From Sphingomonas palustris (GTDB lineage: Bacteria > Pseudomonadota > Alphaproteobacteria > Sphingomonadales > Sphingomonadaceae): a DNA stretch of 64,000 nucleotides. How positions within the stretch are numbered: position 1 is the first letter of the stretch; the number at the start of each line of letters is the position of its first letter. The position numbers and the translations under genes are program-made. Under the pieces are notes generated by a model. That model searched no databases and had not been told where the DNA came from. It worked only from the letters and a program-made list of their open reading frames with translations. Of this stretch, positions 1 to 64,000 are shown in pieces. The stretch is from NCBI GenBank assembly GCA_026225215.1, contig JAMFSI010000110.1, forward strand, positions 62,001-126,000, given 5' to 3'.

Positions 1-655
1 AAATGATCGGGACATCGGGCGCGACACGGAGGATATCATCCGCTGCGTCGAGGCCCGAGCTGCCGTCCGCAAGCTGAATATCGGCCAGAACCAAACCCGG
101 CGGACGGGCCGCGGCGGATTCGATTGCCTGCGTGCGGGTGGCGGCGGTGTCGGAAATCGTCAGGCCGAGCGAAGTGACGATTTGCTCCAGCTGCATCGCG
201 ATCAGCGGCTCATCCTCGATGATCAGCACATTGGTCGCAGTATCGCGCGCGATATCATTGGCAGCCGCCTGGGCCAGCGTCGCGACCTCTTGCGCAGCTA
301 TGCCCATGATCCGGGCCGCCTCCGCATGGGTGAATTCCTCCACCGCGGTCAGTAGCAAGGCCTCGCGCTGGCGCGGCGCGATCGCCGCAAGATGCGTCTG
401 GGCTGCGGTTTCGCGAGCAGAGCTGCCCCGTCCGCCTGGAAGAGCTTCGGCCTCATTGCTTTGCCACTGCCGCGTGAAGGCGGTATAAAGCGCGACGCGG
501 CCACCTTTGAGGCTCTCCCGCATCTCTGTATCGGTCAGCGCATTTGCCAAGGTAGCACGCACCAGCGCGTCCCCGCGATACTGGCTGCCGGTCAGCGCGC
601 GCGCATAGCGGCGCAGATAGGGCAGATGTTCGGCGATCTGGTTGCCCAGCGGCAT
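1..655 (-). CDS. phyR: PhyR general stress response regulator (sigma-like domain plus receiver domain), truncated by window edge
   Basis: Manual minus-strand translation from ATG at 655: MPLGNQIAEHLPYLRRYARALTGSQYRGDALVRATLANALTD...TNVLIIEDEPLIAMQLEQIVTSLGL...PPGLVLADIQLADGSSGLDAADDIL; ECF-like N-domain plus receiver. Absent from ORF track because it runs off the edge. Confidence 0.9.
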   Translation of the reverse strand, partial: MPLGNQIAEHLPYLRRYARALTGSQYRGDALVRATLANALTDTEMRESLKGGRVALYTAFTRQWQSNEAEALPGGRGSSARETAAQTHLAAIAPRQREALLLTAVEEFTHAEAARIMGIAAQEVATLAQAAANDIARDTATNVLIIEDEPLIAMQLEQIVTSLGLTISDTAATRTQAIESAAARPPGLVLADIQLADGSSGLDAADDILRVAPDVPII

Positions 656-684
656 GGTCAATTCCTAAATGGATTCCACCTTAA

Positions 685-709
685 AATGCGCTAAACCAAG
701 TGATGTTCC
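685..709 (-). promoter_or_regulatory. Candidate EcfG-type promoter for phyR (GGAAC-N16-CATT)
   Basis: Minus strand GGGAAC ATCACTTGGTTTAGCG CATT; near consensus GGAAC-N16/17-CGTT, 30 nt upstream of phyR ATG. Confidence 0.5.
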
Positions 710-789
710 CTTCCCGGCAAGCTGTTGCCGGCAGCTGAAAAGCGCGTTGGCGCCGTTCAAAAAAATTTCAAATTTTTTTTGGGCCGCCG

Positions 790-814
790 GGAACTGCCTT
801 CCGGCTGGTGGGTT
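790..814 (+). promoter_or_regulatory. Candidate EcfG-type promoter (GGAAC-N16-GGTT)
   Basis: GGAAC TGCCTTCCGGCTGGTG GGTT on the plus strand, just upstream of a hairpin-rich segment ending in a terminator. Confidence 0.6.
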
Positions 815-819
815 AAGCT

Positions 820-912
820 GTTGTCACCGCCGAGACCCCCCCCCTCCCGTCCAAGCGGCCGGTGACACTATCCCGAAGGCCTCTGTTCCTAGCGAACGGA
901 GGCCTTTTTTTT
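820..912 (+). ncRNA. Candidate GsrN-like stress-response sRNA with C-rich loop
   Basis: Starts downstream of an EcfG-like promoter; 7-bp stem GTCACCG/CGGTGAC (823-829/860-866) presents a loop with nine consecutive C then TCCC; ends at a strong intrinsic terminator; adjacent to phyR. Confidence 0.6.
876..912 (+). terminator. Rho-independent terminator
   Basis: GGCCTCTGTTC-CTAGC-GAACGGAGGCC followed by TTTTTTTT. Confidence 0.85.
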
Positions 913-1004
913 GGAAAATGGCCAAGGCAACGCTAGGCTTGCATAAGGCGCAGCCCTCCCGCAAATATCCGAAGATCCGAAGGGAATGCGATCTGGCTCA
1001 CGAT

Positions 1005-2801
1005 GTGCCCGCGCTGGCGGTTAGCGATCTTCGCGTAGAATTCACCACGCATGATGGTGCGGTTGCGGCGGTGCGCGGGGTCAGTTTCGCGGTAGCGCGC
1101 GGGGAATGTCTCGCCATCGTCGGCGAAAGCGGTTCGGGCAAGAGCCAGACCTGCATGGCGATCATGGGCCTGATCGCGGAAAACGGCCGGGTGTCGGGCT
1201 CTGCACGCATCGATGGCATCGAAGCGATCGGCGCGGACCGCAAGACCCAGGCGAAGCTGCGCGGCCAGCGTGCCGGCATGATCTTTCAAGACCCGCTGAC
1301 CGCGCTGACCCCGCATATCCGGATCGGCGACCAGATCGGCGAGGCTTTACGCGCGCATCTCGGCCTCGATGCCGAGGCCGTGCGGGCGCGCGCGCTCGAA
1401 TGGCTGGAGCGGGTGCGCATCCCCGATGCCGCGCGGCGGCTGCGGCAATATCCGCATGAGCTGTCGGGCGGGATGCGCCAGCGGGTGATGATCGCCGGGG
1501 CCATGGCCTGCAACCCGGCGCTGCTGATCGCCGATGAGCCGACCACGGCGCTGGACGTGACGGTGCAGGCCGAGGTGCTCGACATCATGGCCGATGTCAT
1601 GCGCGAATCGGGCACGGCGCTGGTGCTGATCACCCATGATATGGGCGTAGTCGCGCGGTTGGCCGACCGGGTCTGCGTGATGAAGGACGGCGCCTTCGTC
1701 GAGCAGGGCTCCGCTGCCCAGGTGTTCGGCGCCCCGCAGGCCGATTACACCCGCCGCTTGCTCGATGCCATTCCCCGGCTCGACGGCACCGGCCCGGCGC
1801 AACGCGCGCAACTGACCGAAGTGTCACCCGACGCGGAAGTGGTGGTGCAGGGCGAGGATATCCGGGTCCATTTCCCGGTCGGCGGCGGCTTGTTTCGCAA
1901 GGGCCGGTTGCTGCGCGCAGTCGATGGAGTCGATCTCGCCATCCGCGCCGGCGAGACGCTGGGCGTGGTCGGCGAAAGCGGCTGCGGCAAATCGACGCTG
2001 TCGCGCGCGGTGCTCAAGCTGCTGCCGGCAGGTTCGGGGGATTTCGGCGGCAGCGTCACCTTTCTCGGCCGCGACCTCTCCGCGCTCGACCAGAAGGACA
2101 TGCGCGCCGCGCGCAAGGATCTGCAGATCGTGTTCCAGGATCCACTCGCCAGCCTCGATCCGCGCATGACCATCGGCGCCTCGATCGCCGAGCCGCTGGT
2201 CACCTTCAGCCCGCATATCGCCCGCGCCGAACGCGAGGCAAGAGTCGCGGCGATGATGACCAAGGTCGGCCTGCCCGGCTACCTGATCAACCGCTATCCC
2301 CACGAACTCTCCGGCGGCCAGAACCAGCGCGCCGGCATCGCCCGCGCCACGATCATGGGCCCGCGCCTGGTCATCTGCGACGAAGCCGTCTCCGCGCTCG
2401 ACGTCTCGATCCGCGCGCAGATCATCGACCTGCTGATCGAGCTGCAGAAAAGCGACGGACTGGCGATGATGTTCATCAGCCACGATCTCGCCGTGGTCCG
2501 CGAGGTCAGCCATCGGGTGATGGTGCTGTACCTCGGCCGGGTGGTCGAGGAAGCCCCGCGCGACGCGCTCTACAGCGATCCGCACCACCCCTATACCCGC
2601 GCGCTGATGGCCGCCGCCCTGACCCCCGACCCCGCCTTCGAAAGCAGACGCACCCGCCTCCGCCTGACCGGCGAGCCCCCCAGCCCCTTCGACCCCCGCG
2701 CCGCCTTCCGCTTCCTGCCCTCGCGCGCGGAAGCCGGCGCGCCGCTCCCGGAACTGCGCAGCGTGGCGCCGGGGCATCGGGTGGCGGAGTTTGAGGGTTA
2801 A
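1005..2801 (+). CDS. Dual-domain peptide ABC transporter ATPase (OppDF/YejF-like)
   Basis: Two Walker A motifs ([16 protein letters not shown]) and two LSGG signatures ([16 protein letters not shown]). ORF track start at 669 overlaps the sRNA/terminator; GTG at 1005 is a more plausible start. Confidence 0.85.
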
Positions 2802-2840
2802 GGACAAGCCGGAAACGAAGGCAGCCGTGTCACAGAACTT

Positions 2841-2940
2841 CCCGTTCCCGTCCGTCCTGAGCTTGTCGAAGGACTGCTTTCTTTCCACCGCCTGCCGAAG
2901 AGAAGGGCAGTCCTTCGACAAGCTCAGGACGGACGGGGAA
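2841..2940. repeat. Inverted repeat of the CTTCGACAAGCTCAG family, copy 1
   Basis: TTCCCGTCCGTCCTGAGCTTGTCGAAGGACTG ... CAGTCCTTCGACAAGCTCAGGACGGACGGGGAA between convergent genes. Confidence 0.9.
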
Positions 2941-2970
2941 GATAGGGTTGGTCTCGGCGGGTACCGATCC

Positions 2971-4587
2971 TCACCTCACCTCCGGCGGCGGCCCCTTCCG
3001 GCACAAATAGCGCTTCAAATGCCAGTTCGTCGGGTTGTCCACCCAGCCGGTGATGTCAGGATTGACCAGATAGCGCGCCGCGTCGGTGATGATCGGCGCC
3101 ACGGCGACGTCGTCCAGGGCGACGGCTTCGGCCTGGGCCAGGATCTGCGCGCGCTTGTGCAGGTCGCGCTGTTGATCGCTCTGGCTGAGCAGCGCGTCGT
3201 AGCGGGGGCTGGAATAATGGCTGTGGTTCTGCGACCCGGTCTGAGTGGCCAGCAATTCAAGGAAGGTCATCGGGTCGTCGTAATCCATCGCCCAGCCGTC
3301 CCAGGCGATTTCGAAATTGCCGGCGTTGAGATCGGCGTAGAGGATCTGCGTTTCCTCCGGCGCCAGGGAGGCATCGACGCCGATCGCGCGCCAGTCGGCC
3401 TGCAAGGCGGTGGCGGAAATCTTGGCGGTTTCGCCGTATTTGAATTCCAGTTGCAGCGGGTGTTCGGGGCCGTAGCCGGCCTGGCGGAGCAGCGCCCGTG
3501 CTGCGGCCTGACGTCGCGCGAACGGCCAGTGCGACCAGGCCGGCGCCGCTGCCGGGGTGTAATCGAGCAGGCCAGGCGGGGTGAAGCTGTACAGCGCTTG
3601 CGGCGCATGGCCCATCAATTTGTCGGCGAGAAACTCGCGGTCGATCCCGAGTGAGAGCGCGAGACGGACGCGCTTGTCCTGCAATTTGGCGACGCGCTGA
3701 TTCATCGAGAGATACCAGATGGCGAGATAAGGCACGCCATGGACGTAAGCCGGCATATGCTGGCGCAGATAACGGGTGCGCGGCAGGGAAAAGGTGTAGT
3801 TCAGATCATACTCGCCGCTCTGGACGAGGCGTTCGCCAGTGACGGCATCAGCAGTGGGATAATAGCTGATCTGGTCGAAGCAGACCGAGCCATTGTCCCA
3901 GAAACGCGGATTGCGGGCCAGCAGCACGCGCTGGCCGATCTGCCAGGATTTCAGCACATAGGGCCCGTTCGAGACGATATGTGCCGGGTCGAGCCAGGCG
4001 TCGCCCCAGCGTTGTATGACATGCGCCGGCAGCGGCAGCGCGCTGGTGTGAACGAGCAGCAGCGGGAGATAGGGTGCCGGGTGCGTCAGCGTCAGTTGCA
4101 GCGTATGCGGGTCGAGCGCGCGCGCGCCGATCGTCGCGAGCGCGGCCTTGCCTTCGTTCACCGCCTCGGCGCCGGCAATCGGGTAAAACAGATAGGCAGT
4201 CGGCGAGGCGGTGGCCGGATTTTCGAGCCGCTGCAGGGCAAAGACGAAATCGCCGGCGGTCACCGGCACGTCGTCCGACCATTGCGCATCGCGCAGATGG
4301 AAGGTCCAGATGAGTCCGTCGGGCGAGACCTCCCACGAGGTCGCCATGCCGGGCACGACTTCGCCCCTGGCGTTCCACTGCGTCAGGCCGACGAACAAAT
4401 CGTACTGGATATTGCCTTCCCAGACGTTCTGCGACTTGCTGGGATCGAGCGTCAGCGGCTCGCCGGCATTGCCCGCCTCCAGGCAGCGCAGCCCGGCGGG
4501 ACAAGGCGCGCGGCCGCCGCCGCCCGAGCAGGCGGCGAGTGCCAAAGCCAGCAGCAGCGCGGTGATGACGGAAGCAGCGGAACGCAT
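2971..4587 (-). CDS. Peptide ABC transporter substrate-binding lipoprotein (OppA/DppA family)
   Basis: Lipobox LALAAC, SBP_bac_5-like sequence (GNAGEPLTLDPSKSQNVWEGNI..., LRDAQWSDDVPVTAGDF). Confidence 0.9.
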   Translation of the reverse strand: MRSAASVITALLLALALAACSGGGGRAPCPAGLRCLEAGNAGEPLTLDPSKSQNVWEGNIQYDLFVGLTQWNARGEVVPGMATSWEVSPDGLIWTFHLRDAQWSDDVPVTAGDFVFALQRLENPATASPTAYLFYPIAGAEAVNEGKAALATIGARALDPHTLQLTLTHPAPYLPLLLVHTSALPLPAHVIQRWGDAWLDPAHIVSNGPYVLKSWQIGQRVLLARNPRFWDNGSVCFDQISYYPTADAVTGERLVQSGEYDLNYTFSLPRTRYLRQHMPAYVHGVPYLAIWYLSMNQRVAKLQDKRVRLALSLGIDREFLADKLMGHAPQALYSFTPPGLLDYTPAAAPAWSHWPFARRQAAARALLRQAGYGPEHPLQLEFKYGETAKISATALQADWRAIGVDASLAPEETQILYADLNAGNFEIAWDGWAMDYDDPMTFLELLATQTGSQNHSHYSSPRYDALLSQSDQQRDLHKRAQILAQAEAVALDDVAVAPIITDAARYLVNPDITGWVDNPTNWHLKRYLCRKGPPPEVR

Positions 4588-4591
4588 AAGG

Positions 4592-5488
4592 TCAGCGATC
4601 CTTCGGATCGATGGCATCGCGCAGCCCATCGCCGATGAAATTGAACGCCATCAGCGTCAGCGCCATCACGATCCCGGGAAAGAACAACAGCCAGGGCGCC
4701 AGCGCCATATCGCGCGCGCCTTCGCTGATCAGCGTGCCGAGCGAGGTCATCGGCTCCTGCACGCCGAGCCCAAGAAACGAGAGAAAGCTCTCGGCCAGGA
4801 TCACCCCGGGGATAGTCAGCGTGACATAGACGACCACCGGGCCAAGCAGGTTAGGCGCGATATGGCGGCGGATGATCGCGCCGCTGGTGAGGCCGGCGGC
4901 GCGCGCCGCCTCGATGAAATCCTTCTGCTTGAGCGAAATCGTCTGGCCGCGCACGATCCGCGCCATGGTCAGCCATTCGACCGCGCCGATCGCCACGAAC
5001 AGCAGGATGAAATTCTTGCCGAACGTTACCATCAGCAGGATCACGAAGAAGATGAAGGGCAGCGAATAGAGGATATCGACGATACGCATCATCACCTCAT
5101 CGATGCGCCCGCCAAAATAGCCCGCGGTGGCGCCATAAGTGATGCCGATCACCAGCGAGACCGCGGTGGCGACAACGCCCACGGTGAGTGAGACGCGCAG
5201 GCCGAGCAGCAGCCGCGCGAGCAGATCCCGTCCCAGCGCATCGGTACCCAGCAGATGGCCATAAGCCAGTGGCCCGGACCATATCTGATCCTTGTGCATG
5301 GCATCGTAAGCAAAGGGCGACAGCCACGGGCCGACGATCGCCGCGATCACCAGCAGCGCCAGGCTGGCGACCGCCGCGCGGTTGCGGAACAGGCGGCGAC
5401 GGGCATCCTGCCACAGGCTGCGGCCAGTGGGCTGGCTGGCAGTCTCGGGATCACCCGTGAAGGCTAGATCAGGCGCGGCGCCGCTCAT
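4592..5488 (-). CDS. Peptide ABC transporter permease (OppC-like)
   Basis: MSGAAPDLAF...; HLLGTDALGRDLLARLLLGLRVSL and EAARAAGLTSGAIIRRHIAPNLLGPVVVY motifs. ORF track frame is overextended; ATG at 5488. Confidence 0.9.
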   Translation of the reverse strand: MSGAAPDLAFTGDPETASQPTGRSLWQDARRRLFRNRAAVASLALLVIAAIVGPWLSPFAYDAMHKDQIWSGPLAYGHLLGTDALGRDLLARLLLGLRVSLTVGVVATAVSLVIGITYGATAGYFGGRIDEVMMRIVDILYSLPFIFFVILLMVTFGKNFILLFVAIGAVEWLTMARIVRGQTISLKQKDFIEAARAAGLTSGAIIRRHIAPNLLGPVVVYVTLTIPGVILAESFLSFLGLGVQEPMTSLGTLISEGARDMALAPWLLFFPGIVMALTLMAFNFIGDGLRDAIDPKDR

Positions 5489-6402
5489 GTCAGCCGCACG
5501 CGCGGATCGAGCACGGCGTAGATCAGGTCCGATACCAGGTTGAGCACCAGGATCAGCGCGGAGTATAAGATCACCGTGCCCATGACGATGGTGTAGTCGC
5601 GCTGGAGCGCGCTGGTGACGAAGAATTTGCCGAGGCCGGGCAGCGCGAAGATCTGCTCGACCACCAGCGAGCCGGTCAGCAGCGAGGCGCAGGCGGGGCC
5701 AAGATAGCTGACCAGCGGCAGCACCGCGGCGGGCAGTGCGTGGCGCAGCAGGATACGCCGCTGCGAGAGGCCCTTGGCACGCGCGGTGCGGATGAAATTG
5801 GAGCGCAGCACCTCGATCATGCCGGCGCGGATCAGCCGGGTAATGATGGCGATCTGCGGCAGCGCCAGCACCAGCACGGGCAGCACCAGATTGCGCGGCC
5901 CACCCCAGCCCGCCGTCGGCAACCAACCCAGCCAACCGGCAAAGATCAGCACCAGCAGCGGCGCGGTGACGAAGGTGGGGATGCAGATACCCAGCGTCGT
6001 TATCAGCGTGGCGATGTAATCTGCCCTGCCGTTTTGGTGCAGCGCGGCAGCGATGCCGCAAGTGCCGCCGATGGCGATCGCCAGCACCAGCGCGGTGAGG
6101 CCCAACATAGCGCTTTTGAGAAAGCTTTGGCCGATGATATCGCTGACGCTCTTGTCCTGATATTTGAGCGAAGGGCCAAGATCGCCATGCGCCACGCCGC
6201 CGAGATAACCGAGATATTGCGCGGCGAGCGGGCGGTTCATGCCATATTTGGCCATGATATTGCGTTCGATTTCCGGGGTCAGCCTGCGCCCATTCTGGAA
6301 CGGGCTGCCCGGCGCCAGCCGCATCAGGAAAAAGCTCAGGGTGATCACGATCAGCAGCGTGGGAATCGCAAAGGCGATCCGGCGAGCGATGAAGATCAGC
6401 AT
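5485..6402 (-). CDS. Peptide ABC transporter permease (OppB-like)
   Basis: MLIFIARRIAFAIPTLLIVITLSFFLMRLAPGSPF, typical OppB N-terminus and EAA loop. Confidence 0.9.
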   Translation of the reverse strand: MLIFIARRIAFAIPTLLIVITLSFFLMRLAPGSPFQNGRRLTPEIERNIMAKYGMNRPLAAQYLGYLGGVAHGDLGPSLKYQDKSVSDIIGQSFLKSAMLGLTALVLAIAIGGTCGIAAALHQNGRADYIATLITTLGICIPTFVTAPLLVLIFAGWLGWLPTAGWGGPRNLVLPVLVLALPQIAIITRLIRAGMIEVLRSNFIRTARAKGLSQRRILLRHALPAAVLPLVSYLGPACASLLTGSLVVEQIFALPGLGKFFVTSALQRDYTIVMGTVILYSALILVLNLVSDLIYAVLDPRVRLT

Positions 6403-6481
6403 AGGCGCGGGGGACGAGGCAGCATTATGCCCAGCCTAGCAGCGGCGTGCGCGCTGTCAGCATTAAACTGTCATAAATGAG

Positions 6482-7093
6482 TCAGCCCAGCCACATCCGC
6501 TGCACTTCCTTCTGGCGATCGAGGAACTGATGCTTCAGCGCTCCGGCGACATGCAGGAACAGCAGCGCATACAGCGCATCGGCCGACAGCCCATGCGCCG
6601 CTTCGAAGAATTCATGAACCTGATCCTTCATCTCGGGCGCCAGATGCATGATCAGCGGAAGATGCGGAAATTCGAACAGGCCGAACCAGATGATCGGATG
6701 ATACTCTTTGCCGGTATGGGCCGAGTCCATGAAATAGCCGGTCAGCGGCAGGCCGAACATCACCAGATAGAGCAAGCCATGGACGCCATGCGACAGCCAC
6801 CGCTCCCACCGCTGATACGACGGGGGATAGGCGGGAGGCCGGTGGCCGATGCGCCACAACAAGCGCAGCAGCGCCAGGCCGAGCACGGTCAGACCGATCG
6901 ACTTGTGGATATTCATCACCGAATGAACCTCGGGTTTGGGCAGCGAGTCCGAACTCCAGGCCAGCAACACATTGACGACGATCAGCCCTGCCACCAGCCA
7001 GTGCAGCAGCACCGCGACCGAGGTGTAACGGCGAACGGGCATTTCGGCTTTCCCCTTGGGCTGACATTTCGGTGCGATCCGCCAGGGCTTCAT
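6482..7093 (-). CDS. Cytochrome b561 family protein
   Basis: YTSVAVLLHWLVAGLIVVNVLLAW...HKSIGLTVLGLALLRLLWR, CybB-like. Start could also be 7042. Confidence 0.85.
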   Translation of the reverse strand: MKPWRIAPKCQPKGKAEMPVRRYTSVAVLLHWLVAGLIVVNVLLAWSSDSLPKPEVHSVMNIHKSIGLTVLGLALLRLLWRIGHRPPAYPPSYQRWERWLSHGVHGLLYLVMFGLPLTGYFMDSAHTGKEYHPIIWFGLFEFPHLPLIMHLAPEMKDQVHEFFEAAHGLSADALYALLFLHVAGALKHQFLDRQKEVQRMWLG

Positions 7094-7127
7094 CCGCAAT
7101 CGATTATGGCTGGACAGTGAACGTCTG

Positions 7128-7294
7128 ACTCCCCTCCCGCTTGCGGGAGGGACTGGGGGTGGCATTGCTTCGCCAGAATTGAGAGCTTCGGCGCCAGGCC
7201 AAACACTGGAAAGAAACAGTTACCAAAGCGCTGCGCCAAGATTGCAAAGTTGAAAGTGCCCACCCCCCGGCCTCTCCCGCAAGTGGGCGGGGAG
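7128..7294. repeat. Inverted GGGAGGG-type repeat pair
   Basis: ACTCCCCTCCCGCTTGCGGGAGGGACTGGGGGTGG ... CCACCCCCCGGCCTCTCCCGCAAGTGGGCGGGGAG. Confidence 0.7.
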
Positions 7295-7310
7295 AAGACG
7301 GCCGATCGCT

Positions 7311-7700
7311 TCAGACCGTAAAGCTCTCGCCGCAGCCGCAACTGCCCTTGGCATTGGGGTTCTGGAATACGAAGCCGGCGGTGAAATCGTCCTCCTGCCA
7401 GTCCATGGTGCTGCCGATCAGATAGAGCACGCTGGCGCCGTCGATGAAAAACAGCCCGCCGGGGGTTTCGATGCGCTCGTCCATCGGATTGGCTGCGGTG
7501 ACATAATCGACCGAATAGGCCAGCCCCGAGCAACCCCGGCGCGGCGTCGACAGCTTGACGCCGATCGCGTCTGCGGGAGCCTGGGCCATCAGCTTGGCGA
7601 TCCGCGCCTCGGCAGACGGGGTCAGCAGCACGGCGGCGGGGCGCGGGCGGCGGGTGGTGGTGGTGCCCCCCTTGGCTTCGCTATGCATCGCGTTCATCAC
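7311..7700 (-). CDS. sufA: SufA/IscA A-type Fe-S scaffold
   Basis: HesB-like: LTPSAEARIAKLMAQ...GCSGLAY...GSCGCGESF; conserved Cys motifs; end of suf operon. Confidence 0.9.
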   Translation of the reverse strand: MMNAMHSEAKGGTTTTRRPRPAAVLLTPSAEARIAKLMAQAPADAIGVKLSTPRRGCSGLAYSVDYVTAANPMDERIETPGGLFFIDGASVLYLIGSTMDWQEDDFTAGFVFQNPNAKGSCGCGESFTV

Positions 7701-8185
7701 AACATCCCCAGTTCGAGGCGAGCTTCATCGCTCATTTTCTGCGGATCCCATGGCGGATCCCACACCAGATTGACCTCGGCGTCACGCACACCGGGCACGC
7801 TACTAACGCGCAGTTCGACTTCGCCCGGCATCGATTCGGCGACCGGGCAATGCGGCGTGGTCAGCGTCATGGTCACGACAACGGCGCCATCGCCGGTGAC
7901 ATCGACGCCATAAATCAGGCCGAGATCATAGATATTGACCGGGATTTCGGGATCGAAAATCTCGCGCAGCGCGGTAATCACGGCCTCATAAAGGTCGCCG
8001 CCGGGCTCGCCCGAGCTGATCCCCTCGGGCTTGGCCGCGAGAAAGCCCTCAAGGTAATCCTTCTTCCGCTCGATTTTCTCAGCTGCCGTTTCAACCGGCA
8101 ACACCGCATCTTCTACCCGCGCGCGGGGCGGCGGGGTCGCGCTTTCGACTTGTTCGACGGCAAAGCCGCGCGGTTCGTCATTCAT
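7697..8185 (-). CDS. SUF-associated DUF59/MIP18-like protein (SufT family)
   Basis: VITALREIFDPEIPVNIYDLGLIYGVDV...TLTTPHCPVAESMPGEV, DUF59 hallmark. Confidence 0.9.
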   Translation of the reverse strand: MNDEPRGFAVEQVESATPPPRARVEDAVLPVETAAEKIERKKDYLEGFLAAKPEGISSGEPGGDLYEAVITALREIFDPEIPVNIYDLGLIYGVDVTGDGAVVVTMTLTTPHCPVAESMPGEVELRVSSVPGVRDAEVNLVWDPPWDPQKMSDEARLELGML

Positions 8186-9417
8186 CCGAAGATTCTCCTG
8201 GTCCGCTCGATGCCGCGCAGCAGCGCGGCGATATCGCTTTCATCATTGTACAGGCCGAAACTGGCGCGCGCGGTGGCCGGCACGCCGAGGTGCTCCATCA
8301 GCGGCTGGGCACAGTGATGCCCGGCGCGGATAGCGACGTTTTCCTCATCCAATATAGTGCCGAGATCGTGTGGATGCACCCCGTCGAGCGCGAAACTGAC
8401 GATCCCCGCCGAAGCCTCGGGCCCAAACAGCGTGATGCGGTTAGTGGCGGCAAGCTGCTCGCGCAATTGCCGCAGCAGCGCCGCCTCATGCGCATGGATC
8501 GCCGGCAGGCCGATCGCTTCGACATAATCGATCGCGGCGGCGAGCGCGATCGCCTCGACGATCGCCAGGGTGCCTGCCTCGAAGCGCTGTGGCGGCGGGG
8601 CGTAAGTGGTCTTGGCGAAGGTCACGCGGTCGATCATCGAGCCGCCCCCTTGCCACGGCGGCATGGCCTCAAGAATTTCGGCACGCGCCCACAGCGCGCC
8701 GATTCCGGTCGGACCGTAGAGCTTATGCGCGGAAAAGGCGTAGAAATCGCAGCCGATAGCGGCGACATCGACGGGCAGTCGCGGCACTGCCTGGCAGCCA
8801 TCGAGCAGCAGCTTGGCACCTACGCCATGCGCCAGCGCGGCGGCGCGGGGCGCGTCGAGGATCGAGCCCAACACGTTCGAGACATGCGCGAACGCGACCA
8901 GCTTGTGAGCGGGGGTCAGCATTTGCTCAGCAGCGTCAAGATCGATCTGACCATCCTCGGTCAGCGGGCAGACGTCGATTTCGATACCGATCCGATCGCG
9001 GAGCAATTGCCACGGGACGATGTTGGAATGATGTTCCAGCACCGAGAGCAGCACGCGATCACCGGCTTTGAGATGCGTGGCGCCCCAGCTTTGCGCGACG
9101 AGATTGATCGCCTCGGTGGCGCCGCGCGTGAATACGATCTCATCCGCCGTGCCGCCGATGAATTGCGCAACGCGGCGCCGTGCGGCCTCATAGGCCAGCG
9201 TCATGTCTGCCGAACGGGAGTAAACGCCGCGATGCACGGTGGCGTAATCCGCGCCCATCGCCCGCGCCATGGCGTCGATCACCACTTGGGGCTTTTGCGC
9301 GGTGGCGCCGCTATCGAGGTAATGCCACGGCGTGCCCTCGCGCGTGTACATGCCCGGAAAATCTGCGCGCAGATCGGGGCGGATCCCAGTCTCGAAACTT
9401 ATAATTTCGGCATTCAT
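8182..9417 (-). CDS. sufS: Cysteine desulfurase SufS
   Basis: MNAEIISFETGIRPDLRADFPGM...YLDSGATAQKP...FSAHKLYGPTGIGALW...RAGHHCAQPLM. Confidence 0.95.
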   Translation of the reverse strand: MNAEIISFETGIRPDLRADFPGMYTREGTPWHYLDSGATAQKPQVVIDAMARAMGADYATVHRGVYSRSADMTLAYEAARRRVAQFIGGTADEIVFTRGATEAINLVAQSWGATHLKAGDRVLLSVLEHHSNIVPWQLLRDRIGIEIDVCPLTEDGQIDLDAAEQMLTPAHKLVAFAHVSNVLGSILDAPRAAALAHGVGAKLLLDGCQAVPRLPVDVAAIGCDFYAFSAHKLYGPTGIGALWARAEILEAMPPWQGGGSMIDRVTFAKTTYAPPPQRFEAGTLAIVEAIALAAAIDYVEAIGLPAIHAHEAALLRQLREQLAATNRITLFGPEASAGIVSFALDGVHPHDLGTILDEENVAIRAGHHCAQPLMEHLGVPATARASFGLYNDESDIAALLRGIERTRRIFG

Positions 9418-10148
9418 AATATGCTCTCCAACCGGTCGAGCGCCTCGCCCAGCAGGCGCTCTTCGTCGGGTGCGCCGACGAAAGCCTCGGCGATAAAGGC
9501 ATGGAGCATCAGCTTGCGCGCCGTCGCCGGCGGAAGTCCGCGCGAGGCGAGGTAGAATAGCGCCGCCGCGTCCAGTTCGCCGACCGCGCAGCCATGCGCG
9601 CATTTGACATCGTCGGCGTAGATTTCCAACTCGGGCTTAGCGTTGGCGGTCGCAGTGCGATCGAGCAACATCGCCCGCACCGATTGCGCGGCATCGGTGC
9701 CATTAGCGCCGCGCGCCACTGCGACCTTGCCGAGATAAGTGCCGGTGGCCTGGTTCGCCAGCACCGAGCGGATGATCTGGCGGCTGATCGCATCGGGAGC
9801 ATCATGCGCCACCTCGGTGACGATCTCCAAGGTCTGGCCACCACCGCCGATCTGCGCCGCGCCCAGCGTAAATTGCGCGCCCGCGCCCAGCCGCGCCTCG
9901 ACCGTAATTCGCCCGAACGCCGAGCCGGCGTTGAGGATACGCACGTCGCAGGAAGCGCCCGCCGCCAGTGTGATCACCAGATGCCGCGCGGTGGGCTGCG
10001 CTTCGGTCAGGACGATGGCTTGCGCCACAGTATCGCCCGCCGCCACGCTGACCATCTCGCGCGCCACGGGCCACACGCCCGCCAGCGCATCAAGGTCCGA
10101 ATAGCGGAACGCCTCGGCCTTGCGGGTGGGGAGCGCCAGCGCGTTCAC
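9414..10148 (-). CDS. sufD: SufD Fe-S assembly protein
   Basis: SufBD core: IYADDVKCAHGCAVGELDAAALFYLASRGLPPATARKLMLHAFIAEAF. Confidence 0.93.
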   Translation of the reverse strand: MNALALPTRKAEAFRYSDLDALAGVWPVAREMVSVAAGDTVAQAIVLTEAQPTARHLVITLAAGASCDVRILNAGSAFGRITVEARLGAGAQFTLGAAQIGGGGQTLEIVTEVAHDAPDAISRQIIRSVLANQATGTYLGKVAVARGANGTDAAQSVRAMLLDRTATANAKPELEIYADDVKCAHGCAVGELDAAALFYLASRGLPPATARKLMLHAFIAEAFVGAPDEERLLGEALDRLESIL

Positions 10149-10888
10149 GCCGCTACCGCCTCGTAACCCTCGTCTTCAAGCTGGCGCGCCAGTTCCGGTC
10201 CGCCGCTTTTGACGATGCGCCCGCCCGCCAGCACATGGACGAAATCGGGCCGAACATAATCGAGTAGCCGCTGATAATGGGTGATCAGCAGCACCGCCTT
10301 GTCGGGCTTGCGCATGATCGCATTGATTCCTTCGCCGCAGATGCGCAACGCGTCGATGTCGAGCCCGCTGTCGGTCTCGTCGAGGATCGCCAGCCTGGGA
10401 TCGAGAATGCCCATCTGCACCATCTCGGCGCGCTTCTTTTCGCCGCCTGAGAAGCCGACGTTCACCGGGCGCTTGAGCATCTCCATATCCAGCTTGAGCA
10501 ACGCGGCTTTCTCGCGCGCCAGCTTGAGGAATTCGCCGCCCGACAGCGGCTTTTCACCGCGCACCATGCGCTGGGCGTTTGCCGCCTCGCGCAGGAATTG
10601 GACGAAGGACACGCCGGGGATCTCGACCGGATATTGGAAACCGAGGAACAGCCCCGCAGCCGCGCGTTCATGGGGGGCGAGGGCGAGAAGGTCCTGTCCG
10701 ACGAACTCCACCGTGCCACCGGTGACTTCATAACCGGGACGTCCGCCCAGCGTGTAGCCGAGCGTGGACTTGCCGGCGCCGTTCGGCCCCATGATCGCAT
10801 GAATTTCGCCCGCGTTGATGGTGAGCGACAGGCCCTTGAGGATGGGCTTGTCGGCGACGGTGGCGTGAAGGTTATGGATTTGGAGCAT
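10145..10888 (-). CDS. sufC: SufC ATPase
   Basis: GPNGAGKSTLGYTLGGRPGYEVTGG, SGGEKKRAEMVQM, LDETDSGLDIDAL. Confidence 0.97.
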   Translation of the reverse strand: MLQIHNLHATVADKPILKGLSLTINAGEIHAIMGPNGAGKSTLGYTLGGRPGYEVTGGTVEFVGQDLLALAPHERAAAGLFLGFQYPVEIPGVSFVQFLREAANAQRMVRGEKPLSGGEFLKLAREKAALLKLDMEMLKRPVNVGFSGGEKKRAEMVQMGILDPRLAILDETDSGLDIDALRICGEGINAIMRKPDKAVLLITHYQRLLDYVRPDFVHVLAGGRIVKSGGPELARQLEDEGYEAVAA

Positions 10889-11394
10889 TACAAGCTTTCG
10901 CGCGAAAGGTGGCTAAGTGAAAGCCCCTCCCCTTCAGGGGAGGGGTTGAGGTGGGGCCTATCCCAGCGGCTCGACGCCTCATTCAAAGCACCCAGAATGA
11001 AACTCAAAACCCCATCCAGGTTGCTCATCACGTCGCGGTTTGTCACTCGCAGAACACGGAAGCCGTAATCCGTCAGCGTCTTATCGCGCCGCCGATCCTG
11101 CTCCGCGTCATGCGTGTCGCCATCGACTTCAACGATCAGCGCCCTCTTCGGGCACAAAAAGTCAGCGATATAAGGCCCGACTACTGCTTGGCGGCGAAAC
11201 TTATGCCCGGCTAACTGCCCATTCGACAGCACGCGCCACAAGCGTTTCTCCGGTTCAGCGGGATTGCGACGCATGTCGGAGGCTCGTTTGTGCAATTCAG
11301 CAAGGAACTCAGCCGAGAGGCCCCACCCCCGACCCCTCCCCTGAAGGGGAGGGGAGTTGAGACGCCGCGCGTCTTGTTGGGGGGAGAGGTTCAT
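10888..11394 (-). CDS. DUF559 (VSR-like nuclease fold) protein within suf operon
   Basis: [86 protein letters not shown]559 core. Confidence 0.85.
10921..11355. repeat. Inverted pair of CCCCTCCCCTTCAGGGGAGGGG palindromic repeats flanking DUF559
   Basis: 10921-10958 AAGCCCCTCCCCTTCAGGGGAGGGGTTGAGGTGGGG and 11319-11355 GGCCCCACCCCCGACCCCTCCCCTGAAGGGGAGGGG. Confidence 0.85.
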
Positions 11395-12872
11395 CCGACT
11401 GAGCCTTCCAAACTGATCCCCAACAGTTTCTGAGCTTCGACCGCAAACTCCATCGGCAACTGCTGCAGCACCTCTTTCGCAAAGCCATTCACAATCAGCG
11501 CCACCGCCGCTTCCTGGTCGAGCCCGCGCTGCATCGCATAAAACAGCTGATCATCGCTGATCTTGCTGGTGGTCGCTTCATGCTCGATCTGGGCGCTGGG
11601 ATTGCGCACTTCGATATAGGGCACGGTATGCGCGCCGCAGTCGCCGCCCAGCAGCAGCGAATCGCATTGAGTGAAATTGCGCACGCCCTCGGCACCCGCC
11701 GCCACGCGCACCAGCCCGCGATAGGTATTGTTCGAGCGGCCGGCGCTGATCCCCTTCGAGATGATGGTGGAGCGGGTGCCGCGTGCATTGTGGATCATCT
11801 TGGTGCCGGTATCGGCCTGCTGATAATTGTTAGTCACCGCCACCGAGTAGAATTCGCCGACCGAATCCTCGCCATTGAGCACGCAGCTCGGGTATTTCCA
11901 GGTCACCGCGCTGCCGGTTTCGACCTGCGTCCAGCTGACTTTGCTCCGCGCGCCCTGGCACAGCGCGCGCTTGGTGACGAAATTATAGATCCCGCCCTTA
12001 CCCTGGGCATCGCCCGGATACCAATTCTGCACAGTGGAATATTTGATCTCGGCATCGTCCAGCGCCACCAGCTCGACCACGGCGGCGTGAAGTTGGTTTT
12101 CATCGCGCTGCGGCGCGGTGCAGCCTTCGAGGTAGGAGACATAGGCGCCCTTGTCGGCGACGATCAGCGTCCGCTCGAACTGCCCGGTGTTCTGGGCATT
12201 GATGCGAAAATAGGTCGACAGCTCCATCGGGCAGCGCACGCCCTCGGGAATATAAACGAAGGTGCCGTCCGAAAACACCGCGCAATTCAAGGCGCTGAAG
12301 TAATTGTCATGCATCGGCACGACCCGGCCGAGCCAGCGCCGCACCAGCTCGGGATATTCGCGGATCGCCTCGGAAATACTGCGGAAGATCACCCCCGCCG
12401 CCTCCAGCTCCTTGCGGAAGGTGGTCGCCACCGACACCGAATCGAACACCGCATCCACCGCCACCCGGCGCGCACCCTCGACCCCGGCGAGCACTTTCTG
12501 CTCCTCGATCGGAATGCCCAGCTTCTCGTAAACGCGCAGGATCTCGGGATCGACCTCGTCGAGACTGCCCAATTCCTTCTTCGCCTTGGGCGCGGCGTAG
12601 TAATAAGCGGCCTGATAATCGATCGGCGGCACCGACAGCTTCGCCCAGTCCGGCGTTTCCATGGTCAGCCAATAGCGATAGGCCTTCAGCCGCCACTCCA
12701 GCATCCATTCGGGCTCGTTCTTCTTGCCCGAAATATAGCGCACGGTGTCTTCGGACAGCCCTTTGGGCCCGAATTCCTGCTCGATATCCGAAGACCAGCC
12801 ATGCTCGTAATCGGCGACCTTGGCGGCGGCATCGATCGCGGCCTGGTCCTTGACGGCGATTTGTTCGTTCAT
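11391..12872 (-). CDS. sufB: SufB Fe-S scaffold subunit
   Basis: [62 protein letters not shown]. Confidence 0.96.
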
Positions 12873-13300
12873 AGCGCTGGTTCCGCTGCATGGGGCTGGG
12901 TAAGCTGGGTCAGCGACACTTGCGCCAAAGCCCCGCGCACCGCCTGATTCACTTGCGGCCATTGCGGTCGCAGCTGGCAAGCCGCCTCCAGCGTGCAATC
13001 ATGCCGACCGCCGTCGCCGCAGCTGGTCATGGCGATCGGCCCCTCGACCGCTTCGATGATATCCGCGAGCGAAATCGCCGCCGCCGGTCGCGCCAGGCGC
13101 AAGCCGCCGCCGATCCCGCGCGTCGATTTGAGCAGCCCCGCCGCCGTCAAGCGACTGACCAGCTTCTGGACCGTCGGCGCGGGCAGACCCGTCTCCTGCG
13201 CCAACTGCCCGGCATTTACGCGACTCGCCCCGCAATGGCGCGCGGCGGCGCTCATCGTCACGACAGCATAGTCGGCCATACTCGATAGGCGCATGCGCAA
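12869..13300 (-). CDS. Rrf2 family regulator (SUF-associated, three-Cys)
   Basis: [17 protein letters not shown]...[34 protein letters not shown]...[22 protein letters not shown]. Confidence 0.9.
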
Positions 13301-13324
13301 AACCTCGGGAAAGGGCGAATCTCA

Positions 13325-13349
13325 AAATCAGATGGAATTGATCTGATTT
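13325..13349. promoter_or_regulatory. Inverted repeat, candidate Rrf2 autoregulatory operator
   Basis: AAATCAGAT-GGAATTG-ATCTGATTT just upstream of the Rrf2 gene. Confidence 0.55.
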
Positions 13350-13408
13350 ATGTAGGGGGATGAGGCGGCGGATGCAAGGGCGTTACCGCGCAACCGCTCC
13401 CGTTCGAG

Positions 13409-13843
13409 CTATTTCTGGCGCAGCGCCGCCACGCAAGCCGCGCGATCGACATCGCGACCATCCGACCTCCGCGCATCGACGTAGCTGGCTTCGGGCTCCT
13501 CGCCAGCAGCGGCGGGGTAAAGATAGATGTCGAGCACGCAGGCGGTACCGGTGAATTGCAGCTTGCGCGCATCCCCCTCAATGACGTCGAGGCGTGGCGT
13601 CCCGAATTCTCGGGTCAGTTGCGAACGGGTCGCGCCAATCACCCCTTCGACGCCGGGCAGGTTCTGAATGTGCAAGCCGGGGACGGTGTGATGCAATTGC
13701 GGTGGCGGCGCCAGGTGACTGACGCGGCTGGGCGGCGGCGCGGTGCCGATGCTCTGCACAGCCTCGCCGGTTCCGCCGCAGGCCGACAGCAAACCCAGCG
13801 CGCCGGGCAGCAGCAGTTTGAGCAGAAACCGGTTCGCTTGCAT
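13409..13843 (-). CDS. Hypothetical lipoprotein
   Basis: MQANRFLLKLLLPGALGLLSACGG lipobox; conserved short C-terminal domain. Confidence 0.65.
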   Translation of the reverse strand: MQANRFLLKLLLPGALGLLSACGGTGEAVQSIGTAPPPSRVSHLAPPPQLHHTVPGLHIQNLPGVEGVIGATRSQLTREFGTPRLDVIEGDARKLQFTGTACVLDIYLYPAAAGEEPEASYVDARRSDGRDVDRAACVAALRQK

Positions 13844-13959
13844 CGAGGCGCCATCGCCGCGAGCGCGCCGCGTGTCAACGGCGCCTTGCTCGGCTCGGCG
13901 CGATTGGCTAGGCGCCCAGTCTGTCATTCGCCCTATCCATCGTCACGCAAAGGTCCAAC

Positions 13960-14946
13960 ATGTCCCAACCCCGCTTCGATGTTATCGCCATCGGCAATGC
14001 CATCGTCGATGTCATGGCGCCTTGCGAAGATGCGTTGATCGAGCAGCTGGAGATGGCCAAGGGCGGCATGACCCTGATCGACACGCCGCGCGCTCATGCG
14101 CTCTACGAGGCGATGGGGCCTGCGCGCGAGATTTCGGGCGGCTCGGCAGCGAATACGCTGGCCGGGGTCGCCGCGCTGGGTGGCCATTGCGCCTTCATCG
14201 GCCAGGTCGCCGAAGACCAGCTCGGTGAAGTCTTCGCGCATGATATCCGCGCCGCCGGGGTCGCCTTCGTCACCCCGGCGCGGGGGAAAGACCTTTCCAC
14301 CGCGCGTTGCCTGATCTTCGTCACCCCCGATGGCCAGCGCACGATGAACACTTACCTCGGCGCCTCGCAATATCTGCCCGCTGCCGCGCTGGACGAAACG
14401 CTGATCGCGGATGCCGCAGTGCTTTATCTCGAAGGCTACCTCTGGGATCCGGAAGAACCGCGCCTCGCCATGCGCAAAGCCATCGCTGCGGCGCGCGGCG
14501 CCGGGCGCAAGGTGGCGTTCTCGCTATCCGACGCCTTCGTCATCGCCCGCTATGGCGACGATTTCCGCAGCTTGATCGCCGCAGGCGACATCGACCTGCT
14601 GTTCGCCAACGCCGACGAATTGGCCGCCCTGACCGGGCTTGACGATTTCGATGCCGGTATTGCCCAATTGGCGCCGCAAGTCCCAGTGCTGGTCGTAACC
14701 CGCGGCGCCTCGGGTGCGGTGGCCATAGCCGGCGGAGAACGCGCCGAGGTGCCCGCCGCGCCGGTCGTCCGCGTGATCGACACCACCGGCGCGGGCGATC
14801 TCTTTGCCGCCGGCTTCCTGTTCGGCCATGTGCGGGGCAAAGGGCTCGGGGAATGCCTGAAGCTGGGCGCGGCCTGCGCGGGCGAGATTATCTCGCATTA
14901 TGGCGCGAGGCCGGAGGCGGATTTGCGAGAACTTGTGAAAGGTTAA
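13960..14946 (+). CDS. PfkB family carbohydrate/adenosine kinase
   Basis: FDVIAIGNAIVDVMA...GGSAANTLAGVAALGG...DTTGAGDLFAAGFLFG. Confidence 0.92.
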   Translation: MSQPRFDVIAIGNAIVDVMAPCEDALIEQLEMAKGGMTLIDTPRAHALYEAMGPAREISGGSAANTLAGVAALGGHCAFIGQVAEDQLGEVFAHDIRAAGVAFVTPARGKDLSTARCLIFVTPDGQRTMNTYLGASQYLPAAALDETLIADAAVLYLEGYLWDPEEPRLAMRKAIAAARGAGRKVAFSLSDAFVIARYGDDFRSLIAAGDIDLLFANADELAALTGLDDFDAGIAQLAPQVPVLVVTRGASGAVAIAGGERAEVPAAPVVRVIDTTGAGDLFAAGFLFGHVRGKGLGECLKLGAACAGEIISHYGARPEADLRELVKG

Positions 14947-14949
14947 GGT

Positions 14950-15190
14950 TCGAGGGCCATGGCCCTCGAGCTCCCGTTACTGTCCTGATCAGCGTGCTAC
15001 GCTGCCTTTGTTCTATCCCGCGAAGCGGCTATTCAGCCTGCGGCGCTGCGAGATTGCGCCACCCACGATCAACACACAACGCCGACAGTAACGGGGTCTG
15101 GGGGCGTAGCCGGATCAAACAGCCTGCCGGGGGCAGGCTGTCCGGCGGAGCCGGGCGCGCCAGCGCGCCCGTGGGGGCCCCAGAGTCTAT
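14950..15190. repeat. Composite structured intergenic element with long-range inverted repeat
   Basis: CGAGGGCCATGGCCCTCG palindrome (14951-14968); CCCGTTACTGTC (14973-14984) vs GACAGTAACGGG (15084-15095); CAGCCTGCC/GGCAGGCTG and GGGCGCGC/GCGCGCCC hairpins. Confidence 0.7.
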
Positions 15191-15214
15191 ACCCTTGAAA
15201 CCTACCTTAACACC

Positions 15215-15625
15215 TCAGCCCGGTACTTGCGCCCGCGCTTCCCGGCCATCGCCTTGCGGTGCCGACAGGATGTCGCGGGTTACGGGGCCTTTGTCGGCGG
15301 TGTGGGTGTCGGGATCGCCAGCGGTGGAGCGGATGCTGGGGGCCGGGGCGCCGGCGTTGTTCAGCGCGCCCTTTTCAACGGCGCTGCGCGGGGCGGAGCC
15401 GCCGAACATCGCGTCGAGCGTGTCTTGCTGGCTGTTGCGTGCGGGGGATTGCGGGGCGCCGGCGGTGGGCGGCATCAGCGCGAAATCGGGGGGGATCACT
15501 AGCGGGGCCTGGCGTTGCACGGCGAATTCGTCGGGGCCGTAGGTGTGGAATATCCCGCCGTTGGCGCAGCCGTCCAGCGCGGCCGTGGTGGCGATCGCCA
15601 GGATAAGGGCGGTGATCTTGCGCAT
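15215..15625 (-). CDS. DUF3035-like lipoprotein
   Basis: MRKITALILAIATTAALDGCANGGIFHTYGPDEFAVQRQAPLVIPPDFALMPP. Confidence 0.75.
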   Translation of the reverse strand: MRKITALILAIATTAALDGCANGGIFHTYGPDEFAVQRQAPLVIPPDFALMPPTAGAPQSPARNSQQDTLDAMFGGSAPRSAVEKGALNNAGAPAPSIRSTAGDPDTHTADKGPVTRDILSAPQGDGREARAQVPG

Positions 15626-15630
15626 GGTTG

Positions 15631-16143
15631 TCAGTTCTCCGGGCCGGATTCTAGAACCGGCATGTTGGCGCGCTTTTCGCGCGAAAGGAATGAGCGGGCA
15701 AGTATAATCAGGACGCCGATGGTGATCGCGGCATCGGCCAGATTGAAGATCAGGAACGGACGAAAGCTGCCGAAATGGAGATCGGCGTAATCGACGACAT
15801 AGCCCAGCGTCATGCGGTCGCGGATATTGCCGAGTGCGCCGCCCAGAACGAGGCCCAGCGCGGCGGTGTCGCCGGCGTGGCGCTCGCGTAACATCCAGAC
15901 CAATACGGTGATGGCGATGGCAGCGGTGAGCGCCACCAATAGCCAGCGCTGGGTATCGCTGCCGGCGTTGAGCAGACCGAGCGAGACGCCGGTATTTTCG
16001 GTGAAGGTGAAGTTGAAGATCGGCAGCAGGGTGATCTGACCGATGTCGCGCAGATTGAGCGGGCCGAGCATCGCCCATTTCACCGCCTGATCGGCGATGA
16101 AGGTGATGGCAGCGACGGCGAAGCCGATGAGGGGGGCGCGCAC
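15631..16143 (-). CDS. lspA: Signal peptidase II
   Basis: FIADQAVKWAMLG...FNFTFTENTGVSLGLL...LVLGGALGNIRDRMTLGYVVDYADLHFG..FNLADAAITIGV. Confidence 0.95.
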   Translation of the reverse strand: MRAPLIGFAVAAITFIADQAVKWAMLGPLNLRDIGQITLLPIFNFTFTENTGVSLGLLNAGSDTQRWLLVALTAAIAITVLVWMLRERHAGDTAALGLVLGGALGNIRDRMTLGYVVDYADLHFGSFRPFLIFNLADAAITIGVLIILARSFLSREKRANMPVLESGPEN

Positions 16144-16292
16144 TTAAATCCTCCCCGGAACGGGGAGGGGGACCAGCGTAGCTGGTGGAGGGGCACAGGC
16201 GGCAAAGCGCGTACTTCGACCGGAGCGCGACCTCGATGGTGCCCCTCCACCACCCTGCGGGTGGTCCCCCTCCCCGTACCGGGGAGGATTTA
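16143..16292. repeat. Inverted repeat between ileS and lspA
   Basis: TAAATCCTCCCCGGAACGGGGAGGGGGACCAGCGTAGCTGGTGGAGGGGCAC ... GTGCCCCTCCACCACCCTGCGGGTGGTCCCCCTCCCCGTACCGGGGAGGATTTA. Confidence 0.9.
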
Positions 16293-16307
16293 GCTGGGCG
16301 ATGGCAA

Positions 16308-19300
16308 TCATGACACGAGGTCCATGCCTGCGACGACGTGATCGCAGCGTGAACAAAGCGCGCCGTCTTCGGTCACTTCGGGCAGGTGGCGCCAGCAGCG
16401 GCCGCATTTGTGGTGGGTGGTGCGAGAGATATGTACCTCAGGAAGGTAAGGTAAACCAGGAGTCCAAGATTGGCCCTGAATTTCATCGATCTTTGTCGCG
16501 GAAGCGATCAGGATTTCCTGCCAATCAATGTCCTGGGTTAAAGCAAAGCTATCTTCATACAGCCCAAGATTCAGATGTGCTTGGAGACCGGAGCCTATCA
16601 ACTTGTCCCGGCGCTTGCCCTCAAGTTCGATGAAAACGGCGGCTCGTAAAGCCCGGACCATTTCCCAGCGTTCGATCAAATCTTCGTCGATCCAGTCTGC
16701 GGAAAGAAATTCCGGCCACTCCAGCAAATGCACACTACCCGCATCCGCAAACCGCGTCCCCCAAACCTCCTCCGCCGTAAATACCAGCACCGGCGCCGCA
16801 TAGCGCACCAGCGCATGGAACAGCACGTCCAGCACGGTCCGATAAGCCATCCGCTTGGGATCGCTCGGCGCGTCGCAATAGAGGCTATCCTTCCGGATAT
16901 CGAAGAAGAACGCCGACAAATCCTCGTTGCAGAAGTCGCTCAGCGCGCGGACGTAAGTGTTGAAATCATAGTCCGCCACCGCCTGCCGCAGCGTGGCATC
17001 CAGCCGCGCCAGCAGCGCCAGCACATAGCGCTCCAGCTCGGGCATCGCCGAAACCTCGACCCGCTCGGCCTCGCTGAACCCTTCCAGCGCGCCGAGCAGG
17101 TAGCGGAAGCTGTTGCGCAGCTTGCGGTATTGGTCGGCGACGCCTTTGAGTATCTCATCGCCGATACGGTGATCCTCGGTGTAATCGACGGTCAGCGCCC
17201 ACAGCCGGATGATGTCGGCGCCGTTGGTCTCCATCACCTTCAAGGGATCGATGGTATTGCCCAGCGACTTGGACATCTTCATGCCCTTGGCGTCCATGGT
17301 GAAGCCGTGAGTCAGCACCGCCTTGTACGGCGCATGGCCGCGCGTGGCGCAAGCCTCCAGCAGCGACGACTGGAACCAGCCGCGATGCTGGTCGGAACCT
17401 TCGAGGTAAAGGTCGGCGAGCGGGCCGGTGTATCCGGCCGGGCGCGTCAGATCGGGCCAGCGCCCCGATTCGAGCACGAAGGCATGCGTCGAGCCGCTGT
17501 CGAACCACACGTCGAGAATGTCGGCGACGCGCTCGTAATCCTCGGCGCGGTAATCGGCGCCAAGATAGTCCTGCGCACGGGCCTCGTCCCAGGCATCGAC
17601 GCCTTCGGCGCGGATCGCGGCGACGATCCGGGCGTTGACGGCGGGGTCGTAGAGATATTGCCCGGTCTGGCGGTGGACGAACAGCGTGATCGGCACACCC
17701 CAGGCGCGCTGGCGCGACAGCACCCAGTCGGGCCGGCCCTCGACCATCGCGCCGATGCGGTTGCGGCCTTTTTCGGGGATGAAGCGGGTGGCAGCGATGG
17801 CCTGCATCGCGGTTTCGCGCAGCGTTTCGCCATCATTTTGCGCCGCACGGATGTCGGCCTCGTTAGCGCAAAGCGGGGTCTGGCGGTCGATCACCTTGTC
17901 CATCGGCACGAACCATTGCGGCGTGCAGCGATAGATTACCTTGGCCTTGGAGCGCCACGAATGCGGGTAGCTATGCTTGTAGTCGGCGCTGGCCGCGAGC
18001 AGGCCGCCCGCTTCGCGCAAGGCGGTGCAGATCGGGCCATCGGGGGCGTTGAACTTGGGATTGATGACGCTGCCCTCGCCGCCGAGCCACGCCCAGTCGG
18101 CGCGGTACTTGCCATCGGCTTCGACCGCGAAAACCGGCGCGATATCGTTGGCCTTGCACAGCAGGAAATCATCCTCGCCGTGATCAGGGGCCATGTGGAC
18201 GAGGCCGGTGCCGGATTCGGTGGTGACGAAGGACGAGCCGTCGAGGAACGGACGCGGGCGGAAGAAGAATTCGGCGAGCGGGGAAGTGGGGTGGATCGAG
18301 GATGCGGGTGGTGCAAGCCCCTCCCCTTCAGGGGAGGGGTTGGGGTGGGGCCCATCCCCATAAATCGAGCTGTCCGGCGAGGCCCCACCCCCGGCCCCTC
18401 CCCTGAAGGGGAGGGGGGATTCGAAGGCCTTCGCCATCGGGTGGCGGGCGATGGTGCCGGCGAGTTCGGCACCCTTGCCGAACCAAAGCGGTTTAGCAAA
18501 TTGGTCGTTGTCAGGCGTAAATGCAGATCGACCTCTAAACTCATCAAATAGCTTTGCCGCTACTAGGATCGTGCCTTGCCAATAGGTATCTAGTTGGTCG
18601 CCCGAGGTGACTGTGCCAACACCCTCTTTCCGCATAAACTGTCGCCCTCGAATGGCCACATAATCAACCTCCGCCCCATAAGCGATCGCCTGATTAACCG
18701 GGATCGTCCAAGGCGTCGTCGTCCAGATCACCGCATAAGCGCCGACCAACTCTGGAATCTGCGACTCCACAATCTCGAACGCCACATCGATCTGCGTCGA
18801 GGTGATGTCCTCATACTCAACCTCGGCCTCGGCCAGCGCGGTCTTTTCCACTGGCGACCACATCACCGGCTTCGCGCCCCGATAAAGCTGACCGCTCTCG
18901 GCAAACTTCATCAGTTCGGCAACGATGGTCGCTTCCGCCTCGAAATCCATCGTCAGATAGGGGTGATCCCAGTCGCCATTGATGCCCAGCCGCTTGAGCT
19001 GTTCGCGCTGCTTGTCCACCCAGCCCCGCGCATAAGCGCGGCATTCGGCGCGGAATTCCGCTGGCGGCACTTCGTCCTTGTTGAGCTTCTTCTTGCGATA
19101 TTGCTCCTCGACCTTCCACTCGATGGGCAGGCCGTGGCAATCCCAGCCGGGCACATAGGGCGCATCGAGCCCGAGCAGGTTCTGGCAGCGCACCACCATG
19201 TCCTTGAGGATATGGTTGAGCGCATGGCCGACATGGATGTCGCCATTGGCATACGGGGGCCCGTCGTGGAGGATGAATTTTTCGCGGCCGGCGCGGGCGT

Positions 19301-19436
19301 CGCGCAGCTTGCGATAGAGGTCTTCGCCCTGCCAGCGCGCGAGAATGCCCGGCTCCTTTTGGGGGAGCCCCGCCTTCATGGGGAAATCGGTCTTCGGCAG
19401 GAAGACGGTGGCGCGATAGTCGGGCTTCTCGGTCAT
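16308..19436 (-). CDS. ileS: Isoleucyl-tRNA synthetase with in-frame repeat-derived insertion
   Basis: KAGLPQKEPGILARWQGEDLY...HVGHALNHILKD...KMSKSLGNTIDP, C-terminal Zn finger CGRCWRHLPEV...CSRCDHVV. Confidence 0.96.
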   Translation of the reverse strand: MTEKPDYRATVFLPKTDFPMKAGLPQKEPGILARWQGEDLYRKLRDARAGREKFILHDGPPYANGDIHVGHALNHILKDMVVRCQNLLGLDAPYVPGWDCHGLPIEWKVEEQYRKKKLNKDEVPPAEFRAECRAYARGWVDKQREQLKRLGINGDWDHPYLTMDFEAEATIVAELMKFAESGQLYRGAKPVMWSPVEKTALAEAEVEYEDITSTQIDVAFEIVESQIPELVGAYAVIWTTTPWTIPVNQAIAYGAEVDYVAIRGRQFMRKEGVGTVTSGDQLDTYWQGTILVAAKLFDEFRGRSAFTPDNDQFAKPLWFGKGAELAGTIARHPMAKAFESPLPFRGGAGGGASPDSSIYGDGPHPNPSPEGEGLAPPASSIHPTSPLAEFFFRPRPFLDGSSFVTTESGTGLVHMAPDHGEDDFLLCKANDIAPVFAVEADGKYRADWAWLGGEGSVINPKFNAPDGPICTALREAGGLLAASADYKHSYPHSWRSKAKVIYRCTPQWFVPMDKVIDRQTPLCANEADIRAAQNDGETLRETAMQAIAATRFIPEKGRNRIGAMVEGRPDWVLSRQRAWGVPITLFVHRQTGQYLYDPAVNARIVAAIRAEGVDAWDEARAQDYLGADYRAEDYERVADILDVWFDSGSTHAFVLESGRWPDLTRPAGYTGPLADLYLEGSDQHRGWFQSSLLEACATRGHAPYKAVLTHGFTMDAKGMKMSKSLGNTIDPLKVMETNGADIIRLWALTVDYTEDHRIGDEILKGVADQYRKLRNSFRYLLGALEGFSEAERVEVSAMPELERYVLALLARLDATLRQAVADYDFNTYVRALSDFCNEDLSAFFFDIRKDSLYCDAPSDPKRMAYRTVLDVLFHALVRYAAPVLVFTAEEVWGTRFADAGSVHLLEWPEFLSADWIDEDLIERWEMVRALRAAVFIELEGKRRDKLIGSGLQAHLNLGLYEDSFALTQDIDWQEILIASATKIDEIQGQSWTPGLPYLPEVHISRTTHHKCGRCWRHLPEVTEDGALCSRCDHVVAGMDLVS
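18314..18417. repeat. Palindromic repeat pair inserted inside ileS
   Basis: CAAGCCCCTCCCCTTCAGGGGAGGGGTTGGGGTGGGGCCC ... GAGGCCCCACCCCCGGCCCCTCCCCTGAAGGGGAGGGG; same family as 10921/11319. Confidence 0.9.
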
Positions 19437-19513
19437 GACCGGCGGCCTTTAGCGGGCGCCGCCGATTACTGCAAATAGCGGGTTGCACCCAATGAGCGCT
19501 GATCGGCCCCTCT

Positions 19514-19604
19514 CCGTCCGTCCTGAGCTTGTCGAAGCACTGTTCTTCTTTTCTGAAGCTTGCAGGGAAGAAGGACAGTGCTTCGACAAGCTCAGCATGG
19601 ACGG
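19514..19604. repeat. Inverted repeat of the CTTCGACAAGCTCAG family, copy 2
   Basis: CCGTCCGTCCTGAGCTTGTCGAAGCACTGTTCTTCTT ... AAGAAGGACAGTGCTTCGACAAGCTCAGCATGGACGG. Confidence 0.9.
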
Positions 19605-19630
19605 GTGGGGTTCATGAGTCAGGCCTCGTA

Positions 19631-20581
19631 TCAGGCCGGCTGCTTGCGGCCCAGCCACGCCCGCGCTTCATCGCAATCGCGCGCCATCTGCTCGGTCAGC
19701 GCGTCAAGCGAATCGAATTTTGCCTCGCCGCGCAGGAAATGCTCGAAGGATACGTCGATCTCCTGGCCATAGAGATCACCGGAAAAATCGAAGAAATAGG
19801 GTTCCAGCAACTCCTTGGGCGGATCGAAGCTGGGCCGAATGCCGAAATTGGCGGCGCCGATCACCGCGCGCCCGCCGGGCAACCGCCCCGTCACCGCGTA
19901 AATGCCATAGCGCGGGCGCAGATAATGGCCGGCATCGATATTGGCGGTAGGAAAGCCGATGGTGCGGCCGAGCTTGTCGCCATGCTGAACTGTGCCGCGC
20001 ATGGTGAAGGGCCGGGTAAGCAGCGCGGTGGCGGTCTCGCAATCACCCGCCTGCAGCGCGGCGCGGATGCGGCTGGACGAGATCGGGCCTTGCGCATCAT
20101 GCACCGCCGCCACCGCGCGCGCTGCCAGGCCGCAGCTGAGGCCGATTCGTTGCAGCAGGTCCGGGTTGCCGGCGCGGCCCTTGCCGAAGGTGAAATCCTC
20201 GCCGGTCACCACGCCCGCTGCGCCGATCTCGCCGGCGATCACGTCGCGCACCCAGTCTTCGGCGGGCATCGCCGCCATGGCGCGGGTGAAGTGAAACACC
20301 AGCATGGCATCGGCTCCAGCGGCAGCGAACAGATCCTGGCGCTGATCGAGTGTGGTCAAGCGAAACGGTGCAGCGTCGGGCTGGAAGACCCGCACCGGAT
20401 GCGGGTCGAAAGTGGCGACGATGCAGGGGCGCTTTTCGGCCCTCGCCCAAGCCAGCGCCTCGCCCACCACCGCTTGATGGCCGCGATGAAAGCCATCGAA
20501 ATTGCCCAATGCGAGGATCGCGCCGCGCAAATCCCCTGGAATGGGCTGAGTGTTATCGAGGCGAATCATATGCGACGCCAT
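19631..20581 (-). CDS. ribF: Bifunctional riboflavin kinase/FAD synthetase
   Basis: AILALGNFDGFHRGHQAVV...GRTIGFPTANI. Confidence 0.95.
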   Translation of the reverse strand: MASHMIRLDNTQPIPGDLRGAILALGNFDGFHRGHQAVVGEALAWARAEKRPCIVATFDPHPVRVFQPDAAPFRLTTLDQRQDLFAAAGADAMLVFHFTRAMAAMPAEDWVRDVIAGEIGAAGVVTGEDFTFGKGRAGNPDLLQRIGLSCGLAARAVAAVHDAQGPISSSRIRAALQAGDCETATALLTRPFTMRGTVQHGDKLGRTIGFPTANIDAGHYLRPRYGIYAVTGRLPGGRAVIGAANFGIRPSFDPPKELLEPYFFDFSGDLYGQEIDVSFEHFLRGEAKFDSLDALTEQMARDCDEARAWLGRKQPA

Positions 20582-21078
20582 AGGTCGCGGCGCAGCGTGA
20601 CGAAAGCATAGGCGGGGCGGCCATTTTCAGCGGCATGTTCCTCGCGCGCTTCCTCATGCCAGCCGTCGCCCAGCGGCGGCATATGCGTATCACCGGGGAC
20701 ATCGGCATGAACCTCGGTCAATTCGATGCGGCTGGCACGGGGCAGCGCCAGCGCGTAGATCGCCGCGCCGCCGAAGATGACGATATGCGGCGCGGCGGCG
20801 AGCACCAGCGCCGCCTCCAGCGAAGACGCGACTTCGGCGCCGTCGGCTTGCCAATCGGCATCGCGCGTAATGACGATATGGCGGCGACCGGGCAGCACAC
20901 CGGGCAGCGATTCGAAGGTCTTGCGACCCATCACCAGGGGCTTGCCCATGGTCAATTGCTTGACCCGGCGAAAGTCGGCGGGAATGTGCCACGGCATGCC
21001 GCCGGCATTGCCGATCACGCCATTGGCGGCAACGGCGGCGACCAGGAAAACCTCGGGACGGGCAATCGCGGAGACCAT
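20566..21078 (-). CDS. folA: Dihydrofolate reductase
   Basis: AVAANGVIGNAGGMPWHIPADFRRVKQLTMGKPLVMGRKTFESL. Confidence 0.95.
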   Translation of the reverse strand: MVSAIARPEVFLVAAVAANGVIGNAGGMPWHIPADFRRVKQLTMGKPLVMGRKTFESLPGVLPGRRHIVITRDADWQADGAEVASSLEAALVLAAAPHIVIFGGAAIYALALPRASRIELTEVHADVPGDTHMPPLGDGWHEEAREEHAAENGRPAYAFVTLRRDLWRRI

Positions 21079-21082
21079 GCAA

Positions 21083-22141
21083 TCAGCCCAGGGTGAGCCG
21101 CGTGACGTGGCCCATCTTGCGGCCGGGGCGCGCTGCCGCCTTGCCGTAGAGATGCAGATGATTGGCCGGATCGGACAGGATCAGCGCCCAGTCCTCGGCG
21201 GCATCGCCGATGATATTGCGCATTTCGACCGCGCGCGCGGCCAGCGCAGTATCGCCGAGCGGCAAGCCGCAAATCGCGCGAATGTGGTTCTCGAATTGCG
21301 AGGTGACCGCGCCCTCGATCGTCCAATGCCCCGAATTATGCACGCGCGGCGCCATTTCGTTGAACACCGGCCCGGCATCGGTGGCGAAGAATTCCAGCGT
21401 CAGCACGCCGACATAGTCGAGCGCCTCGGCAATCTTGCGCGCCAGCGCCCGACCCTCCACGACCTCGCCTTGGACCAAGGGCGAAGCGGGGGCTGTCGAG
21501 CGGGCGAGGATGCCGCCTTTGTGAATATTCTCCGGCGTATCCCAGAAACGGATATCGCCATAAGCGGCGCGACACAGCACCACCGAAAATTCGGCGCGAA
21601 AATCCACGAAACCCTCGTAGATCAGCGGCGTGTCGGGCAGGCTGAGCGCATCGGCATCGGCGGGGGTCATGATCCGCCACTGGCCCTTGCCGTCATAGCC
21701 GTCGCGCCGGGTCTTGAGGATGCCGGGAGTGCCGATGCGGGCAATCGCTGCGGCGAGATCGTTCGGCGAATCGACCGCTGCGTAAGGCGCAGGCCTGCCG
21801 TGCAACGTCTCCGCGAATGATTTTTCGGACAAGCGGTCCTGCGCCGTCTCCAGCGCGCGCGGATGCGGCAGCAGCCTGGTGCCGTTCAGCCCGGCAAGCG
21901 GCGCCACCGGGACATTCTCGAATTCGTAAGTGATGACCGCGCAATCTGCGGCAAAGGCTGCCAGCGCTTCGGCATCGTCCCATTCGGCGCAAGTAAAGGC
22001 GGCGGCGACTTCGGCGGCAATGCTGTCTGGCTCGGGCGCGTAGATATGGCAGCGATAGCCGAGCTGTGCCGCCGCCATCGCCAGCATTCGCCCGAGCTGG
22101 CCCCCGCCCAATATGCCGATCGTCTCGCCCGGTGGGATCAT
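21083..22141 (-). CDS. purK: 5-(carboxyamino)imidazole ribonucleotide synthase
   Basis: MIPPGETIGILGGGQLGRMLAMAAAQLGY...ITYEFENVP...TRRDGYDGKGQW. Confidence 0.95.
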   Translation of the reverse strand: MIPPGETIGILGGGQLGRMLAMAAAQLGYRCHIYAPEPDSIAAEVAAAFTCAEWDDAEALAAFAADCAVITYEFENVPVAPLAGLNGTRLLPHPRALETAQDRLSEKSFAETLHGRPAPYAAVDSPNDLAAAIARIGTPGILKTRRDGYDGKGQWRIMTPADADALSLPDTPLIYEGFVDFRAEFSVVLCRAAYGDIRFWDTPENIHKGGILARSTAPASPLVQGEVVEGRALARKIAEALDYVGVLTLEFFATDAGPVFNEMAPRVHNSGHWTIEGAVTSQFENHIRAICGLPLGDTALAARAVEMRNIIGDAAEDWALILSDPANHLHLYGKAAARPGRKMGHVTRLTLG

Positions 22142-22157
22142 GTGTGTAGCAACACCA

Positions 22158-22664
22158 TCAGCAAGGCCGCTCGGCGACACCGGCGCTTTGCGCCGCGCGA
22201 TAGGCTTGCAGCCGCGCGGATAGTTCGGGATCGTTGGTGGCGAGGATCGCGGCGGCGAGCAGCCCGGCATTGGTCGCGCCGGCCTCGCCGATCGCCAATG
22301 TGCCGACGGGAATGCCGGCGGGCATCTGCACGATCGACAGCAGGCTGTCCTGCCCCGACAGCGCCCGCGATTGCACCGGCACGCCCAGCACCGGCAGATG
22401 CGTCATGCTGGCGACCATGCCGGGGAGATGCGCCGCGCCGCCCGCGCCGGCGATGATCACTTTGAAACCTTCCGCTGCCGCACCTTTGGCGAATTGCACC
22501 AGCCGATCGGGAGTACGATGCGCCGAGACGATACGCGCGTCATAGGCGACGCCGAGCTTGTCGAGTGCATCGGCGGCGCATTTCATCGTCGGCCAGTCGG
22601 ACTGGCTGCCCATGACGATGGCAATTTCGGGGGCGATTGCCGGAGCTGGCGAAATTTCGCTCAC
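22158..22664 (-). CDS. purE: 5-(carboxyamino)imidazole ribonucleotide mutase (GTG start)
   Basis: [26 protein letters not shown]...[10 protein letters not shown]...[14 protein letters not shown]. Confidence 0.94.
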
Positions 22665-22665
22665 G

Positions 22666-23352
22666 TCATCGTTCCGAGAGATAATAGCGCTCGGTAGCGG
22701 CGAGCTTGTCGTCGAGTTCGTAAACGATCGGCTGGCCAGTCGGAATTTCGAGGCCGGTGATATCGTCATCGGAAATGCCCGAGAGATACTTGACCAGCGC
22801 GCGCAAGCTGTTGCCATGCGCGGCCACCAGCACGATTTCCCCGGCTGCCAGCGCAGGAGCAATCGCCGCCTCGTAATAGGGCAGCACGCGGGCGATAGTG
22901 TCCTTCAAGCTCTCGGTCTGCGGCACCTCGAGCCCGGCGTAGCGGGGATCACCCGAGAGATCGAACTGGGAGCCACGCTCGAGCAGCGGCGGCGGAATGT
23001 CGAAGCTGCGGCGCCAGACCTTGACTTGGGCATCGCCATGCTTGGCGGCGGTCTCGGCCTTGTTCAGCCCGGTCAGCCCGCCGTAATGGCGCTCGTTCAG
23101 CCGCCAGTCCTTGGTTTCGGGTAGCCACGCCCGGCCCACTGTTTCCAGCGCCAGATGCAGCGTGCGGATCGCGCGGGTCTGCACCGAGGTGAACGCCAGC
23201 GTTGGCAGCAGCCCCTTGTCTTTCAGCAATTGCCCGGCGGCGCGCGCTTCCTGCTCGCCCTGAGCGGTCAGATCGACATCCCACCAGCCGGTGAAGCGGT
23301 TTTCCAGGTTCCACTGGCTCTGGCCATGGCGGACAAGAATAAGACGAGGCAC
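22666..23352 (-). CDS. gpmA: 2,3-bisphosphoglycerate-dependent phosphoglycerate mutase
   Basis: [26 protein letters not shown]...[16 protein letters not shown]. Confidence 0.96.
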
Positions 23353-23423
23353 GGCGAGGCAGCTCCCTGAAAGCGCTGGGGTTGGTTGCGGCGGTTCATG
23401 CCGCCGCGCTCAGGCCGGTGGGC

Positions 23424-23633
23424 CTAGCTTTTCCCGGAGGATTTGGGAAGAGTGCCCGGATCGGGGGCATGTTCATCTCCGGCGAGCCCTCCTTCAGCCA
23501 ATCCACGCGCCTGACTTTTACGCCGCCGCAGGTTTTCGCGCAGCTTCGCGGCCAACCGCTCCTCGCGCGAAAGCGCTTGTTCGGACGCTGGCAAGCGAGC
23601 GGAGTCAGGCGGATCGCTGCGATTTTCGGGCAT
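23424..23633 (-). CDS. Small conserved-type hypothetical protein
   Basis: Short ORF with basic helical segment SREERLAAKLRENLRRRKSQARGLAE. Confidence 0.5.
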   Translation of the reverse strand: MPENRSDPPDSARLPASEQALSREERLAAKLRENLRRRKSQARGLAEGGLAGDEHAPDPGTLPKSSGKS

Positions 23634-23775
23634 GGCCCTTGTTGCCCGCAGTTGGCGCCAGGCTCAAGCCCCGGCTGGACAAAGCAGCGGTTGACAAGAG
23701 CCGGGGCGGTGGCCAATAGCGCGCCCCTGTCCGCAACGGTCCGAAAGGGCTGGCCGCGGCTGGCGGAATGGTCAC

Positions 23776-23850
<75 letters not shown>

Positions 23851-23940
23851 TTCAGTCAGGGGAAAACGGAGATTCGCGGCACGCGGCTCCGCCCAGCGCC
23901 AAAGCGGCGCGTTTGCGGGCCTTTCAGGCGAGATCGCTTT

Positions 23941-23986
23941 AGGGTGTGTTGAGATTCGGCTCAGGCTGCGAATCTCAACACACCCT
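23941..23986. repeat. Perfect 18-bp inverted repeat (10-nt loop)
   Basis: AGGGTGTGTTGAGATTCG-GCTCAGGCTG-CGAATCTCAACACACCCT. Confidence 0.9.
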
Positions 23987-24202
23987 AGATTGTCAGGACA
24001 GAGACGCTGTGGGGAGCGCCCAGTTTCGACCACTTTGAGGCGTCAGTCTCAGAAGGCTATATTGGTGTTCTGAGCCCTGCGGCGCTTGCAACGCCGCTGG
24101 TGCGCTGCATACACCATTTCTACAATAAGATTCGCGCGGTCAAATCAATACGGCGGTTTAAACCGATGTCATGGGCCCGACCCTAGCCCCGGAGGATGCA
24201 AG

Positions 24203-25363
24203 CTGTCCAAGTCTGGATCTATCATCTCAGCTGCGTTCGATCTGGTCGCCACTGAGGGGTTGGCTGAGCTGACGCTGCGTCCGCTCGCCGCCAGAGCCGG
24301 CACGACGCTGGCCCGCGTCACTCAGGAAATGGGTCAGAAAGAAGCGCTGATCGAGGAACTGGTGGCGACTGCCGCGCGTGAGGACGAAGCCTTTCACCGG
24401 GAATGGCTGGCACGGCTGGCGAGCTTGACCGTATCTGGCGTGCAAATGCGGGCGCTGGTGGTCGAGGCGGCGCTTGACGACTGGATCAATCGCAAGCGCC
24501 ATCTTGCCTGTCTGATGATCGAGATGGTCCAGGAATACGGGCGGCGAAATGAGCGCTGCCCCAACCTCGAAGCCTGGCTCGGCGACGCGGGGGGCTTCTG
24601 GGCCGAGATGCTGTTTGACGATCCCCGTTACGGGATGCTCGCGATGGGCTACATCCTCGATGAGACTGGCTTTTCGCTTGGGGCTGGCGGCGACGCCAGA
24701 TATATCCTTCTGCGCGGAATGTGCCTGCGCCGGTTGATCTCGGGAATCTTTCCGGGCGCGGGGGAGGAGGCGGGCTGGTCAGCCAATGTCGAGCAAATTA
24801 TCGCCATGCTCCGCCCTGAGGAAAGCGAACCTACGGAGCTCGATACCAGCAAGCGCGGAACTATCGCTGCCGAGGCAGGCCGGCTCATTGTCGCGCGCGG
24901 CGTGGAGGCGGTAACGCACCGCTCGGTCGCGGCGGCAGCCAGCGTGCCGGCGTCGACCGTCGCGTATCACTTCGGTTCGCGCGACGAGATGGTCGTGGCC
25001 GGGCTTCACGCGATTGTCACCCGCTTTCGCCATGGTTTACGCGCTGGCGCAGATCAGGGGCAGGCCAGCACCAACTCGTTCCACGATCTGGCCAAGGCGA
25101 CATCAATCATCGCCCTGGCTGCCTCCCGTCATCCGGGGTTGCGACCTTATGCTCTCGATATGCGACGGCGGCGGGGCGAAAACATGGACCGCGATGGGCT
25201 GCACGCCTTCGGACTACCGACGGATCGTGGATTTGACCGCTGTACCGCGCAAGTCCTCTCGATCGCCGTGTTTGGCATGGCGGTGCTCGGGATGGCGCAA
25301 GGGCCTTCGGAAGGAGTGCCACTGGGCGATGTTTTCACCCAGCTCGCTGAAAAATTGCACTGA
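24203..25363 (+). CDS. Tandem (double-domain) TetR/AcrR-type regulator, probable non-ATG start
   Basis: Two HTH_TetR-like segments: IISAAFDLVATEGLAELTLRPLAARAGTTLARVTQEMGQKEALIEELV and IAAEAGRLIVARGVEAVTHRSVAAAASVPASTVAYHFGSRDEMVVAGL. GGAGG followed by CTG at 24203; ORF-track start at 24086 adds non-TetR-like N-terminus. Confidence 0.75.
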   Translation: MSKSGSIISAAFDLVATEGLAELTLRPLAARAGTTLARVTQEMGQKEALIEELVATAAREDEAFHREWLARLASLTVSGVQMRALVVEAALDDWINRKRHLACLMIEMVQEYGRRNERCPNLEAWLGDAGGFWAEMLFDDPRYGMLAMGYILDETGFSLGAGGDARYILLRGMCLRRLISGIFPGAGEEAGWSANVEQIIAMLRPEESEPTELDTSKRGTIAAEAGRLIVARGVEAVTHRSVAAAASVPASTVAYHFGSRDEMVVAGLHAIVTRFRHGLRAGADQGQASTNSFHDLAKATSIIALAASRHPGLRPYALDMRRRRGENMDRDGLHAFGLPTDRGFDRCTAQVLSIAVFGMAVLGMAQGPSEGVPLGDVFTQLAEKLH

Positions 25364-25411
25364 GTTTGCCTCACCTGGCCGCAAGCCGCACCAAATACTC
25401 ACCCGGGAGGG

Positions 25412-26785
25412 TTGCCCGGGGTGACTGGCGGGGGCCGTGTATTGAGCGGGCTTGAGATCGCGGCGCTCTCACTCCCCAGCTTTGTATTTGCGGGCTACGA
25501 ACTGGCCCGCAAGACTTACCTGCCAGCCTGGCTGGTCCACGGCGGTGGCTTGAGCCTGGCTATGACCGGCTCGATCTTGACGGTGATGGCTATCTGGAGC
25601 GTGCTGATCGAACTGGGGTTCGGCATGATTTCGGACATCCCCGTCTTCGGCCTCGGACGTCGGCGCTTCTGGATTTTGGCCGGTACCGCGCTGCTCACCG
25701 CTGCCGGCGTCTGTTTACTATTTGCCAGGCGGGGAATGCCGGTTTGGTTCTGGATCGTATCGCTGCTCGGTTTGGCGGGCGGCTGGGTGCTGACAAATCT
25801 TACGCATGGCGCCTGGGCGCTGGAGGCGGGAAACGGCCCGATCGCGCGCGGTCGCATATTCGGCTGGCGAATGCAGGCCGGCATCGGCGGAGGCATGGTC
25901 TTTTCGTTGATGGCCGCGTTGCCGGGAGCATTTCGCACGGGATCGAGTGCCGAGCCCTTCATCTTCATTTTGGGATTAACCCTGCTTGGGGCTCCACTGG
26001 CGCATGGATTGCTCGTCGTAGCAGTACACGAATTCGAGACGGACAGGCGCGATCACCGGGCGGGCGGGCGGTGGTCCTTGTCGCACCTGCTTGAACCGCT
26101 GCGTGTCTGCATTGCTACGCCGGCTGACCGAACGCTGGCGGCACTGTTTGGTCTGGTCGGCGCTCGGGGAGCGCTTCTGGGTACGGGGTTTCTGTTCATG
26201 ACCCGCGATGCTTTGTGCTTGCCTCATTGGAGCGCCATGCTGGTCACTATCCAGACGCTGGCCGCAGCGTTGGGGATTGCGATTGCGCTAACGCTGATTC
26301 GCCATCACTCGCCCCAGCGGCTGCTGGTACTGACTTTCATCGGCAATTTTGGCCTTGCCGCGGTGCTGCCCTTATTGCCGGCTGGCCTGCCGGCGCCCCT
26401 GATCATGTGGTCGGCATGCTCCGGCCTGATCTCGCCGATCGATTTCCTGTTGCTGAGAATTTTGCTCGGTGCGCGGTTGGATGAAGGCGGGCGCCACCAA
26501 GAAGCGGCTCCGCAGGCTGCCGCTTATTATGCGGGCTTCCATTTGCCTTTCAACCTTGCCGCAGCCCTGTCGCTCACGATTGCGTTCCGGATTTATGATT
26601 GGGCCGGATTTGTGCCGGAAAGCACGAGCGGCGCCTCGGCCTGGTGGGCACTTCAGTTGATACCAGCGTGCCTCGCTGCGTCATTGTCAGGCCTGGGGCT
26701 GGTGGCGCTTGCGGGCCTTGTGAAGTGCCAGAAAGCAACCGGGAAATCCGTTCCGATCGGCCGGAAAAGATCAATGGGAAACTGA
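25412..26785 (+). CDS. MFS transporter (GPH/MFS_2-like)
   Basis: About 12 hydrophobic segments; MAIWSVLIELGFGMISDIPVFGLGRRRFWILAG motif. Confidence 0.75.
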   Translation: MPGVTGGGRVLSGLEIAALSLPSFVFAGYELARKTYLPAWLVHGGGLSLAMTGSILTVMAIWSVLIELGFGMISDIPVFGLGRRRFWILAGTALLTAAGVCLLFARRGMPVWFWIVSLLGLAGGWVLTNLTHGAWALEAGNGPIARGRIFGWRMQAGIGGGMVFSLMAALPGAFRTGSSAEPFIFILGLTLLGAPLAHGLLVVAVHEFETDRRDHRAGGRWSLSHLLEPLRVCIATPADRTLAALFGLVGARGALLGTGFLFMTRDALCLPHWSAMLVTIQTLAAALGIAIALTLIRHHSPQRLLVLTFIGNFGLAAVLPLLPAGLPAPLIMWSACSGLISPIDFLLLRILLGARLDEGGRHQEAAPQAAAYYAGFHLPFNLAAALSLTIAFRIYDWAGFVPESTSGASAWWALQLIPACLAASLSGLGLVALAGLVKCQKATGKSVPIGRKRSMGN

Positions 26786-26896
26786 ACATTCGTTTTTATT
26801 ATCTATTAATATAACAATATCATACTGAACATGTGTCTCATCGCTGTAACATTGCTCCCTTACCCGCAGGCCATCATCGCATGGGGGTAACGAATC

Positions 26897-29383
26897 ATGA
26901 CCATAGGCCGCGATCATCATTTCAGGGCCGCTGGCTCGCTGCTCGGGTCAAGCGCGCTCGCCCTCGCGGCGGCCGCCTTTCCCGCGATAGCCAGCGCGCA
27001 GACAACACCTTCCGAAACAGCCGCGGCTTCGCCCGGCGGTGTTGAGGAGATCGTCGTCACGGCGCAGCGCCGCGCCGAAAATGCGCAGAGCGTTCCGATC
27101 GCGATCACCTCGCTGAGCGGCAAGACACTCGAGGATTCCGGCTATCAGCAACTCACCGATCTGCAATATGTCGTGCCCGGCGTGCAATACGATCCGACCA
27201 ACGGTGCAGCCTTCCAGATACGCGGCGTCGGCAGCACCTCGTTCGATTTTTCCAACGAGAAGTCGGTCAACGTCGTCGTCGATGACGTGGTCATGGATGC
27301 TCAGCGCGATAACGGGCTGATCGGGCTGGAGGATATCAAACAGGTAGAGGTGCTGTTTGGCCCGCAGGGGACGCTGTTTGGCAAGAATTCGACCTCGGGC
27401 GTGATCTCGGTCACCACGAACAATCCGGTGCTCAACAAGTTCTCGCTCAAGCTGAACGCCAGCTATGGCGAGCGCAATGACCGCATCGTCAACGGCACGA
27501 TCAACCTGCCGCTCGGCCAGAACGCCGCGCTGCGGGTCAGCGCGTTCGAGCAGGGGCAGGACGGCAAGGGCGAGTATGTCACCCTCCATCGCAATCTCGG
27601 CCGGGTCGAGGAATACGGCACACGCGCCAAACTGTTGTGGGAGCCTGCCAGCAATCTTGAAGTGGTCCTTGCCGGCGATTACGAGCATCATGTCGATACC
27701 TCGATCCGCGTGCCGGTGGGCGGCCCGGCCGGGACGAACCCCTCGGGCAACACTTACGCACCTTCTGCGGCCGTAACGAATGCGGAAATCGCGGCGGGGG
27801 TTACGCCCGGCCCAGAAAACGCCAGCGATGCTGAAGGCTCGATCGGCGGGATCAAGACCGAAAACGCCTCGGTATCGCTCCATGTCCGATATCAGCTCGG
27901 GCGCGACACGATTACGTCGATCACCGCTTATCGCGGCACCCAATATTTCAACAAGACGCCGGCGGACCTGCTGCCTCTTAACCTCAACGCCTATATCCCC
28001 TACAACACCGGCGATCTGAACACGCGCAAGTTCAGCGAGGAACTCCATCTGGCCTCTCCGACCGGCGGCTTTGTCGAATATCTGCTGGGCGGCTTCTATA
28101 ACAGGCTGTCCGCTAATCAGACCCAGCTGCAGTGGGGCACGCTTGGGCTTTTGCCTTCAGCCGGTCCGGCCTACTTCCCGGTATCGGGCGCCGTCGATCC
28201 CCAGACGGGCGCGTTGCTCGGCAACACCGCGGATTTCAACGCGCATAACCAGACTTTCGCGGCGTTCGGCCAGCTCAAATTCAATTTCACGCCCCAGTTC
28301 AGCCTGGTGTTCGGCGGTCGTTACAGCCACGACGGCAATGACCAGACGATCAGCTATTTCAACACACCTTCGGCGCCGATCACCGGCACGAACGCCGTGT
28401 TCCTCACCGGCCTCCCCATAGCGCCGGGGGTGACCTATCAGGTTGTCGGCAATGCCCCGGCGGCCGGCTATCGCACCGGGAGCCTTAGCGGCGATAAATT
28501 CACCTATCGCATCGCTCCGGAATTCAAGCTCAATCGCGATGTGATGCTCTATGCATCCTATTCGACCGGCTACAAGCCGGGCGGCATCGCCTATGTCGGC
28601 AACAATTATGATCCGTATCACCCCGAAACGGTCAAAGCGTGGGAAGTCGGCGTGAAGTCCGAATTGTTGGATCACAAGCTGCGATTGAACGCCGATGCCT
28701 ATCTGGAGAATTTCACCAACTTCCAGGCAACGATCTTGACGCCAGTAATCAGCGGCCTGGCCGGCACCATCCTGGCCCCGGCGATCGGCAATGCGCCTGG
28801 GCTGCGCAGCCGCGGCATCGAGGGCAGTTTCGCTTTCCGCCCGGTCAGGGCCTTCTCGCTCTCCGGATCGGTCGGTTACAATGAGGCGTGGTTCACCAAC
28901 TATGTCGCCACGCCCAATGTGCTGAACGCCGATGGTTCGATCAAGACGCCGGGAACCAGCTATACAGGTACCGCCCTTACCAATGCGCCGAACTGGACCG
29001 CCTCGCTCGCGGCCGATTACGAGAATGCTGTCCTACCCAAGCTGCTGCTGAAGGCGCATATGGATTATGCCTATCGTGGTGCGCTGCAAACGGTCACCGG
29101 CTCGCTGGAAGGCGGCAATCTGCTGGCGGCTCCAGTGGTCAACGCCAATGGCACACATACGCCGAATGCCGCCTATTCCTATGTTCCGGCCTATAGTCTG
29201 GTCAATGCGAGGGTCAGCCTGAGGCCGACCGACCGCGATCTCGAAATCGGCGTCTATGTGCGCAACCTGTTCAATCAATATTTCTCGACAGGCTGGCAGG
29301 TCTACGGTTCGCTTGGCTTGCTCCATTACACCTCGCCCGATGCCTATCGCACGGTGGGCGTATTCCTGAAGGCCGGGTTCTAG
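26897..29383 (+). CDS. TonB-dependent receptor 1
   Basis: Signal peptide ending ASAQ; EEIVVTAQRRAENAQSVPIAIT plug; VEVLFGPQGTLFGKNSTSGVISVTT; C-terminal aromatic ...VFLKAGF. Confidence 0.93.
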   Translation: MTIGRDHHFRAAGSLLGSSALALAAAAFPAIASAQTTPSETAAASPGGVEEIVVTAQRRAENAQSVPIAITSLSGKTLEDSGYQQLTDLQYVVPGVQYDPTNGAAFQIRGVGSTSFDFSNEKSVNVVVDDVVMDAQRDNGLIGLEDIKQVEVLFGPQGTLFGKNSTSGVISVTTNNPVLNKFSLKLNASYGERNDRIVNGTINLPLGQNAALRVSAFEQGQDGKGEYVTLHRNLGRVEEYGTRAKLLWEPASNLEVVLAGDYEHHVDTSIRVPVGGPAGTNPSGNTYAPSAAVTNAEIAAGVTPGPENASDAEGSIGGIKTENASVSLHVRYQLGRDTITSITAYRGTQYFNKTPADLLPLNLNAYIPYNTGDLNTRKFSEELHLASPTGGFVEYLLGGFYNRLSANQTQLQWGTLGLLPSAGPAYFPVSGAVDPQTGALLGNTADFNAHNQTFAAFGQLKFNFTPQFSLVFGGRYSHDGNDQTISYFNTPSAPITGTNAVFLTGLPIAPGVTYQVVGNAPAAGYRTGSLSGDKFTYRIAPEFKLNRDVMLYASYSTGYKPGGIAYVGNNYDPYHPETVKAWEVGVKSELLDHKLRLNADAYLENFTNFQATILTPVISGLAGTILAPAIGNAPGLRSRGIEGSFAFRPVRAFSLSGSVGYNEAWFTNYVATPNVLNADGSIKTPGTSYTGTALTNAPNWTASLAADYENAVLPKLLLKAHMDYAYRGALQTVTGSLEGGNLLAAPVVNANGTHTPNAAYSYVPAYSLVNARVSLRPTDRDLEIGVYVRNLFNQYFSTGWQVYGSLGLLHYTSPDAYRTVGVFLKAGF

Positions 29384-29457
29384 AGCGGGCAGCTAAGTTT
29401 GTTGTCGCATCGTTGTGGCTTGAGCTTGATAACGCGCAACCGTTGCGGGAGATCGTA

Positions 29458-30813
29458 ATGACGGAAACATTCGCCCTATCCCGGCGCGGCATTCTAGGCG
29501 GCGGCAGCGCCCTGCTCGCGTCTGCCGCACTCGGACGTTCGGCATCGGCCACGCCGATAGTGACGCCCGCCGCCCGCGCCTTCCCCAAAAACTTCCTGTG
29601 GGGCACCGCCACCGCCGGCCATCAGGTCGAAGGCAACAACATCGCTTCCGACATGTGGCTGCTGGAGCACGTTCGCCCGACAATCTTTACCGAACCTTCG
29701 GGCGATGCCTGCGACAGCTTGAACCGTTGGGAAGAAGATCTCGACATCATGCAGGCGCTTGGGCTCAACGCCTATCGCTTCTCCGTGGAGTGGTCGCGCA
29801 TAGAACCCGAGCCCGGCGCGTTTTCCAGCGCCTATCTCGATCATTATGCCCGCATCATCGAGGGGTGCCATAAGCGCGGTCTCGCTCCCGTTGTCACCTT
29901 CAACCATTTCAGCGTGCCGGCGTGGTTCGCCGCCCGCGGGCATTTCGGCGCCAATGACGGCGCAGCGCTGTTCGGGCGGTATTGCGACAGGGTGGCGCGG
30001 CGTCTGGCCTCGGGAATGGCCTATGCCATGACGCTGAATGAGCCGAACGCTGCCGCGCAATTGCATTGGGTCAAGCTTCCCGAGGCTTTCGGAGGCGCGA
30101 TGCGCGCCATGTATGCCGCCGCCGCGCAAGCGATGGGCTCGCCCGCTTTCGCCAATACCACTTTTCAGAATTCCGACGCCTCGGACAAGCTCATCGCCGC
30201 GCATATTGAAGGGTTTCAGGCGATCAAGGCCGCGCGTTCGGACTTGCCTGTCGGGGTTGGCCTGTCACTCGATGATGATCAGACGCAGGGCTCGACTGTC
30301 GTGCGGGATGCCAAGCGCCTATCTGTTTACGCGCCCTGGTTCGCGGTGACCCGCACCCATGGCGACTACATCGGCGTCCAGAATTACGGCCGCCGCGTCT
30401 ACGATGCCAATGGCCAGATTCCGCCGCCGCCGGGCAGCGGCGCGAGCGGCCGGGAAAACCTGCCGGAAGCTCTTGGAAATGCCGTGCGCTATGCCCATGA
30501 GCAGACGGCCAAACCGGTACTCGTCACCGAGAATGGTATTTCGGCGGCCGATGACGCTGTTCGTCAGCGCTATATTCCGCGCGCCATTGCCGGCCTGCAC
30601 GCGGCGATCGCCGACGGTGTGCCGGTGCTGGGCTATATCCACTGGTCCCTGCTCGACAATTTCGAGTGGTTTTCAGGGTATCGCGAGCAGTTTGGCCTGG
30701 TCGCGCTCGACCGCACAACGTTCCAGCGCACCGTGAAACCCAGCGCCCATGTTTTGGAAGCGATCGCGCGCGCCAACGGACTCCGCGCGGAACAGCTGGG
30801 AGATTCTGTGTGA
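29458..30813 (+). CDS. GH1 beta-glucosidase-like enzyme with Tat-type signal
   Basis: LSRRGILGGGSALLASAALG signal; FLWGTATAGHQVEG; TLNEPN acid/base and VTENGI nucleophile motifs. Confidence 0.92.
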   Translation: MTETFALSRRGILGGGSALLASAALGRSASATPIVTPAARAFPKNFLWGTATAGHQVEGNNIASDMWLLEHVRPTIFTEPSGDACDSLNRWEEDLDIMQALGLNAYRFSVEWSRIEPEPGAFSSAYLDHYARIIEGCHKRGLAPVVTFNHFSVPAWFAARGHFGANDGAALFGRYCDRVARRLASGMAYAMTLNEPNAAAQLHWVKLPEAFGGAMRAMYAAAAQAMGSPAFANTTFQNSDASDKLIAAHIEGFQAIKAARSDLPVGVGLSLDDDQTQGSTVVRDAKRLSVYAPWFAVTRTHGDYIGVQNYGRRVYDANGQIPPPPGSGASGRENLPEALGNAVRYAHEQTAKPVLVTENGISAADDAVRQRYIPRAIAGLHAAIADGVPVLGYIHWSLLDNFEWFSGYREQFGLVALDRTTFQRTVKPSAHVLEAIARANGLRAEQLGDSV

Positions 30814-30815
30814 GA

Positions 30816-30850
30816 GTCTGCCCCGAAACTCCCGTTCCGGGGCAGATTTT
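30816..30850 (+). terminator. Intrinsic terminator after GH1 gene
   Basis: TCTGCCCCG-AAACTCCCGTT-CCGGGGCAGATTTT. Confidence 0.7.
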
Positions 30851-30884
30851 AAGGCTGGCTTTGCGGGACGTCGCTTGATCCAAA

Positions 30885-30917
30885 AACGAACACCGCGTTT
30901 GCGGCATTCGGTGTTCA
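30885..30917 (-). terminator. Intrinsic terminator of M20 peptidase gene
   Basis: Minus strand GAACACCG...CGGTGTTCGTTTTT. Confidence 0.7.
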
Positions 30918-32372
30918 CTTCTTGTCGGTGTAGTCGAGCGGCGGCTTGCGATCACCAAGCAGGGGGCGATAGATAAAATCCGACCCTTGGCGTTGAGTCA
31001 ATTCCGCCTTGGCCGCCGCCAGTGCATCGGGGCTCAGAAACAGCTCAGCACCGGTTAGGGCCAAGGTTTTCGCTGCAACGATTGCACCTTTGACGCCAAT
31101 GCTCGTGCCGCTGGCGGACGCGGCTTGCCAGGTATGGGGGCTAGTGCCCGATATCCAGGTCGCGGTTCCCAGCGAACTGGTGGGCACCGTCCAGCTTATG
31201 TCGCCCACGTCCGATGATGCGGGAACCTTGTGTCCCTGTTCGTATGGAGCAACCTCTTCCGGGCTGGATTTTACGCGCTGCGCCGGCAATGTCGCGGCAA
31301 TAGTCGCAGCATAGGCGGCCTCTTGCGGGGTGTAGCTGAACCCGCCCACTCTCTTCAGATTGGCATAGACGATACGGCCCAAAGTATCATTCGGCAGATC
31401 GCCATAGCTACCGCCGACGACTTCGACGGATACGCTGGTGCCGGTCGCCAGCGCCGCGCCCTGGGCGGCTTTTTGCACGCGATCCCATACATCTTGCGTG
31501 ATGGCCGGGTCATAATTGCGGACGTAATAGAAGCTCTCCGCGTGAGCCGGCACGATATTGGGCTGGTCGCCGCCATCGGTGATAACGTAGTGTATGCGCG
31601 TTCCCTCCGGGACATGCTGGCGCATGAAGTTGACCGAAACATCATGAATTTCAACCGCGTCCAGGGCCGAACGACCGCGCTCGGGTGCGACAGCGGCGTG
31701 AGAGGCAATGCCCTTGAAGCGGAACTTTCCCGAGATCACCGAAAGCAACTGAGCCTGAGAAGCGGTGTTGGCGTCGCCCGGGTGCCAGCTTAAAACAGCA
31801 TCGACATCCTTGAGCAGCCCGTCGCGAACGAAATAGACCTTGGAAAAACCGCCTTCCTCAGCCGGGCTGCCATAAAGCCGGATCGTGCCCTTGATATGGT
31901 TTTGGTCCAGCCATTGCTTGAGCGCAATTGCCGCGGTCACCGATGCCGCACCCAGCAAATTATGTCCGCAGGCATGACCGGCGATGGCGCCCAGCGATTT
32001 CTGTTCGGGAATGGCCGCCTGGGACAGACCGGGCAAAGCATCGAATTCAGCCAGCAATGCAATCACCGGGCCGCCTGATCCGGAGCTGGCAAGAAAAGCG
32101 GTCGGGATGCCGGAAATACCTGGCTCAACATGGAAGCCCGCATCGTGCAGAGCCTTTTGCAGCTCTGCCGAACTCTTGGTCTCCTTGAAGCCGATCTCGG
32201 CATAATTCCACACGTCATGGGCAATGGTGGAGAGTTTCGGGCTGAGGGCATCGACCGAAGCCTCCAGTTTCTCGGCTTCGGCATCGGAGAGCGGCTTGGC
32301 GGAGACCGGCGCCGTGCCGGCCAGCAGCAGGATCGGCAGCAGCAAGGGGCGGAGGACGGAAATGGAACGCAT
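30915..32372 (-). CDS. Secreted M20 family amidohydrolase (AbgB-like)
   Basis: Signal peptide; HDVWNYAEIGFKETKSSAEL; AEFDALPGLSQ; GHACGHNLLG; YGSPAEEGG. Confidence 0.85.
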   Translation of the reverse strand: MRSISVLRPLLLPILLLAGTAPVSAKPLSDAEAEKLEASVDALSPKLSTIAHDVWNYAEIGFKETKSSAELQKALHDAGFHVEPGISGIPTAFLASSGSGGPVIALLAEFDALPGLSQAAIPEQKSLGAIAGHACGHNLLGAASVTAAIALKQWLDQNHIKGTIRLYGSPAEEGGFSKVYFVRDGLLKDVDAVLSWHPGDANTASQAQLLSVISGKFRFKGIASHAAVAPERGRSALDAVEIHDVSVNFMRQHVPEGTRIHYVITDGGDQPNIVPAHAESFYYVRNYDPAITQDVWDRVQKAAQGAALATGTSVSVEVVGGSYGDLPNDTLGRIVYANLKRVGGFSYTPQEAAYAATIAATLPAQRVKSSPEEVAPYEQGHKVPASSDVGDISWTVPTSSLGTATWISGTSPHTWQAASASGTSIGVKGAIVAAKTLALTGAELFLSPDALAAAKAELTQRQGSDFIYRPLLGDRKPPLDYTDKK

Positions 32373-32405
32373 GGGTTATTCTCGATTCTGAAGGGGTGGA
32401 GAGGG

Positions 32406-33646
32406 TCAATCGACTGAGCAGCGCGGCGTGATGGGTTGGCTGGCGAGCAAGCGCTTGGCGAAGGGCACCGAATCTTCGAGCGACAAATTGACCGTGCCGC
32501 TGTGATCATGGCCGGGGTAGAGATGGCCCTCCACCACCGTCCCGGCGGCACAGGCATCCTTGACCAGCGCGCGCTGACCCGGCGCGCCCGGATCCTCGCT
32601 GCCGATGCTGACGAACACCGGTTGGGCGAACTTCAGGGTCGGAAAGCGCTGCCAACTGTTCCACCAAGCCGCCAGTCGGGCATGGGCGCCAGGTTGCAAC
32701 GCGTTGGCGGGGGTCAGCCCTTCAAGGTCGACATCGGCTTCGAGCGGGATGACGCAGGTGCTGCGCGCATGTTCGAACAGCGCTTCGCCACGCGGCTTGA
32801 AGATTTCCGCCGGTTTTAGCGACGGATCGATCTGTTGCGCGGCCAGCACCGAATAATATTGATAAGCGATGGTATCATCGACTTTGTTCGGATCGGCCGG
32901 CGGCCGCTGCAGCGGATAGGGCGGTGTATACATCGCCCCGGTGGAGACGGCGCCGAGCAGATGCAGCTCATGCGCGTAGGCTGGCGCATAGCCCAGTGCC
33001 GCGATCACCGTCGCCCCGCCCTGCGACTGCCCGACCAGCACAATCCGGTTTGACAGTAATGGTCGGTTCGACAGCGAGGGTTGCAGCTTGAATGCCGCCC
33101 GCACGCTGTCCAGCGTGGTATAGGCATTGGAGCGGTGTTCAGCGCCGGATTTGGCCCCGGCACGCCCACGCCCTGATAATCGGTTGCCACGACGGCAAAG
33201 CCCTCATCGAGCCAGCGATTCAGATAAGCGACATCGCGGTAAGCCCGCCCGGCCCAGGATGGGGCACAGCCATCGGCGACGCCAAGCGTACCATGGGCCC
33301 AGGCCACGACTGGCCAGCCACCGGCGGGTGGTTTGCCTTTGGGGATGAAAACAGCGCCCGATACAACGATCGGCGCAGACCCTCCCACCCCGTCAGTCGA
33401 GCTGTAGAGAATGCGGATATTCTCTTGCGCTTCGCTCAGCGATGCTTCGCGGGGAAGTGGTTCGCTGCGCAGCAATTGCCCCGGCTGTCCGGGAATATCG
33501 GCATCCCAGACATAGAAGGATGACAGGGAGCGATCGCCCTGTGCGTCGTCGATGGCGGGTCTATGTATTCCTGTCTGCGCTTGCGCTGCAGAGCCCATCA
33601 GGGCGGCAACCATCATGCCAGCGCATATCCTCTGTAACCAGTTCAT
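32406..33646 (-). pseudogene. Secreted alpha/beta hydrolase (lipase-like), frameshifted near 33134
   Basis: N-terminal part (33646 down, MNWLQRICAGMMVAALMGSAAQAQ...FAVVATDYQGVGVPGPNPALNT) continues in a different frame (NAYTTLDSVRAAFKL...GQSQGGATVIAALGYAPAYAHEL...). One missing C in AACACC(C)GCTCC restores NTRSNAYTTLDSV. Confidence 0.8.
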
Positions 33647-33771
33647 CCCGCAACCTCCAACTGGGGGCAAGGCTGGCCAATCGGCCGCTTCACCCGGTGC
33701 CTCCAGGAGGATGCAAGTCTCAGGCCAATGACGTTAAGCCCGAAAAGCAGCCGACTTCAGCAACATATACC

Positions 33772-33786
33772 ATGCTGCATTGCGCA
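33772..33786 (+). promoter_or_regulatory. Candidate enhancer (UAS) for sigma-54 activator
   Basis: ATGCTGCATTGCGCA resembles TGCTGCAATTGCACCA at 39106-39153 (one deletion); about 90 bp upstream of sigma-54-like promoter 33873. Confidence 0.4.
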
Positions 33787-33872
33787 AAATCCCGCAGCCC
33801 GCTGGTGAATACTCCGCAGCATGAGGCAGCCCTGCCCATCAGGCCGCGCGCGATCACGGCGAATGCGGCGCT

Positions 33873-33887
33873 TGGCATGGTCCCTGC
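33873..33887 (+). promoter_or_regulatory. Candidate sigma-54 promoter for TonB receptor 2
   Basis: TGGCATGGTCCCTGC; GG-N10-GC spacing; about 80 nt before ATG 33968. Confidence 0.5.
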
Positions 33888-33967
33888 GTAGCGGGCGCCG
33901 TTCGGATCAATTCCGATTGCATTGCATCGTCGGCCGATTGCCCTCGAGCATTCCACAGGGGAAAATT

Positions 33968-36274
33968 ATGTTCGCCAGATATACGACCGTTGCTTTGATG
34001 ATGGTTAGTACCGCGTGGCCTGCGCTGACTTATGCGCAACAGGCCGCGCCGGCTGCTGCCACCGATGCCAGCTCTTCCTCCAGCACCGATCAATCCGGCA
34101 ACGGCACCGGCACCGGCAACGGCGACATCGTCGTCACCGCGCTCCGCCGCGCAACCCGGCTGGAACAAACCCCGGCAGCCATTACCTCGCTCAGCAACGA
34201 CGCCATTCAGCAGAACAACATCACCGATCTTTCGGACCTTCAGCAAGTCGTCCCGGGCCTTGTGGCTACCAGCCAGGGTGCTGGCCTGAACGAACTCAGT
34301 CTGCGGGGTGTCCGCAGCAGCGCCGGCGACCAATTGGTGGGGCTTTATTATGACGAAACCCCCCTGAACGCTCCTCCTGGAACGACGACGGCGCAGGCAT
34401 CTGCGCAAAGCGACGTTGATTTTTTTGATATTTCACGGGTAGAAGTGCTGCGTGGACCGCAAGGCACACTGTATGGCGCCGGCGCAGCGGGGGGCGCGAT
34501 CAAGCTGATCACTAACAAGCCGGATCTCGAACATCTCGGCGGCACGATCGACCTTACCGGCAGCACCATCGACCATAGCGCCCAAGGCTATCAGGCCAAT
34601 GGCGAGATCAACATTCCGCTGATTCAAGACAAGCTGGCAGTGCGTGTGGTGGCCTATCGCCGGTATACGCCGGGCTATATCGACAACTCTCACCTTGGCC
34701 TGAACCATGTGAACAGCGATGCGGCTACAGGGGGGCGAGTGCTGGTGCGCTACCAGCCGGTTTCCGCCGTCACCTTGGACTTCTCGGCGCATTTCGGTTA
34801 TGAAAACGGCAAGGGCGATCCGCTCTGGGCGCCGTCTCAGGGCCTCTATCAGTCAGCAGATCTGGTTTTGCTGAAGTTCAGAGACAAAAACCGTTTCTAC
34901 AACTTCACGGGGAATTTCGATCTGGGTTTCGCGAAGCTGACCGCGACAACATCCTATCAGGACCGCAATCTGCTGCAGACGCGCGATCCCAATCCGTTGT
35001 TCGCACGCACCTTCAATCCGGCAATCGCCGCCGCCGGGGGACACCTTGGCACGCCCTACGCATTGCCGGTCGAGTACTACCAACCCCAGGACATCGAAGA
35101 CCTGACCTCGGAAGTTCGCTTGTCATCCGAAGGAAACGGTCCCTTCACATGGACGATCGGCGGATATTACGAGGATCGGCATTCTCATCTCACTTCGGAT
35201 ATAGCCAATGTGGCCAACCCGAGCATTGGCTACAATCCGAATTCCGACACCCTGCTGTTCGTGCGCCATGTCGTGGACGATCGCATTCAGAAAGCAGTAT
35301 TCGGGGAACTGGCGTACACCTTATTCCACAATCTGACAGCGACGGGCGGCATCCGTTACTACGACTATCACAATACCGTGGGCGGTGATCGCACTTACAG
35401 CAATCCCGCCTACCCCGCCAACGCTGCATTCTTTGGCGCCTTGCTGCCCTTCACGGCTTATAATTCGCGCGACAACGGCCTGCTCTATCGGGGAAATCTC
35501 AGCTGGCAGGCCGATCACCATCTGCTGTTCTATTTCAATGCGGCATCGGGATATCGGCCCGGCGGCGTGAACCAGCCGATCGGCAGCGTTACCAATCTGC
35601 CCTACAATCCCGACAGTGTCTGGACTTATGAGGCCGGCGCCAAGGCAAGCTATCTGGGCGGTCGGCTGGAAGCCAACGTCGCGCTTTATCGCACCGACTG
35701 GTCCAACATGCAGATCAACCTGAACAGCGGCAGCTTTTCCTTCATCGGCAACGCCGGTTCGGCCCGGCTGCAAGGGCTGGAAGCGGAGTTGCATTTCGAG
35801 CCAGCCAGGGGCTGGTCCTTCGACACCGCCCTGACCACATCGTCGAACAAGCTGACTTCCGATCAGATTTTCAACGTTGCGAGTGTCGTTGGCAGTGCCT
35901 CGGGCAAGGCCGGCGACCGCGTGCCGAACGTCCCCGATGGCACGGTGGATTTTTCCAGCACGTATGAATGGGGGATCGGCAATGGGCTGAAGGCGCAGGT
36001 TCACGGCAACGTCAGCTACATCGGCAACTCCTACAGCGCCTTCAATCCGGGAACCAGTGCGGCTGTAGCCGGCTATTACAAGATCGGCGATTATGCCGTC
36101 GCCGGCGCCCGCATCGGGGTGAAAGGACCGAGTTGGTCGGCCGCTGTGTTCGGCAGCAATCTCTTCGACGGGAAAGGAAAAATCTCTGCTGCCAATACGC
36201 TGGGCGGTGTGACCGAGACGGTCCTCACCGTTCAGCCGCGGACTATCGGGATCAATCTGACCAAGAGCTTCTGA
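33968..36274 (+). CDS. TonB-dependent receptor 2
   Basis: MFARYTTVALMMVSTAWPALTYAQQ; DIVVTALRRATRLEQTPAAIT; VEVLRGPQGTLYGAGAAGGAIKLIT; terminal ...INLTKSF. Confidence 0.93.
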   Translation: MFARYTTVALMMVSTAWPALTYAQQAAPAAATDASSSSSTDQSGNGTGTGNGDIVVTALRRATRLEQTPAAITSLSNDAIQQNNITDLSDLQQVVPGLVATSQGAGLNELSLRGVRSSAGDQLVGLYYDETPLNAPPGTTTAQASAQSDVDFFDISRVEVLRGPQGTLYGAGAAGGAIKLITNKPDLEHLGGTIDLTGSTIDHSAQGYQANGEINIPLIQDKLAVRVVAYRRYTPGYIDNSHLGLNHVNSDAATGGRVLVRYQPVSAVTLDFSAHFGYENGKGDPLWAPSQGLYQSADLVLLKFRDKNRFYNFTGNFDLGFAKLTATTSYQDRNLLQTRDPNPLFARTFNPAIAAAGGHLGTPYALPVEYYQPQDIEDLTSEVRLSSEGNGPFTWTIGGYYEDRHSHLTSDIANVANPSIGYNPNSDTLLFVRHVVDDRIQKAVFGELAYTLFHNLTATGGIRYYDYHNTVGGDRTYSNPAYPANAAFFGALLPFTAYNSRDNGLLYRGNLSWQADHHLLFYFNAASGYRPGGVNQPIGSVTNLPYNPDSVWTYEAGAKASYLGGRLEANVALYRTDWSNMQINLNSGSFSFIGNAGSARLQGLEAELHFEPARGWSFDTALTTSSNKLTSDQIFNVASVVGSASGKAGDRVPNVPDGTVDFSSTYEWGIGNGLKAQVHGNVSYIGNSYSAFNPGTSAAVAGYYKIGDYAVAGARIGVKGPSWSAAVFGSNLFDGKGKISAANTLGGVTETVLTVQPRTIGINLTKSF

Positions 36275-36299
36275 TATAATTCTTTTCTAAGCAAGACTA

Positions 36300-36340
36300 A
36301 TGAAGCTGCCGCCCGCATTTGCGGATGGCAGCTTCATTTT
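36300..36340 (+). terminator. Intrinsic terminator after TonB receptor 2
   Basis: ATGAAGCTGCC-GCCCGCATTTGCGGAT-GGCAGCTTCATTTT. Confidence 0.75.
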
Positions 36341-36407
36341 GCGAAAGTATCTTCTACTCCGCTCAATACATAGTGACGCAAACCACTTTACCCAGGATTG
36401 CACTTAT

Positions 36408-36444
36408 AGCGTCTGATCCGAAATTGAGTTTCAGATCAGACGCT
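36408..36444. repeat. Inverted repeat AGCGTCTGATC/GATCAGACGCT
   Basis: AGCGTCTGATC-CGAAATTGAGTTTCA-GATCAGACGCT, 11-bp perfect arms. Confidence 0.8.
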
Positions 36445-36544
36445 GAGACCCAAAGGCGGGTGAAGCTGGTATTGGCCACTGAGAAGAGTTGCTCACCCCC
36501 TCTCCCCAGTGGACGATCAACAAAAATCGATACAATCACCTGGA

Positions 36545-38971
36545 TCAGAACTTGTAGAGCAGCGAAGCTCCCCAGGTGCGCGGGTCGCCATATTGGACAT
36601 CATCGCCCAACACCGCTGCGGCGGATTGCGTAGGCGAATTGACAGCAGCGACCGAAGTAGCGGTGAATGCTGGCAAGGCGTGATTGATATATACCGTGTT
36701 TAGGAAATTATTGACGAACACCGAGGCGCTGAAACGATCGTTGGGTGCGATCCAGGTAATCCGTGCGTTGGCTAGTGTATAAGCCCTATTACCCAGCAGA
36801 TAGCGACCGGGGGTCTGTGCCGGCTGGTCGTTCACATAGTAATATTGATGCGACGTATAGCGCGCATCCGCCTCCAGCTCGATCTTGCCGGCCTTCGCCA
36901 GCGGCAGGGTATAAGTGCCCCGACCGTTCAAGGTCAGATGCGGTGAGCGGACAAACTGATTTCCCGCAAGACTGGCCCCCCCGTTGATCACCTGGAATTG
37001 ATCAAACTTTGTATAAAGGAGGCCCGCCGAACCATCCAGTTTCAGCCGTTCGGTGGGCGCAGCGGTGAGTTCGAACTCCGCGCCATTCGCGTGAGCCTTG
37101 GCTGCGTTTTGCAGATAGGAAACCGAAGTATTCAGCACCTGGGGGTTTGGGCCGACCACGTTGACCTGAACATTGCGGTAATCATAGTGGAAGACAGTGG
37201 CATCGAAGGTCAATTTGCCGTCGAAGAACGTCGATTTGTAGCCGCCTTCGAAGTCGTTCAACCGCTCGGGTGCCACCACGATCAAGGCTGCAGGCACCGC
37301 CGCCGCCGTGTTAAAACCACCCGACTTCACGCCATGAGCGAATTTGAAGTACAGCAGATTGTTACGGTCGATCTTGAACTGCGGGGTGATATCGTAAGTC
37401 AGTGCATCCCAGGTTTTCTTGAGTACATTGGAGAATGTGTTGAGGCCGCCAATCGCTCCGGTATAATTATCCCACCACTGAGAGTAATTGCTCCAGGTCG
37501 CCAAATTAGCATTTGGCCCCGTAGTTGGAGTGGCCGAACGAGCGAAATCGAGCGTCTTGGTCTCGCGGCTCCAGCGCAAACCGCCAGTTAGTTTCAGGGC
37601 ATCGGTGAAGTTGTAAGTAGCGCTACCGAAGGCGGCACCGCTCTCGGCTTTATGCTCATAATCGATCAGGCTGTAAGCGGGAGCGCCAACATAGCCCGAG
37701 GCCGGCACGCTGCCCGCAGGCAAGTCGGCGGCATATGTGTCCGAGTGGATCTTCTCGTTGAAGTAGAACAGCCCCGTGATCCAGGTCAGCTTACCGGTTT
37801 GCGGCGAGGTCAATCGCAGCTCCTGTGTGAACTGGCTGGAATATGCGGCTGTATAACCCTCCGAGACGTTCAGTGGCGTATAGTCGCTGTCGGTTGCGCC
37901 AGCTGTGTCGAAGCGCTCATAGCCGCTGATCGAGGTCAGCGTGGTGCCACCGAGGTGGTAGTTTAGGTGCAGATTGCCGCCGATCTGACGATTATTGCTA
38001 TAAACTGGGCTATTCTCGTCGATATCGTTGATATCGGTCGAGGGGATGTAACCATTTCGGACAACCCCGCTGGCAGCATAGCTGGCGGTGGTCCACAGGT
38101 CACCCCGCGTATCGTATTTGCGATAGTGGAAGCTTAGCAAGGCATCCAGGTTTGTGGCCGGCTGGGCCAGAAGCTGCACGCGGACATTGTCGTCGGTAAT
38201 CCCGTTGCCCTTCTGCCCCGTGTACAGGTTGGTGAAACGACCGTCGCTGTCATCCAAGTGGAACGAGACGCGGGCCGCCAAAGCGTCGGGAACGATGACG
38301 GTGCCGATGCCACCTTCGGCGACCTTGTCGTCGTAGCTGCCGTATTCCAGCTTCACATAGCTGTCCTGATCGGCGGCGAAGGTCGGGCGTTCCGAAATGA
38401 TGTTGATCGCGCCGCCGGTGGTGTTCTTGCCCCACAGCGTGCCCTGCGGTCCGCGCAAAATCTCGACCTGCTGGACATCGAACAACGGCAGACCAGTCGC
38501 ATTCTCGTCCGAGATATACACATCGTCGAGATAAAAGCCCACTGGGCTGGCAAGATCGATTTGCTGCTGCCCGGCGCCGATGCCGCGGATCCACCAGCGC
38601 GGACGGCTGTGCTGGGTGGTGCCGGCCGAGGAATTCGGCGTCTGGGTAAGCAGTTCGGCAGCGGTTCCTCCGCCGAGGTCGTCAGTCCTGAACAACTCCT
38701 TGCTGAACGCGGTGACGGCGCTTGGCACATCCTGCAGGCGTTCCTGGCGGTGCTGCGCGGTCACGACGATATCCGCCGCCCCGGCGCCGTCGGCGGCATT
38801 TGCATCGGCGGCCGCGTTGGTGTCGGCAGCAGCAGCGTTCGACGTAGCGGTGGCGGCAGACGCTTCAGCGCCGGCTGCAAATGCCGGGCTGGTGATCAAA
38901 GCGGCTATCGCGAGCGCGCTGGCTCCAGACGCGACGGTCGTACGGAATAGGTTGGACAAGGATTCCCCCAC
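36545..38971 (-). CDS. TonB-dependent receptor 3
   Basis: DIVVTAQHRQERLQDVPSAVTAF; VEILRGPQGTLWGKNTTGGAINIIS; C-terminal WGASLLYKF. Confidence 0.93.
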   Translation of the reverse strand: MGESLSNLFRTTVASGASALAIAALITSPAFAAGAEASAATATSNAAAADTNAAADANAADGAGAADIVVTAQHRQERLQDVPSAVTAFSKELFRTDDLGGGTAAELLTQTPNSSAGTTQHSRPRWWIRGIGAGQQQIDLASPVGFYLDDVYISDENATGLPLFDVQQVEILRGPQGTLWGKNTTGGAINIISERPTFAADQDSYVKLEYGSYDDKVAEGGIGTVIVPDALAARVSFHLDDSDGRFTNLYTGQKGNGITDDNVRVQLLAQPATNLDALLSFHYRKYDTRGDLWTTASYAASGVVRNGYIPSTDINDIDENSPVYSNNRQIGGNLHLNYHLGGTTLTSISGYERFDTAGATDSDYTPLNVSEGYTAAYSSQFTQELRLTSPQTGKLTWITGLFYFNEKIHSDTYAADLPAGSVPASGYVGAPAYSLIDYEHKAESGAAFGSATYNFTDALKLTGGLRWSRETKTLDFARSATPTTGPNANLATWSNYSQWWDNYTGAIGGLNTFSNVLKKTWDALTYDITPQFKIDRNNLLYFKFAHGVKSGGFNTAAAVPAALIVVAPERLNDFEGGYKSTFFDGKLTFDATVFHYDYRNVQVNVVGPNPQVLNTSVSYLQNAAKAHANGAEFELTAAPTERLKLDGSAGLLYTKFDQFQVINGGASLAGNQFVRSPHLTLNGRGTYTLPLAKAGKIELEADARYTSHQYYYVNDQPAQTPGRYLLGNRAYTLANARITWIAPNDRFSASVFVNNFLNTVYINHALPAFTATSVAAVNSPTQSAAAVLGDDVQYGDPRTWGASLLYKF

Positions 38972-39015
38972 TGGCTTACGGCCGCGGAATGCGCCCGGTC
39001 AACGGCACCTGCATG

Positions 39016-39030
39016 GCAAGCCCCGTGCCA
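39016..39030 (-). promoter_or_regulatory. Candidate sigma-54 promoter for TonB receptor 3
   Basis: Minus strand TTTGGCACGGGGCTTGCCA = TGGCACG-N4-TTGC, exact consensus. Confidence 0.75.
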
Positions 39031-39105
39031 AACCGAAATTTCATTTAAATTTCAGCTAGATATGGCCACGATCCTGAGGATCCTGGTTGCTTGACCGATG
39101 ACCGT

Positions 39106-39153
39106 TGGTGCAATTGCAGCATCGCGTTCCAAGTGAATGCTGCAATTGCACCA
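39106..39153. promoter_or_regulatory. Candidate enhancer: perfect 17-bp inverted repeat
   Basis: TGGTGCAATTGCAGCAT-N14-ATGCTGCAATTGCACCA, about 75-120 bp upstream of sigma-54-like promoter 39016-39030. Confidence 0.65.
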
Positions 39154-39184
39154 GCCCCGCTACTCCGACAACGGCAGTATTCGC

Positions 39185-41038
39185 TTAGCTCGCCGGTTGG
39201 AGCTTTGCCGCCTGCTGGCTCAATACCGGGGCAGCCTGATCGTAGGCGGCATAGAGTGCAGCATAATGACCATCCTGCGCCAACAACTCGTCGTGCCGAC
39301 CAAGTTCGACGATGGCGCCTTCGCGAATGACCGCGATACGATCCGCTTCCCGGATGGTGGCCAGACGATGGGCGATAATCACGCTGGTGCGCCCCTCGCA
39401 CACCCGGCGCAGGGCTTTCTGAATCCGGCGTTCGGTGGCGACATCGACCGCGCTGGTCGCCTCATCCAGTACTAACACCGCCGGATCGGCGAGATAGGCC
39501 CGGACTAGACAGACCAGTTGCCGCTGCCCCTGGCTGAGCTGGGCGCCCAGTGCACCGACCTGGCTGTGATAACCATGCGGTAGCGATTCCAGCACTTCGT
39601 CTGCGCCCAGTTCGCGGGCCGCAGCGATCAATTCATCGTCCGATGCTGTGGGGCGAGCCAGGCGCAGATTATCGAGCACGCTGCCACCGAACAGGACATT
39701 GTCCTGCAACACGATGCCGACCTGGCGGCGTAAGCTGCTTTCGGAAATTTCCCTGATATCGTGCCCGTCGAGCAGTACCGCGCCTTCGTCGACATCGTAG
39801 AACCGGGTGAGTAGCTGGACGATGGTGCTCTTCCCGTGACCGGTAGGGCCGACGATCGCCAAGGTTTCGCCGGGCGCAACGGTAAGGTCCAGGCCATGGA
39901 TCACCGGCCGCCCTGGCGGGTAGGAGAACTTTACCCCCCGGAACACGATCTCGCCGGTCAGGCGCGGTAGGTCGCGCGCGTCGGGCGCGTCCCTAATGTC
40001 GGGCTCGGTATGCAGCAGCAGGAAGATGCGCTGGGCACAGGCCGTGCCATTGGCAAAGCGCTCGAACAGGTCGGAGAATTCCTGCAAAGGTGCCAGGAAC
40101 AGGAATACATAGAACAGGGCCTGCGTCAGCTGGCCCAGCGACATCGTGCCCAACGCAATGCCGCGCCCGCCAATCACCAGGGTCAGCGCCAGGCCGGCAG
40201 TGGTCAGCAGGCCCGTGTAAGGCGCGAACCAGCCCGAGCGGCTGTTGCCCCGAATCAGAGCCCGGTTGAAGTCGAGCAGCAGCCCCCGATAGGTAGCGAG
40301 GTTTTCCGCTTCGCGCCCGGTTTGCTGGATCAGCCGGACCCCGGCCACGGTTTCGACCAGATGCGCGGTGAAGCGGCTGCGGCATTCGGCGACGCGGGCC
40401 CAGCTCGCCTGGCTGACCCGCTTGAACAGCAAGGTCGCGATGATCAGCAGCGGCACCACCCCGGCAAGGCCAAGCAGCAGCGTTGGCGCGATATGCCACA
40501 GCAAGAATGCTGAAATCAGCAGCCGCAGAACGGCGGAGAGAAATTCGGGTGGCCCCTGGATCAACAGCGGCTCGAGCATATCGACATCGCGATCGGCACG
40601 GGCGATGATGCGGCCAGCCTTCGTGCGATCGAAATAACCCACCGACAACGTCTGGACATGGGCGAAGACCTGCGCGCGCAGATCGTTGAGCACGCGGATG
40701 GCCGCCAGTCCGGCACAATATTGCGAAAACCCGCCGAGCGCGAAACGCAGGCTCCAGCTCGCGACCAGGCCTGCGCAAGCCCAGGCCACCAGCGTTGCGT
40801 CTATGCCTCCCGTGGCGTGGCGCAGACCTTTGTCGATCACGAAGCCGATCAGCAGCGGCCGGATAAAGATCACGACGACTTGTACCAGCTCGATCGCCGC
40901 CACGGCCGCGATCAATCGTCGCACCGGCCGTACCAGCGGGAACAGATTGGCGGTGATGCTCCGGTTCAGCGCCTTCTTGGCAAAGCGCTCCTCAAGCTCG
41001 ATATCGGAGAGGGCAGAGTCGCCCCTGAAAGCGTTCAC
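39185..41038 (-). CDS. ABC half-transporter (TMD-NBD), catalytically canonical NBD
   Basis: GPTGHGKST Walker A, LSQGQRQL signature, VLVLDEATSAVD Walker B, IIAHRLAT H-loop. Confidence 0.92.
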   Translation of the reverse strand: MNAFRGDSALSDIELEERFAKKALNRSITANLFPLVRPVRRLIAAVAAIELVQVVVIFIRPLLIGFVIDKGLRHATGGIDATLVAWACAGLVASWSLRFALGGFSQYCAGLAAIRVLNDLRAQVFAHVQTLSVGYFDRTKAGRIIARADRDVDMLEPLLIQGPPEFLSAVLRLLISAFLLWHIAPTLLLGLAGVVPLLIIATLLFKRVSQASWARVAECRSRFTAHLVETVAGVRLIQQTGREAENLATYRGLLLDFNRALIRGNSRSGWFAPYTGLLTTAGLALTLVIGGRGIALGTMSLGQLTQALFYVFLFLAPLQEFSDLFERFANGTACAQRIFLLLHTEPDIRDAPDARDLPRLTGEIVFRGVKFSYPPGRPVIHGLDLTVAPGETLAIVGPTGHGKSTIVQLLTRFYDVDEGAVLLDGHDIREISESSLRRQVGIVLQDNVLFGGSVLDNLRLARPTASDDELIAAARELGADEVLESLPHGYHSQVGALGAQLSQGQRQLVCLVRAYLADPAVLVLDEATSAVDVATERRIQKALRRVCEGRTSVIIAHRLATIREADRIAVIREGAIVELGRHDELLAQDGHYAALYAAYDQAAPVLSQQAAKLQPAS

Positions 41039-41056
41039 AGCGTCGCACTCCTCATC

Positions 41057-42850
41057 TCAGATCCCCATGAGCGCGCGGTAGGCCGAGTTCGACACGCTTA
41101 GCTGGTCGTGCGTGCCATTGGCGACGATCCGGCCCGAAGCCAGCACCAGCACGCGGTCGGCGGCAAGGATGGTCGACAAGCGGCTCGATACGATCAGCAT
41201 GGTCGGCGGCTCGGATCGCCCGCGCAAAGCGCGGATATTGGCGATAGCGCGCCGTTCGGTGGCGGCGTCGAGCGCGCTGGTGGCATCGTCGAGCACCAGC
41301 AGGTCGGCCCCCGACAGCAAGGCGCGGGCCAGGCAGATACGCTGGCGCTGACCGCCCGAAAGCGTCACTCCGCGATCGCCGACCTTGGTCGCCAAGCCCT
41401 CGCCGAGACGGGCCAGGACATCGCCCGCAGCGGCTTGCTCCAGCGCGTCGATCAGTTCGTCCTCGCTGGCGTTGGGGGCGGCAAGCCGCAGATTGGCGGC
41501 CAGCGTGTCCGAAAACAGGAAGCTCTCCTGCGGCAATACATGCACGCGGCGGCGCAGCTCGCTCAGGGTCAGCGAACGGACATCGTGCCAACCCGCCGCG
41601 TCGCTGCCGACCAGCACGCGTCCCGCACCCGCTTCCAGCAACCGGGGCAACAATGAGGTCAGGATGCTTTTGCCGGCGCCGGTCGGGCCGACCAGCGCCA
41701 CGATCTCGCCGGGGCGGATGGCGAAGGACAGATCATGCAACACCATGCCGCCATCACCGAGCGGCGCCGCGGAAATGTGCTCAAGCTTCAGCCCCAGCGG
41801 ACCCGCCGGCAGTTCGTCCGAGCCGGAGACGATCCCGGGTTCGGCATCGAGCACTTCCCAAATCCGCGCGGCTGAAGCGCGGGCGTCGGCGATCACCTGC
41901 AGTAGCCGGCCGATCCCCTCCATGCGCAGCACCAGCGTATTGACCACCAGCATCGCCGCCACCAGCCCACCGATGCCCAGCTGATGCCGCGACACCAGCC
42001 AGGCGCCATATCCCAGCACCCAGGCGTGGCCGAGCGCCATCACGGCTTGCGGCAGTGGCACCCGCTTCGAGGCGTGAGCGATGGCCGCGCGTGCCTCATG
42101 GCGGAAGGTATCGACATGGGTGCGGAAACGCTCGACCCGAGCCTGCGACAGACCGAACGCCTTGATCACGCGAACGCCGTTGACGCCTTCCGACAGATCC
42201 TGAGTCACCGCGTCATAGGCGGCGCCAATCCGCGTATCGAGCCGCACCAGCGCGTCGGCCTGCGACCACAGCATCGCAATGCCCAGCACCATCAGCGCAA
42301 ACGGGACTGCGCCGAGCCACGGCGACCAGCTGAACAAAACCCCCACCGAGATCACCACGACGAGGCCGGTCTCGAACATCTGGCGCCAGAAATTGATCAG
42401 CGCATCGCGCAATTTGTCGGCATCGCGAGTCATCCGCGTAACCATCTCGCCGACGCCGTGGCGCCAATGATAAGCGAGATCGAGCCGCTGGATCTGGGCG
42501 AGGATGCGCCCGCGCAGTTTGGTGAGCAATTCCTGGCCGATGGTCAGCGACAGCAGACCAGCGCCATATTGCACGACGCCGCGCGCCAGCGACAATGCCA
42601 TCAGCACCACCGCCCAGTGCCAGGCGCGCGAGTAGTCCAACCCGCCAGCGATGTGGCGCACCAGTCTGCCGCCACCCGCCTCCTGCACCGCGCGGCCGAC
42701 CAGCACTTGCTGGCCGACCAGCGCGACATTCACCGCCGCCAGCAGCAGCGCGGTAGCGGTAAAGCGCAAGGGCATCTCGCGATAAATCGCCAGGCACCGC
42801 AACAGCGGACTGCGCGCCAGGAATGGCGCCTTACTCCCCCCGCTCACCAC
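41057..42850 (-). CDS. ABC half-transporter (TMD-NBD), degenerate NBD
   Basis: GPTGAGKSI Walker A, LSGGQRQR signature, LLVLDDATSALD (E to D) and IVSSRLST (H-loop His to Ser). Confidence 0.92.
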   Translation of the reverse strand: MVSGGSKAPFLARSPLLRCLAIYREMPLRFTATALLLAAVNVALVGQQVLVGRAVQEAGGGRLVRHIAGGLDYSRAWHWAVVLMALSLARGVVQYGAGLLSLTIGQELLTKLRGRILAQIQRLDLAYHWRHGVGEMVTRMTRDADKLRDALINFWRQMFETGLVVVISVGVLFSWSPWLGAVPFALMVLGIAMLWSQADALVRLDTRIGAAYDAVTQDLSEGVNGVRVIKAFGLSQARVERFRTHVDTFRHEARAAIAHASKRVPLPQAVMALGHAWVLGYGAWLVSRHQLGIGGLVAAMLVVNTLVLRMEGIGRLLQVIADARASAARIWEVLDAEPGIVSGSDELPAGPLGLKLEHISAAPLGDGGMVLHDLSFAIRPGEIVALVGPTGAGKSILTSLLPRLLEAGAGRVLVGSDAAGWHDVRSLTLSELRRRVHVLPQESFLFSDTLAANLRLAAPNASEDELIDALEQAAAGDVLARLGEGLATKVGDRGVTLSGGQRQRICLARALLSGADLLVLDDATSALDAATERRAIANIRALRGRSEPPTMLIVSSRLSTILAADRVLVLASGRIVANGTHDQLSVSNSAYRALMGI

Positions 42851-42862
42851 TTGGCCGACCTG

Positions 42863-43945
42863 TTAGCCAACCAGCGCTGCGGGAGCGCGGATCAGGCCCA
42901 ACCGTTCCTGCGCCACTTCGAGCGCGCGCGGGTCGGCCCATTCATTGACGTCGAAACTCTCGGGAATGAAGCCCCAGCGATGCAGGAAGTTGGTGAAATC
43001 CTGGAGCGCGACAAGTGATTGTTCGCTGAGATCGGTTTTGAGCTTGGTCTGGGCGTCGTTGCCATAAGCGACCTGAACCCAATATTCGCTGGCATTGGTT
43101 TCGCGCGCCAGATAGCGACGCACCTGGTCGGGGTTCTCCTGCGCCCAGGCTTCTGCGCGCAGCACTTGTTCGACGATCGTCACTGCGGCATCGAAGTGAT
43201 GCTCGACGAGGTGGCCATCCACTGCCAGCGTGCGCGGCGTGCCATTGTTCGAACGCACCAGCGGGTCGGGATGCGCGCCGGTATCGATGACCGTGGTCAG
43301 CCCGAACTGGTGAGCGACCTGCGCCCCGTGCGCGCCTTTCAGGAAAATCGCATCGACTTCGCCGCGCAGCAGCGCGATGACTTCGAGGTTATTGGCCCGG
43401 CCCCGCCCGGTCGAACGCCCGCCCCAGGCCAGCGTGCCGCCGCGATTTTCGGCGCGGCCTTCGCTGTAATGGGTGTCGATGTCCTGATCGACCAGCTCGA
43501 CATCGGACACTTCCAACCCGTCTAGGCGCAGGGCATTTTCCAGGCCTCGGATCGCTTGCGCGCGGCTGAAATCGATCTCGACCTGCTTCCAGTTGGGCAA
43601 GCCGAAGCGGCGACCCTTGAGTTCGCGGGTGCTGGTGATGCCACTTTCCGGGCTCGCCAGGATCAGCTGAGTCTCATCGGCCCAGGACAGACCGAGCAAG
43701 CGCGTGTCGCGTCCGCGCGCACGGGCGCTGATCGCCGGAATATTGCCGCCGTGCCGGACTGAATTCTGCAAAGTATGGCTGAAATGCGATTCGCGGGTGG
43801 CGAAATCATTCGATTCTATCAGCGACGAAACCTTGGTACCCTGCTGCGCGAAAGCCTCTTCCAGCCACCCCTGCTGGATGGCGATGCCGAGCCCGGTCGG
43901 CACCGGGCAGCGTGTGTACCATAGCGTATCGAGATGTTCGGACAT
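42863..43945 (-). CDS. DszB-like sulfinate desulfinase family / SBP-fold protein, paralog 1
   Basis: LWYTRCPVPTGLG, HFSHTLQNSVRHGGNIPAI, TRLLGLSW, VSDVELVD: aligned with DszB Cys27, His60, Arg70 and GG. Confidence 0.8.
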   Translation of the reverse strand: MSEHLDTLWYTRCPVPTGLGIAIQQGWLEEAFAQQGTKVSSLIESNDFATRESHFSHTLQNSVRHGGNIPAISARARGRDTRLLGLSWADETQLILASPESGITSTRELKGRRFGLPNWKQVEIDFSRAQAIRGLENALRLDGLEVSDVELVDQDIDTHYSEGRAENRGGTLAWGGRSTGRGRANNLEVIALLRGEVDAIFLKGAHGAQVAHQFGLTTVIDTGAHPDPLVRSNNGTPRTLAVDGHLVEHHFDAAVTIVEQVLRAEAWAQENPDQVRRYLARETNASEYWVQVAYGNDAQTKLKTDLSEQSLVALQDFTNFLHRWGFIPESFDVNEWADPRALEVAQERLGLIRAPAALVG

Positions 43946-43989
43946 GGTAATGTTCCTTTCTAGACGTTCTTGATTCAATCTGGTCGCTG

Positions 43990-44134
43990 AAATCCTCCCC
44001 CTCCGGGGTAGGTGGCAGCCCGAAGGGCTGACGGAGGGGGTAGCTCAAAGGACGAACTTCTCTCCCGGATGTTTCACCCGGCCCGCCCCCTCCGTCTCGC
44101 TGCGCGAGCCACCTCCCCCTCCGGGGGAGGATTT
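43990..44134. repeat. Inverted CCTCCCCCTCCGGGG repeat pair
   Basis: AAATCCTCCCCCTCCGGGGTAGGTGGCAGCCCGAAGGGCTGACGGAGGGGG ... CCCCCTCCGTCTCGCTGCGCGAGCCACCTCCCCCTCCGGGGGAGGATTTT. Confidence 0.85.
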
Positions 44135-44159
44135 TGCGTGGGCGCGTCGATGGGCCATG

Positions 44160-45506
44160 TCAGGCGACGAGCGCCGGCTGGCGCTGATGAGCAGCATTGG
44201 GATTTTCCGGGCGCGGCAGGTGCAAATGCTCGCGTAGCGTCGTGCCTTCGTATTCCTTGCGGAACAGCCCGCGACGTTGCAGTTCCGGCACCACTTGATC
44301 GACGAAATCCTCGAGCGAGGAAGGCAGCAGCGGCGGGATCAGGTTGAAGCCATCGGCGGCGCCGCGCTCGAACCAATCCTGCATGGCGTCGGCGATATCG
44401 GTCGCCGTGCCCAACACCACCCGGTGACCGCGCACCGCGTTGAAACGCAGGAACAGCTGGCGGATCGTCAGGTTCTCGCGCCGGGCCAGCGCGGTCAGCT
44501 GACGCCAACGGCCCTTGCCGTTTTCGGGCTCGGGCAGATCGGGGAGCGGCCCATCGAGCGGATAAGCGCTGACATCGTGGCCCATAAGGTTGAGATCACC
44601 GGAGAAATCCACGGCTTCTTCGAGCGCGGCGAACTTGTCCTGCGCCTCCTGCAAGCTGCCGGCGATGGTGAACGACAGGCCCGGCATGACCTTCAGCGTA
44701 TCGGGATCGCGGCCATAGCCGACGACCCGCGCCTTGACGTCGGCATAGAAAGCCTGAGCGTCCTCGATAAATTGGGCCGCCGCGTAGATCATCTCGGCAT
44801 GGCGGGCGGCGAAATCGCGCCCCGTTTCCGAATTCCCCGCCTGTGCGAATACCGGATAGCCTTGCACCGGGCGCGGCATGTCGAGCACCGAATCGAGATG
44901 ATAATAGGGCCCGCGATGATGCACCGGATGGACGGCATCGCGGCGCAGGTAGATGCCACTATCGCGGTCTGCGCCCTCGAAGGCGTCATCCTCCCAACTG
45001 TCCCACAGCCCTTTCGCCGCGGCGACGAAATCATCGGCGCGGGCGTAGCGCTCGGCATGGCTCGCAGGTTGATCGACGCCGAAACTCTTGGCGGCGCCGT
45101 CGGCCAATGAAGACACGATATTCCAGCCGGTGCGTCCGCCGCTGATCCGATCGAGCGAGGCAAAGCGCCGCGCCAGCGAATAGGGTTGCTCGAAATTGGT
45201 GTTCACCGTCGCGACAAGGCCGATGCGGCTGGTGATGCTGGCCAGCGCAGCGATCACCGTGAGCGGCTCGAAATCGAGGAAGGCGTGGCGCCGCTCGATG
45301 CCCTTGGTCGAATCCCCGGACTGTCCGACGAAATCGGCGAAGAACGCCGCGTCGAGCTTGCCGCGCTCAGCCGTCTGCACCAGCCGCGCCCAATGCTGGA
45401 AATCGGGCAGGCCCGCCGGCGCGCTACCGGGCTGGCGCCACGCGCCGGGATGATGCCCGTGACGGGTGAGGAAGACGGCAATCGCAAGCTGGCGTTTTTG
45501 GCTCAT
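44160..45506 (-). CDS. FMN-dependent monooxygenase, DszA/NtaA/SnaA family
   Basis: LDAAFFADF...SLARRFASLDRISGGRTGWNIVSS...RGLFRKEYEGTTLREHLHLPRPEN, luciferase-like. Confidence 0.9.
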   Translation of the reverse strand: MSQKRQLAIAVFLTRHGHHPGAWRQPGSAPAGLPDFQHWARLVQTAERGKLDAAFFADFVGQSGDSTKGIERRHAFLDFEPLTVIAALASITSRIGLVATVNTNFEQPYSLARRFASLDRISGGRTGWNIVSSLADGAAKSFGVDQPASHAERYARADDFVAAAKGLWDSWEDDAFEGADRDSGIYLRRDAVHPVHHRGPYYHLDSVLDMPRPVQGYPVFAQAGNSETGRDFAARHAEMIYAAAQFIEDAQAFYADVKARVVGYGRDPDTLKVMPGLSFTIAGSLQEAQDKFAALEEAVDFSGDLNLMGHDVSAYPLDGPLPDLPEPENGKGRWRQLTALARRENLTIRQLFLRFNAVRGHRVVLGTATDIADAMQDWFERGAADGFNLIPPLLPSSLEDFVDQVVPELQRRGLFRKEYEGTTLREHLHLPRPENPNAAHQRQPALVA

Positions 45507-45569
45507 GGCTAATCCGGTCGTGGCAGAAGAAACGGGGCCGCCGCCTGGCAGGCAGCGGCCCCGTGGATA

Positions 45570-46310
45570 TTATTCGGCAGGTTCGACGGCAGGCTCGCGC
45601 AGCACGATCTTGCCGTCATCGGTGACATGAGCGTCGGGCGGCACGAGCTTGCCCATCTTCCACTGCTGTTCGAGCACGCCGGGGCCAAACGGCTTGGAGC
45701 CACCCAGCGCTGCCGCCAGCACCTGGAAGCGCGCGCCCTCTTCGAGCAACACGATATTGTTCACCAGATGGCGCAGGCCTTTCCAGCTCCACACCGTCGC
45801 GCCGCCATTGGCCTCGACGATCGCGGGCACTTCGTGATCGACCTTGATCGCGTCGAGAATGAAGTCGGCCTCGCTCTGGCGCCGGTTGATGTAGACCGGC
45901 AAATGCGAGGTAAAGCGGAAGCGACGGTTGGGCACATAAAGCAGCGGCAGCTCGGCATGCGCCTGCGAATAGGCCCCCAGATGCGGGGCATGGACATGGC
46001 TGATCGCCGCGAAGTCGGGATGCGCCTTGAACAGCTTAAGGTAGCGCCCTTCGCCCGAGGGCTGATCGCCCCATTCGGCCTGCCCGTCGAAATTGAGCAC
46101 CGTCGTGATCGGCGCATCCGGATCCTCGGCCCACAGCCCGGCATAGCCGAACGTGACGATCCGCTCTTCGCCCGGCACGCGCACGGCAAAGCCGACCGTG
46201 CCCGAAGGCGAGATGGTGTGGGTTTCGCGCAGCAGGCGAAACGCCTTGCGCGCGTCGGCCTCGGTTTCGCGGACGAAAGCAATCGTGGTCTTGGAAAGTC
46301 CTTGAGTCAT
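45570..46310 (-). CDS. Class II aldolase/adducin family protein
   Basis: AFRLLRETHTISPSGTVGFAVRVPG...AISHVHAPHLGAYSQAHAELPLL...NIVLLEEGARFQVLA. Confidence 0.85.
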   Translation of the reverse strand: MTQGLSKTTIAFVRETEADARKAFRLLRETHTISPSGTVGFAVRVPGEERIVTFGYAGLWAEDPDAPITTVLNFDGQAEWGDQPSGEGRYLKLFKAHPDFAAISHVHAPHLGAYSQAHAELPLLYVPNRRFRFTSHLPVYINRRQSEADFILDAIKVDHEVPAIVEANGGATVWSWKGLRHLVNNIVLLEEGARFQVLAAALGGSKPFGPGVLEQQWKMGKLVPPDAHVTDDGKIVLREPAVEPAE

Positions 46311-46321
46311 GGCAAGTCTCC

Positions 46322-47431
46322 TCAGGCTGGAACGGTATGTTGCGGAGCGGGAAGGTTGGCGTTGAAGGCAATCGCTGCCGCCAGCGGACGCGGATCGATC
46401 CAGTCCGCCAGGGCAAAATCGGCATCGAGAAAGCCGTGCGTGAACAGGAATTTCTTCTGTAGATCGAACAGCGCGAGGCGCTCCTCGTCCAGCGTCGGCT
46501 TCAACCCCTCGTGCAGCTTGGCATAGGCCTGGTTGACCGACGCGGCGCTCGCGGCGGTCTCGAATTCCAGGATTTCGCGCAAGGCATCGGGCTGGTCTTT
46601 GGCGAAGTCGGCGGCGCGCAGCGTCACCGCGAGAAAGCGCACGACGAGGTCGAAGTGATCGTCGAGCAGGCTCTGGTGAACGGTGATCGGGCGCGGCGTG
46701 CCATTGTTGACGCGAAAGCGGCGGTCGGCGATGGCATCGAGATCGACGGCCACTTCCAGCCCGGCCTCGCGCGCGGCATCGAGCGCCGAGGCGCCCTTGA
46801 CGTAGATCGCATCGACCGTGCCATCGACCAGCGCCTGGACCGGCCACAGCCGGCCGAGCCGGCGATCTCCCGCCGGGCGTAGATCGCGGCCCGCACCGCC
46901 GACCTCGCGGGTGTGATCGGGGGTTTCGATCAGTTCGACATCGTCCAGCGTCAGCCCGACCGATGCCAGCACGCCCTTATAGCCGGCCAGCGACATGCCT
47001 CGGGCAATGCTAGTGCCGCGGACATGCTCGGCGATCGGATTGCGATTCCAACCGGGCAGCGCCAGGCGCTTGCCCTTCAAATCCTCGGCCCGGGTGATGC
47101 CGCTGCCGCCGCGCACGAGAATGAGCTGGCTTTCTTCGATCCAGGTCAGGCCGATCAACCGGGTCGGTTCGCCTTGCGCCCGCGCACCGAAGGCCAGCAT
47201 ATTGCCGCCCTCACGGATCAGCGCGGGCAGGCGGTGATCATAATGATGCCGGGCCAGTTCCGAGCCCGATTCCTGCAGCGTGCGCAGCGCGATACCGTCA
47301 GCGGCGAAGGCCTCGGTCAACCAGCCGAGCTTGTAAGCGATGCCGGTGGCCGTAGGCACCGGGCAGCGGGTAAACCACAATTCGTCCAATCGGGCCGTTG
47401 CGGCAGGCTGGCGCTGAAGCGCAGTGGACAT
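46322..47431 (-). CDS. DszB-like sulfinate desulfinase family / SBP-fold protein, paralog 2
   Basis: LWFTRCPVPTATG, HYDHRLPALIREGGN, TRLIGLTWIEESQLI; Cys/His/Arg positions of DszB retained. Confidence 0.8.
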   Translation of the reverse strand: MSTALQRQPAATARLDELWFTRCPVPTATGIAYKLGWLTEAFAADGIALRTLQESGSELARHHYDHRLPALIREGGNMLAFGARAQGEPTRLIGLTWIEESQLILVRGGSGITRAEDLKGKRLALPGWNRNPIAEHVRGTSIARGMSLAGYKGVLASVGLTLDDVELIETPDHTREVGGAGRDLRPAGDRRLGRLWPVQALVDGTVDAIYVKGASALDAAREAGLEVAVDLDAIADRRFRVNNGTPRPITVHQSLLDDHFDLVVRFLAVTLRAADFAKDQPDALREILEFETAASAASVNQAYAKLHEGLKPTLDEERLALFDLQKKFLFTHGFLDADFALADWIDPRPLAAAIAFNANLPAPQHTVPA

Positions 47432-47470
47432 GGCAGATAACCCCTCGTCAATTGAACCGAAGGATCACTC

Positions 47471-47485
47471 GCAAGGGCCATGCCA
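47471..47485 (-). promoter_or_regulatory. Candidate sigma-54 promoter for DszB-like 2 operon
   Basis: Minus strand TTGGCATGGCCCTTGCG = TGGCAYG-N4-TTGC, 40 nt before ATG 47431. Confidence 0.7.
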
Positions 47486-47613
47486 AGCGCGAAAGTGCTA
47501 AATTGCGCCGTTTTCGCGCACCAAAATACTGCCCGCTGCGCGATATTCAGCAGCAGCTATGGTGGTTTTTCACCGCTGACGTATTATGCCAAACTGCCAT
47601 GGCCGAAATCTAT

Positions 47614-47706
47614 CCCGTCCATGCTGAGCTTGTCGAAGCACTGCCTTGTTCTTCTGATGAGCCCAAGAAAGAAAGACAATCCTTCGACAAGCTCAGGACC
47701 GACGGG
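47614..47706. repeat. Inverted repeat of the CTTCGACAAGCTCAG family, copy 3
   Basis: CCCGTCCATGCTGAGCTTGTCGAAGCACTG ... CAATCCTTCGACAAGCTCAGGACCGACGGG. Confidence 0.85.
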
Positions 47707-47742
47707 AAAAGGTTTGGGCCGCGATTAGCGCAACCTATGGTA

Positions 47743-48861
47743 TTAGATCAGCCCCAAATTCTTGAGATAAGTCCGCACGACATTCCGGGTGACGCCAAGC
47801 GCCTCGGCCGTCTTGATCTGGTTGGCGCTGCATTGGCGGAACGCTTCCGTGACCGTCGTGCCGATCAGCCTTTCGAGCAAGTCCGCATGGCCGCCCTGCA
47901 ACAGCCGGCCCACCAGCGGGCGCACCAGATCCTCGAGCGCAGCACCGGAATCATTGAGCCCATCATCGGGCGGATCATACGCGAACCGCGCGCCCAACCC
48001 CAGATCCTCCTCCTCGATGCGGCCATCCTGGCAGACCAGCGTGCCGCGATGAATGGCGTTTTCCAGCTCGCGGATATTGCCCGGCCAGCCGTAACCGAAC
48101 AGCGCCTCCTCGGCAGAAGGGGTAAGTTCCAGGCGGCTCGGCTCGTGCCGATCGCCGTAGACCTGGAGGAAGTGGCGGGCGAGCGGCAGGATGTCGGCGC
48201 GCCGATCGCGCAGCGGCAGCAACGGCAGGGTCACGACTTGCAACCGGTAGAACAGATCGGATCGAAACCGCTTCTCTTCTACCTCCCGGTGCAGTTCGAC
48301 ATTGGTCGCGGCGATCACCCGCACATCGAGCTTGATCGGGGTCCGCGAGCCGAGACGGACCACCTCGCGCTCCTGCAGCACCCGCAGGAGCTTGACTTGC
48401 AGCGCCAGCGGCAGATCGCCGATCTCATCGAGGAACAGCGTACCGCCGTTGGCGGCCTCGAACCAGCCGGGCCGCGCCGCCAATGCTCCGGTGAACGCAC
48501 CGCGCTCATAGCCGAACAATTCACCCTCGATGAGCGATTCGGAAAACGCCCCGCAATTGACTGCGACAAAGGCCGCGCCCGCGCGCCGGCTACGGGCATG
48601 GACATAACGGGCGACCAGCTCCTTGCCGGTGCCGGTCTCACCGATGACCAGGACATTGGCTTCGCTGGGAGCCACTTTTTCGATCAGCGGCAATATCTTG
48701 CGTGAGCGCGGATCGGTAAACACCAAGGCCCGGGCACGCGGTCCGGTGGCGTGATGATCCTCCGATTCAAAGGCCAGCAAGGGACGGCCATCAGGGCTGA
48801 CGGTCGAGACCAGACCGCCTAAACCTTCGCCGACGAAACGATCCTGCGGCACCACGGCCAT
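47743..48861 (-). CDS. Sigma-54-dependent transcriptional activator (SfnR-like, no receiver domain)
   Basis: [21 protein letters not shown] loop ([16 protein letters not shown]), [31 protein letters not shown]-terminal Fis-type HTH. Confidence 0.93.
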
Positions 48862-48900
48862 ACTTCCTCCCGAGTTGCCGGGAGATTACCAGATTATTCT

Positions 48901-48915
48901 CTACCTTGTTAGTAG
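48901..48915. promoter_or_regulatory. CTACC-N5-AGTAG motif upstream of sigma-54 activator gene
   Basis: CTACCTTGTTAGTAG; matches CTACCAAATAAGTAG at 58602-58616. Confidence 0.45.
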
Positions 48916-48941
48916 AAAAACAATTGCCAGGCCTAGCGCGG

Positions 48942-49997
48942 CTATTGCGCCGCCGTTTGAATCGGCTCGGCATCGCTGGCCAGTCGCTGGATTGCAGCCG
49001 CCAAAGGGGCAGGATCGACCCAGGATTGGACATCCACCGGCGCTGTCAGAAAGCCCTGCGCCCAGAGGAATTGCGCCTGAATCCGCAGCATGTCGATGCG
49101 ATCGGCTGAGAGATCGGGATGCAACGCGCGCAGGACATGGCTGCGATAGGCCGCCTCGACGCCGCCCAGGCCCGAGAGCGTGTCGCGTGCCAGGATCGGC
49201 TTGAGTTCCGCCGGGTGAGTGGCGGCCCAATCGGCGGCGCGCAGCGTCTGGGCGAGAAACCGCACGACCAGATCGAAGTGATGGTCGAGCATATGCTGGT
49301 GGACGACGATCGGGCGCGGGGTGCCGTTGTTGATCCGCGTCATCCGGCTCGGATAGGCATCGAGTTCGACCGCAGCCTCGAGCCCCAGTTCCGCTGCCAG
49401 CTCGGCGGCCGCCGCGCCTTTGGCATAGACCGCATCGACCTTGCCCTGCGCCAGCCATTCAAGGCCGAGCCATAATCGTCGCATGCCCTGGGCGCTGGTC
49501 GATTCGGATGGGGGGGCTGGCACTTCGACCAGCCGCACGTCGTCCAGCGTCAGTCCGCCGAGTGCGAGCGCGCTGGTAATGCCGCGCAGCGCCATGGCGC
49601 GGGCAATGCTTTCGCCCGGCGTGCGGCTGAAGCCGGGCAGGGCAAAGCGCATGCCTTTGAGGTTCATGGGCTCCAGCACCGGGGTATCCCGCCGGGTCAT
49701 GATCACCTGGCGCTCGTCGATCCAGGTCAGGCCGATAACCCGGGTCGGCGCGCCCAGTGCCCGCGCCGCCAGCGCCTTGATGTTTCCACCCTCGCGGAAC
49801 AAGTGCAGCCCCAGATGTTCGGGATCGGCGGTGACGATATTGAGACCGCCCTCATTCACGCGCCGCACGACGATGCCGTCGCCGGCGAATTCCTCGCTGA
49901 TCCAGCCGAGCGCCCAGGCCACGCCCGATGCCGCTGCCACCGGACTACGCGTCATCCACAAGGATCGGGGCAATTCAGGGCTCGGCACTTCAGGCAT
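48942..49997 (-). CDS. DszB-like paralog 3 lacking catalytic Cys and His
   Basis: LWMTRSPVAAASG (Cys to Ser), DPEHLGLHLFREGGN (His60 position Asp; Arg-x-Gly-Gly kept); rest of fold motifs conserved. Confidence 0.78.
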   Translation of the reverse strand: MPEVPSPELPRSLWMTRSPVAAASGVAWALGWISEEFAGDGIVVRRVNEGGLNIVTADPEHLGLHLFREGGNIKALAARALGAPTRVIGLTWIDERQVIMTRRDTPVLEPMNLKGMRFALPGFSRTPGESIARAMALRGITSALALGGLTLDDVRLVEVPAPPSESTSAQGMRRLWLGLEWLAQGKVDAVYAKGAAAAELAAELGLEAAVELDAYPSRMTRINNGTPRPIVVHQHMLDHHFDLVVRFLAQTLRAADWAATHPAELKPILARDTLSGLGGVEAAYRSHVLRALHPDLSADRIDMLRIQAQFLWAQGFLTAPVDVQSWVDPAPLAAAIQRLASDAEPIQTAAQ

Positions 49998-50066
49998 GCT
50001 GTTCTCCCTGGCCCGCCCGCGATGACACAGAATGGCGGTCTTATCTCGATACAAGACTATCGCCTG

Positions 50067-50081
50067 GCAAACCCCGTGCCA
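50067..50081 (-). promoter_or_regulatory. Candidate sigma-54 promoter for DszB-like 3
   Basis: Minus strand TTGGCACGGGGTTTGCCA = TGGCACG-N4-TTGC, exact consensus. Confidence 0.75.
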
Positions 50082-50167
50082 AGCAGCGTAAATCAGCGGC
50101 GCTCAAGGATGAATGAGCGAAAATTTGCCGCGCTGTCAGTCAGGGCGCTGGGATTTGCGCAGCCAGG

Positions 50168-50195
50168 ATGGTGCAACTGCTGCAAATTGCGCAGT
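50168..50195. promoter_or_regulatory. Candidate shared enhancer between divergent sigma-54 promoters
   Basis: ATGGTGCAACTGCTGCAAATTGCGCAG; reverse complement TGCAGCAGTTGCACCA matches 14/16 with TGCTGCAATTGCACCA at 39137-39153. Confidence 0.6.
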
Positions 50196-50258
50196 CCGCC
50201 CGCTTACACCCCCCCGCCCCACTGCCCCAGCCCCAGCAATTACGCCGCGATGGCGAAT

Positions 50259-50273
50259 TGGCACGCGTGGTGC
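50259..50273 (+). promoter_or_regulatory. Candidate sigma-54 promoter for ssu-like operon
   Basis: TTGGCACGCGTGGTGCA = TGGCACG-N4-GTGC; 50 nt before GTG 50324. Confidence 0.6.
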
Positions 50274-50323
50274 ATCGTTCAAGGCTGAAGCTTCAGACCA
50301 TGCTTGCGGAAAGGCAGTACCCA

Positions 50324-51478
50324 GTGACAGAATCCAAGAGCGGATCGAGCTGCAAGCCATCACGATGGAGCGCGCTCGCGTCTTGGCTCCGTCAGGGGCG
50401 CTCACCACGCCGAACGGTGATCGTTGCATGCCTGTCGCTACTGATGACCGGGGGCCTCGCCGCTTGCCACCGCTCCGGCGCCAACGCTCCACAGACCGTT
50501 ACCCTAGCTTCGATCGCCTATCCCGACCAAGGCCATCAGGTCTACAACGGCCTGACCGGGGTGGTTGTCCGCGATGGCTGGCTGAAAGGCGAGCTTGCCA
50601 AGCGCGGCATTGCGCTGGCGGTCACACCGGTGCCGACCGCGGTCGGCGCGCCGCTCATTAACGAGGGCTTCTCGGCCAAACGCATCGATTTCGCCTCTTA
50701 CGGCGATTTTCCGGCGATCATTGCGGTTGCCGGGGGCGTTCCGCTCAAGCTGGTGGCGCCGCTGGGCCAGGGCCAGGACGTCTATCTGGTGGTGCGCAAT
50801 GGCATAAACGCGCATTCGATCGCCGACCTCAAAGGCAAACGCATTGCGCTTCATCGTGGGCGCCCGTGGGAGCTGCCGTTTTCGAAACTGCTCGATGCCA
50901 ATGGTCTCAAGCCAACCGATTTCACCATCGTCAATATCAACCCCGCCGCTACGCCAGCGGCGCTGGCCGCGGGCAGCGTCGATGCGGCGGTGCTGCTGAA
51001 TGATGGATTGCTGGTAGAGAAGAAAGGCATCGGCCATGTCATCTGGTCTACGGCGCAAGCACCAGCGGACTGGAAAATGCGGGCGGAGCTGTTCGGTCGG
51101 GGTGGCTTCGTCAGCGAGCATCCCGACCTCACGCAGCTCGTTGTCGACGCTTATATCCGCGCCGCTGCCTGGTCCGCGCAGGACGCCAACCGGGAACAAG
51201 TGATCCAGGATGCCTCGCGCGGCTTCCTGCCCGTGGATATCATCCGCAAGGAGTACGCCAGCGCCACTTACCCCTGGCGCGAGCGTTTCTCGCCGATTTT
51301 CCGGCCCGACGTTGGCGCTCATTACCACTCGGTGGCGGCCTATGCGCTGGCACACGGGCTGGTGCACGACCAGGTCGATGCCGATGCACTGCTCGATGAT
51401 CGCTTCGTCGCCAAGGCGCTCAAGGATCAGAAGCTGGAGGGGTTCTGGGCGGCCGGCAGCGTAAGCGGAACCCATTGA
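50324..51478 (+). CDS. Sulfonate-type ABC transporter substrate-binding lipoprotein (SsuA-like)
   Basis: Lipobox LMTGGLAAC; VRDGWLKGELAKRGIALAVTPVPTAVGAPLINEGFSAKRIDFASYGDFPAIIA; start GTG 50324 or ATG 50300. Confidence 0.85.
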   Translation: MTESKSGSSCKPSRWSALASWLRQGRSPRRTVIVACLSLLMTGGLAACHRSGANAPQTVTLASIAYPDQGHQVYNGLTGVVVRDGWLKGELAKRGIALAVTPVPTAVGAPLINEGFSAKRIDFASYGDFPAIIAVAGGVPLKLVAPLGQGQDVYLVVRNGINAHSIADLKGKRIALHRGRPWELPFSKLLDANGLKPTDFTIVNINPAATPAALAAGSVDAAVLLNDGLLVEKKGIGHVIWSTAQAPADWKMRAELFGRGGFVSEHPDLTQLVVDAYIRAAAWSAQDANREQVIQDASRGFLPVDIIRKEYASATYPWRERFSPIFRPDVGAHYHSVAAYALAHGLVHDQVDADALLDDRFVAKALKDQKLEGFWAAGSVSGTH

Positions 51479-52281
51479 TGGCCACCGCACCCGCGAGCTT
51501 TCTGCCTTCTGGCTCCCGGCGCCCGGGTTTCAAGCTCGGGCCGCTGCCACAGGCCCTAGTACCGCCGCTGGCGCTGTTCGCGGTGTGGCAACTGGCCTGC
51601 CTGACCGGACTGTTCCCCGAGCAGGTGCTGGTGCCGCCTTCCACTGTGGCCCGCACGCTGGCCCGCCTGGCCGCTTCGGGCGAGCTGGAGCGCGATGTCG
51701 GAGTCAGCCTGCGACGCCTGCTGGTCGGCTTTGGCGCGGGTGCGCTGACCGGCCTGGCATTCGGCGCTGCAACCGCCTTGTCCCGTTGGACTGAAGCCGC
51801 GTTGTGGCCGCTATTTCTCTTGCTGTGGCAAGTGCCGGTGATCGCCTTCCTGCCCGTGCTGGTGCTGTTTTTCGGTATCGACGAAACCTTCAAGATCACC
51901 ATTGTCGCACTGGCGACCTTCTTCCCGGTGGCGCTCGCCACTTTCGATGGGATCAAAAGCGTGCCGCGCGCCTGGTTCGAGGTGGCGCAAGTCTACCGCA
52001 CCCGGCTGCCCGACCTACTTTGGCGTATCCTGGTGCCGGCGACGGTGCCGGCCATCCTGACCGGGCTACGCGTGGCGATCACCCGGGCGTGGGTGGTATT
52101 GGTCGCCGGCGAATTGCTCGCTGCCGACAGCGGCATCGGCCAGTTGATGGAGACCGGGCGCCAGCTGTTCCAGATCGATGTGGTCCTGGCCGGGGTGATC
52201 ACCAGCGGCGTTATCGGTTTCCTGCTCGATCGCTGCGCGCGCGCGCTCGAGGCGCGCGCCACCCGCTGGAAAGACGCATGA
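51475..52281 (+). CDS. Ssu/Tau-type ABC permease 1
   Basis: BPD_transp_1: VPRAWFEVAQVYRTRLPDLLWRILVPATVPAILTGLRVAITRAWVVLVAGELL. Confidence 0.9.
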   Translation: MMATAPASFLPSGSRRPGFKLGPLPQALVPPLALFAVWQLACLTGLFPEQVLVPPSTVARTLARLAASGELERDVGVSLRRLLVGFGAGALTGLAFGAATALSRWTEAALWPLFLLLWQVPVIAFLPVLVLFFGIDETFKITIVALATFFPVALATFDGIKSVPRAWFEVAQVYRTRLPDLLWRILVPATVPAILTGLRVAITRAWVVLVAGELLAADSGIGQLMETGRQLFQIDVVLAGVITSGVIGFLLDRCARALEARATRWKDA

Positions 52282-53054
52282 GCCTGCTCGATCACAAGCC
52301 CGCGCGCTTCGCCGTCGGCCTGGTTGCGCCTGCGCTGCTGCTCGCCTGGTGGCAGTGGCAGGCAAGCCGTGGCGGCAGCAACGCGGTCGCCTTCGCTTCG
52401 CTGAGCACGGTCGGAGGCGCCGCCAGGGAGTTGATCGTCAACGGCACTTTGTTGGCCGACGCCGCCGCGACGTTGCAGCGCGCGTTTACCGGCCTGGGCA
52501 TCGGCGCAACGCTCGGCATCGCTTTGGGCATAGCGATGGCGATGTGGCCGCTGCTCGACCGGCTGCTCGGGCCATTGCTCAACGCCTTGCGGCAAGTGCC
52601 GATGATCGGCTGGCTGCCGTTGATCGGTCTGTGGTTCGGCAGTGACGAGGGATCGGAACTGATCGTGATCTGTCTCTCGGCGTTCTTTCCTGCGATGCTC
52701 AACGCGCACGCCGGCGTCGCCCAGGTCGAGCGCCGCTATCTCGAGGTCGGCCAGATCTATGGTTTCTCCGCCAGCCAGCGGTTCCGGCGCATCCTGCTTC
52801 CCGCCGCCATGCCGATGTTGCTGACCGGGCTTACGCAATCCCTGGCCTTTGCCTGGATCGCGGCCATCGCCGCAGAATTGCTGATGGGCGCCAGCGTGGG
52901 CCTCGGTGTTACCATGCAGCAAGCCCAGACCCAGCAGCGGCTGGACATCATCCTGGTCACGATCGCCGTCACCGCCGCGATCGGCTTCGCCATCAACCAG
53001 CTTGTCTACCGCATTCGATCCAGCCTGCTCGCCTGGCAAGCGCCGGCGCAGTGA
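52278..53054 (+). CDS. Ssu/Tau-type ABC permease 2
   Basis: RRYLEVGQIYGFSASQRFRRILLPAAMPMLLTGLTQSLAFAWIAAIAAELLMG; ATGA overlap with permease 1. Confidence 0.9.
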   Translation: MSLLDHKPARFAVGLVAPALLLAWWQWQASRGGSNAVAFASLSTVGGAARELIVNGTLLADAAATLQRAFTGLGIGATLGIALGIAMAMWPLLDRLLGPLLNALRQVPMIGWLPLIGLWFGSDEGSELIVICLSAFFPAMLNAHAGVAQVERRYLEVGQIYGFSASQRFRRILLPAAMPMLLTGLTQSLAFAWIAAIAAELLMGASVGLGVTMQQAQTQQRLDIILVTIAVTAAIGFAINQLVYRIRSSLLAWQAPAQ

Positions 53055-53068
53055 ACAGGAGCCAGCCT

Positions 53069-53971
53069 ATGTCGTTCGAGCCAGTGCCCCAGCGTCCGCC
53101 CCATCTTTCTCAGACCGGGCCTCAAACCGGGATTGCCGGCGCGGAGTCCGCGCGATCGGCGCGCGGGGCTCTGACGATCAGCAGTCTCGACAAAAGCTTC
53201 ACCATCAGCGGCACGGCGCGCAAGGTGCTCGATGGCATCAATCTCACCGTTCGCCCTGGTGAATTCGTCAGCATCGTCGGCGCGTCGGGCTGCGGGAAAT
53301 CGACTCTGTTGCGGCTGATCGTCGGGTTGGACGACGAATATACCGGCGAAATTCGCCTCGATGGCGAACGCGTCGCCACCACGAGCCTCGATCGCGGCAT
53401 CGTGTTCCAGGACCACCGCTTGTTCCCCTGGATGACACTGGAGCAAAACGTCGAACTGGCGCTGCTCAACACCGATGTGCCCAAATCGCGCCGCGCGCAG
53501 ATCGTTGCCGACCACATCGCGCTGGTCAATCTCACCGGCTTCGAGAAGGCTTATCCGCACCAGCTCTCGGGCGGTATGGCGCAGCGCGCCGCAATCGCCC
53601 GAGCCCTGGTGACGGAGCCCAAGCTGCTGCTGCTCGACGAGCCGTTAGGCGCCCTCGATGCGCTGACCCGCGTTCATGTCCAGAACGAGTTGCAGCGGAT
53701 CTGGATGCAGCAGCGCTCGACCATGGTGATGGTGACTCACGACGTCGAAGAGGCGCTCTATCTCGGCGATCGGGTGATCGTCATGACCCCCCACCCCGGC
53801 CGCATCCGGCGGATCGTCGATGTCGATCTGCCCCACCCGCGCGACCGGCGCTCGCCGGTGTTGCACCGGCTCAAGGATGAGATTCTCGCTGAACTCACCG
53901 CGGCGCCGACCGACACGACCGACGACGCTCGGGGCAATCTCGTGCTCCTGCCTACCCGAGAGGACCGCTGA
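53069..53971 (+). CDS. Ssu/Tau-type ABC ATPase (SsuB-like)
   Basis: [61 protein letters not shown]. Confidence 0.93.
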
Positions 53972-54648
53972 TGGCTGCATTAACGAATGGCGCCAATCCC
54001 CGCCAACCCGACCACCCCGTCCACCCGGTCTTCACCGACCGCTGGAGCCCGCGCAGCTTTACCGGCGAACCGCTGCCCGACAGCGTGCTCGCCACCGCTT
54101 TCGAGGCGGCGCGCTGGGCGCCCTCGGCATCGAACGCCCAGCCATGGCGCTTCGTGTTCGCGCGGCCCGGCGAGGCGGCCTGGGACAAATTCGTATCCTT
54201 GCTGGCCGAGCGCAATGCGCGCTGGGCGGCCCGCGCATCGGCGCTGATCGTGATCGTCTCGGAGCGAAAGGTAGAGCGGCGCGGCGAAGTGGTCGCCAAT
54301 GTCTCGCATAGTTTCGATGCCGGCGCCGCCTGGACCAATTTTGCCCATCAGGCACTCCTGCTGGGCTGGCATACCCATGGCATTGGCGGCTTCGATCGCG
54401 AAGCGGCGCGCCGCGTGCTGGAGATCCCCGACGACTTCTCGGTCGAGGCCATGGTGGCGATCGGCCGGCAAGGCGCGCTCGACGCACTCGATAAGGAATT
54501 CCATGCTGGCGAGGCGCCGAACCTGCGCCGCCCGATCGGCGAGACCGTGTTCGCCGGAATTTTTGGTGTTCCCGCTCCCATCGAGCTGACCCAATCGTCC
54601 GAACGGGCAAATGCGGAAAGGCCAAATGCTGAAAGGAACGCGGCGTGA
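53971..54648 (+). CDS. Nitroreductase family protein
   Basis: FTDRWSPRSFTGEPLPDSVLATAFEAARWAPSASNAQPWRFVFA. Confidence 0.9.
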   Translation: MAALTNGANPRQPDHPVHPVFTDRWSPRSFTGEPLPDSVLATAFEAARWAPSASNAQPWRFVFARPGEAAWDKFVSLLAERNARWAARASALIVIVSERKVERRGEVVANVSHSFDAGAAWTNFAHQALLLGWHTHGIGGFDREAARRVLEIPDDFSVEAMVAIGRQGALDALDKEFHAGEAPNLRRPIGETVFAGIFGVPAPIELTQSSERANAERPNAERNAA

Positions 54649-55607
54649 CCACGCAAATCTATTGGCAACTCGACGCTTCCGCCGAACCCCACAGGTCCGA
54701 GCCGTCGCTGCGGGCGGCATTGCCGTCATTGGTGCGCGATCTGCGCAAGCCGACTCAGAACCGGTATGACTACTACGCGCAGATCGCGCAGGCAGCGGCG
54801 CAGACCGGCTTCGATGGCTTGTTCCTGCCGCATCGGCGCGAGGCGGACGATACGCGCATCGTCGCCGCGGCGTTGGCTCGCGAAGTGCCAAGACTGCGCC
54901 TGATCGCGCAATTCCCTGCCTCCTCCGGCTCGGCAGTCTATGCCGCCAAGCAAGCGGTAAGCTTTCAGCGCGCCACCGGCAATCGTCTTGGCTGGGCGCT
55001 TGCCCCCGACGCCGACGCCGAAACCCGCGCCGCCGAGGGCGATTTCCTGCCCGGCGACGAGCTTGACGACCGGCTCGACGAATTCCTGACCGTGGCGCGC
55101 GGCGTCCATGGCCAGCGACCGTTTACTTTCCAGGGCAAGCATTTCGAGGTCCAGAACGGCGGCTTCGAAGATCCGCTCAATCGCGCCGCCTTCCCCGCGG
55201 TGTTCCTTGAAGGCGAACGCGAGGAGGATTTGGGCCTGTCCGCCCGCCATGCCGACGTGCATCTGTTCGGGCCGGGTTCGCCGGAACATTTGGCCGGTCT
55301 GATCGAGGGGCTGGATGGCCTTGCCCATCGCGCCGGTCGCCAGGTCGCCTTTGGGTTAATCCAGCCGATCCTGGCGCGCGAAGATGCCGACGAAGCCGCG
55401 CGCGACGCTGCCCGCAGCACTACCGCACCGGGCACGCTGGTCGGCTCGTGGGACGAGGTCGCAGAGGGTCTCGCTGGGCGGATTGCGCTCGGCATCAGCC
55501 ATCTCGTGCTCACCGCCAGCCCGCAGTTGGAACAGGCCTACGCCCAGGGCCAGCAACTTCTACCCCGTCTGCGCGCCCGGCTGTCCGCCCGCGCTAAAGC
55601 TGCTTGA
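54645..55607 (+). CDS. Luciferase-like (LLM class) flavin monooxygenase, SsuD-related
   Basis: YDYYAQIAQAAAQTGFDGLFLPHRREADDTRIVAAALAREVPRLRLIAQFPAS; GTG start. Confidence 0.82.
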   Translation: MTTQIYWQLDASAEPHRSEPSLRAALPSLVRDLRKPTQNRYDYYAQIAQAAAQTGFDGLFLPHRREADDTRIVAAALAREVPRLRLIAQFPASSGSAVYAAKQAVSFQRATGNRLGWALAPDADAETRAAEGDFLPGDELDDRLDEFLTVARGVHGQRPFTFQGKHFEVQNGGFEDPLNRAAFPAVFLEGEREEDLGLSARHADVHLFGPGSPEHLAGLIEGLDGLAHRAGRQVAFGLIQPILAREDADEAARDAARSTTAPGTLVGSWDEVAEGLAGRIALGISHLVLTASPQLEQAYAQGQQLLPRLRARLSARAKAA

Positions 55608-55619
55608 GGAGATCCAGCG

Positions 55620-56777
55620 ATGGCCATCGACTTTCACTGGCGCTTGCCCACCCACGGCTGCCATTCCAGCATCCGCACGCATAATTATGACCGCGGCGAC
55701 TGGTCCCCCGCCGACGACCACCGGATCGCTCCTGGCCTCGACGCCAATGGCGAGGCGGACGGCCATGCTTATATCGATCACCTCGCCGAGATCGCCAAAG
55801 CCGCCGAAAGCGTTGGTTTCCTTGGCGGGCTGATCCCGTCCTTTCCCAATACCGACGACCCCTGGGTGATCTCGCCGCTTCTGGCCCGCGAAACCAAGGC
55901 GTTTCGCTTCATGATTGCCTTCCAGCCCGGCTTTGGCAATCCCGTCCAGGTCGCCCGCGCCTCGGCCAGCCTGCAACGGGCTACCGGTGGCCGCAGCCTG
56001 TTCAACATCATCACCGGCGGCGGCGGCCCGGCCCAGCTATGGTGGGGAGACAGCTTCAGCCATGATGACCGCTATGGCCGCACCAGCGAATGGCTCGACG
56101 TGTTTCGGGGCGTGTGGAACAGCGACGATTTCTCTTACAAGGGCCGGTTCTATCAGGTCGAGCATGGCGGGCTGCCCGCGCAATTGCGCGCCGAGGAATT
56201 TCCGGAGATGTGGTTCTCCGGTTCGTCGGAGGCGGCGCTCCAGGTTGCCGCCAAACACGCCGATTATTACCTCTCCTGGCTGGAGCCCTTTGCCCAACTG
56301 GCCGACAAATTCGCCAAGGTGAAAGAACGCACGGCGGAGCTGGGCGGCGAACAGAAATGCGCGATTCGCGTCGATCTCGTCGCTCGCAAGACCGAGGAAG
56401 AAGCGTGGTACGAGATCCGTCGCGGTTTCGAAAATGTCTCCGAAGCGACCCGCGATCAATGGCGCGCCCGCGCCGGGGATTCGGTCGGCGCCGCCCGGCT
56501 CGCCGCGCTACGCCCGAGCGAAGCCAGCCGCTGGGAGGATTTGATCATCGCCCCCAATCTATGGGGCGGCTTCAATCTGCTGCGCGGCGGCCCTTCGATC
56601 GGCATCGTCGGCAGCTATGAGCAATGCGCGGAACGGCTCGACGATCTGATCCGCCTTGGCGCGGACGGCTTCATCCTCGCGGGCACGCCGCATCTGGAGG
56701 AAGCTTGGCGCGTGGGCGAGGAAGTGCTGCCACTGCTCGGTCACAACGCTCAGGCGCTGCTGGAGGCGGCCGAGTAA
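55620..56777 (+). CDS. Alkanesulfonate monooxygenase-like (SsuD family)
   Basis: FHWRLPTHGCHSS...SVGFLGGLIPSFPNTDDPWVISPLLARETKAFRFMIAFQPGFGNPVQVARASASLQRATGGRSLFNIITGG. Confidence 0.9.
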   Translation: MAIDFHWRLPTHGCHSSIRTHNYDRGDWSPADDHRIAPGLDANGEADGHAYIDHLAEIAKAAESVGFLGGLIPSFPNTDDPWVISPLLARETKAFRFMIAFQPGFGNPVQVARASASLQRATGGRSLFNIITGGGGPAQLWWGDSFSHDDRYGRTSEWLDVFRGVWNSDDFSYKGRFYQVEHGGLPAQLRAEEFPEMWFSGSSEAALQVAAKHADYYLSWLEPFAQLADKFAKVKERTAELGGEQKCAIRVDLVARKTEEEAWYEIRRGFENVSEATRDQWRARAGDSVGAARLAALRPSEASRWEDLIIAPNLWGGFNLLRGGPSIGIVGSYEQCAERLDDLIRLGADGFILAGTPHLEEAWRVGEEVLPLLGHNAQALLEAAE

Positions 56778-56814
56778 GATAATCGATCGAAACGGTACTG
56801 CTTCATGCGGTCGG

Positions 56815-57183
56815 ATGGGGCCGAATGATCGCTGGCTGCGCGCCGGGGCGCTGTTCGCGGCGGCGGGGCCAGCGCAAGCTTCGCCGGATCCGCTGTGGAT
56901 CGAGCATATCAGCGACATCTTCGAGGAGATCGGCGCTATCAACGACCAGATCATGTCTGCGCATCGCCGGGCAAGCGAACTCTGCCCCAAGACGCATCGT
57001 GCCGGCGCGGATTCCCGCTGGATTTGGGCGCTGACCGCCATTCTTCTGCGAAAAGGCGATGCCGATCGCGGCCAGCGGACCCGAGCATTAACCGATATTC
57101 TATGGAACACGCCGGCGCGATCGCTGTCATTGCCACGACCGACGATGCGCCTTTCCCCCTTGCGAAAGCCTCTCTTCCTATGA
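56815..57183 (+). CDS. Hypothetical small protein between SsuD-like and DszA/NtaA-like genes
   Basis: MGPNDRWLRAGALFAAAGPAQASPDPLWIEHISDIFEEIGAINDQIMSAHRRASELCPKTHRAG...; fills an otherwise empty 400-bp gap in the operon. Confidence 0.4.
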   Translation: MGPNDRWLRAGALFAAAGPAQASPDPLWIEHISDIFEEIGAINDQIMSAHRRASELCPKTHRAGADSRWIWALTAILLRKGDADRGQRTRALTDILWNTPARSLSLPRPTMRLSPLRKPLFL

Positions 57184-58514
57184 CTCGATCTCGCCAGATC
57201 CATCTTGGCGCCTTCATGCGACCGGTTTCGATCCACACTGGCGCCTGGCGCTATCCAGGGGCGTGGCCCGATGCCAATTTCAACCTCGCCCACCTCAAAC
57301 GACTGATCCAGACGTTGGAGGCTGCCAAGTTCGACGCCTTTTTCATGGCCGATCACCTCGCGGTGTTGAACATGCCCGTCGATGCGCTCAAACGCAGCCA
57401 CACCGTCACCTCCTTCGAACCCTTCACCCTGCTGTCCGCGCTGGCGATGGTGACCGAGCGGATCGGGCTGATCGCCACCGCCTCCACCACTTATGACGAG
57501 CCCTTCCACGTCGCCCGCCGGTTCGCCTCGCTCGATCATCTGAGCGCAGGGCGCGCCGGCTGGAACATCGTCACTACGGGCAATCCCGAAACCTCGCATA
57601 ATTTCGGCAGCGACCAGCATCTCGCTCATGCCACTCGCTATGCCCGCGCGCGCGAATTCTATGATGTGGTCACTGGCTTGTGGGACAGTTGGGCGGACGA
57701 TGCTTTCGTCCGGGATGTCGATGCCGGTATCTATTTCGACCCCGAAAAGCTGCATGTGCTGGACCACAAGGGCGAGTTCCTTTCGGTGCGCGGCCCCCTC
57801 AACATCGCCCGGCCAGTCCAGGGCTGGCCGGTGATCGTGCAGGCCGGCGCCTCGGATGCCGGGCGCCAACTGGCCGCCGAGACCGCCGAGGTGATCTTCG
57901 GCTCCGAAACCACGCTCGCGGGCGGCAAAGCCTTCTACGCGAATGTCAAAGGCCGGATGCAGGCGATCGGCCGCGATCCCGATCACCTCAAGATCCTGCC
58001 GGCAGCCTTTGTCGTGGTCGGCGAAACGGTGGCAGAGGCGAAGGCGAAGCGCGCGCATCTCGACAGCCTCGTTCACTACGACAGCGGCATTCGCTCGCTA
58101 TCGATTGCGCTGGACTATGACGTGTCCGCCTTCGATCCCGATGGGCCCCTGCCCGAGATTCCGGAAAGCAACGCCAGCAAGAGCGGGCGCGACCGTTTCG
58201 TCACCGCGGCGCGCGCGAAGAACCTCACCATCCGGCAACTCGCGGCCAAAGCGGGCAGTTATGCCGGGCTGGCATTCGTCGGCACGGCGCAGACCATCGC
58301 CGACGAGATGGAAGCCTGGCTTGAGGAGCGGGGTTCGGACGGGTTCAACATCATGTTTCCGTTTATTCCCGCAGGCCTTGAGGATTTTACCTCGGGCGTC
58401 ATCCCCGAATTGCAGCGCCGAGGGCTGTTCCGAAAAGAGTATGAAGGAACGAGTTTGCGCGACCATCTGGGCCTACCTCGCCCAGAAAACCGCTTTTTCG
58501 CCACGCCCGGCTGA
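57180..58514 (+). CDS. FMN-dependent monooxygenase, DszA/NtaA/SnaA family
   Basis: MTRSRQIHLGAFMRPVSIHTGAWRYPGAWPDANFN...HVARRFASLDHLSAGRAGWNIVTT...RGLFRKEYEGTSLRDHLGLPRPENRF. Confidence 0.92.
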   Translation: MTRSRQIHLGAFMRPVSIHTGAWRYPGAWPDANFNLAHLKRLIQTLEAAKFDAFFMADHLAVLNMPVDALKRSHTVTSFEPFTLLSALAMVTERIGLIATASTTYDEPFHVARRFASLDHLSAGRAGWNIVTTGNPETSHNFGSDQHLAHATRYARAREFYDVVTGLWDSWADDAFVRDVDAGIYFDPEKLHVLDHKGEFLSVRGPLNIARPVQGWPVIVQAGASDAGRQLAAETAEVIFGSETTLAGGKAFYANVKGRMQAIGRDPDHLKILPAAFVVVGETVAEAKAKRAHLDSLVHYDSGIRSLSIALDYDVSAFDPDGPLPEIPESNASKSGRDRFVTAARAKNLTIRQLAAKAGSYAGLAFVGTAQTIADEMEAWLEERGSDGFNIMFPFIPAGLEDFTSGVIPELQRRGLFRKEYEGTSLRDHLGLPRPENRFFATPG

Positions 58515-58601
58515 CACATGGCCGGTTGCCCGAGGTCGCAGACATCCCGGGCAAGCCACAGTTTCGCCTAAACAATCTTAGCTATCTTGACGGAATAAAC
58601 T

Positions 58602-58616
58602 CTACCAAATAAGTAG
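58602..58616. promoter_or_regulatory. CTACC-N5-AGTAG motif upstream of TonB receptor 4
   Basis: CTACCAAATAAGTAG, about 10 nt after a TTGACG -35-like hexamer (58588-58593). Confidence 0.45.
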
Positions 58617-58732
58617 GCATTTGTCGGTGCTCCGGGCGGCGATATCTGCGCCTGTGATGACACCCGGGGCGGGCGCACCGCTGACCCGGGCGCTGCCGAA
58701 AAGCCTGTTTAGTTTCGTTGGGGGGATTCAAA

Positions 58733-61384
58733 GTGACGACATCTTTGCGCAGGGTCCGGCTGTCGCTGGCCTGTACCGTGGCTGCTGTCGGCGTCTTCTC
58801 GGCGATGCCTGCGCTGGCCGATGATGCGCCAGCCGGCACAGCGCCGATACCGACCGAATCGGCGGACATCGTCGTGACTGCACAGCGCCGCGACCAATCG
58901 ATCCAGAGTGTGCCGATGACGCTGCAGGCGCTCTCGGGTAATGCGCTCTCGCAACTCAACGTCACCACCTTCAACGACCTGATCAAATACACGCCCAATG
59001 TCACGCAAGGTTCGAGCGGGCCTGGTGAAGGCATTATCTTCATGCGCGGGCTGTCCGGGGGCGTCGCCGCCACGCAGGGCTCGGGCGGGATTTCGACTTT
59101 TCCGAACGTAGCGCTCTACCTCGACGATCAGTCGATGCAGTTTCCGGGACGCAATGCCGACGTCTACGTCGCCGATCTGCAGCGCGTCGAAGTTCTCGAA
59201 GGGCCGCAGGGGACGCTGTTCGGTGGCGGCGCCGAGGCGGGCGCCGTGCGCTACATCACCAATAAGCCGGTGATCGACCAGTTCTCTGGCCACTTTGAAG
59301 GCAGCTTCGGCGGCACCGATGGCGGCGCTGCCAATGGTTCGTTCTCGGCCACGATCAACATACCGGTGATCCGCGACACGCTCGCCATCCGCGCCACGAT
59401 CTATGACAGCCACGAAGGCGGCTATATCGACAATGTCGCCAGCCCATTCACCCGGCTGGCTTCCGATAGCGGCTCATACGTTTTTGGGGCTGCAGGTCCA
59501 ACGCCGACGAACCAATCGAATGGCGGCAGCTACAACAACGATGCCCTCGCCAAGTCGAATTACAACCCGGTCGACTACACCGGTGGGCGCATCGAGGCGC
59601 TATGGGATATCAATCCCGATTGGAACCTGCTTGTCGCAGAAAGCTATCAGCATCTCGACGCTGAGGGTACGTTCTCGACCTATGCGACCGGCTCCAATTT
59701 CCAGCCCCTGGGGACGCTGCAGACCACGACCTTCACCCCCAATTACAACAAGGACACGTACTGGAACTCGGCCTGGACGCTGAACGGCAAGATCGCCGAC
59801 TGGAAACTGGTCTATACCGGCTCCTACATGACGCGTCATGTCGAGCAGCAGCAGGACTATTCCAACTATTCACGCACCGGTGGTGGCACCTATTACGAGT
59901 GCACCGGCAGCGCCACCGGCTTCGGCTCCGGCTCGACCTATTGCTATTCGCCGATTACCTATTGGCATGACAACCTCCGCAATACCCATCACAGCGAGGA
60001 GCTGCGAATCTCCTCGCCGGAAAACAAGCGGCTGCGCGTCATTGCCGGTGCCTTTTACGAAAACTACAAGATCGATGACGTGCAGCGTTACGATTATGGC
60101 ACGATTCCGACCTGCACCAATGCGCTCATCACGGCAGCCACGGGCTGCGTCGGTTTGCTGCAGACCCTGCCTGGTGCTGCGGCTAACCAGCCCGGCCTTG
60201 AGCCTGCCGGCACTACCTTCGGCGACGATATTCAGCGCGGCTATCGCCAGATCGCCTTCTTCGGTTCGGCCGATTTCGACATTCTGCCGAACCTCACGCT
60301 GACCGGCGGCACGCGTTACTACAATTACAAGGAATATGAGGTCGGTTCGCAGTTCGGCACCTCACCCGGCGCCTGCTACAACCAGCTCGTCTGCGCGCTG
60401 CCGGGCTACGACGTTAATCTCGCCGCCTATAACGATCATGTCACTTACCATGGCTTCAAGAGCCGCGGCGTGCTCACCTGGAAGCCGAAGCAGGGTACGC
60501 TGATCTATGGATTGTTCAGCCAGGGCTTTCGCCCCGGAGGCTTTAACCGTGGGCCGGGGACTGTCCTGCCCGACCAATACGGTGTTGCGCAATATATCCG
60601 CCCCAACGCCTACAAGCCCGATAGCCTGACCAACTGGGAAGTCGGCCTCAAAACCGATCTGTTCGACCACAAGGTCACACTCAACCTCTCGGCCTATTAT
60701 ATGGTCTGGGAGAACATGCAGCTGCAGTTCTTCAACCCCGAAGGCTTCGGCCCGCTGGCGTTCGTCACTAACGGCGCCAACTTCCACGTCAAAGGGCTCG
60801 AGGCGCAGCTCGCGTTGCGGCCATTCGCCGGGCTCTCGATACAGGGCGGCGCGACCTACAACGATAGCAAGCAGGTCACTTCGCCCTGTTTCGTCTCGGA
60901 CAATCCGGGCTCTTCGACGCTCGGGCAATGCATCACGACTTACTATAACAAGGCGGCGGCCCTCGGCGGCACGTCGAGCCCGGCGATCAATCCGTTCGGC
61001 ACGCTTGGCTCCGGCCTGCCGTTCAGCCCGCATTTCCAGGGCAATCTCCGTGCCCGTTATGATTGGCAGGGCAAGGGCGACGGCAATTGGTTCGTCTCGA
61101 GCGGCGTCACTTACACCGGCGCGATGTGGAGCGAGCCGTCGACCTATCCCTCGGGTGACGGGGTTGCGATCCCGACGACGGCGCTGCTGCGCTATCGCAT
61201 GTCGGGCTACGCATTGCTCGATGCTTCGATCGGCTTCCGGCATGACAATTGGACGGCCTCGATCTTCGGAGAAAACCTCACCGACAGCCATGCCAGCACC
61301 TTCACCTCCTCGACCGAGCGCGTAAAGTCGGAAGTGCCGGTACGACCGCTGACTTACGGCGTGAAGGTCGGCATCACCTTCTGA
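58733..61384 (+). CDS. TonB-dependent receptor 4
   Basis: ADIVVTAQRRDQSIQSVPMTLQALSG; VEVLEGPQGTLFGGGAEAGAVRYITNKP; terminal YGVKVGITF; GTG start preceded by GGGGGA. Confidence 0.93.
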   Translation: MTTSLRRVRLSLACTVAAVGVFSAMPALADDAPAGTAPIPTESADIVVTAQRRDQSIQSVPMTLQALSGNALSQLNVTTFNDLIKYTPNVTQGSSGPGEGIIFMRGLSGGVAATQGSGGISTFPNVALYLDDQSMQFPGRNADVYVADLQRVEVLEGPQGTLFGGGAEAGAVRYITNKPVIDQFSGHFEGSFGGTDGGAANGSFSATINIPVIRDTLAIRATIYDSHEGGYIDNVASPFTRLASDSGSYVFGAAGPTPTNQSNGGSYNNDALAKSNYNPVDYTGGRIEALWDINPDWNLLVAESYQHLDAEGTFSTYATGSNFQPLGTLQTTTFTPNYNKDTYWNSAWTLNGKIADWKLVYTGSYMTRHVEQQQDYSNYSRTGGGTYYECTGSATGFGSGSTYCYSPITYWHDNLRNTHHSEELRISSPENKRLRVIAGAFYENYKIDDVQRYDYGTIPTCTNALITAATGCVGLLQTLPGAAANQPGLEPAGTTFGDDIQRGYRQIAFFGSADFDILPNLTLTGGTRYYNYKEYEVGSQFGTSPGACYNQLVCALPGYDVNLAAYNDHVTYHGFKSRGVLTWKPKQGTLIYGLFSQGFRPGGFNRGPGTVLPDQYGVAQYIRPNAYKPDSLTNWEVGLKTDLFDHKVTLNLSAYYMVWENMQLQFFNPEGFGPLAFVTNGANFHVKGLEAQLALRPFAGLSIQGGATYNDSKQVTSPCFVSDNPGSSTLGQCITTYYNKAAALGGTSSPAINPFGTLGSGLPFSPHFQGNLRARYDWQGKGDGNWFVSSGVTYTGAMWSEPSTYPSGDGVAIPTTALLRYRMSGYALLDASIGFRHDNWTASIFGENLTDSHASTFTSSTERVKSEVPVRPLTYGVKVGITF

Positions 61385-61394
61385 TGCCGGGCCG

Positions 61395-63314
61395 GTGATC
61401 GCCGATCGGATGTTCGTGGCGCGGCTGCTGGTCTTGTGGCTGGCGGTGCTGGGTCTCGCCGGGGCGGTGGCGCCCGCGCGGGCTGAAGCTGCCGGGTGTC
61501 CGGTTGCTACTCCTATCGCGTTTGCCGGGCTCGACTGGGACAGCGGCGCGTTTCTGACGGCACTCGATCGCGCCATTCTCGAGCGCGGCTATGGCTGCAC
61601 GACGACGACGACGCCAGGCACCACCGTCACGCTAGAGCAGGCGGTGGCCACCGGCGATATCGATGTGATCGCCGAGGAATGGGCTGGTCGTAGCCCGATC
61701 TGGAATGCGGCGCAGGCGCGGGGACAAGTGATCGCGCTCGGCCCGACCGTCACGGGGGCGCAGGAAGGCATCTACGGGCCCGATGTCTTGGTGCACGGCC
61801 CGGGCGCTCCGGCTGCCGGCCTCACCCAAGTCGGGCAGTTGGCCGATCCGCGCTATGCCGCCTTGTTTCGCGATCCCGAGCAACCCACGAAAGGTCGCTT
61901 CCTCAATTGCCCCTCGGGTTGGACCTGTGAGCGCGTAAACAGCGCCAAGCTCCAGGCCTATGGCCTTGCCGACCGCTATGTCGATTTCCGCCCCGGCTCG
62001 GGCGCGGCGATGGATGCGGCGGTCGTGGCGGCGATGGTCCAGCATCGCCCGGTGTTGTTCTATGCTTACTCGCCGAGCACCATCGCCGGGCGGTTTCACT
62101 TGTTCCGCCTCGGCGAGCCGCCCTACGATCGCGGCTGCTGGGATGATCTGGCAAACCCCGATGGCCAGCACCGCAGCGGCTGCGCCTCGCCCCCGGCAGT
62201 GATCTCGACCGGGCTCAATGCGCAGTTCGTCGCCCAGGCGCCGGCATTGCGGGCGCTGTTCGCGCGGATCAGCGTGCCCGCGGACATCTTGAGCGGCCAG
62301 CTTGCCGAAGCTGCCGCGCATCAGCGGCCAACCGCAGAGCAGGCGCTGATATTCCTGCGTGCGAACCCGGCACGGTGGCGCCAATGGCTTCCTGCCGACG
62401 CCGCAGCTCGCCTGGAGCAAAGTCTGCAACGCGCCGATGGTGTCACTTCCCGCGCCAGCAGTGCTTTTCCGGCAAACTGGCAGATCTCGATCCGTGATCC
62501 GGTCAATCGCTGGGTTGCGGCACTCGTCGCCAGTTCGGGTGGAAGTTTCCGACACATTGCCAGCGGCCTCATCACGCTCGCTGCGAGCATCGATGCCGTG
62601 CTTCGCGCAATACCCTGGTGGCTCATCATAGCGCTGTTCGCGGGGCTCACCCTGTTCGGCGCGCGCAGAGCTGGGCCACCGTTGATCGTATTCGCAGCCT
62701 TCCTCATCATCGGCGTGCTGGGTCTGTGGGACCAGATGCTCCAGACGCTGACGCTGATGCTGATTTCAGCGTTGATCGCGGTGGGCATCGGCCTGCCCCT
62801 CGGAATCGGCACAGCCAAATCGCGGTTCTCTCAAGCAGTGGTGCCGCCGGTGCTCGATTTCATGCAGGCGATGCCCGGCTTCGTCTATCTGATCCCGGCG
62901 CTGATGCTGCTGGGCCTGGGCAAGGCGCCGGCGATCCTGGCCATGGTGATCTATGCGACGCCGCCGCTGATCCGCCTGACCGCACTTGGCATCCGCAGTG
63001 CCGACCGCGAGGTCATTGAAGCGGCCACCGCCTTCGGCGCGACGCCATGGCAGACGCTGGTCCACGTCGAGATTCCACTGGCGCGCGACAGCATCCTGGC
63101 GGGCCTCAACCAGATGATCATGATGGCGCTGGCCATGGTGGTGACGGCCTCGATGATCGGTGCGCGTGGGTTGGGTGAGGAGGTGCTGAACGGCATCCAG
63201 TCGCTCGATGTCGGCAAAGGGTTCGAGGCCGGCCTTGCCATCGTCGTGCTGGCGATGGCGCTCGATCGCACCAGCCATGCGCTGGTCGCACAGCGCGGAG
63301 GTCGCCGTGGCTGA
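61395..63314 (+). CDS. Fused glycine betaine/choline-type SBP-permease (ProX-ProW fusion)
   Basis: N-terminal SBP (PIAFAGLDWDSGAFLTALDRAILERGYG...) joined to permease (AMPGFVYLIPALMLLGLGKAPAILAMVIYATPPLIRLTALGIRSADREVIEAATAFGATPWQTLVHVEIPLAR). Confidence 0.88.
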   Translation: MIADRMFVARLLVLWLAVLGLAGAVAPARAEAAGCPVATPIAFAGLDWDSGAFLTALDRAILERGYGCTTTTTPGTTVTLEQAVATGDIDVIAEEWAGRSPIWNAAQARGQVIALGPTVTGAQEGIYGPDVLVHGPGAPAAGLTQVGQLADPRYAALFRDPEQPTKGRFLNCPSGWTCERVNSAKLQAYGLADRYVDFRPGSGAAMDAAVVAAMVQHRPVLFYAYSPSTIAGRFHLFRLGEPPYDRGCWDDLANPDGQHRSGCASPPAVISTGLNAQFVAQAPALRALFARISVPADILSGQLAEAAAHQRPTAEQALIFLRANPARWRQWLPADAAARLEQSLQRADGVTSRASSAFPANWQISIRDPVNRWVAALVASSGGSFRHIASGLITLAASIDAVLRAIPWWLIIALFAGLTLFGARRAGPPLIVFAAFLIIGVLGLWDQMLQTLTLMLISALIAVGIGLPLGIGTAKSRFSQAVVPPVLDFMQAMPGFVYLIPALMLLGLGKAPAILAMVIYATPPLIRLTALGIRSADREVIEAATAFGATPWQTLVHVEIPLARDSILAGLNQMIMMALAMVVTASMIGARGLGEEVLNGIQSLDVGKGFEAGLAIVVLAMALDRTSHALVAQRGGRRG

Positions 63315-64000
63315 GATCGCGCTGACCGGGGTCAGCAAGCTGTATGGCGGCAATGCCAAGACCGCGAGCACGCTCATTGCCGATGGGCTGGACAAGGCTA
63401 CCATCTTCGCGCGCACAGGATGCAATGTGGCGCTGCGCGATATCGAACTGACGCTGCCTCCGGGCGCGATCACGGTGATCATGGGGCTCTCGGGTTCGGG
63501 CAAATCGACCCTCTTGCGCTGCCTGATCCGGTTGATCGATCCCACCTCGGGCGCGATCCGTTTCGATGGCGAAGACATCACTCGTCTCAACCTCAAGGCA
63601 TTGCGCACGTTTCGCCGCCAGCATGTCGGCATGGTGTTCCAGAACTTTGCGCTGCTGCCGCATCGGACCGTCTTGCAGAACGCCGCCTTCGGGCTGACGC
63701 TGCATGGGGTAAAGCGGCACGAAGCCGAGGCGCGGGGCGCTGCCTGGCTCGAAAAACTGGGGCTTGGCGGCTATGAACGGGCTTATGCCGATGCGCTTTC
63801 CGGGGGCATGCGCCAACGAGTCGGCCTTGCCCGGGCGCTGGCCTGCGATACCGACGTGCTGCTCATGGACGAGGCCTTCAGCGCGCTCGACCCGCTGATC
63901 CGCGCCGAACTGCAGGACCAGTTGCTCGGCCTGCAAGCCGAGCTGGGCAAGACGATCGTCTTCGTCACGCACGACATTCATGAGGCGCTGCGCTTGGGCG
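63307..64000 (+). CDS. Glycine betaine/proline-type ABC ATPase (ProV-like), truncated by window edge
   Basis: GTG start overlapping upstream stop; [68 protein letters not shown]. Confidence 0.93.
   Translation, partial: MAEIALTGVSKLYGGNAKTASTLIADGLDKATIFARTGCNVALRDIELTLPPGAITVIMGLSGSGKSTLLRCLIRLIDPTSGAIRFDGEDITRLNLKALRTFRRQHVGMVFQNFALLPHRTVLQNAAFGLTLHGVKRHEAEARGAAWLEKLGLGGYERAYADALSGGMRQRVGLARALACDTDVLLMDEAFSALDPLIRAELQDQLLGLQAELGKTIVFVTHDIHEALRLG

Follow-up and report, generated by a model that had tools for sequence, protein, structure and literature searches.

A predicted sigma-54-dependent SfnR-type regulon for organic-sulfur scavenging in Sphingomonas palustris

Results

Genes and activator of the locus

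The window analysed here is a 64,000-nucleotide stretch of Sphingomonas palustris DNA (contig JAMFSI010000110.1, positions 62,001 to 126,000), in which the following genes are relevant to this study.

33968..36274, + strand: TonB-dependent receptor 2 (Plug and beta-barrel domains)
36545..38959, - strand: TonB-dependent receptor 3 (domain search; the Sphingobium TomTYG65 ortholog is annotated fyuA)
39185..42850, - strand: two exporter-fold ABC half-transporters (39185-41038 and 41057-42850; by domains), at the end of the predicted dszB2 operon
42863..43978, - strand: DszB-like 1 (start approximate; by homology, with Cys, His and Arg kept)
44160..45506, - strand: flavin monooxygenase of the NtaA/DmoA/DszA family (by homology)
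45570..46313, - strand: class II aldolase/adducin-family protein (by domain)
46322..47431, - strand: DszB-like 2, first gene of the predicted dszB2 operon (by homology, with Cys, His and Arg kept)
47743..48861, - strand: SfnR-type sigma-54 activator (Pfam domain, GAFTGA, Fis-type HTH, comparison with msu-linked activators)
48942..49997, - strand: DszB-like 3, predicted operon partner of the activator (by homology, with Ser at the Cys and Asp at the His position)
50300..56777, + strand: ssu-like operon (by domains; 50300 is one of two candidate starts)

The ssu-like operon encodes SsuA, two permeases, SsuB, a nitroreductase-family protein and two SsuD-type flavin monooxygenases.

A first-pass annotation of this DNA had described a GAFTGA activator that lacks a receiver domain and resembles Pseudomonas SfnR in plan, and both parts of that description hold. 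The Sigma54_activat (AAA+) domain starts at residue 48 (E 1.2e-68), contains GAFTGA and is the sole Pfam domain of the protein, with no receiver or GAF/PAS domain on its N-terminal side. At the C-terminus, an [IVL][TS]RNxxRxxL recognition segment aligns with that of msu-linked activators (Fis-type HTH); this HTH is 36-40% identical to its P. aeruginosa counterparts, and no Pfam HTH match above the cut-off was obtained for the window protein. The AAA+ domain is 65-66% identical to those of two activators flanking the P. aeruginosa msu genes and 60-66% identical to those of unfused msu/sfn-linked activators, but only 44-46% identical to those of three other activators from its own genome. This genome encodes five further clear sigma-54 activators and one rpoN (one match, E 5.5e-65).

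Six putative sigma-54 promoters

The five GG-N10-GC promoters proposed in the first-pass annotation are all present, at the positions and on the strands given there, and a sixth site had been missed.

33713..33727, - strand: putative sigma-54 promoter TGGCCTGAGACTTGC (pattern scan, counterpart in relative G245, operators)
33873..33887, + strand: putative sigma-54 promoter TGGCATGGTCCCTGC of TonB receptor 2 (pattern scan; ATG 33968)
39016..39030, - strand: putative sigma-54 promoter TGGCACGGGGCTTGC of TonB receptor 3 (pattern scan; start TTG at about 38959)
47471..47485, - strand: putative sigma-54 promoter TGGCATGGCCCTTGC of the dszB2 operon (pattern scan, kept in relatives; DszB2 ATG 47431)
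50067..50081, - strand: putative sigma-54 promoter TGGCACGGGGTTTGC of the dszB3-activator operon (pattern scan; DszB3 ATG 49997)
50259..50273, + strand: putative sigma-54 promoter TGGCACGCGTGGTGC of the ssu-like operon (pattern scan, relatives)

A placement about 30-80 nt before start codons had also been claimed. This stands for four of the five sites, which lie roughly 40-80 nt before predicted starts, while the ssu site has two candidate ATGs, at 50300 (about 28 nt past the promoter) and at 50365 (about 92 nt). The additional site, 33727(-), is divergent from TonB receptor 2 and precedes an operon of an alpha/beta-hydrolase (ATG 33646) and an M20 peptidase; on sequence grounds we count it as the sixth putative promoter. 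An exact pattern match at 33620(-), TGGCATGATGGTTGC, was considered as the divergent promoter and rejected because it is part of the conserved coding sequence of the hydrolase, whereas 33727(-) occupies the position that matches the promoter of G245, TGGCCCGAAACTTGC.

The window promoters match the TGGCACGN4TTGC form of GG-N10-GC and are conserved before genes. Genome-wide scans were carried out as pattern searches, and enrichment of -24/-12 sites in the window, which had been raised as a check on the first-pass annotation, depended on the stringency of the pattern. The exact form TGGCAYGN5TGC has 40 matches in the genome versus 16 for a reversed-pattern control, and nine of the 40 lie in the window versus 0.67 expected (Poisson p ~4e-8). 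The two-mismatch form shows no such enrichment, with 130 window matches versus 127.5 expected. Moreover, four of the nine exact window matches are intragenic (5775+, 33620-, 40049- and 46823-) and are probably decoys. The decisive support for the putative promoters is their conservation in relatives together with the phased sites found upstream of them.

Conservation in relatives

We compared the window with orthologous loci of ten relatives (G245, G197, G183, G274, G095, G501, G541, G556, G550 and Sphingobium TomTYG65); a related-locus search of genome contigs had given one distant match only, from Streptomyces. A near-consensus -24/-12 site precedes dszB3 in all 11 loci, and such sites also precede most dszB2, TonB-receptor and ssu orthologs of the ten relatives, including the TonB receptor 3 ortholog in nearly all of them. 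Counterparts of the ssu promoter occur in G183, G274, G095, G245, G501 and G541, and G245 carries a weaker site, TGGCACATTCCGTGC, before its TonB receptor 2 ortholog. Sites matching at least 10/11 number 59 in 498 kb of activator-bearing loci, of which 45 are non-coding and precede genes, versus none in 160 kb from five loci that have homologous ssu/dszB/TonB genes but no activator gene.

A phased palindromic operator

Upstream of all six window promoters we find a palindromic putative operator resembling GCTGCNNAATATTNNGCAGC, which the first-pass annotation had not seen. The motif carries 14.25 bits versus 6.56 +/- 0.26 in 60 dinucleotide shuffles (shuffle maximum 7.14). The window sites, identified by matrix and listed without strand, are as follows.

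33779..33820: pair of operator palindromes centred on 33789 and 33811 (22 bp apart)
39104..39155: two operator palindromes, TGGTGCAATTGCAGCA and TGCTGCAATTGCACCA, 32 bp apart, at the TonB receptor 3 promoter
47535..47554: operator palindrome GCTGCGCGATATTCAGCAGC (22.5 bits), centre at -59 from the dszB2 promoter
50144..50195: pair of operator sites centred on 50154 and 50186 (32 bp apart)

Putative operators are often paired at 23 or 32 bp, and a 43 bp spacing also occurs. The first pair is common to the divergent TonB receptor 2 and 33727(-) promoters, and the last to the divergent dszB3 and ssu promoters. A matrix whose training left out the window recovers operator sites before all six window promoters, among them those at -62 and -84 from the TonB receptor 2 promoter, which are mirrored at -61/-62 and -83/-84 on the 33727(-) side. 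Operators of at least 16 bits number 38 in activator-bearing loci and zero in control loci, and in one relative, G197, the operator before TonB receptor 3 is weak. Operator centres fall on one helical face with a period of 10.5-11 (Rayleigh p ~6e-9, n=30 unique promoter/distance combinations), although orthologous promoters are non-independent and p values therefore overstate certainty, a problem that the unique-combination test lessens and does not abolish.

Sulfur genes of Azospirillum, Pantoea and Methylocystis are preceded by this operator as well, and none of these genera contributed to matrix training. In Burkholderiales loci the palindromes are weaker and less regular, and the P. aeruginosa msuE region gave no operator-matrix match, with only a related palindrome, TGTTGCCCGGGCAACA. 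The original SfnR binding studies may already describe part of this operator.

Three DszB-like proteins

All three DszB-like proteins are homologous to DszB (E 2e-5 to 5e-16). DszB-like 1 and 2 keep Cys27, His60 and Arg70 in every genome checked, and other DszB paralogs likewise retain these residues, whereas DszB-like 3 of the window has Ser in place of Cys27 and Asp in place of His60 and so lacks the catalytic Cys and His of DszB. Among the 11 activator-adjacent DszB3 orthologs the catalytic His is replaced by Asp in every case and the Cys by Ser in four, while Cys is kept in seven and Arg in all. An AlphaFold model of DszB-like 3 built from a three-row alignment of the window paralogs was poor (pLDDT 48).

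Discussion

A single predicted regulon

We interpret the locus as one sigma-54-dependent, SfnR-type regulon with six promoters that serves organic-sulfur scavenging, and we assign this reading a probability of roughly 0.9. The sigma-54 assignment of the first-pass annotation passes the computational tests of conserved promoters and phased operators. Its single circuit is likewise borne out in that TonB receptors, desulfinase-like operons and the ssu importer, here and in relatives, have such promoters and operators in common.

Under this model, organic sulfones, sulfinates and sulfonates would be the sulfur sources scavenged. The activator would bind the palindromes, often two at a time with a spacing of 23 or 32 bp, on one face of the DNA some 50-115 bp before the -24 element, and would open sigma-54 polymerase at the promoters of TonB receptor 2, the divergent hydrolase/peptidase operon, TonB receptor 3, the dszB2 operon, the dszB3-activator operon and the ssu operon. 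The dszB2 operon may be co-transcribed as one long unit (dszB2-aldolase-monooxygenase-dszB1-ABC). Because it is encoded in the dszB3 operon behind a sigma-54 site, the activator is probably autoregulated and would boost its own synthesis. The regulon presumably responds to sulfur limitation; our sequence analysis identified no signal for this.

It is unlikely that the promoters, though predicted to be sigma-54-dependent, are driven by one of the five further activators of the genome. The sites are missing from the five loci in which the homologous genes occur without an activator gene. Among exact promoter matches outside the window, those inspected together with their flanks have no strong phased operator. 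Copies of this operator also lie near SfnR-type activators of other lineages. Less probable still is that the sites are functionless chance matches in GC-rich DNA, as the unenriched two-mismatch count and the intragenic exact matches might suggest. For the six promoters this is already contradicted by conservation before orthologous genes in ten relatives and by the phased operators that the held-out matrix recovers; sites are also absent from activator-less loci.

Control of the activator

How a sensor-less activator knows when to act is made testable by this model. We consider the chances about even that it has no sensor partner and is always active, like Pseudomonas SfnR, with its level set by a global sulfur regulator and with DszB-like 3 being an enzyme of altered chemistry. 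Endoh 2003, as cited in PMC13352529, calls P. putida SfnR CysB-regulated in its title, Cys is kept in most DszB3 orthologs, and the H60Q substitution in DszB costs only about 17-fold (PMC6100217). However, in each of the 11 loci a sigma-54 site marks the start of the activator operon, the single weak sigma-70-like match in 47.4-50.4 kb is not upstream of dszB3, and the catalytic His is lost from all 11 orthologs and the Cys from four.

A more tentative possibility is that DszB-like 3 is a desulfinase that has lost catalysis but still binds ligands, and that it gates the activator as a sensor of a sulfinate or sulfonate. It adjoins the activator, apparently co-transcribed, in 11 genomes; its replaced His and Cys and invariant Arg set it apart from paralogs that keep all three; and C27S DszB is inactive yet binds substrate in the crystal (PMC6100217). 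Related activators are also fused to SsuA-type binding domains, of which DszB-like 3 might be the split counterpart. Nevertheless, the fused domains resemble SsuA and not DszB by sequence, the three-row structure prediction is too poor to use, and in G550 and G556 the operon of a second activator holds an apparently intact DszB paralog. If DszB-like 3 were the organosulfur sensor of the regulon, sigma-54 activators would gain a new class, one under the control of a cytoplasmic sensor with a binding-protein fold.

Comparison with known systems

Judged from sequence, this is a real SfnR-type regulon of a known kind, in which the first-pass annotation had not seen the operator, the sixth promoter, the apparent autoregulation or the degeneracy of DszB-like 3. 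It yields an explicit operator code for SfnR-type activators, consisting of palindrome, pair spacing and helical phase; this code also held in three further genera that had no part in the training, and such regulons should therefore be predictable in genomes. It also places TonB receptors and DszB-type desulfinases of sphingomonads under one predicted sigma-54 switch, which helps to predict which organosulfur compounds these bacteria scavenge. Our literature search, with subscription papers mostly beyond its reach, found no paper that treats SfnR in sphingomonads and none about activator-SsuA fusions.

At the glnA enhancer, NtrC occupies paired activator sites about 32 bp apart, a spacing matched by operator pairs described here. 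NtrC, however, is controlled by phosphorylation, whereas the present activator lacks a receiver domain, and its putative operators are also spaced at 23 and 43 bp. Among enzymes, the closest comparison is DszB, the 2'-hydroxybiphenyl-2-sulfinate desulfinase (PDB 2DE2/2DE3), whose RXGG motif is kept in the DszB-like proteins, although DszB-like 3 lacks its Cys and His; homology to DszB does not by itself establish a 4S-pathway substrate.

In Pseudomonas, the sigma-54 activators SfnR, SfnR1 and SfnR2 function in dimethyl sulfone and methanesulfonate use (Endoh 2003, 2005 and Lundgren 2019, as cited in PMC13352529 and PMC8234197). The systems share a short activator of AAA+ and Fis-type HTH domains without a sensor domain, linkage to C-S-cleaving flavin monooxygenases, TGGCAC-type promoters and an upstream palindromic element, which at msuE is TGTTGC-N4-GCAACA. 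Unlike them, the regulon predicted here includes TonB receptors, DszB-type desulfinases, a DszA-type monooxygenase and exporter-fold ABC proteins, and its activator lies downstream of a putative sigma-54 promoter of its own, in one predicted operon with a degenerate DszB. The activators fused to an SsuA-type binding domain, found on Azospirillum, Pantoea and Methylocystis plasmids (for example WP_173380518.1), belong to the same family, with 53-60% AAA+ identity to the window activator, and there ssuD/sfnG genes are preceded by the same arrangement of operator and promoter; the sphingomonads instead encode a separate DszB-type protein beside the activator.

Promoters and the genes they precede

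All five GG-N10-GC promoters proposed by the first-pass annotation were found. The suggested distance of about 30-80 nt to a start codon fits four of them, with predicted starts about 40-80 nt on, but the ssu promoter has two candidate starts, at about 28 or 92 nt. In the 3.8 Mb draft genome (G000), which carries one rpoN copy and six clear σ54 activators, including one in this locus, the exact form TGGCAYGN5TGC has 40 matches compared with 16 for a reversed control, and the window holds nine where 0.67 are expected. Because a looser scan of the window revealed no enrichment and four of the nine exact matches fall inside genes, the promoter-like sites by themselves are suggestive rather than proof.

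Orthologous loci were reached via DszB-like 3 in ten other genomes (G245, G197, G183, G274, G095, G501, G541, G556, G550 and plasmid pTomTYG65a of Sphingobium sp. TomTYG65). Gene arrangement is nearly gene-for-gene the same in eight of the ten; the G550 and G556 loci are rearranged, each with a second activator. These second SfnR-type activators (G556, L105-L107; G550, L108-L110) end apparent long operons, which open with a sigma-54 site followed by a DszB paralog that appears intact, and which include dipeptide-type ABC genes. Within 498 kb of activator-bearing loci, the window included, 59 sites agree with the consensus at 10 or more of its 11 bases, and 45 of these are noncoding and 5′ of genes. 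None occurs in 160 kb of five control loci (G254, G047, G085, G111, G089) that have homologous ssu, dszB and TonB genes and lack the activator. This ties the promoters to the activator, not to the metabolic genes. Every one of the 11 loci has a site 5′ of dszB3; dszB2, TonB receptor 3 and ssu each have one in the majority.

All three DszB-like proteins are homologous to the desulfinase DszB. The monooxygenase encoded at 44160 is an NtaA/DmoA-family member that matches YtnJ, DszA and DmoA, and the ssu operon encodes SsuD-type enzymes. This gene set fits a predicted route in which sulfones and sulfonates are oxidised and then desulfinated. Since both of the two ABC half-transporters have an exporter fold, their transport direction is uncertain. 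Positions 56895-63999 carry on the sulfur theme (flavin monooxygenase, TonB receptor 4, fused OpuAC-permease, SsuB-like ATPase), and no strong sigma-54 site was found upstream of these genes.

A sixth promoter and a shared operator

Between the TonB receptor 2 gene and a divergent operon we found the following features.

33727, minus strand: sixth promoter, TGGCCTGAGACTTGC, 5′ of an alpha/beta-hydrolase and M20-peptidase operon
33789 and 33811: two operators (putative activator-binding palindromes), at −62 and −84 counted from the sixth promoter and at −84 and −62 counted from that of TonB receptor 2

The operators are thus mirrored relative to the flanking promoters. The relative G245 has TGGCCCGAAACTTGC at the position matching the sixth promoter and TGGCACATTCCGTGC 5′ of its TonB receptor 2 gene. 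In the window the alpha/beta-hydrolase (32406-33646, minus) occupies two reading frames, 33005-33646 and 32406-33104, through either a frameshift or an error in the draft; its G245 homolog is apparently one frame.

Repeats 5′ of the window promoters are spaced 32 bp apart, and a palindromic 20-bp motif fitted to upstream regions reaches 14.25 bits versus 6.56±0.26 for 60 dinucleotide shuffles. Operator centres lie at about −51, −61, −72, −82, −93, −104 and −115 relative to the −24 element (the GG part of the promoter), and so share one helical face; for this phasing the Rayleigh p is ~6e-9 (n=30 unique promoter/distance combinations), a value to be taken as strong, not exact, because the sequences are related. 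Second operators are mostly 23 or 32-33 bp from the first. A matrix trained without the window finds sites 5′ of all six window promoters, and operators of at least 16 bits number 38 in activator-bearing loci versus 0 in control loci. Elsewhere in G000, none of the other exact promoter matches examined has a strong operator in phase, so that, as far as pattern searches reach, the regulon seems to be limited to this locus. Strong operator-like palindromes (17 bits) also occur within genes at window positions 1439 and 6661, and an exact-consensus one at G000:C48:5122 (L113), all without a nearby sigma-54 promoter.

The activator and DszB-like 3 as a candidate sensor

As proposed, the activator (47743-48861, minus) has no receiver: it comprises an AAA+ domain with GAFTGA and an HTH, without a sensor domain. 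Its suggested likeness to SfnR is borne out by an AAA+ domain 65-66% identical to those of two activators flanking the P. aeruginosa msu genes, probably SfnR1 and SfnR2 judging from gene order and PMC8234197; identity to three other G000 activators is 44-46%. The gene lies 3′ of dszB3, apparently in one operon, and the activator should therefore activate its own synthesis through the σ54 site of that operon. Just 3′ of its stop codon (47613-47707) is a 35-nt imperfect inverted repeat with arms GCTTGTCGAAG and CTTCGACAAGCTCAG; its form suggests a dispersed repeat or a terminator.

At the positions equivalent to DszB Cys27, His60 and Arg70, all three residues are conserved in every DszB1 or DszB2 ortholog and every other paralog examined. 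In activator-adjacent DszB3, Asp replaces His in 11 of 11 and Arg is kept in 11 of 11, and Ser replaces Cys in four (window, G501, G550, G556). DszB C27S is inactive, yet was crystallised with substrate, and H60Q carries a roughly 17-fold cost (PMC6100217). It is possible, if rather doubtful, that DszB-like 3 serves as the regulon's sensor.

Comparison with known systems

In a 725-residue protein of Azospirillum sp. B510, a related activator and an SsuA-type domain are joined in one chain. A match that spans 80% or more of this protein is present in 72 plasmid records, mostly Pantoea and also Methylocystis among the matches listed. Fusions of an SfnR-type activator with a C-terminal SsuA-type domain lie at L112:7776-9953, L137:8022-9911 and L138:7905-9893; they are common on Pantoea plasmids, and the records name them inconsistently. 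Azospirillum, Pantoea and Methylocystis have the same operator in phase with σ54 sites 5′ of msuE-sfnG, ssuD or sfnG genes. The parallel with the activator and DszB-like 3 pair is suggestive only, because the fused domain is SsuA-like, whereas the sphingomonad neighbour is DszB-like, and the partner interaction is hypothetical.

Conserved promoters and operators common to the TonB receptor, importer and desulfinase-like genes support the single circuit that had been proposed for them. The earlier finding is real, and its reading as an SfnR-type σ54 regulon in sphingomonads is supported. The regulon is predicted to reach TonB receptors and desulfinases as well, and it has a defined operator and apparent autoregulation.
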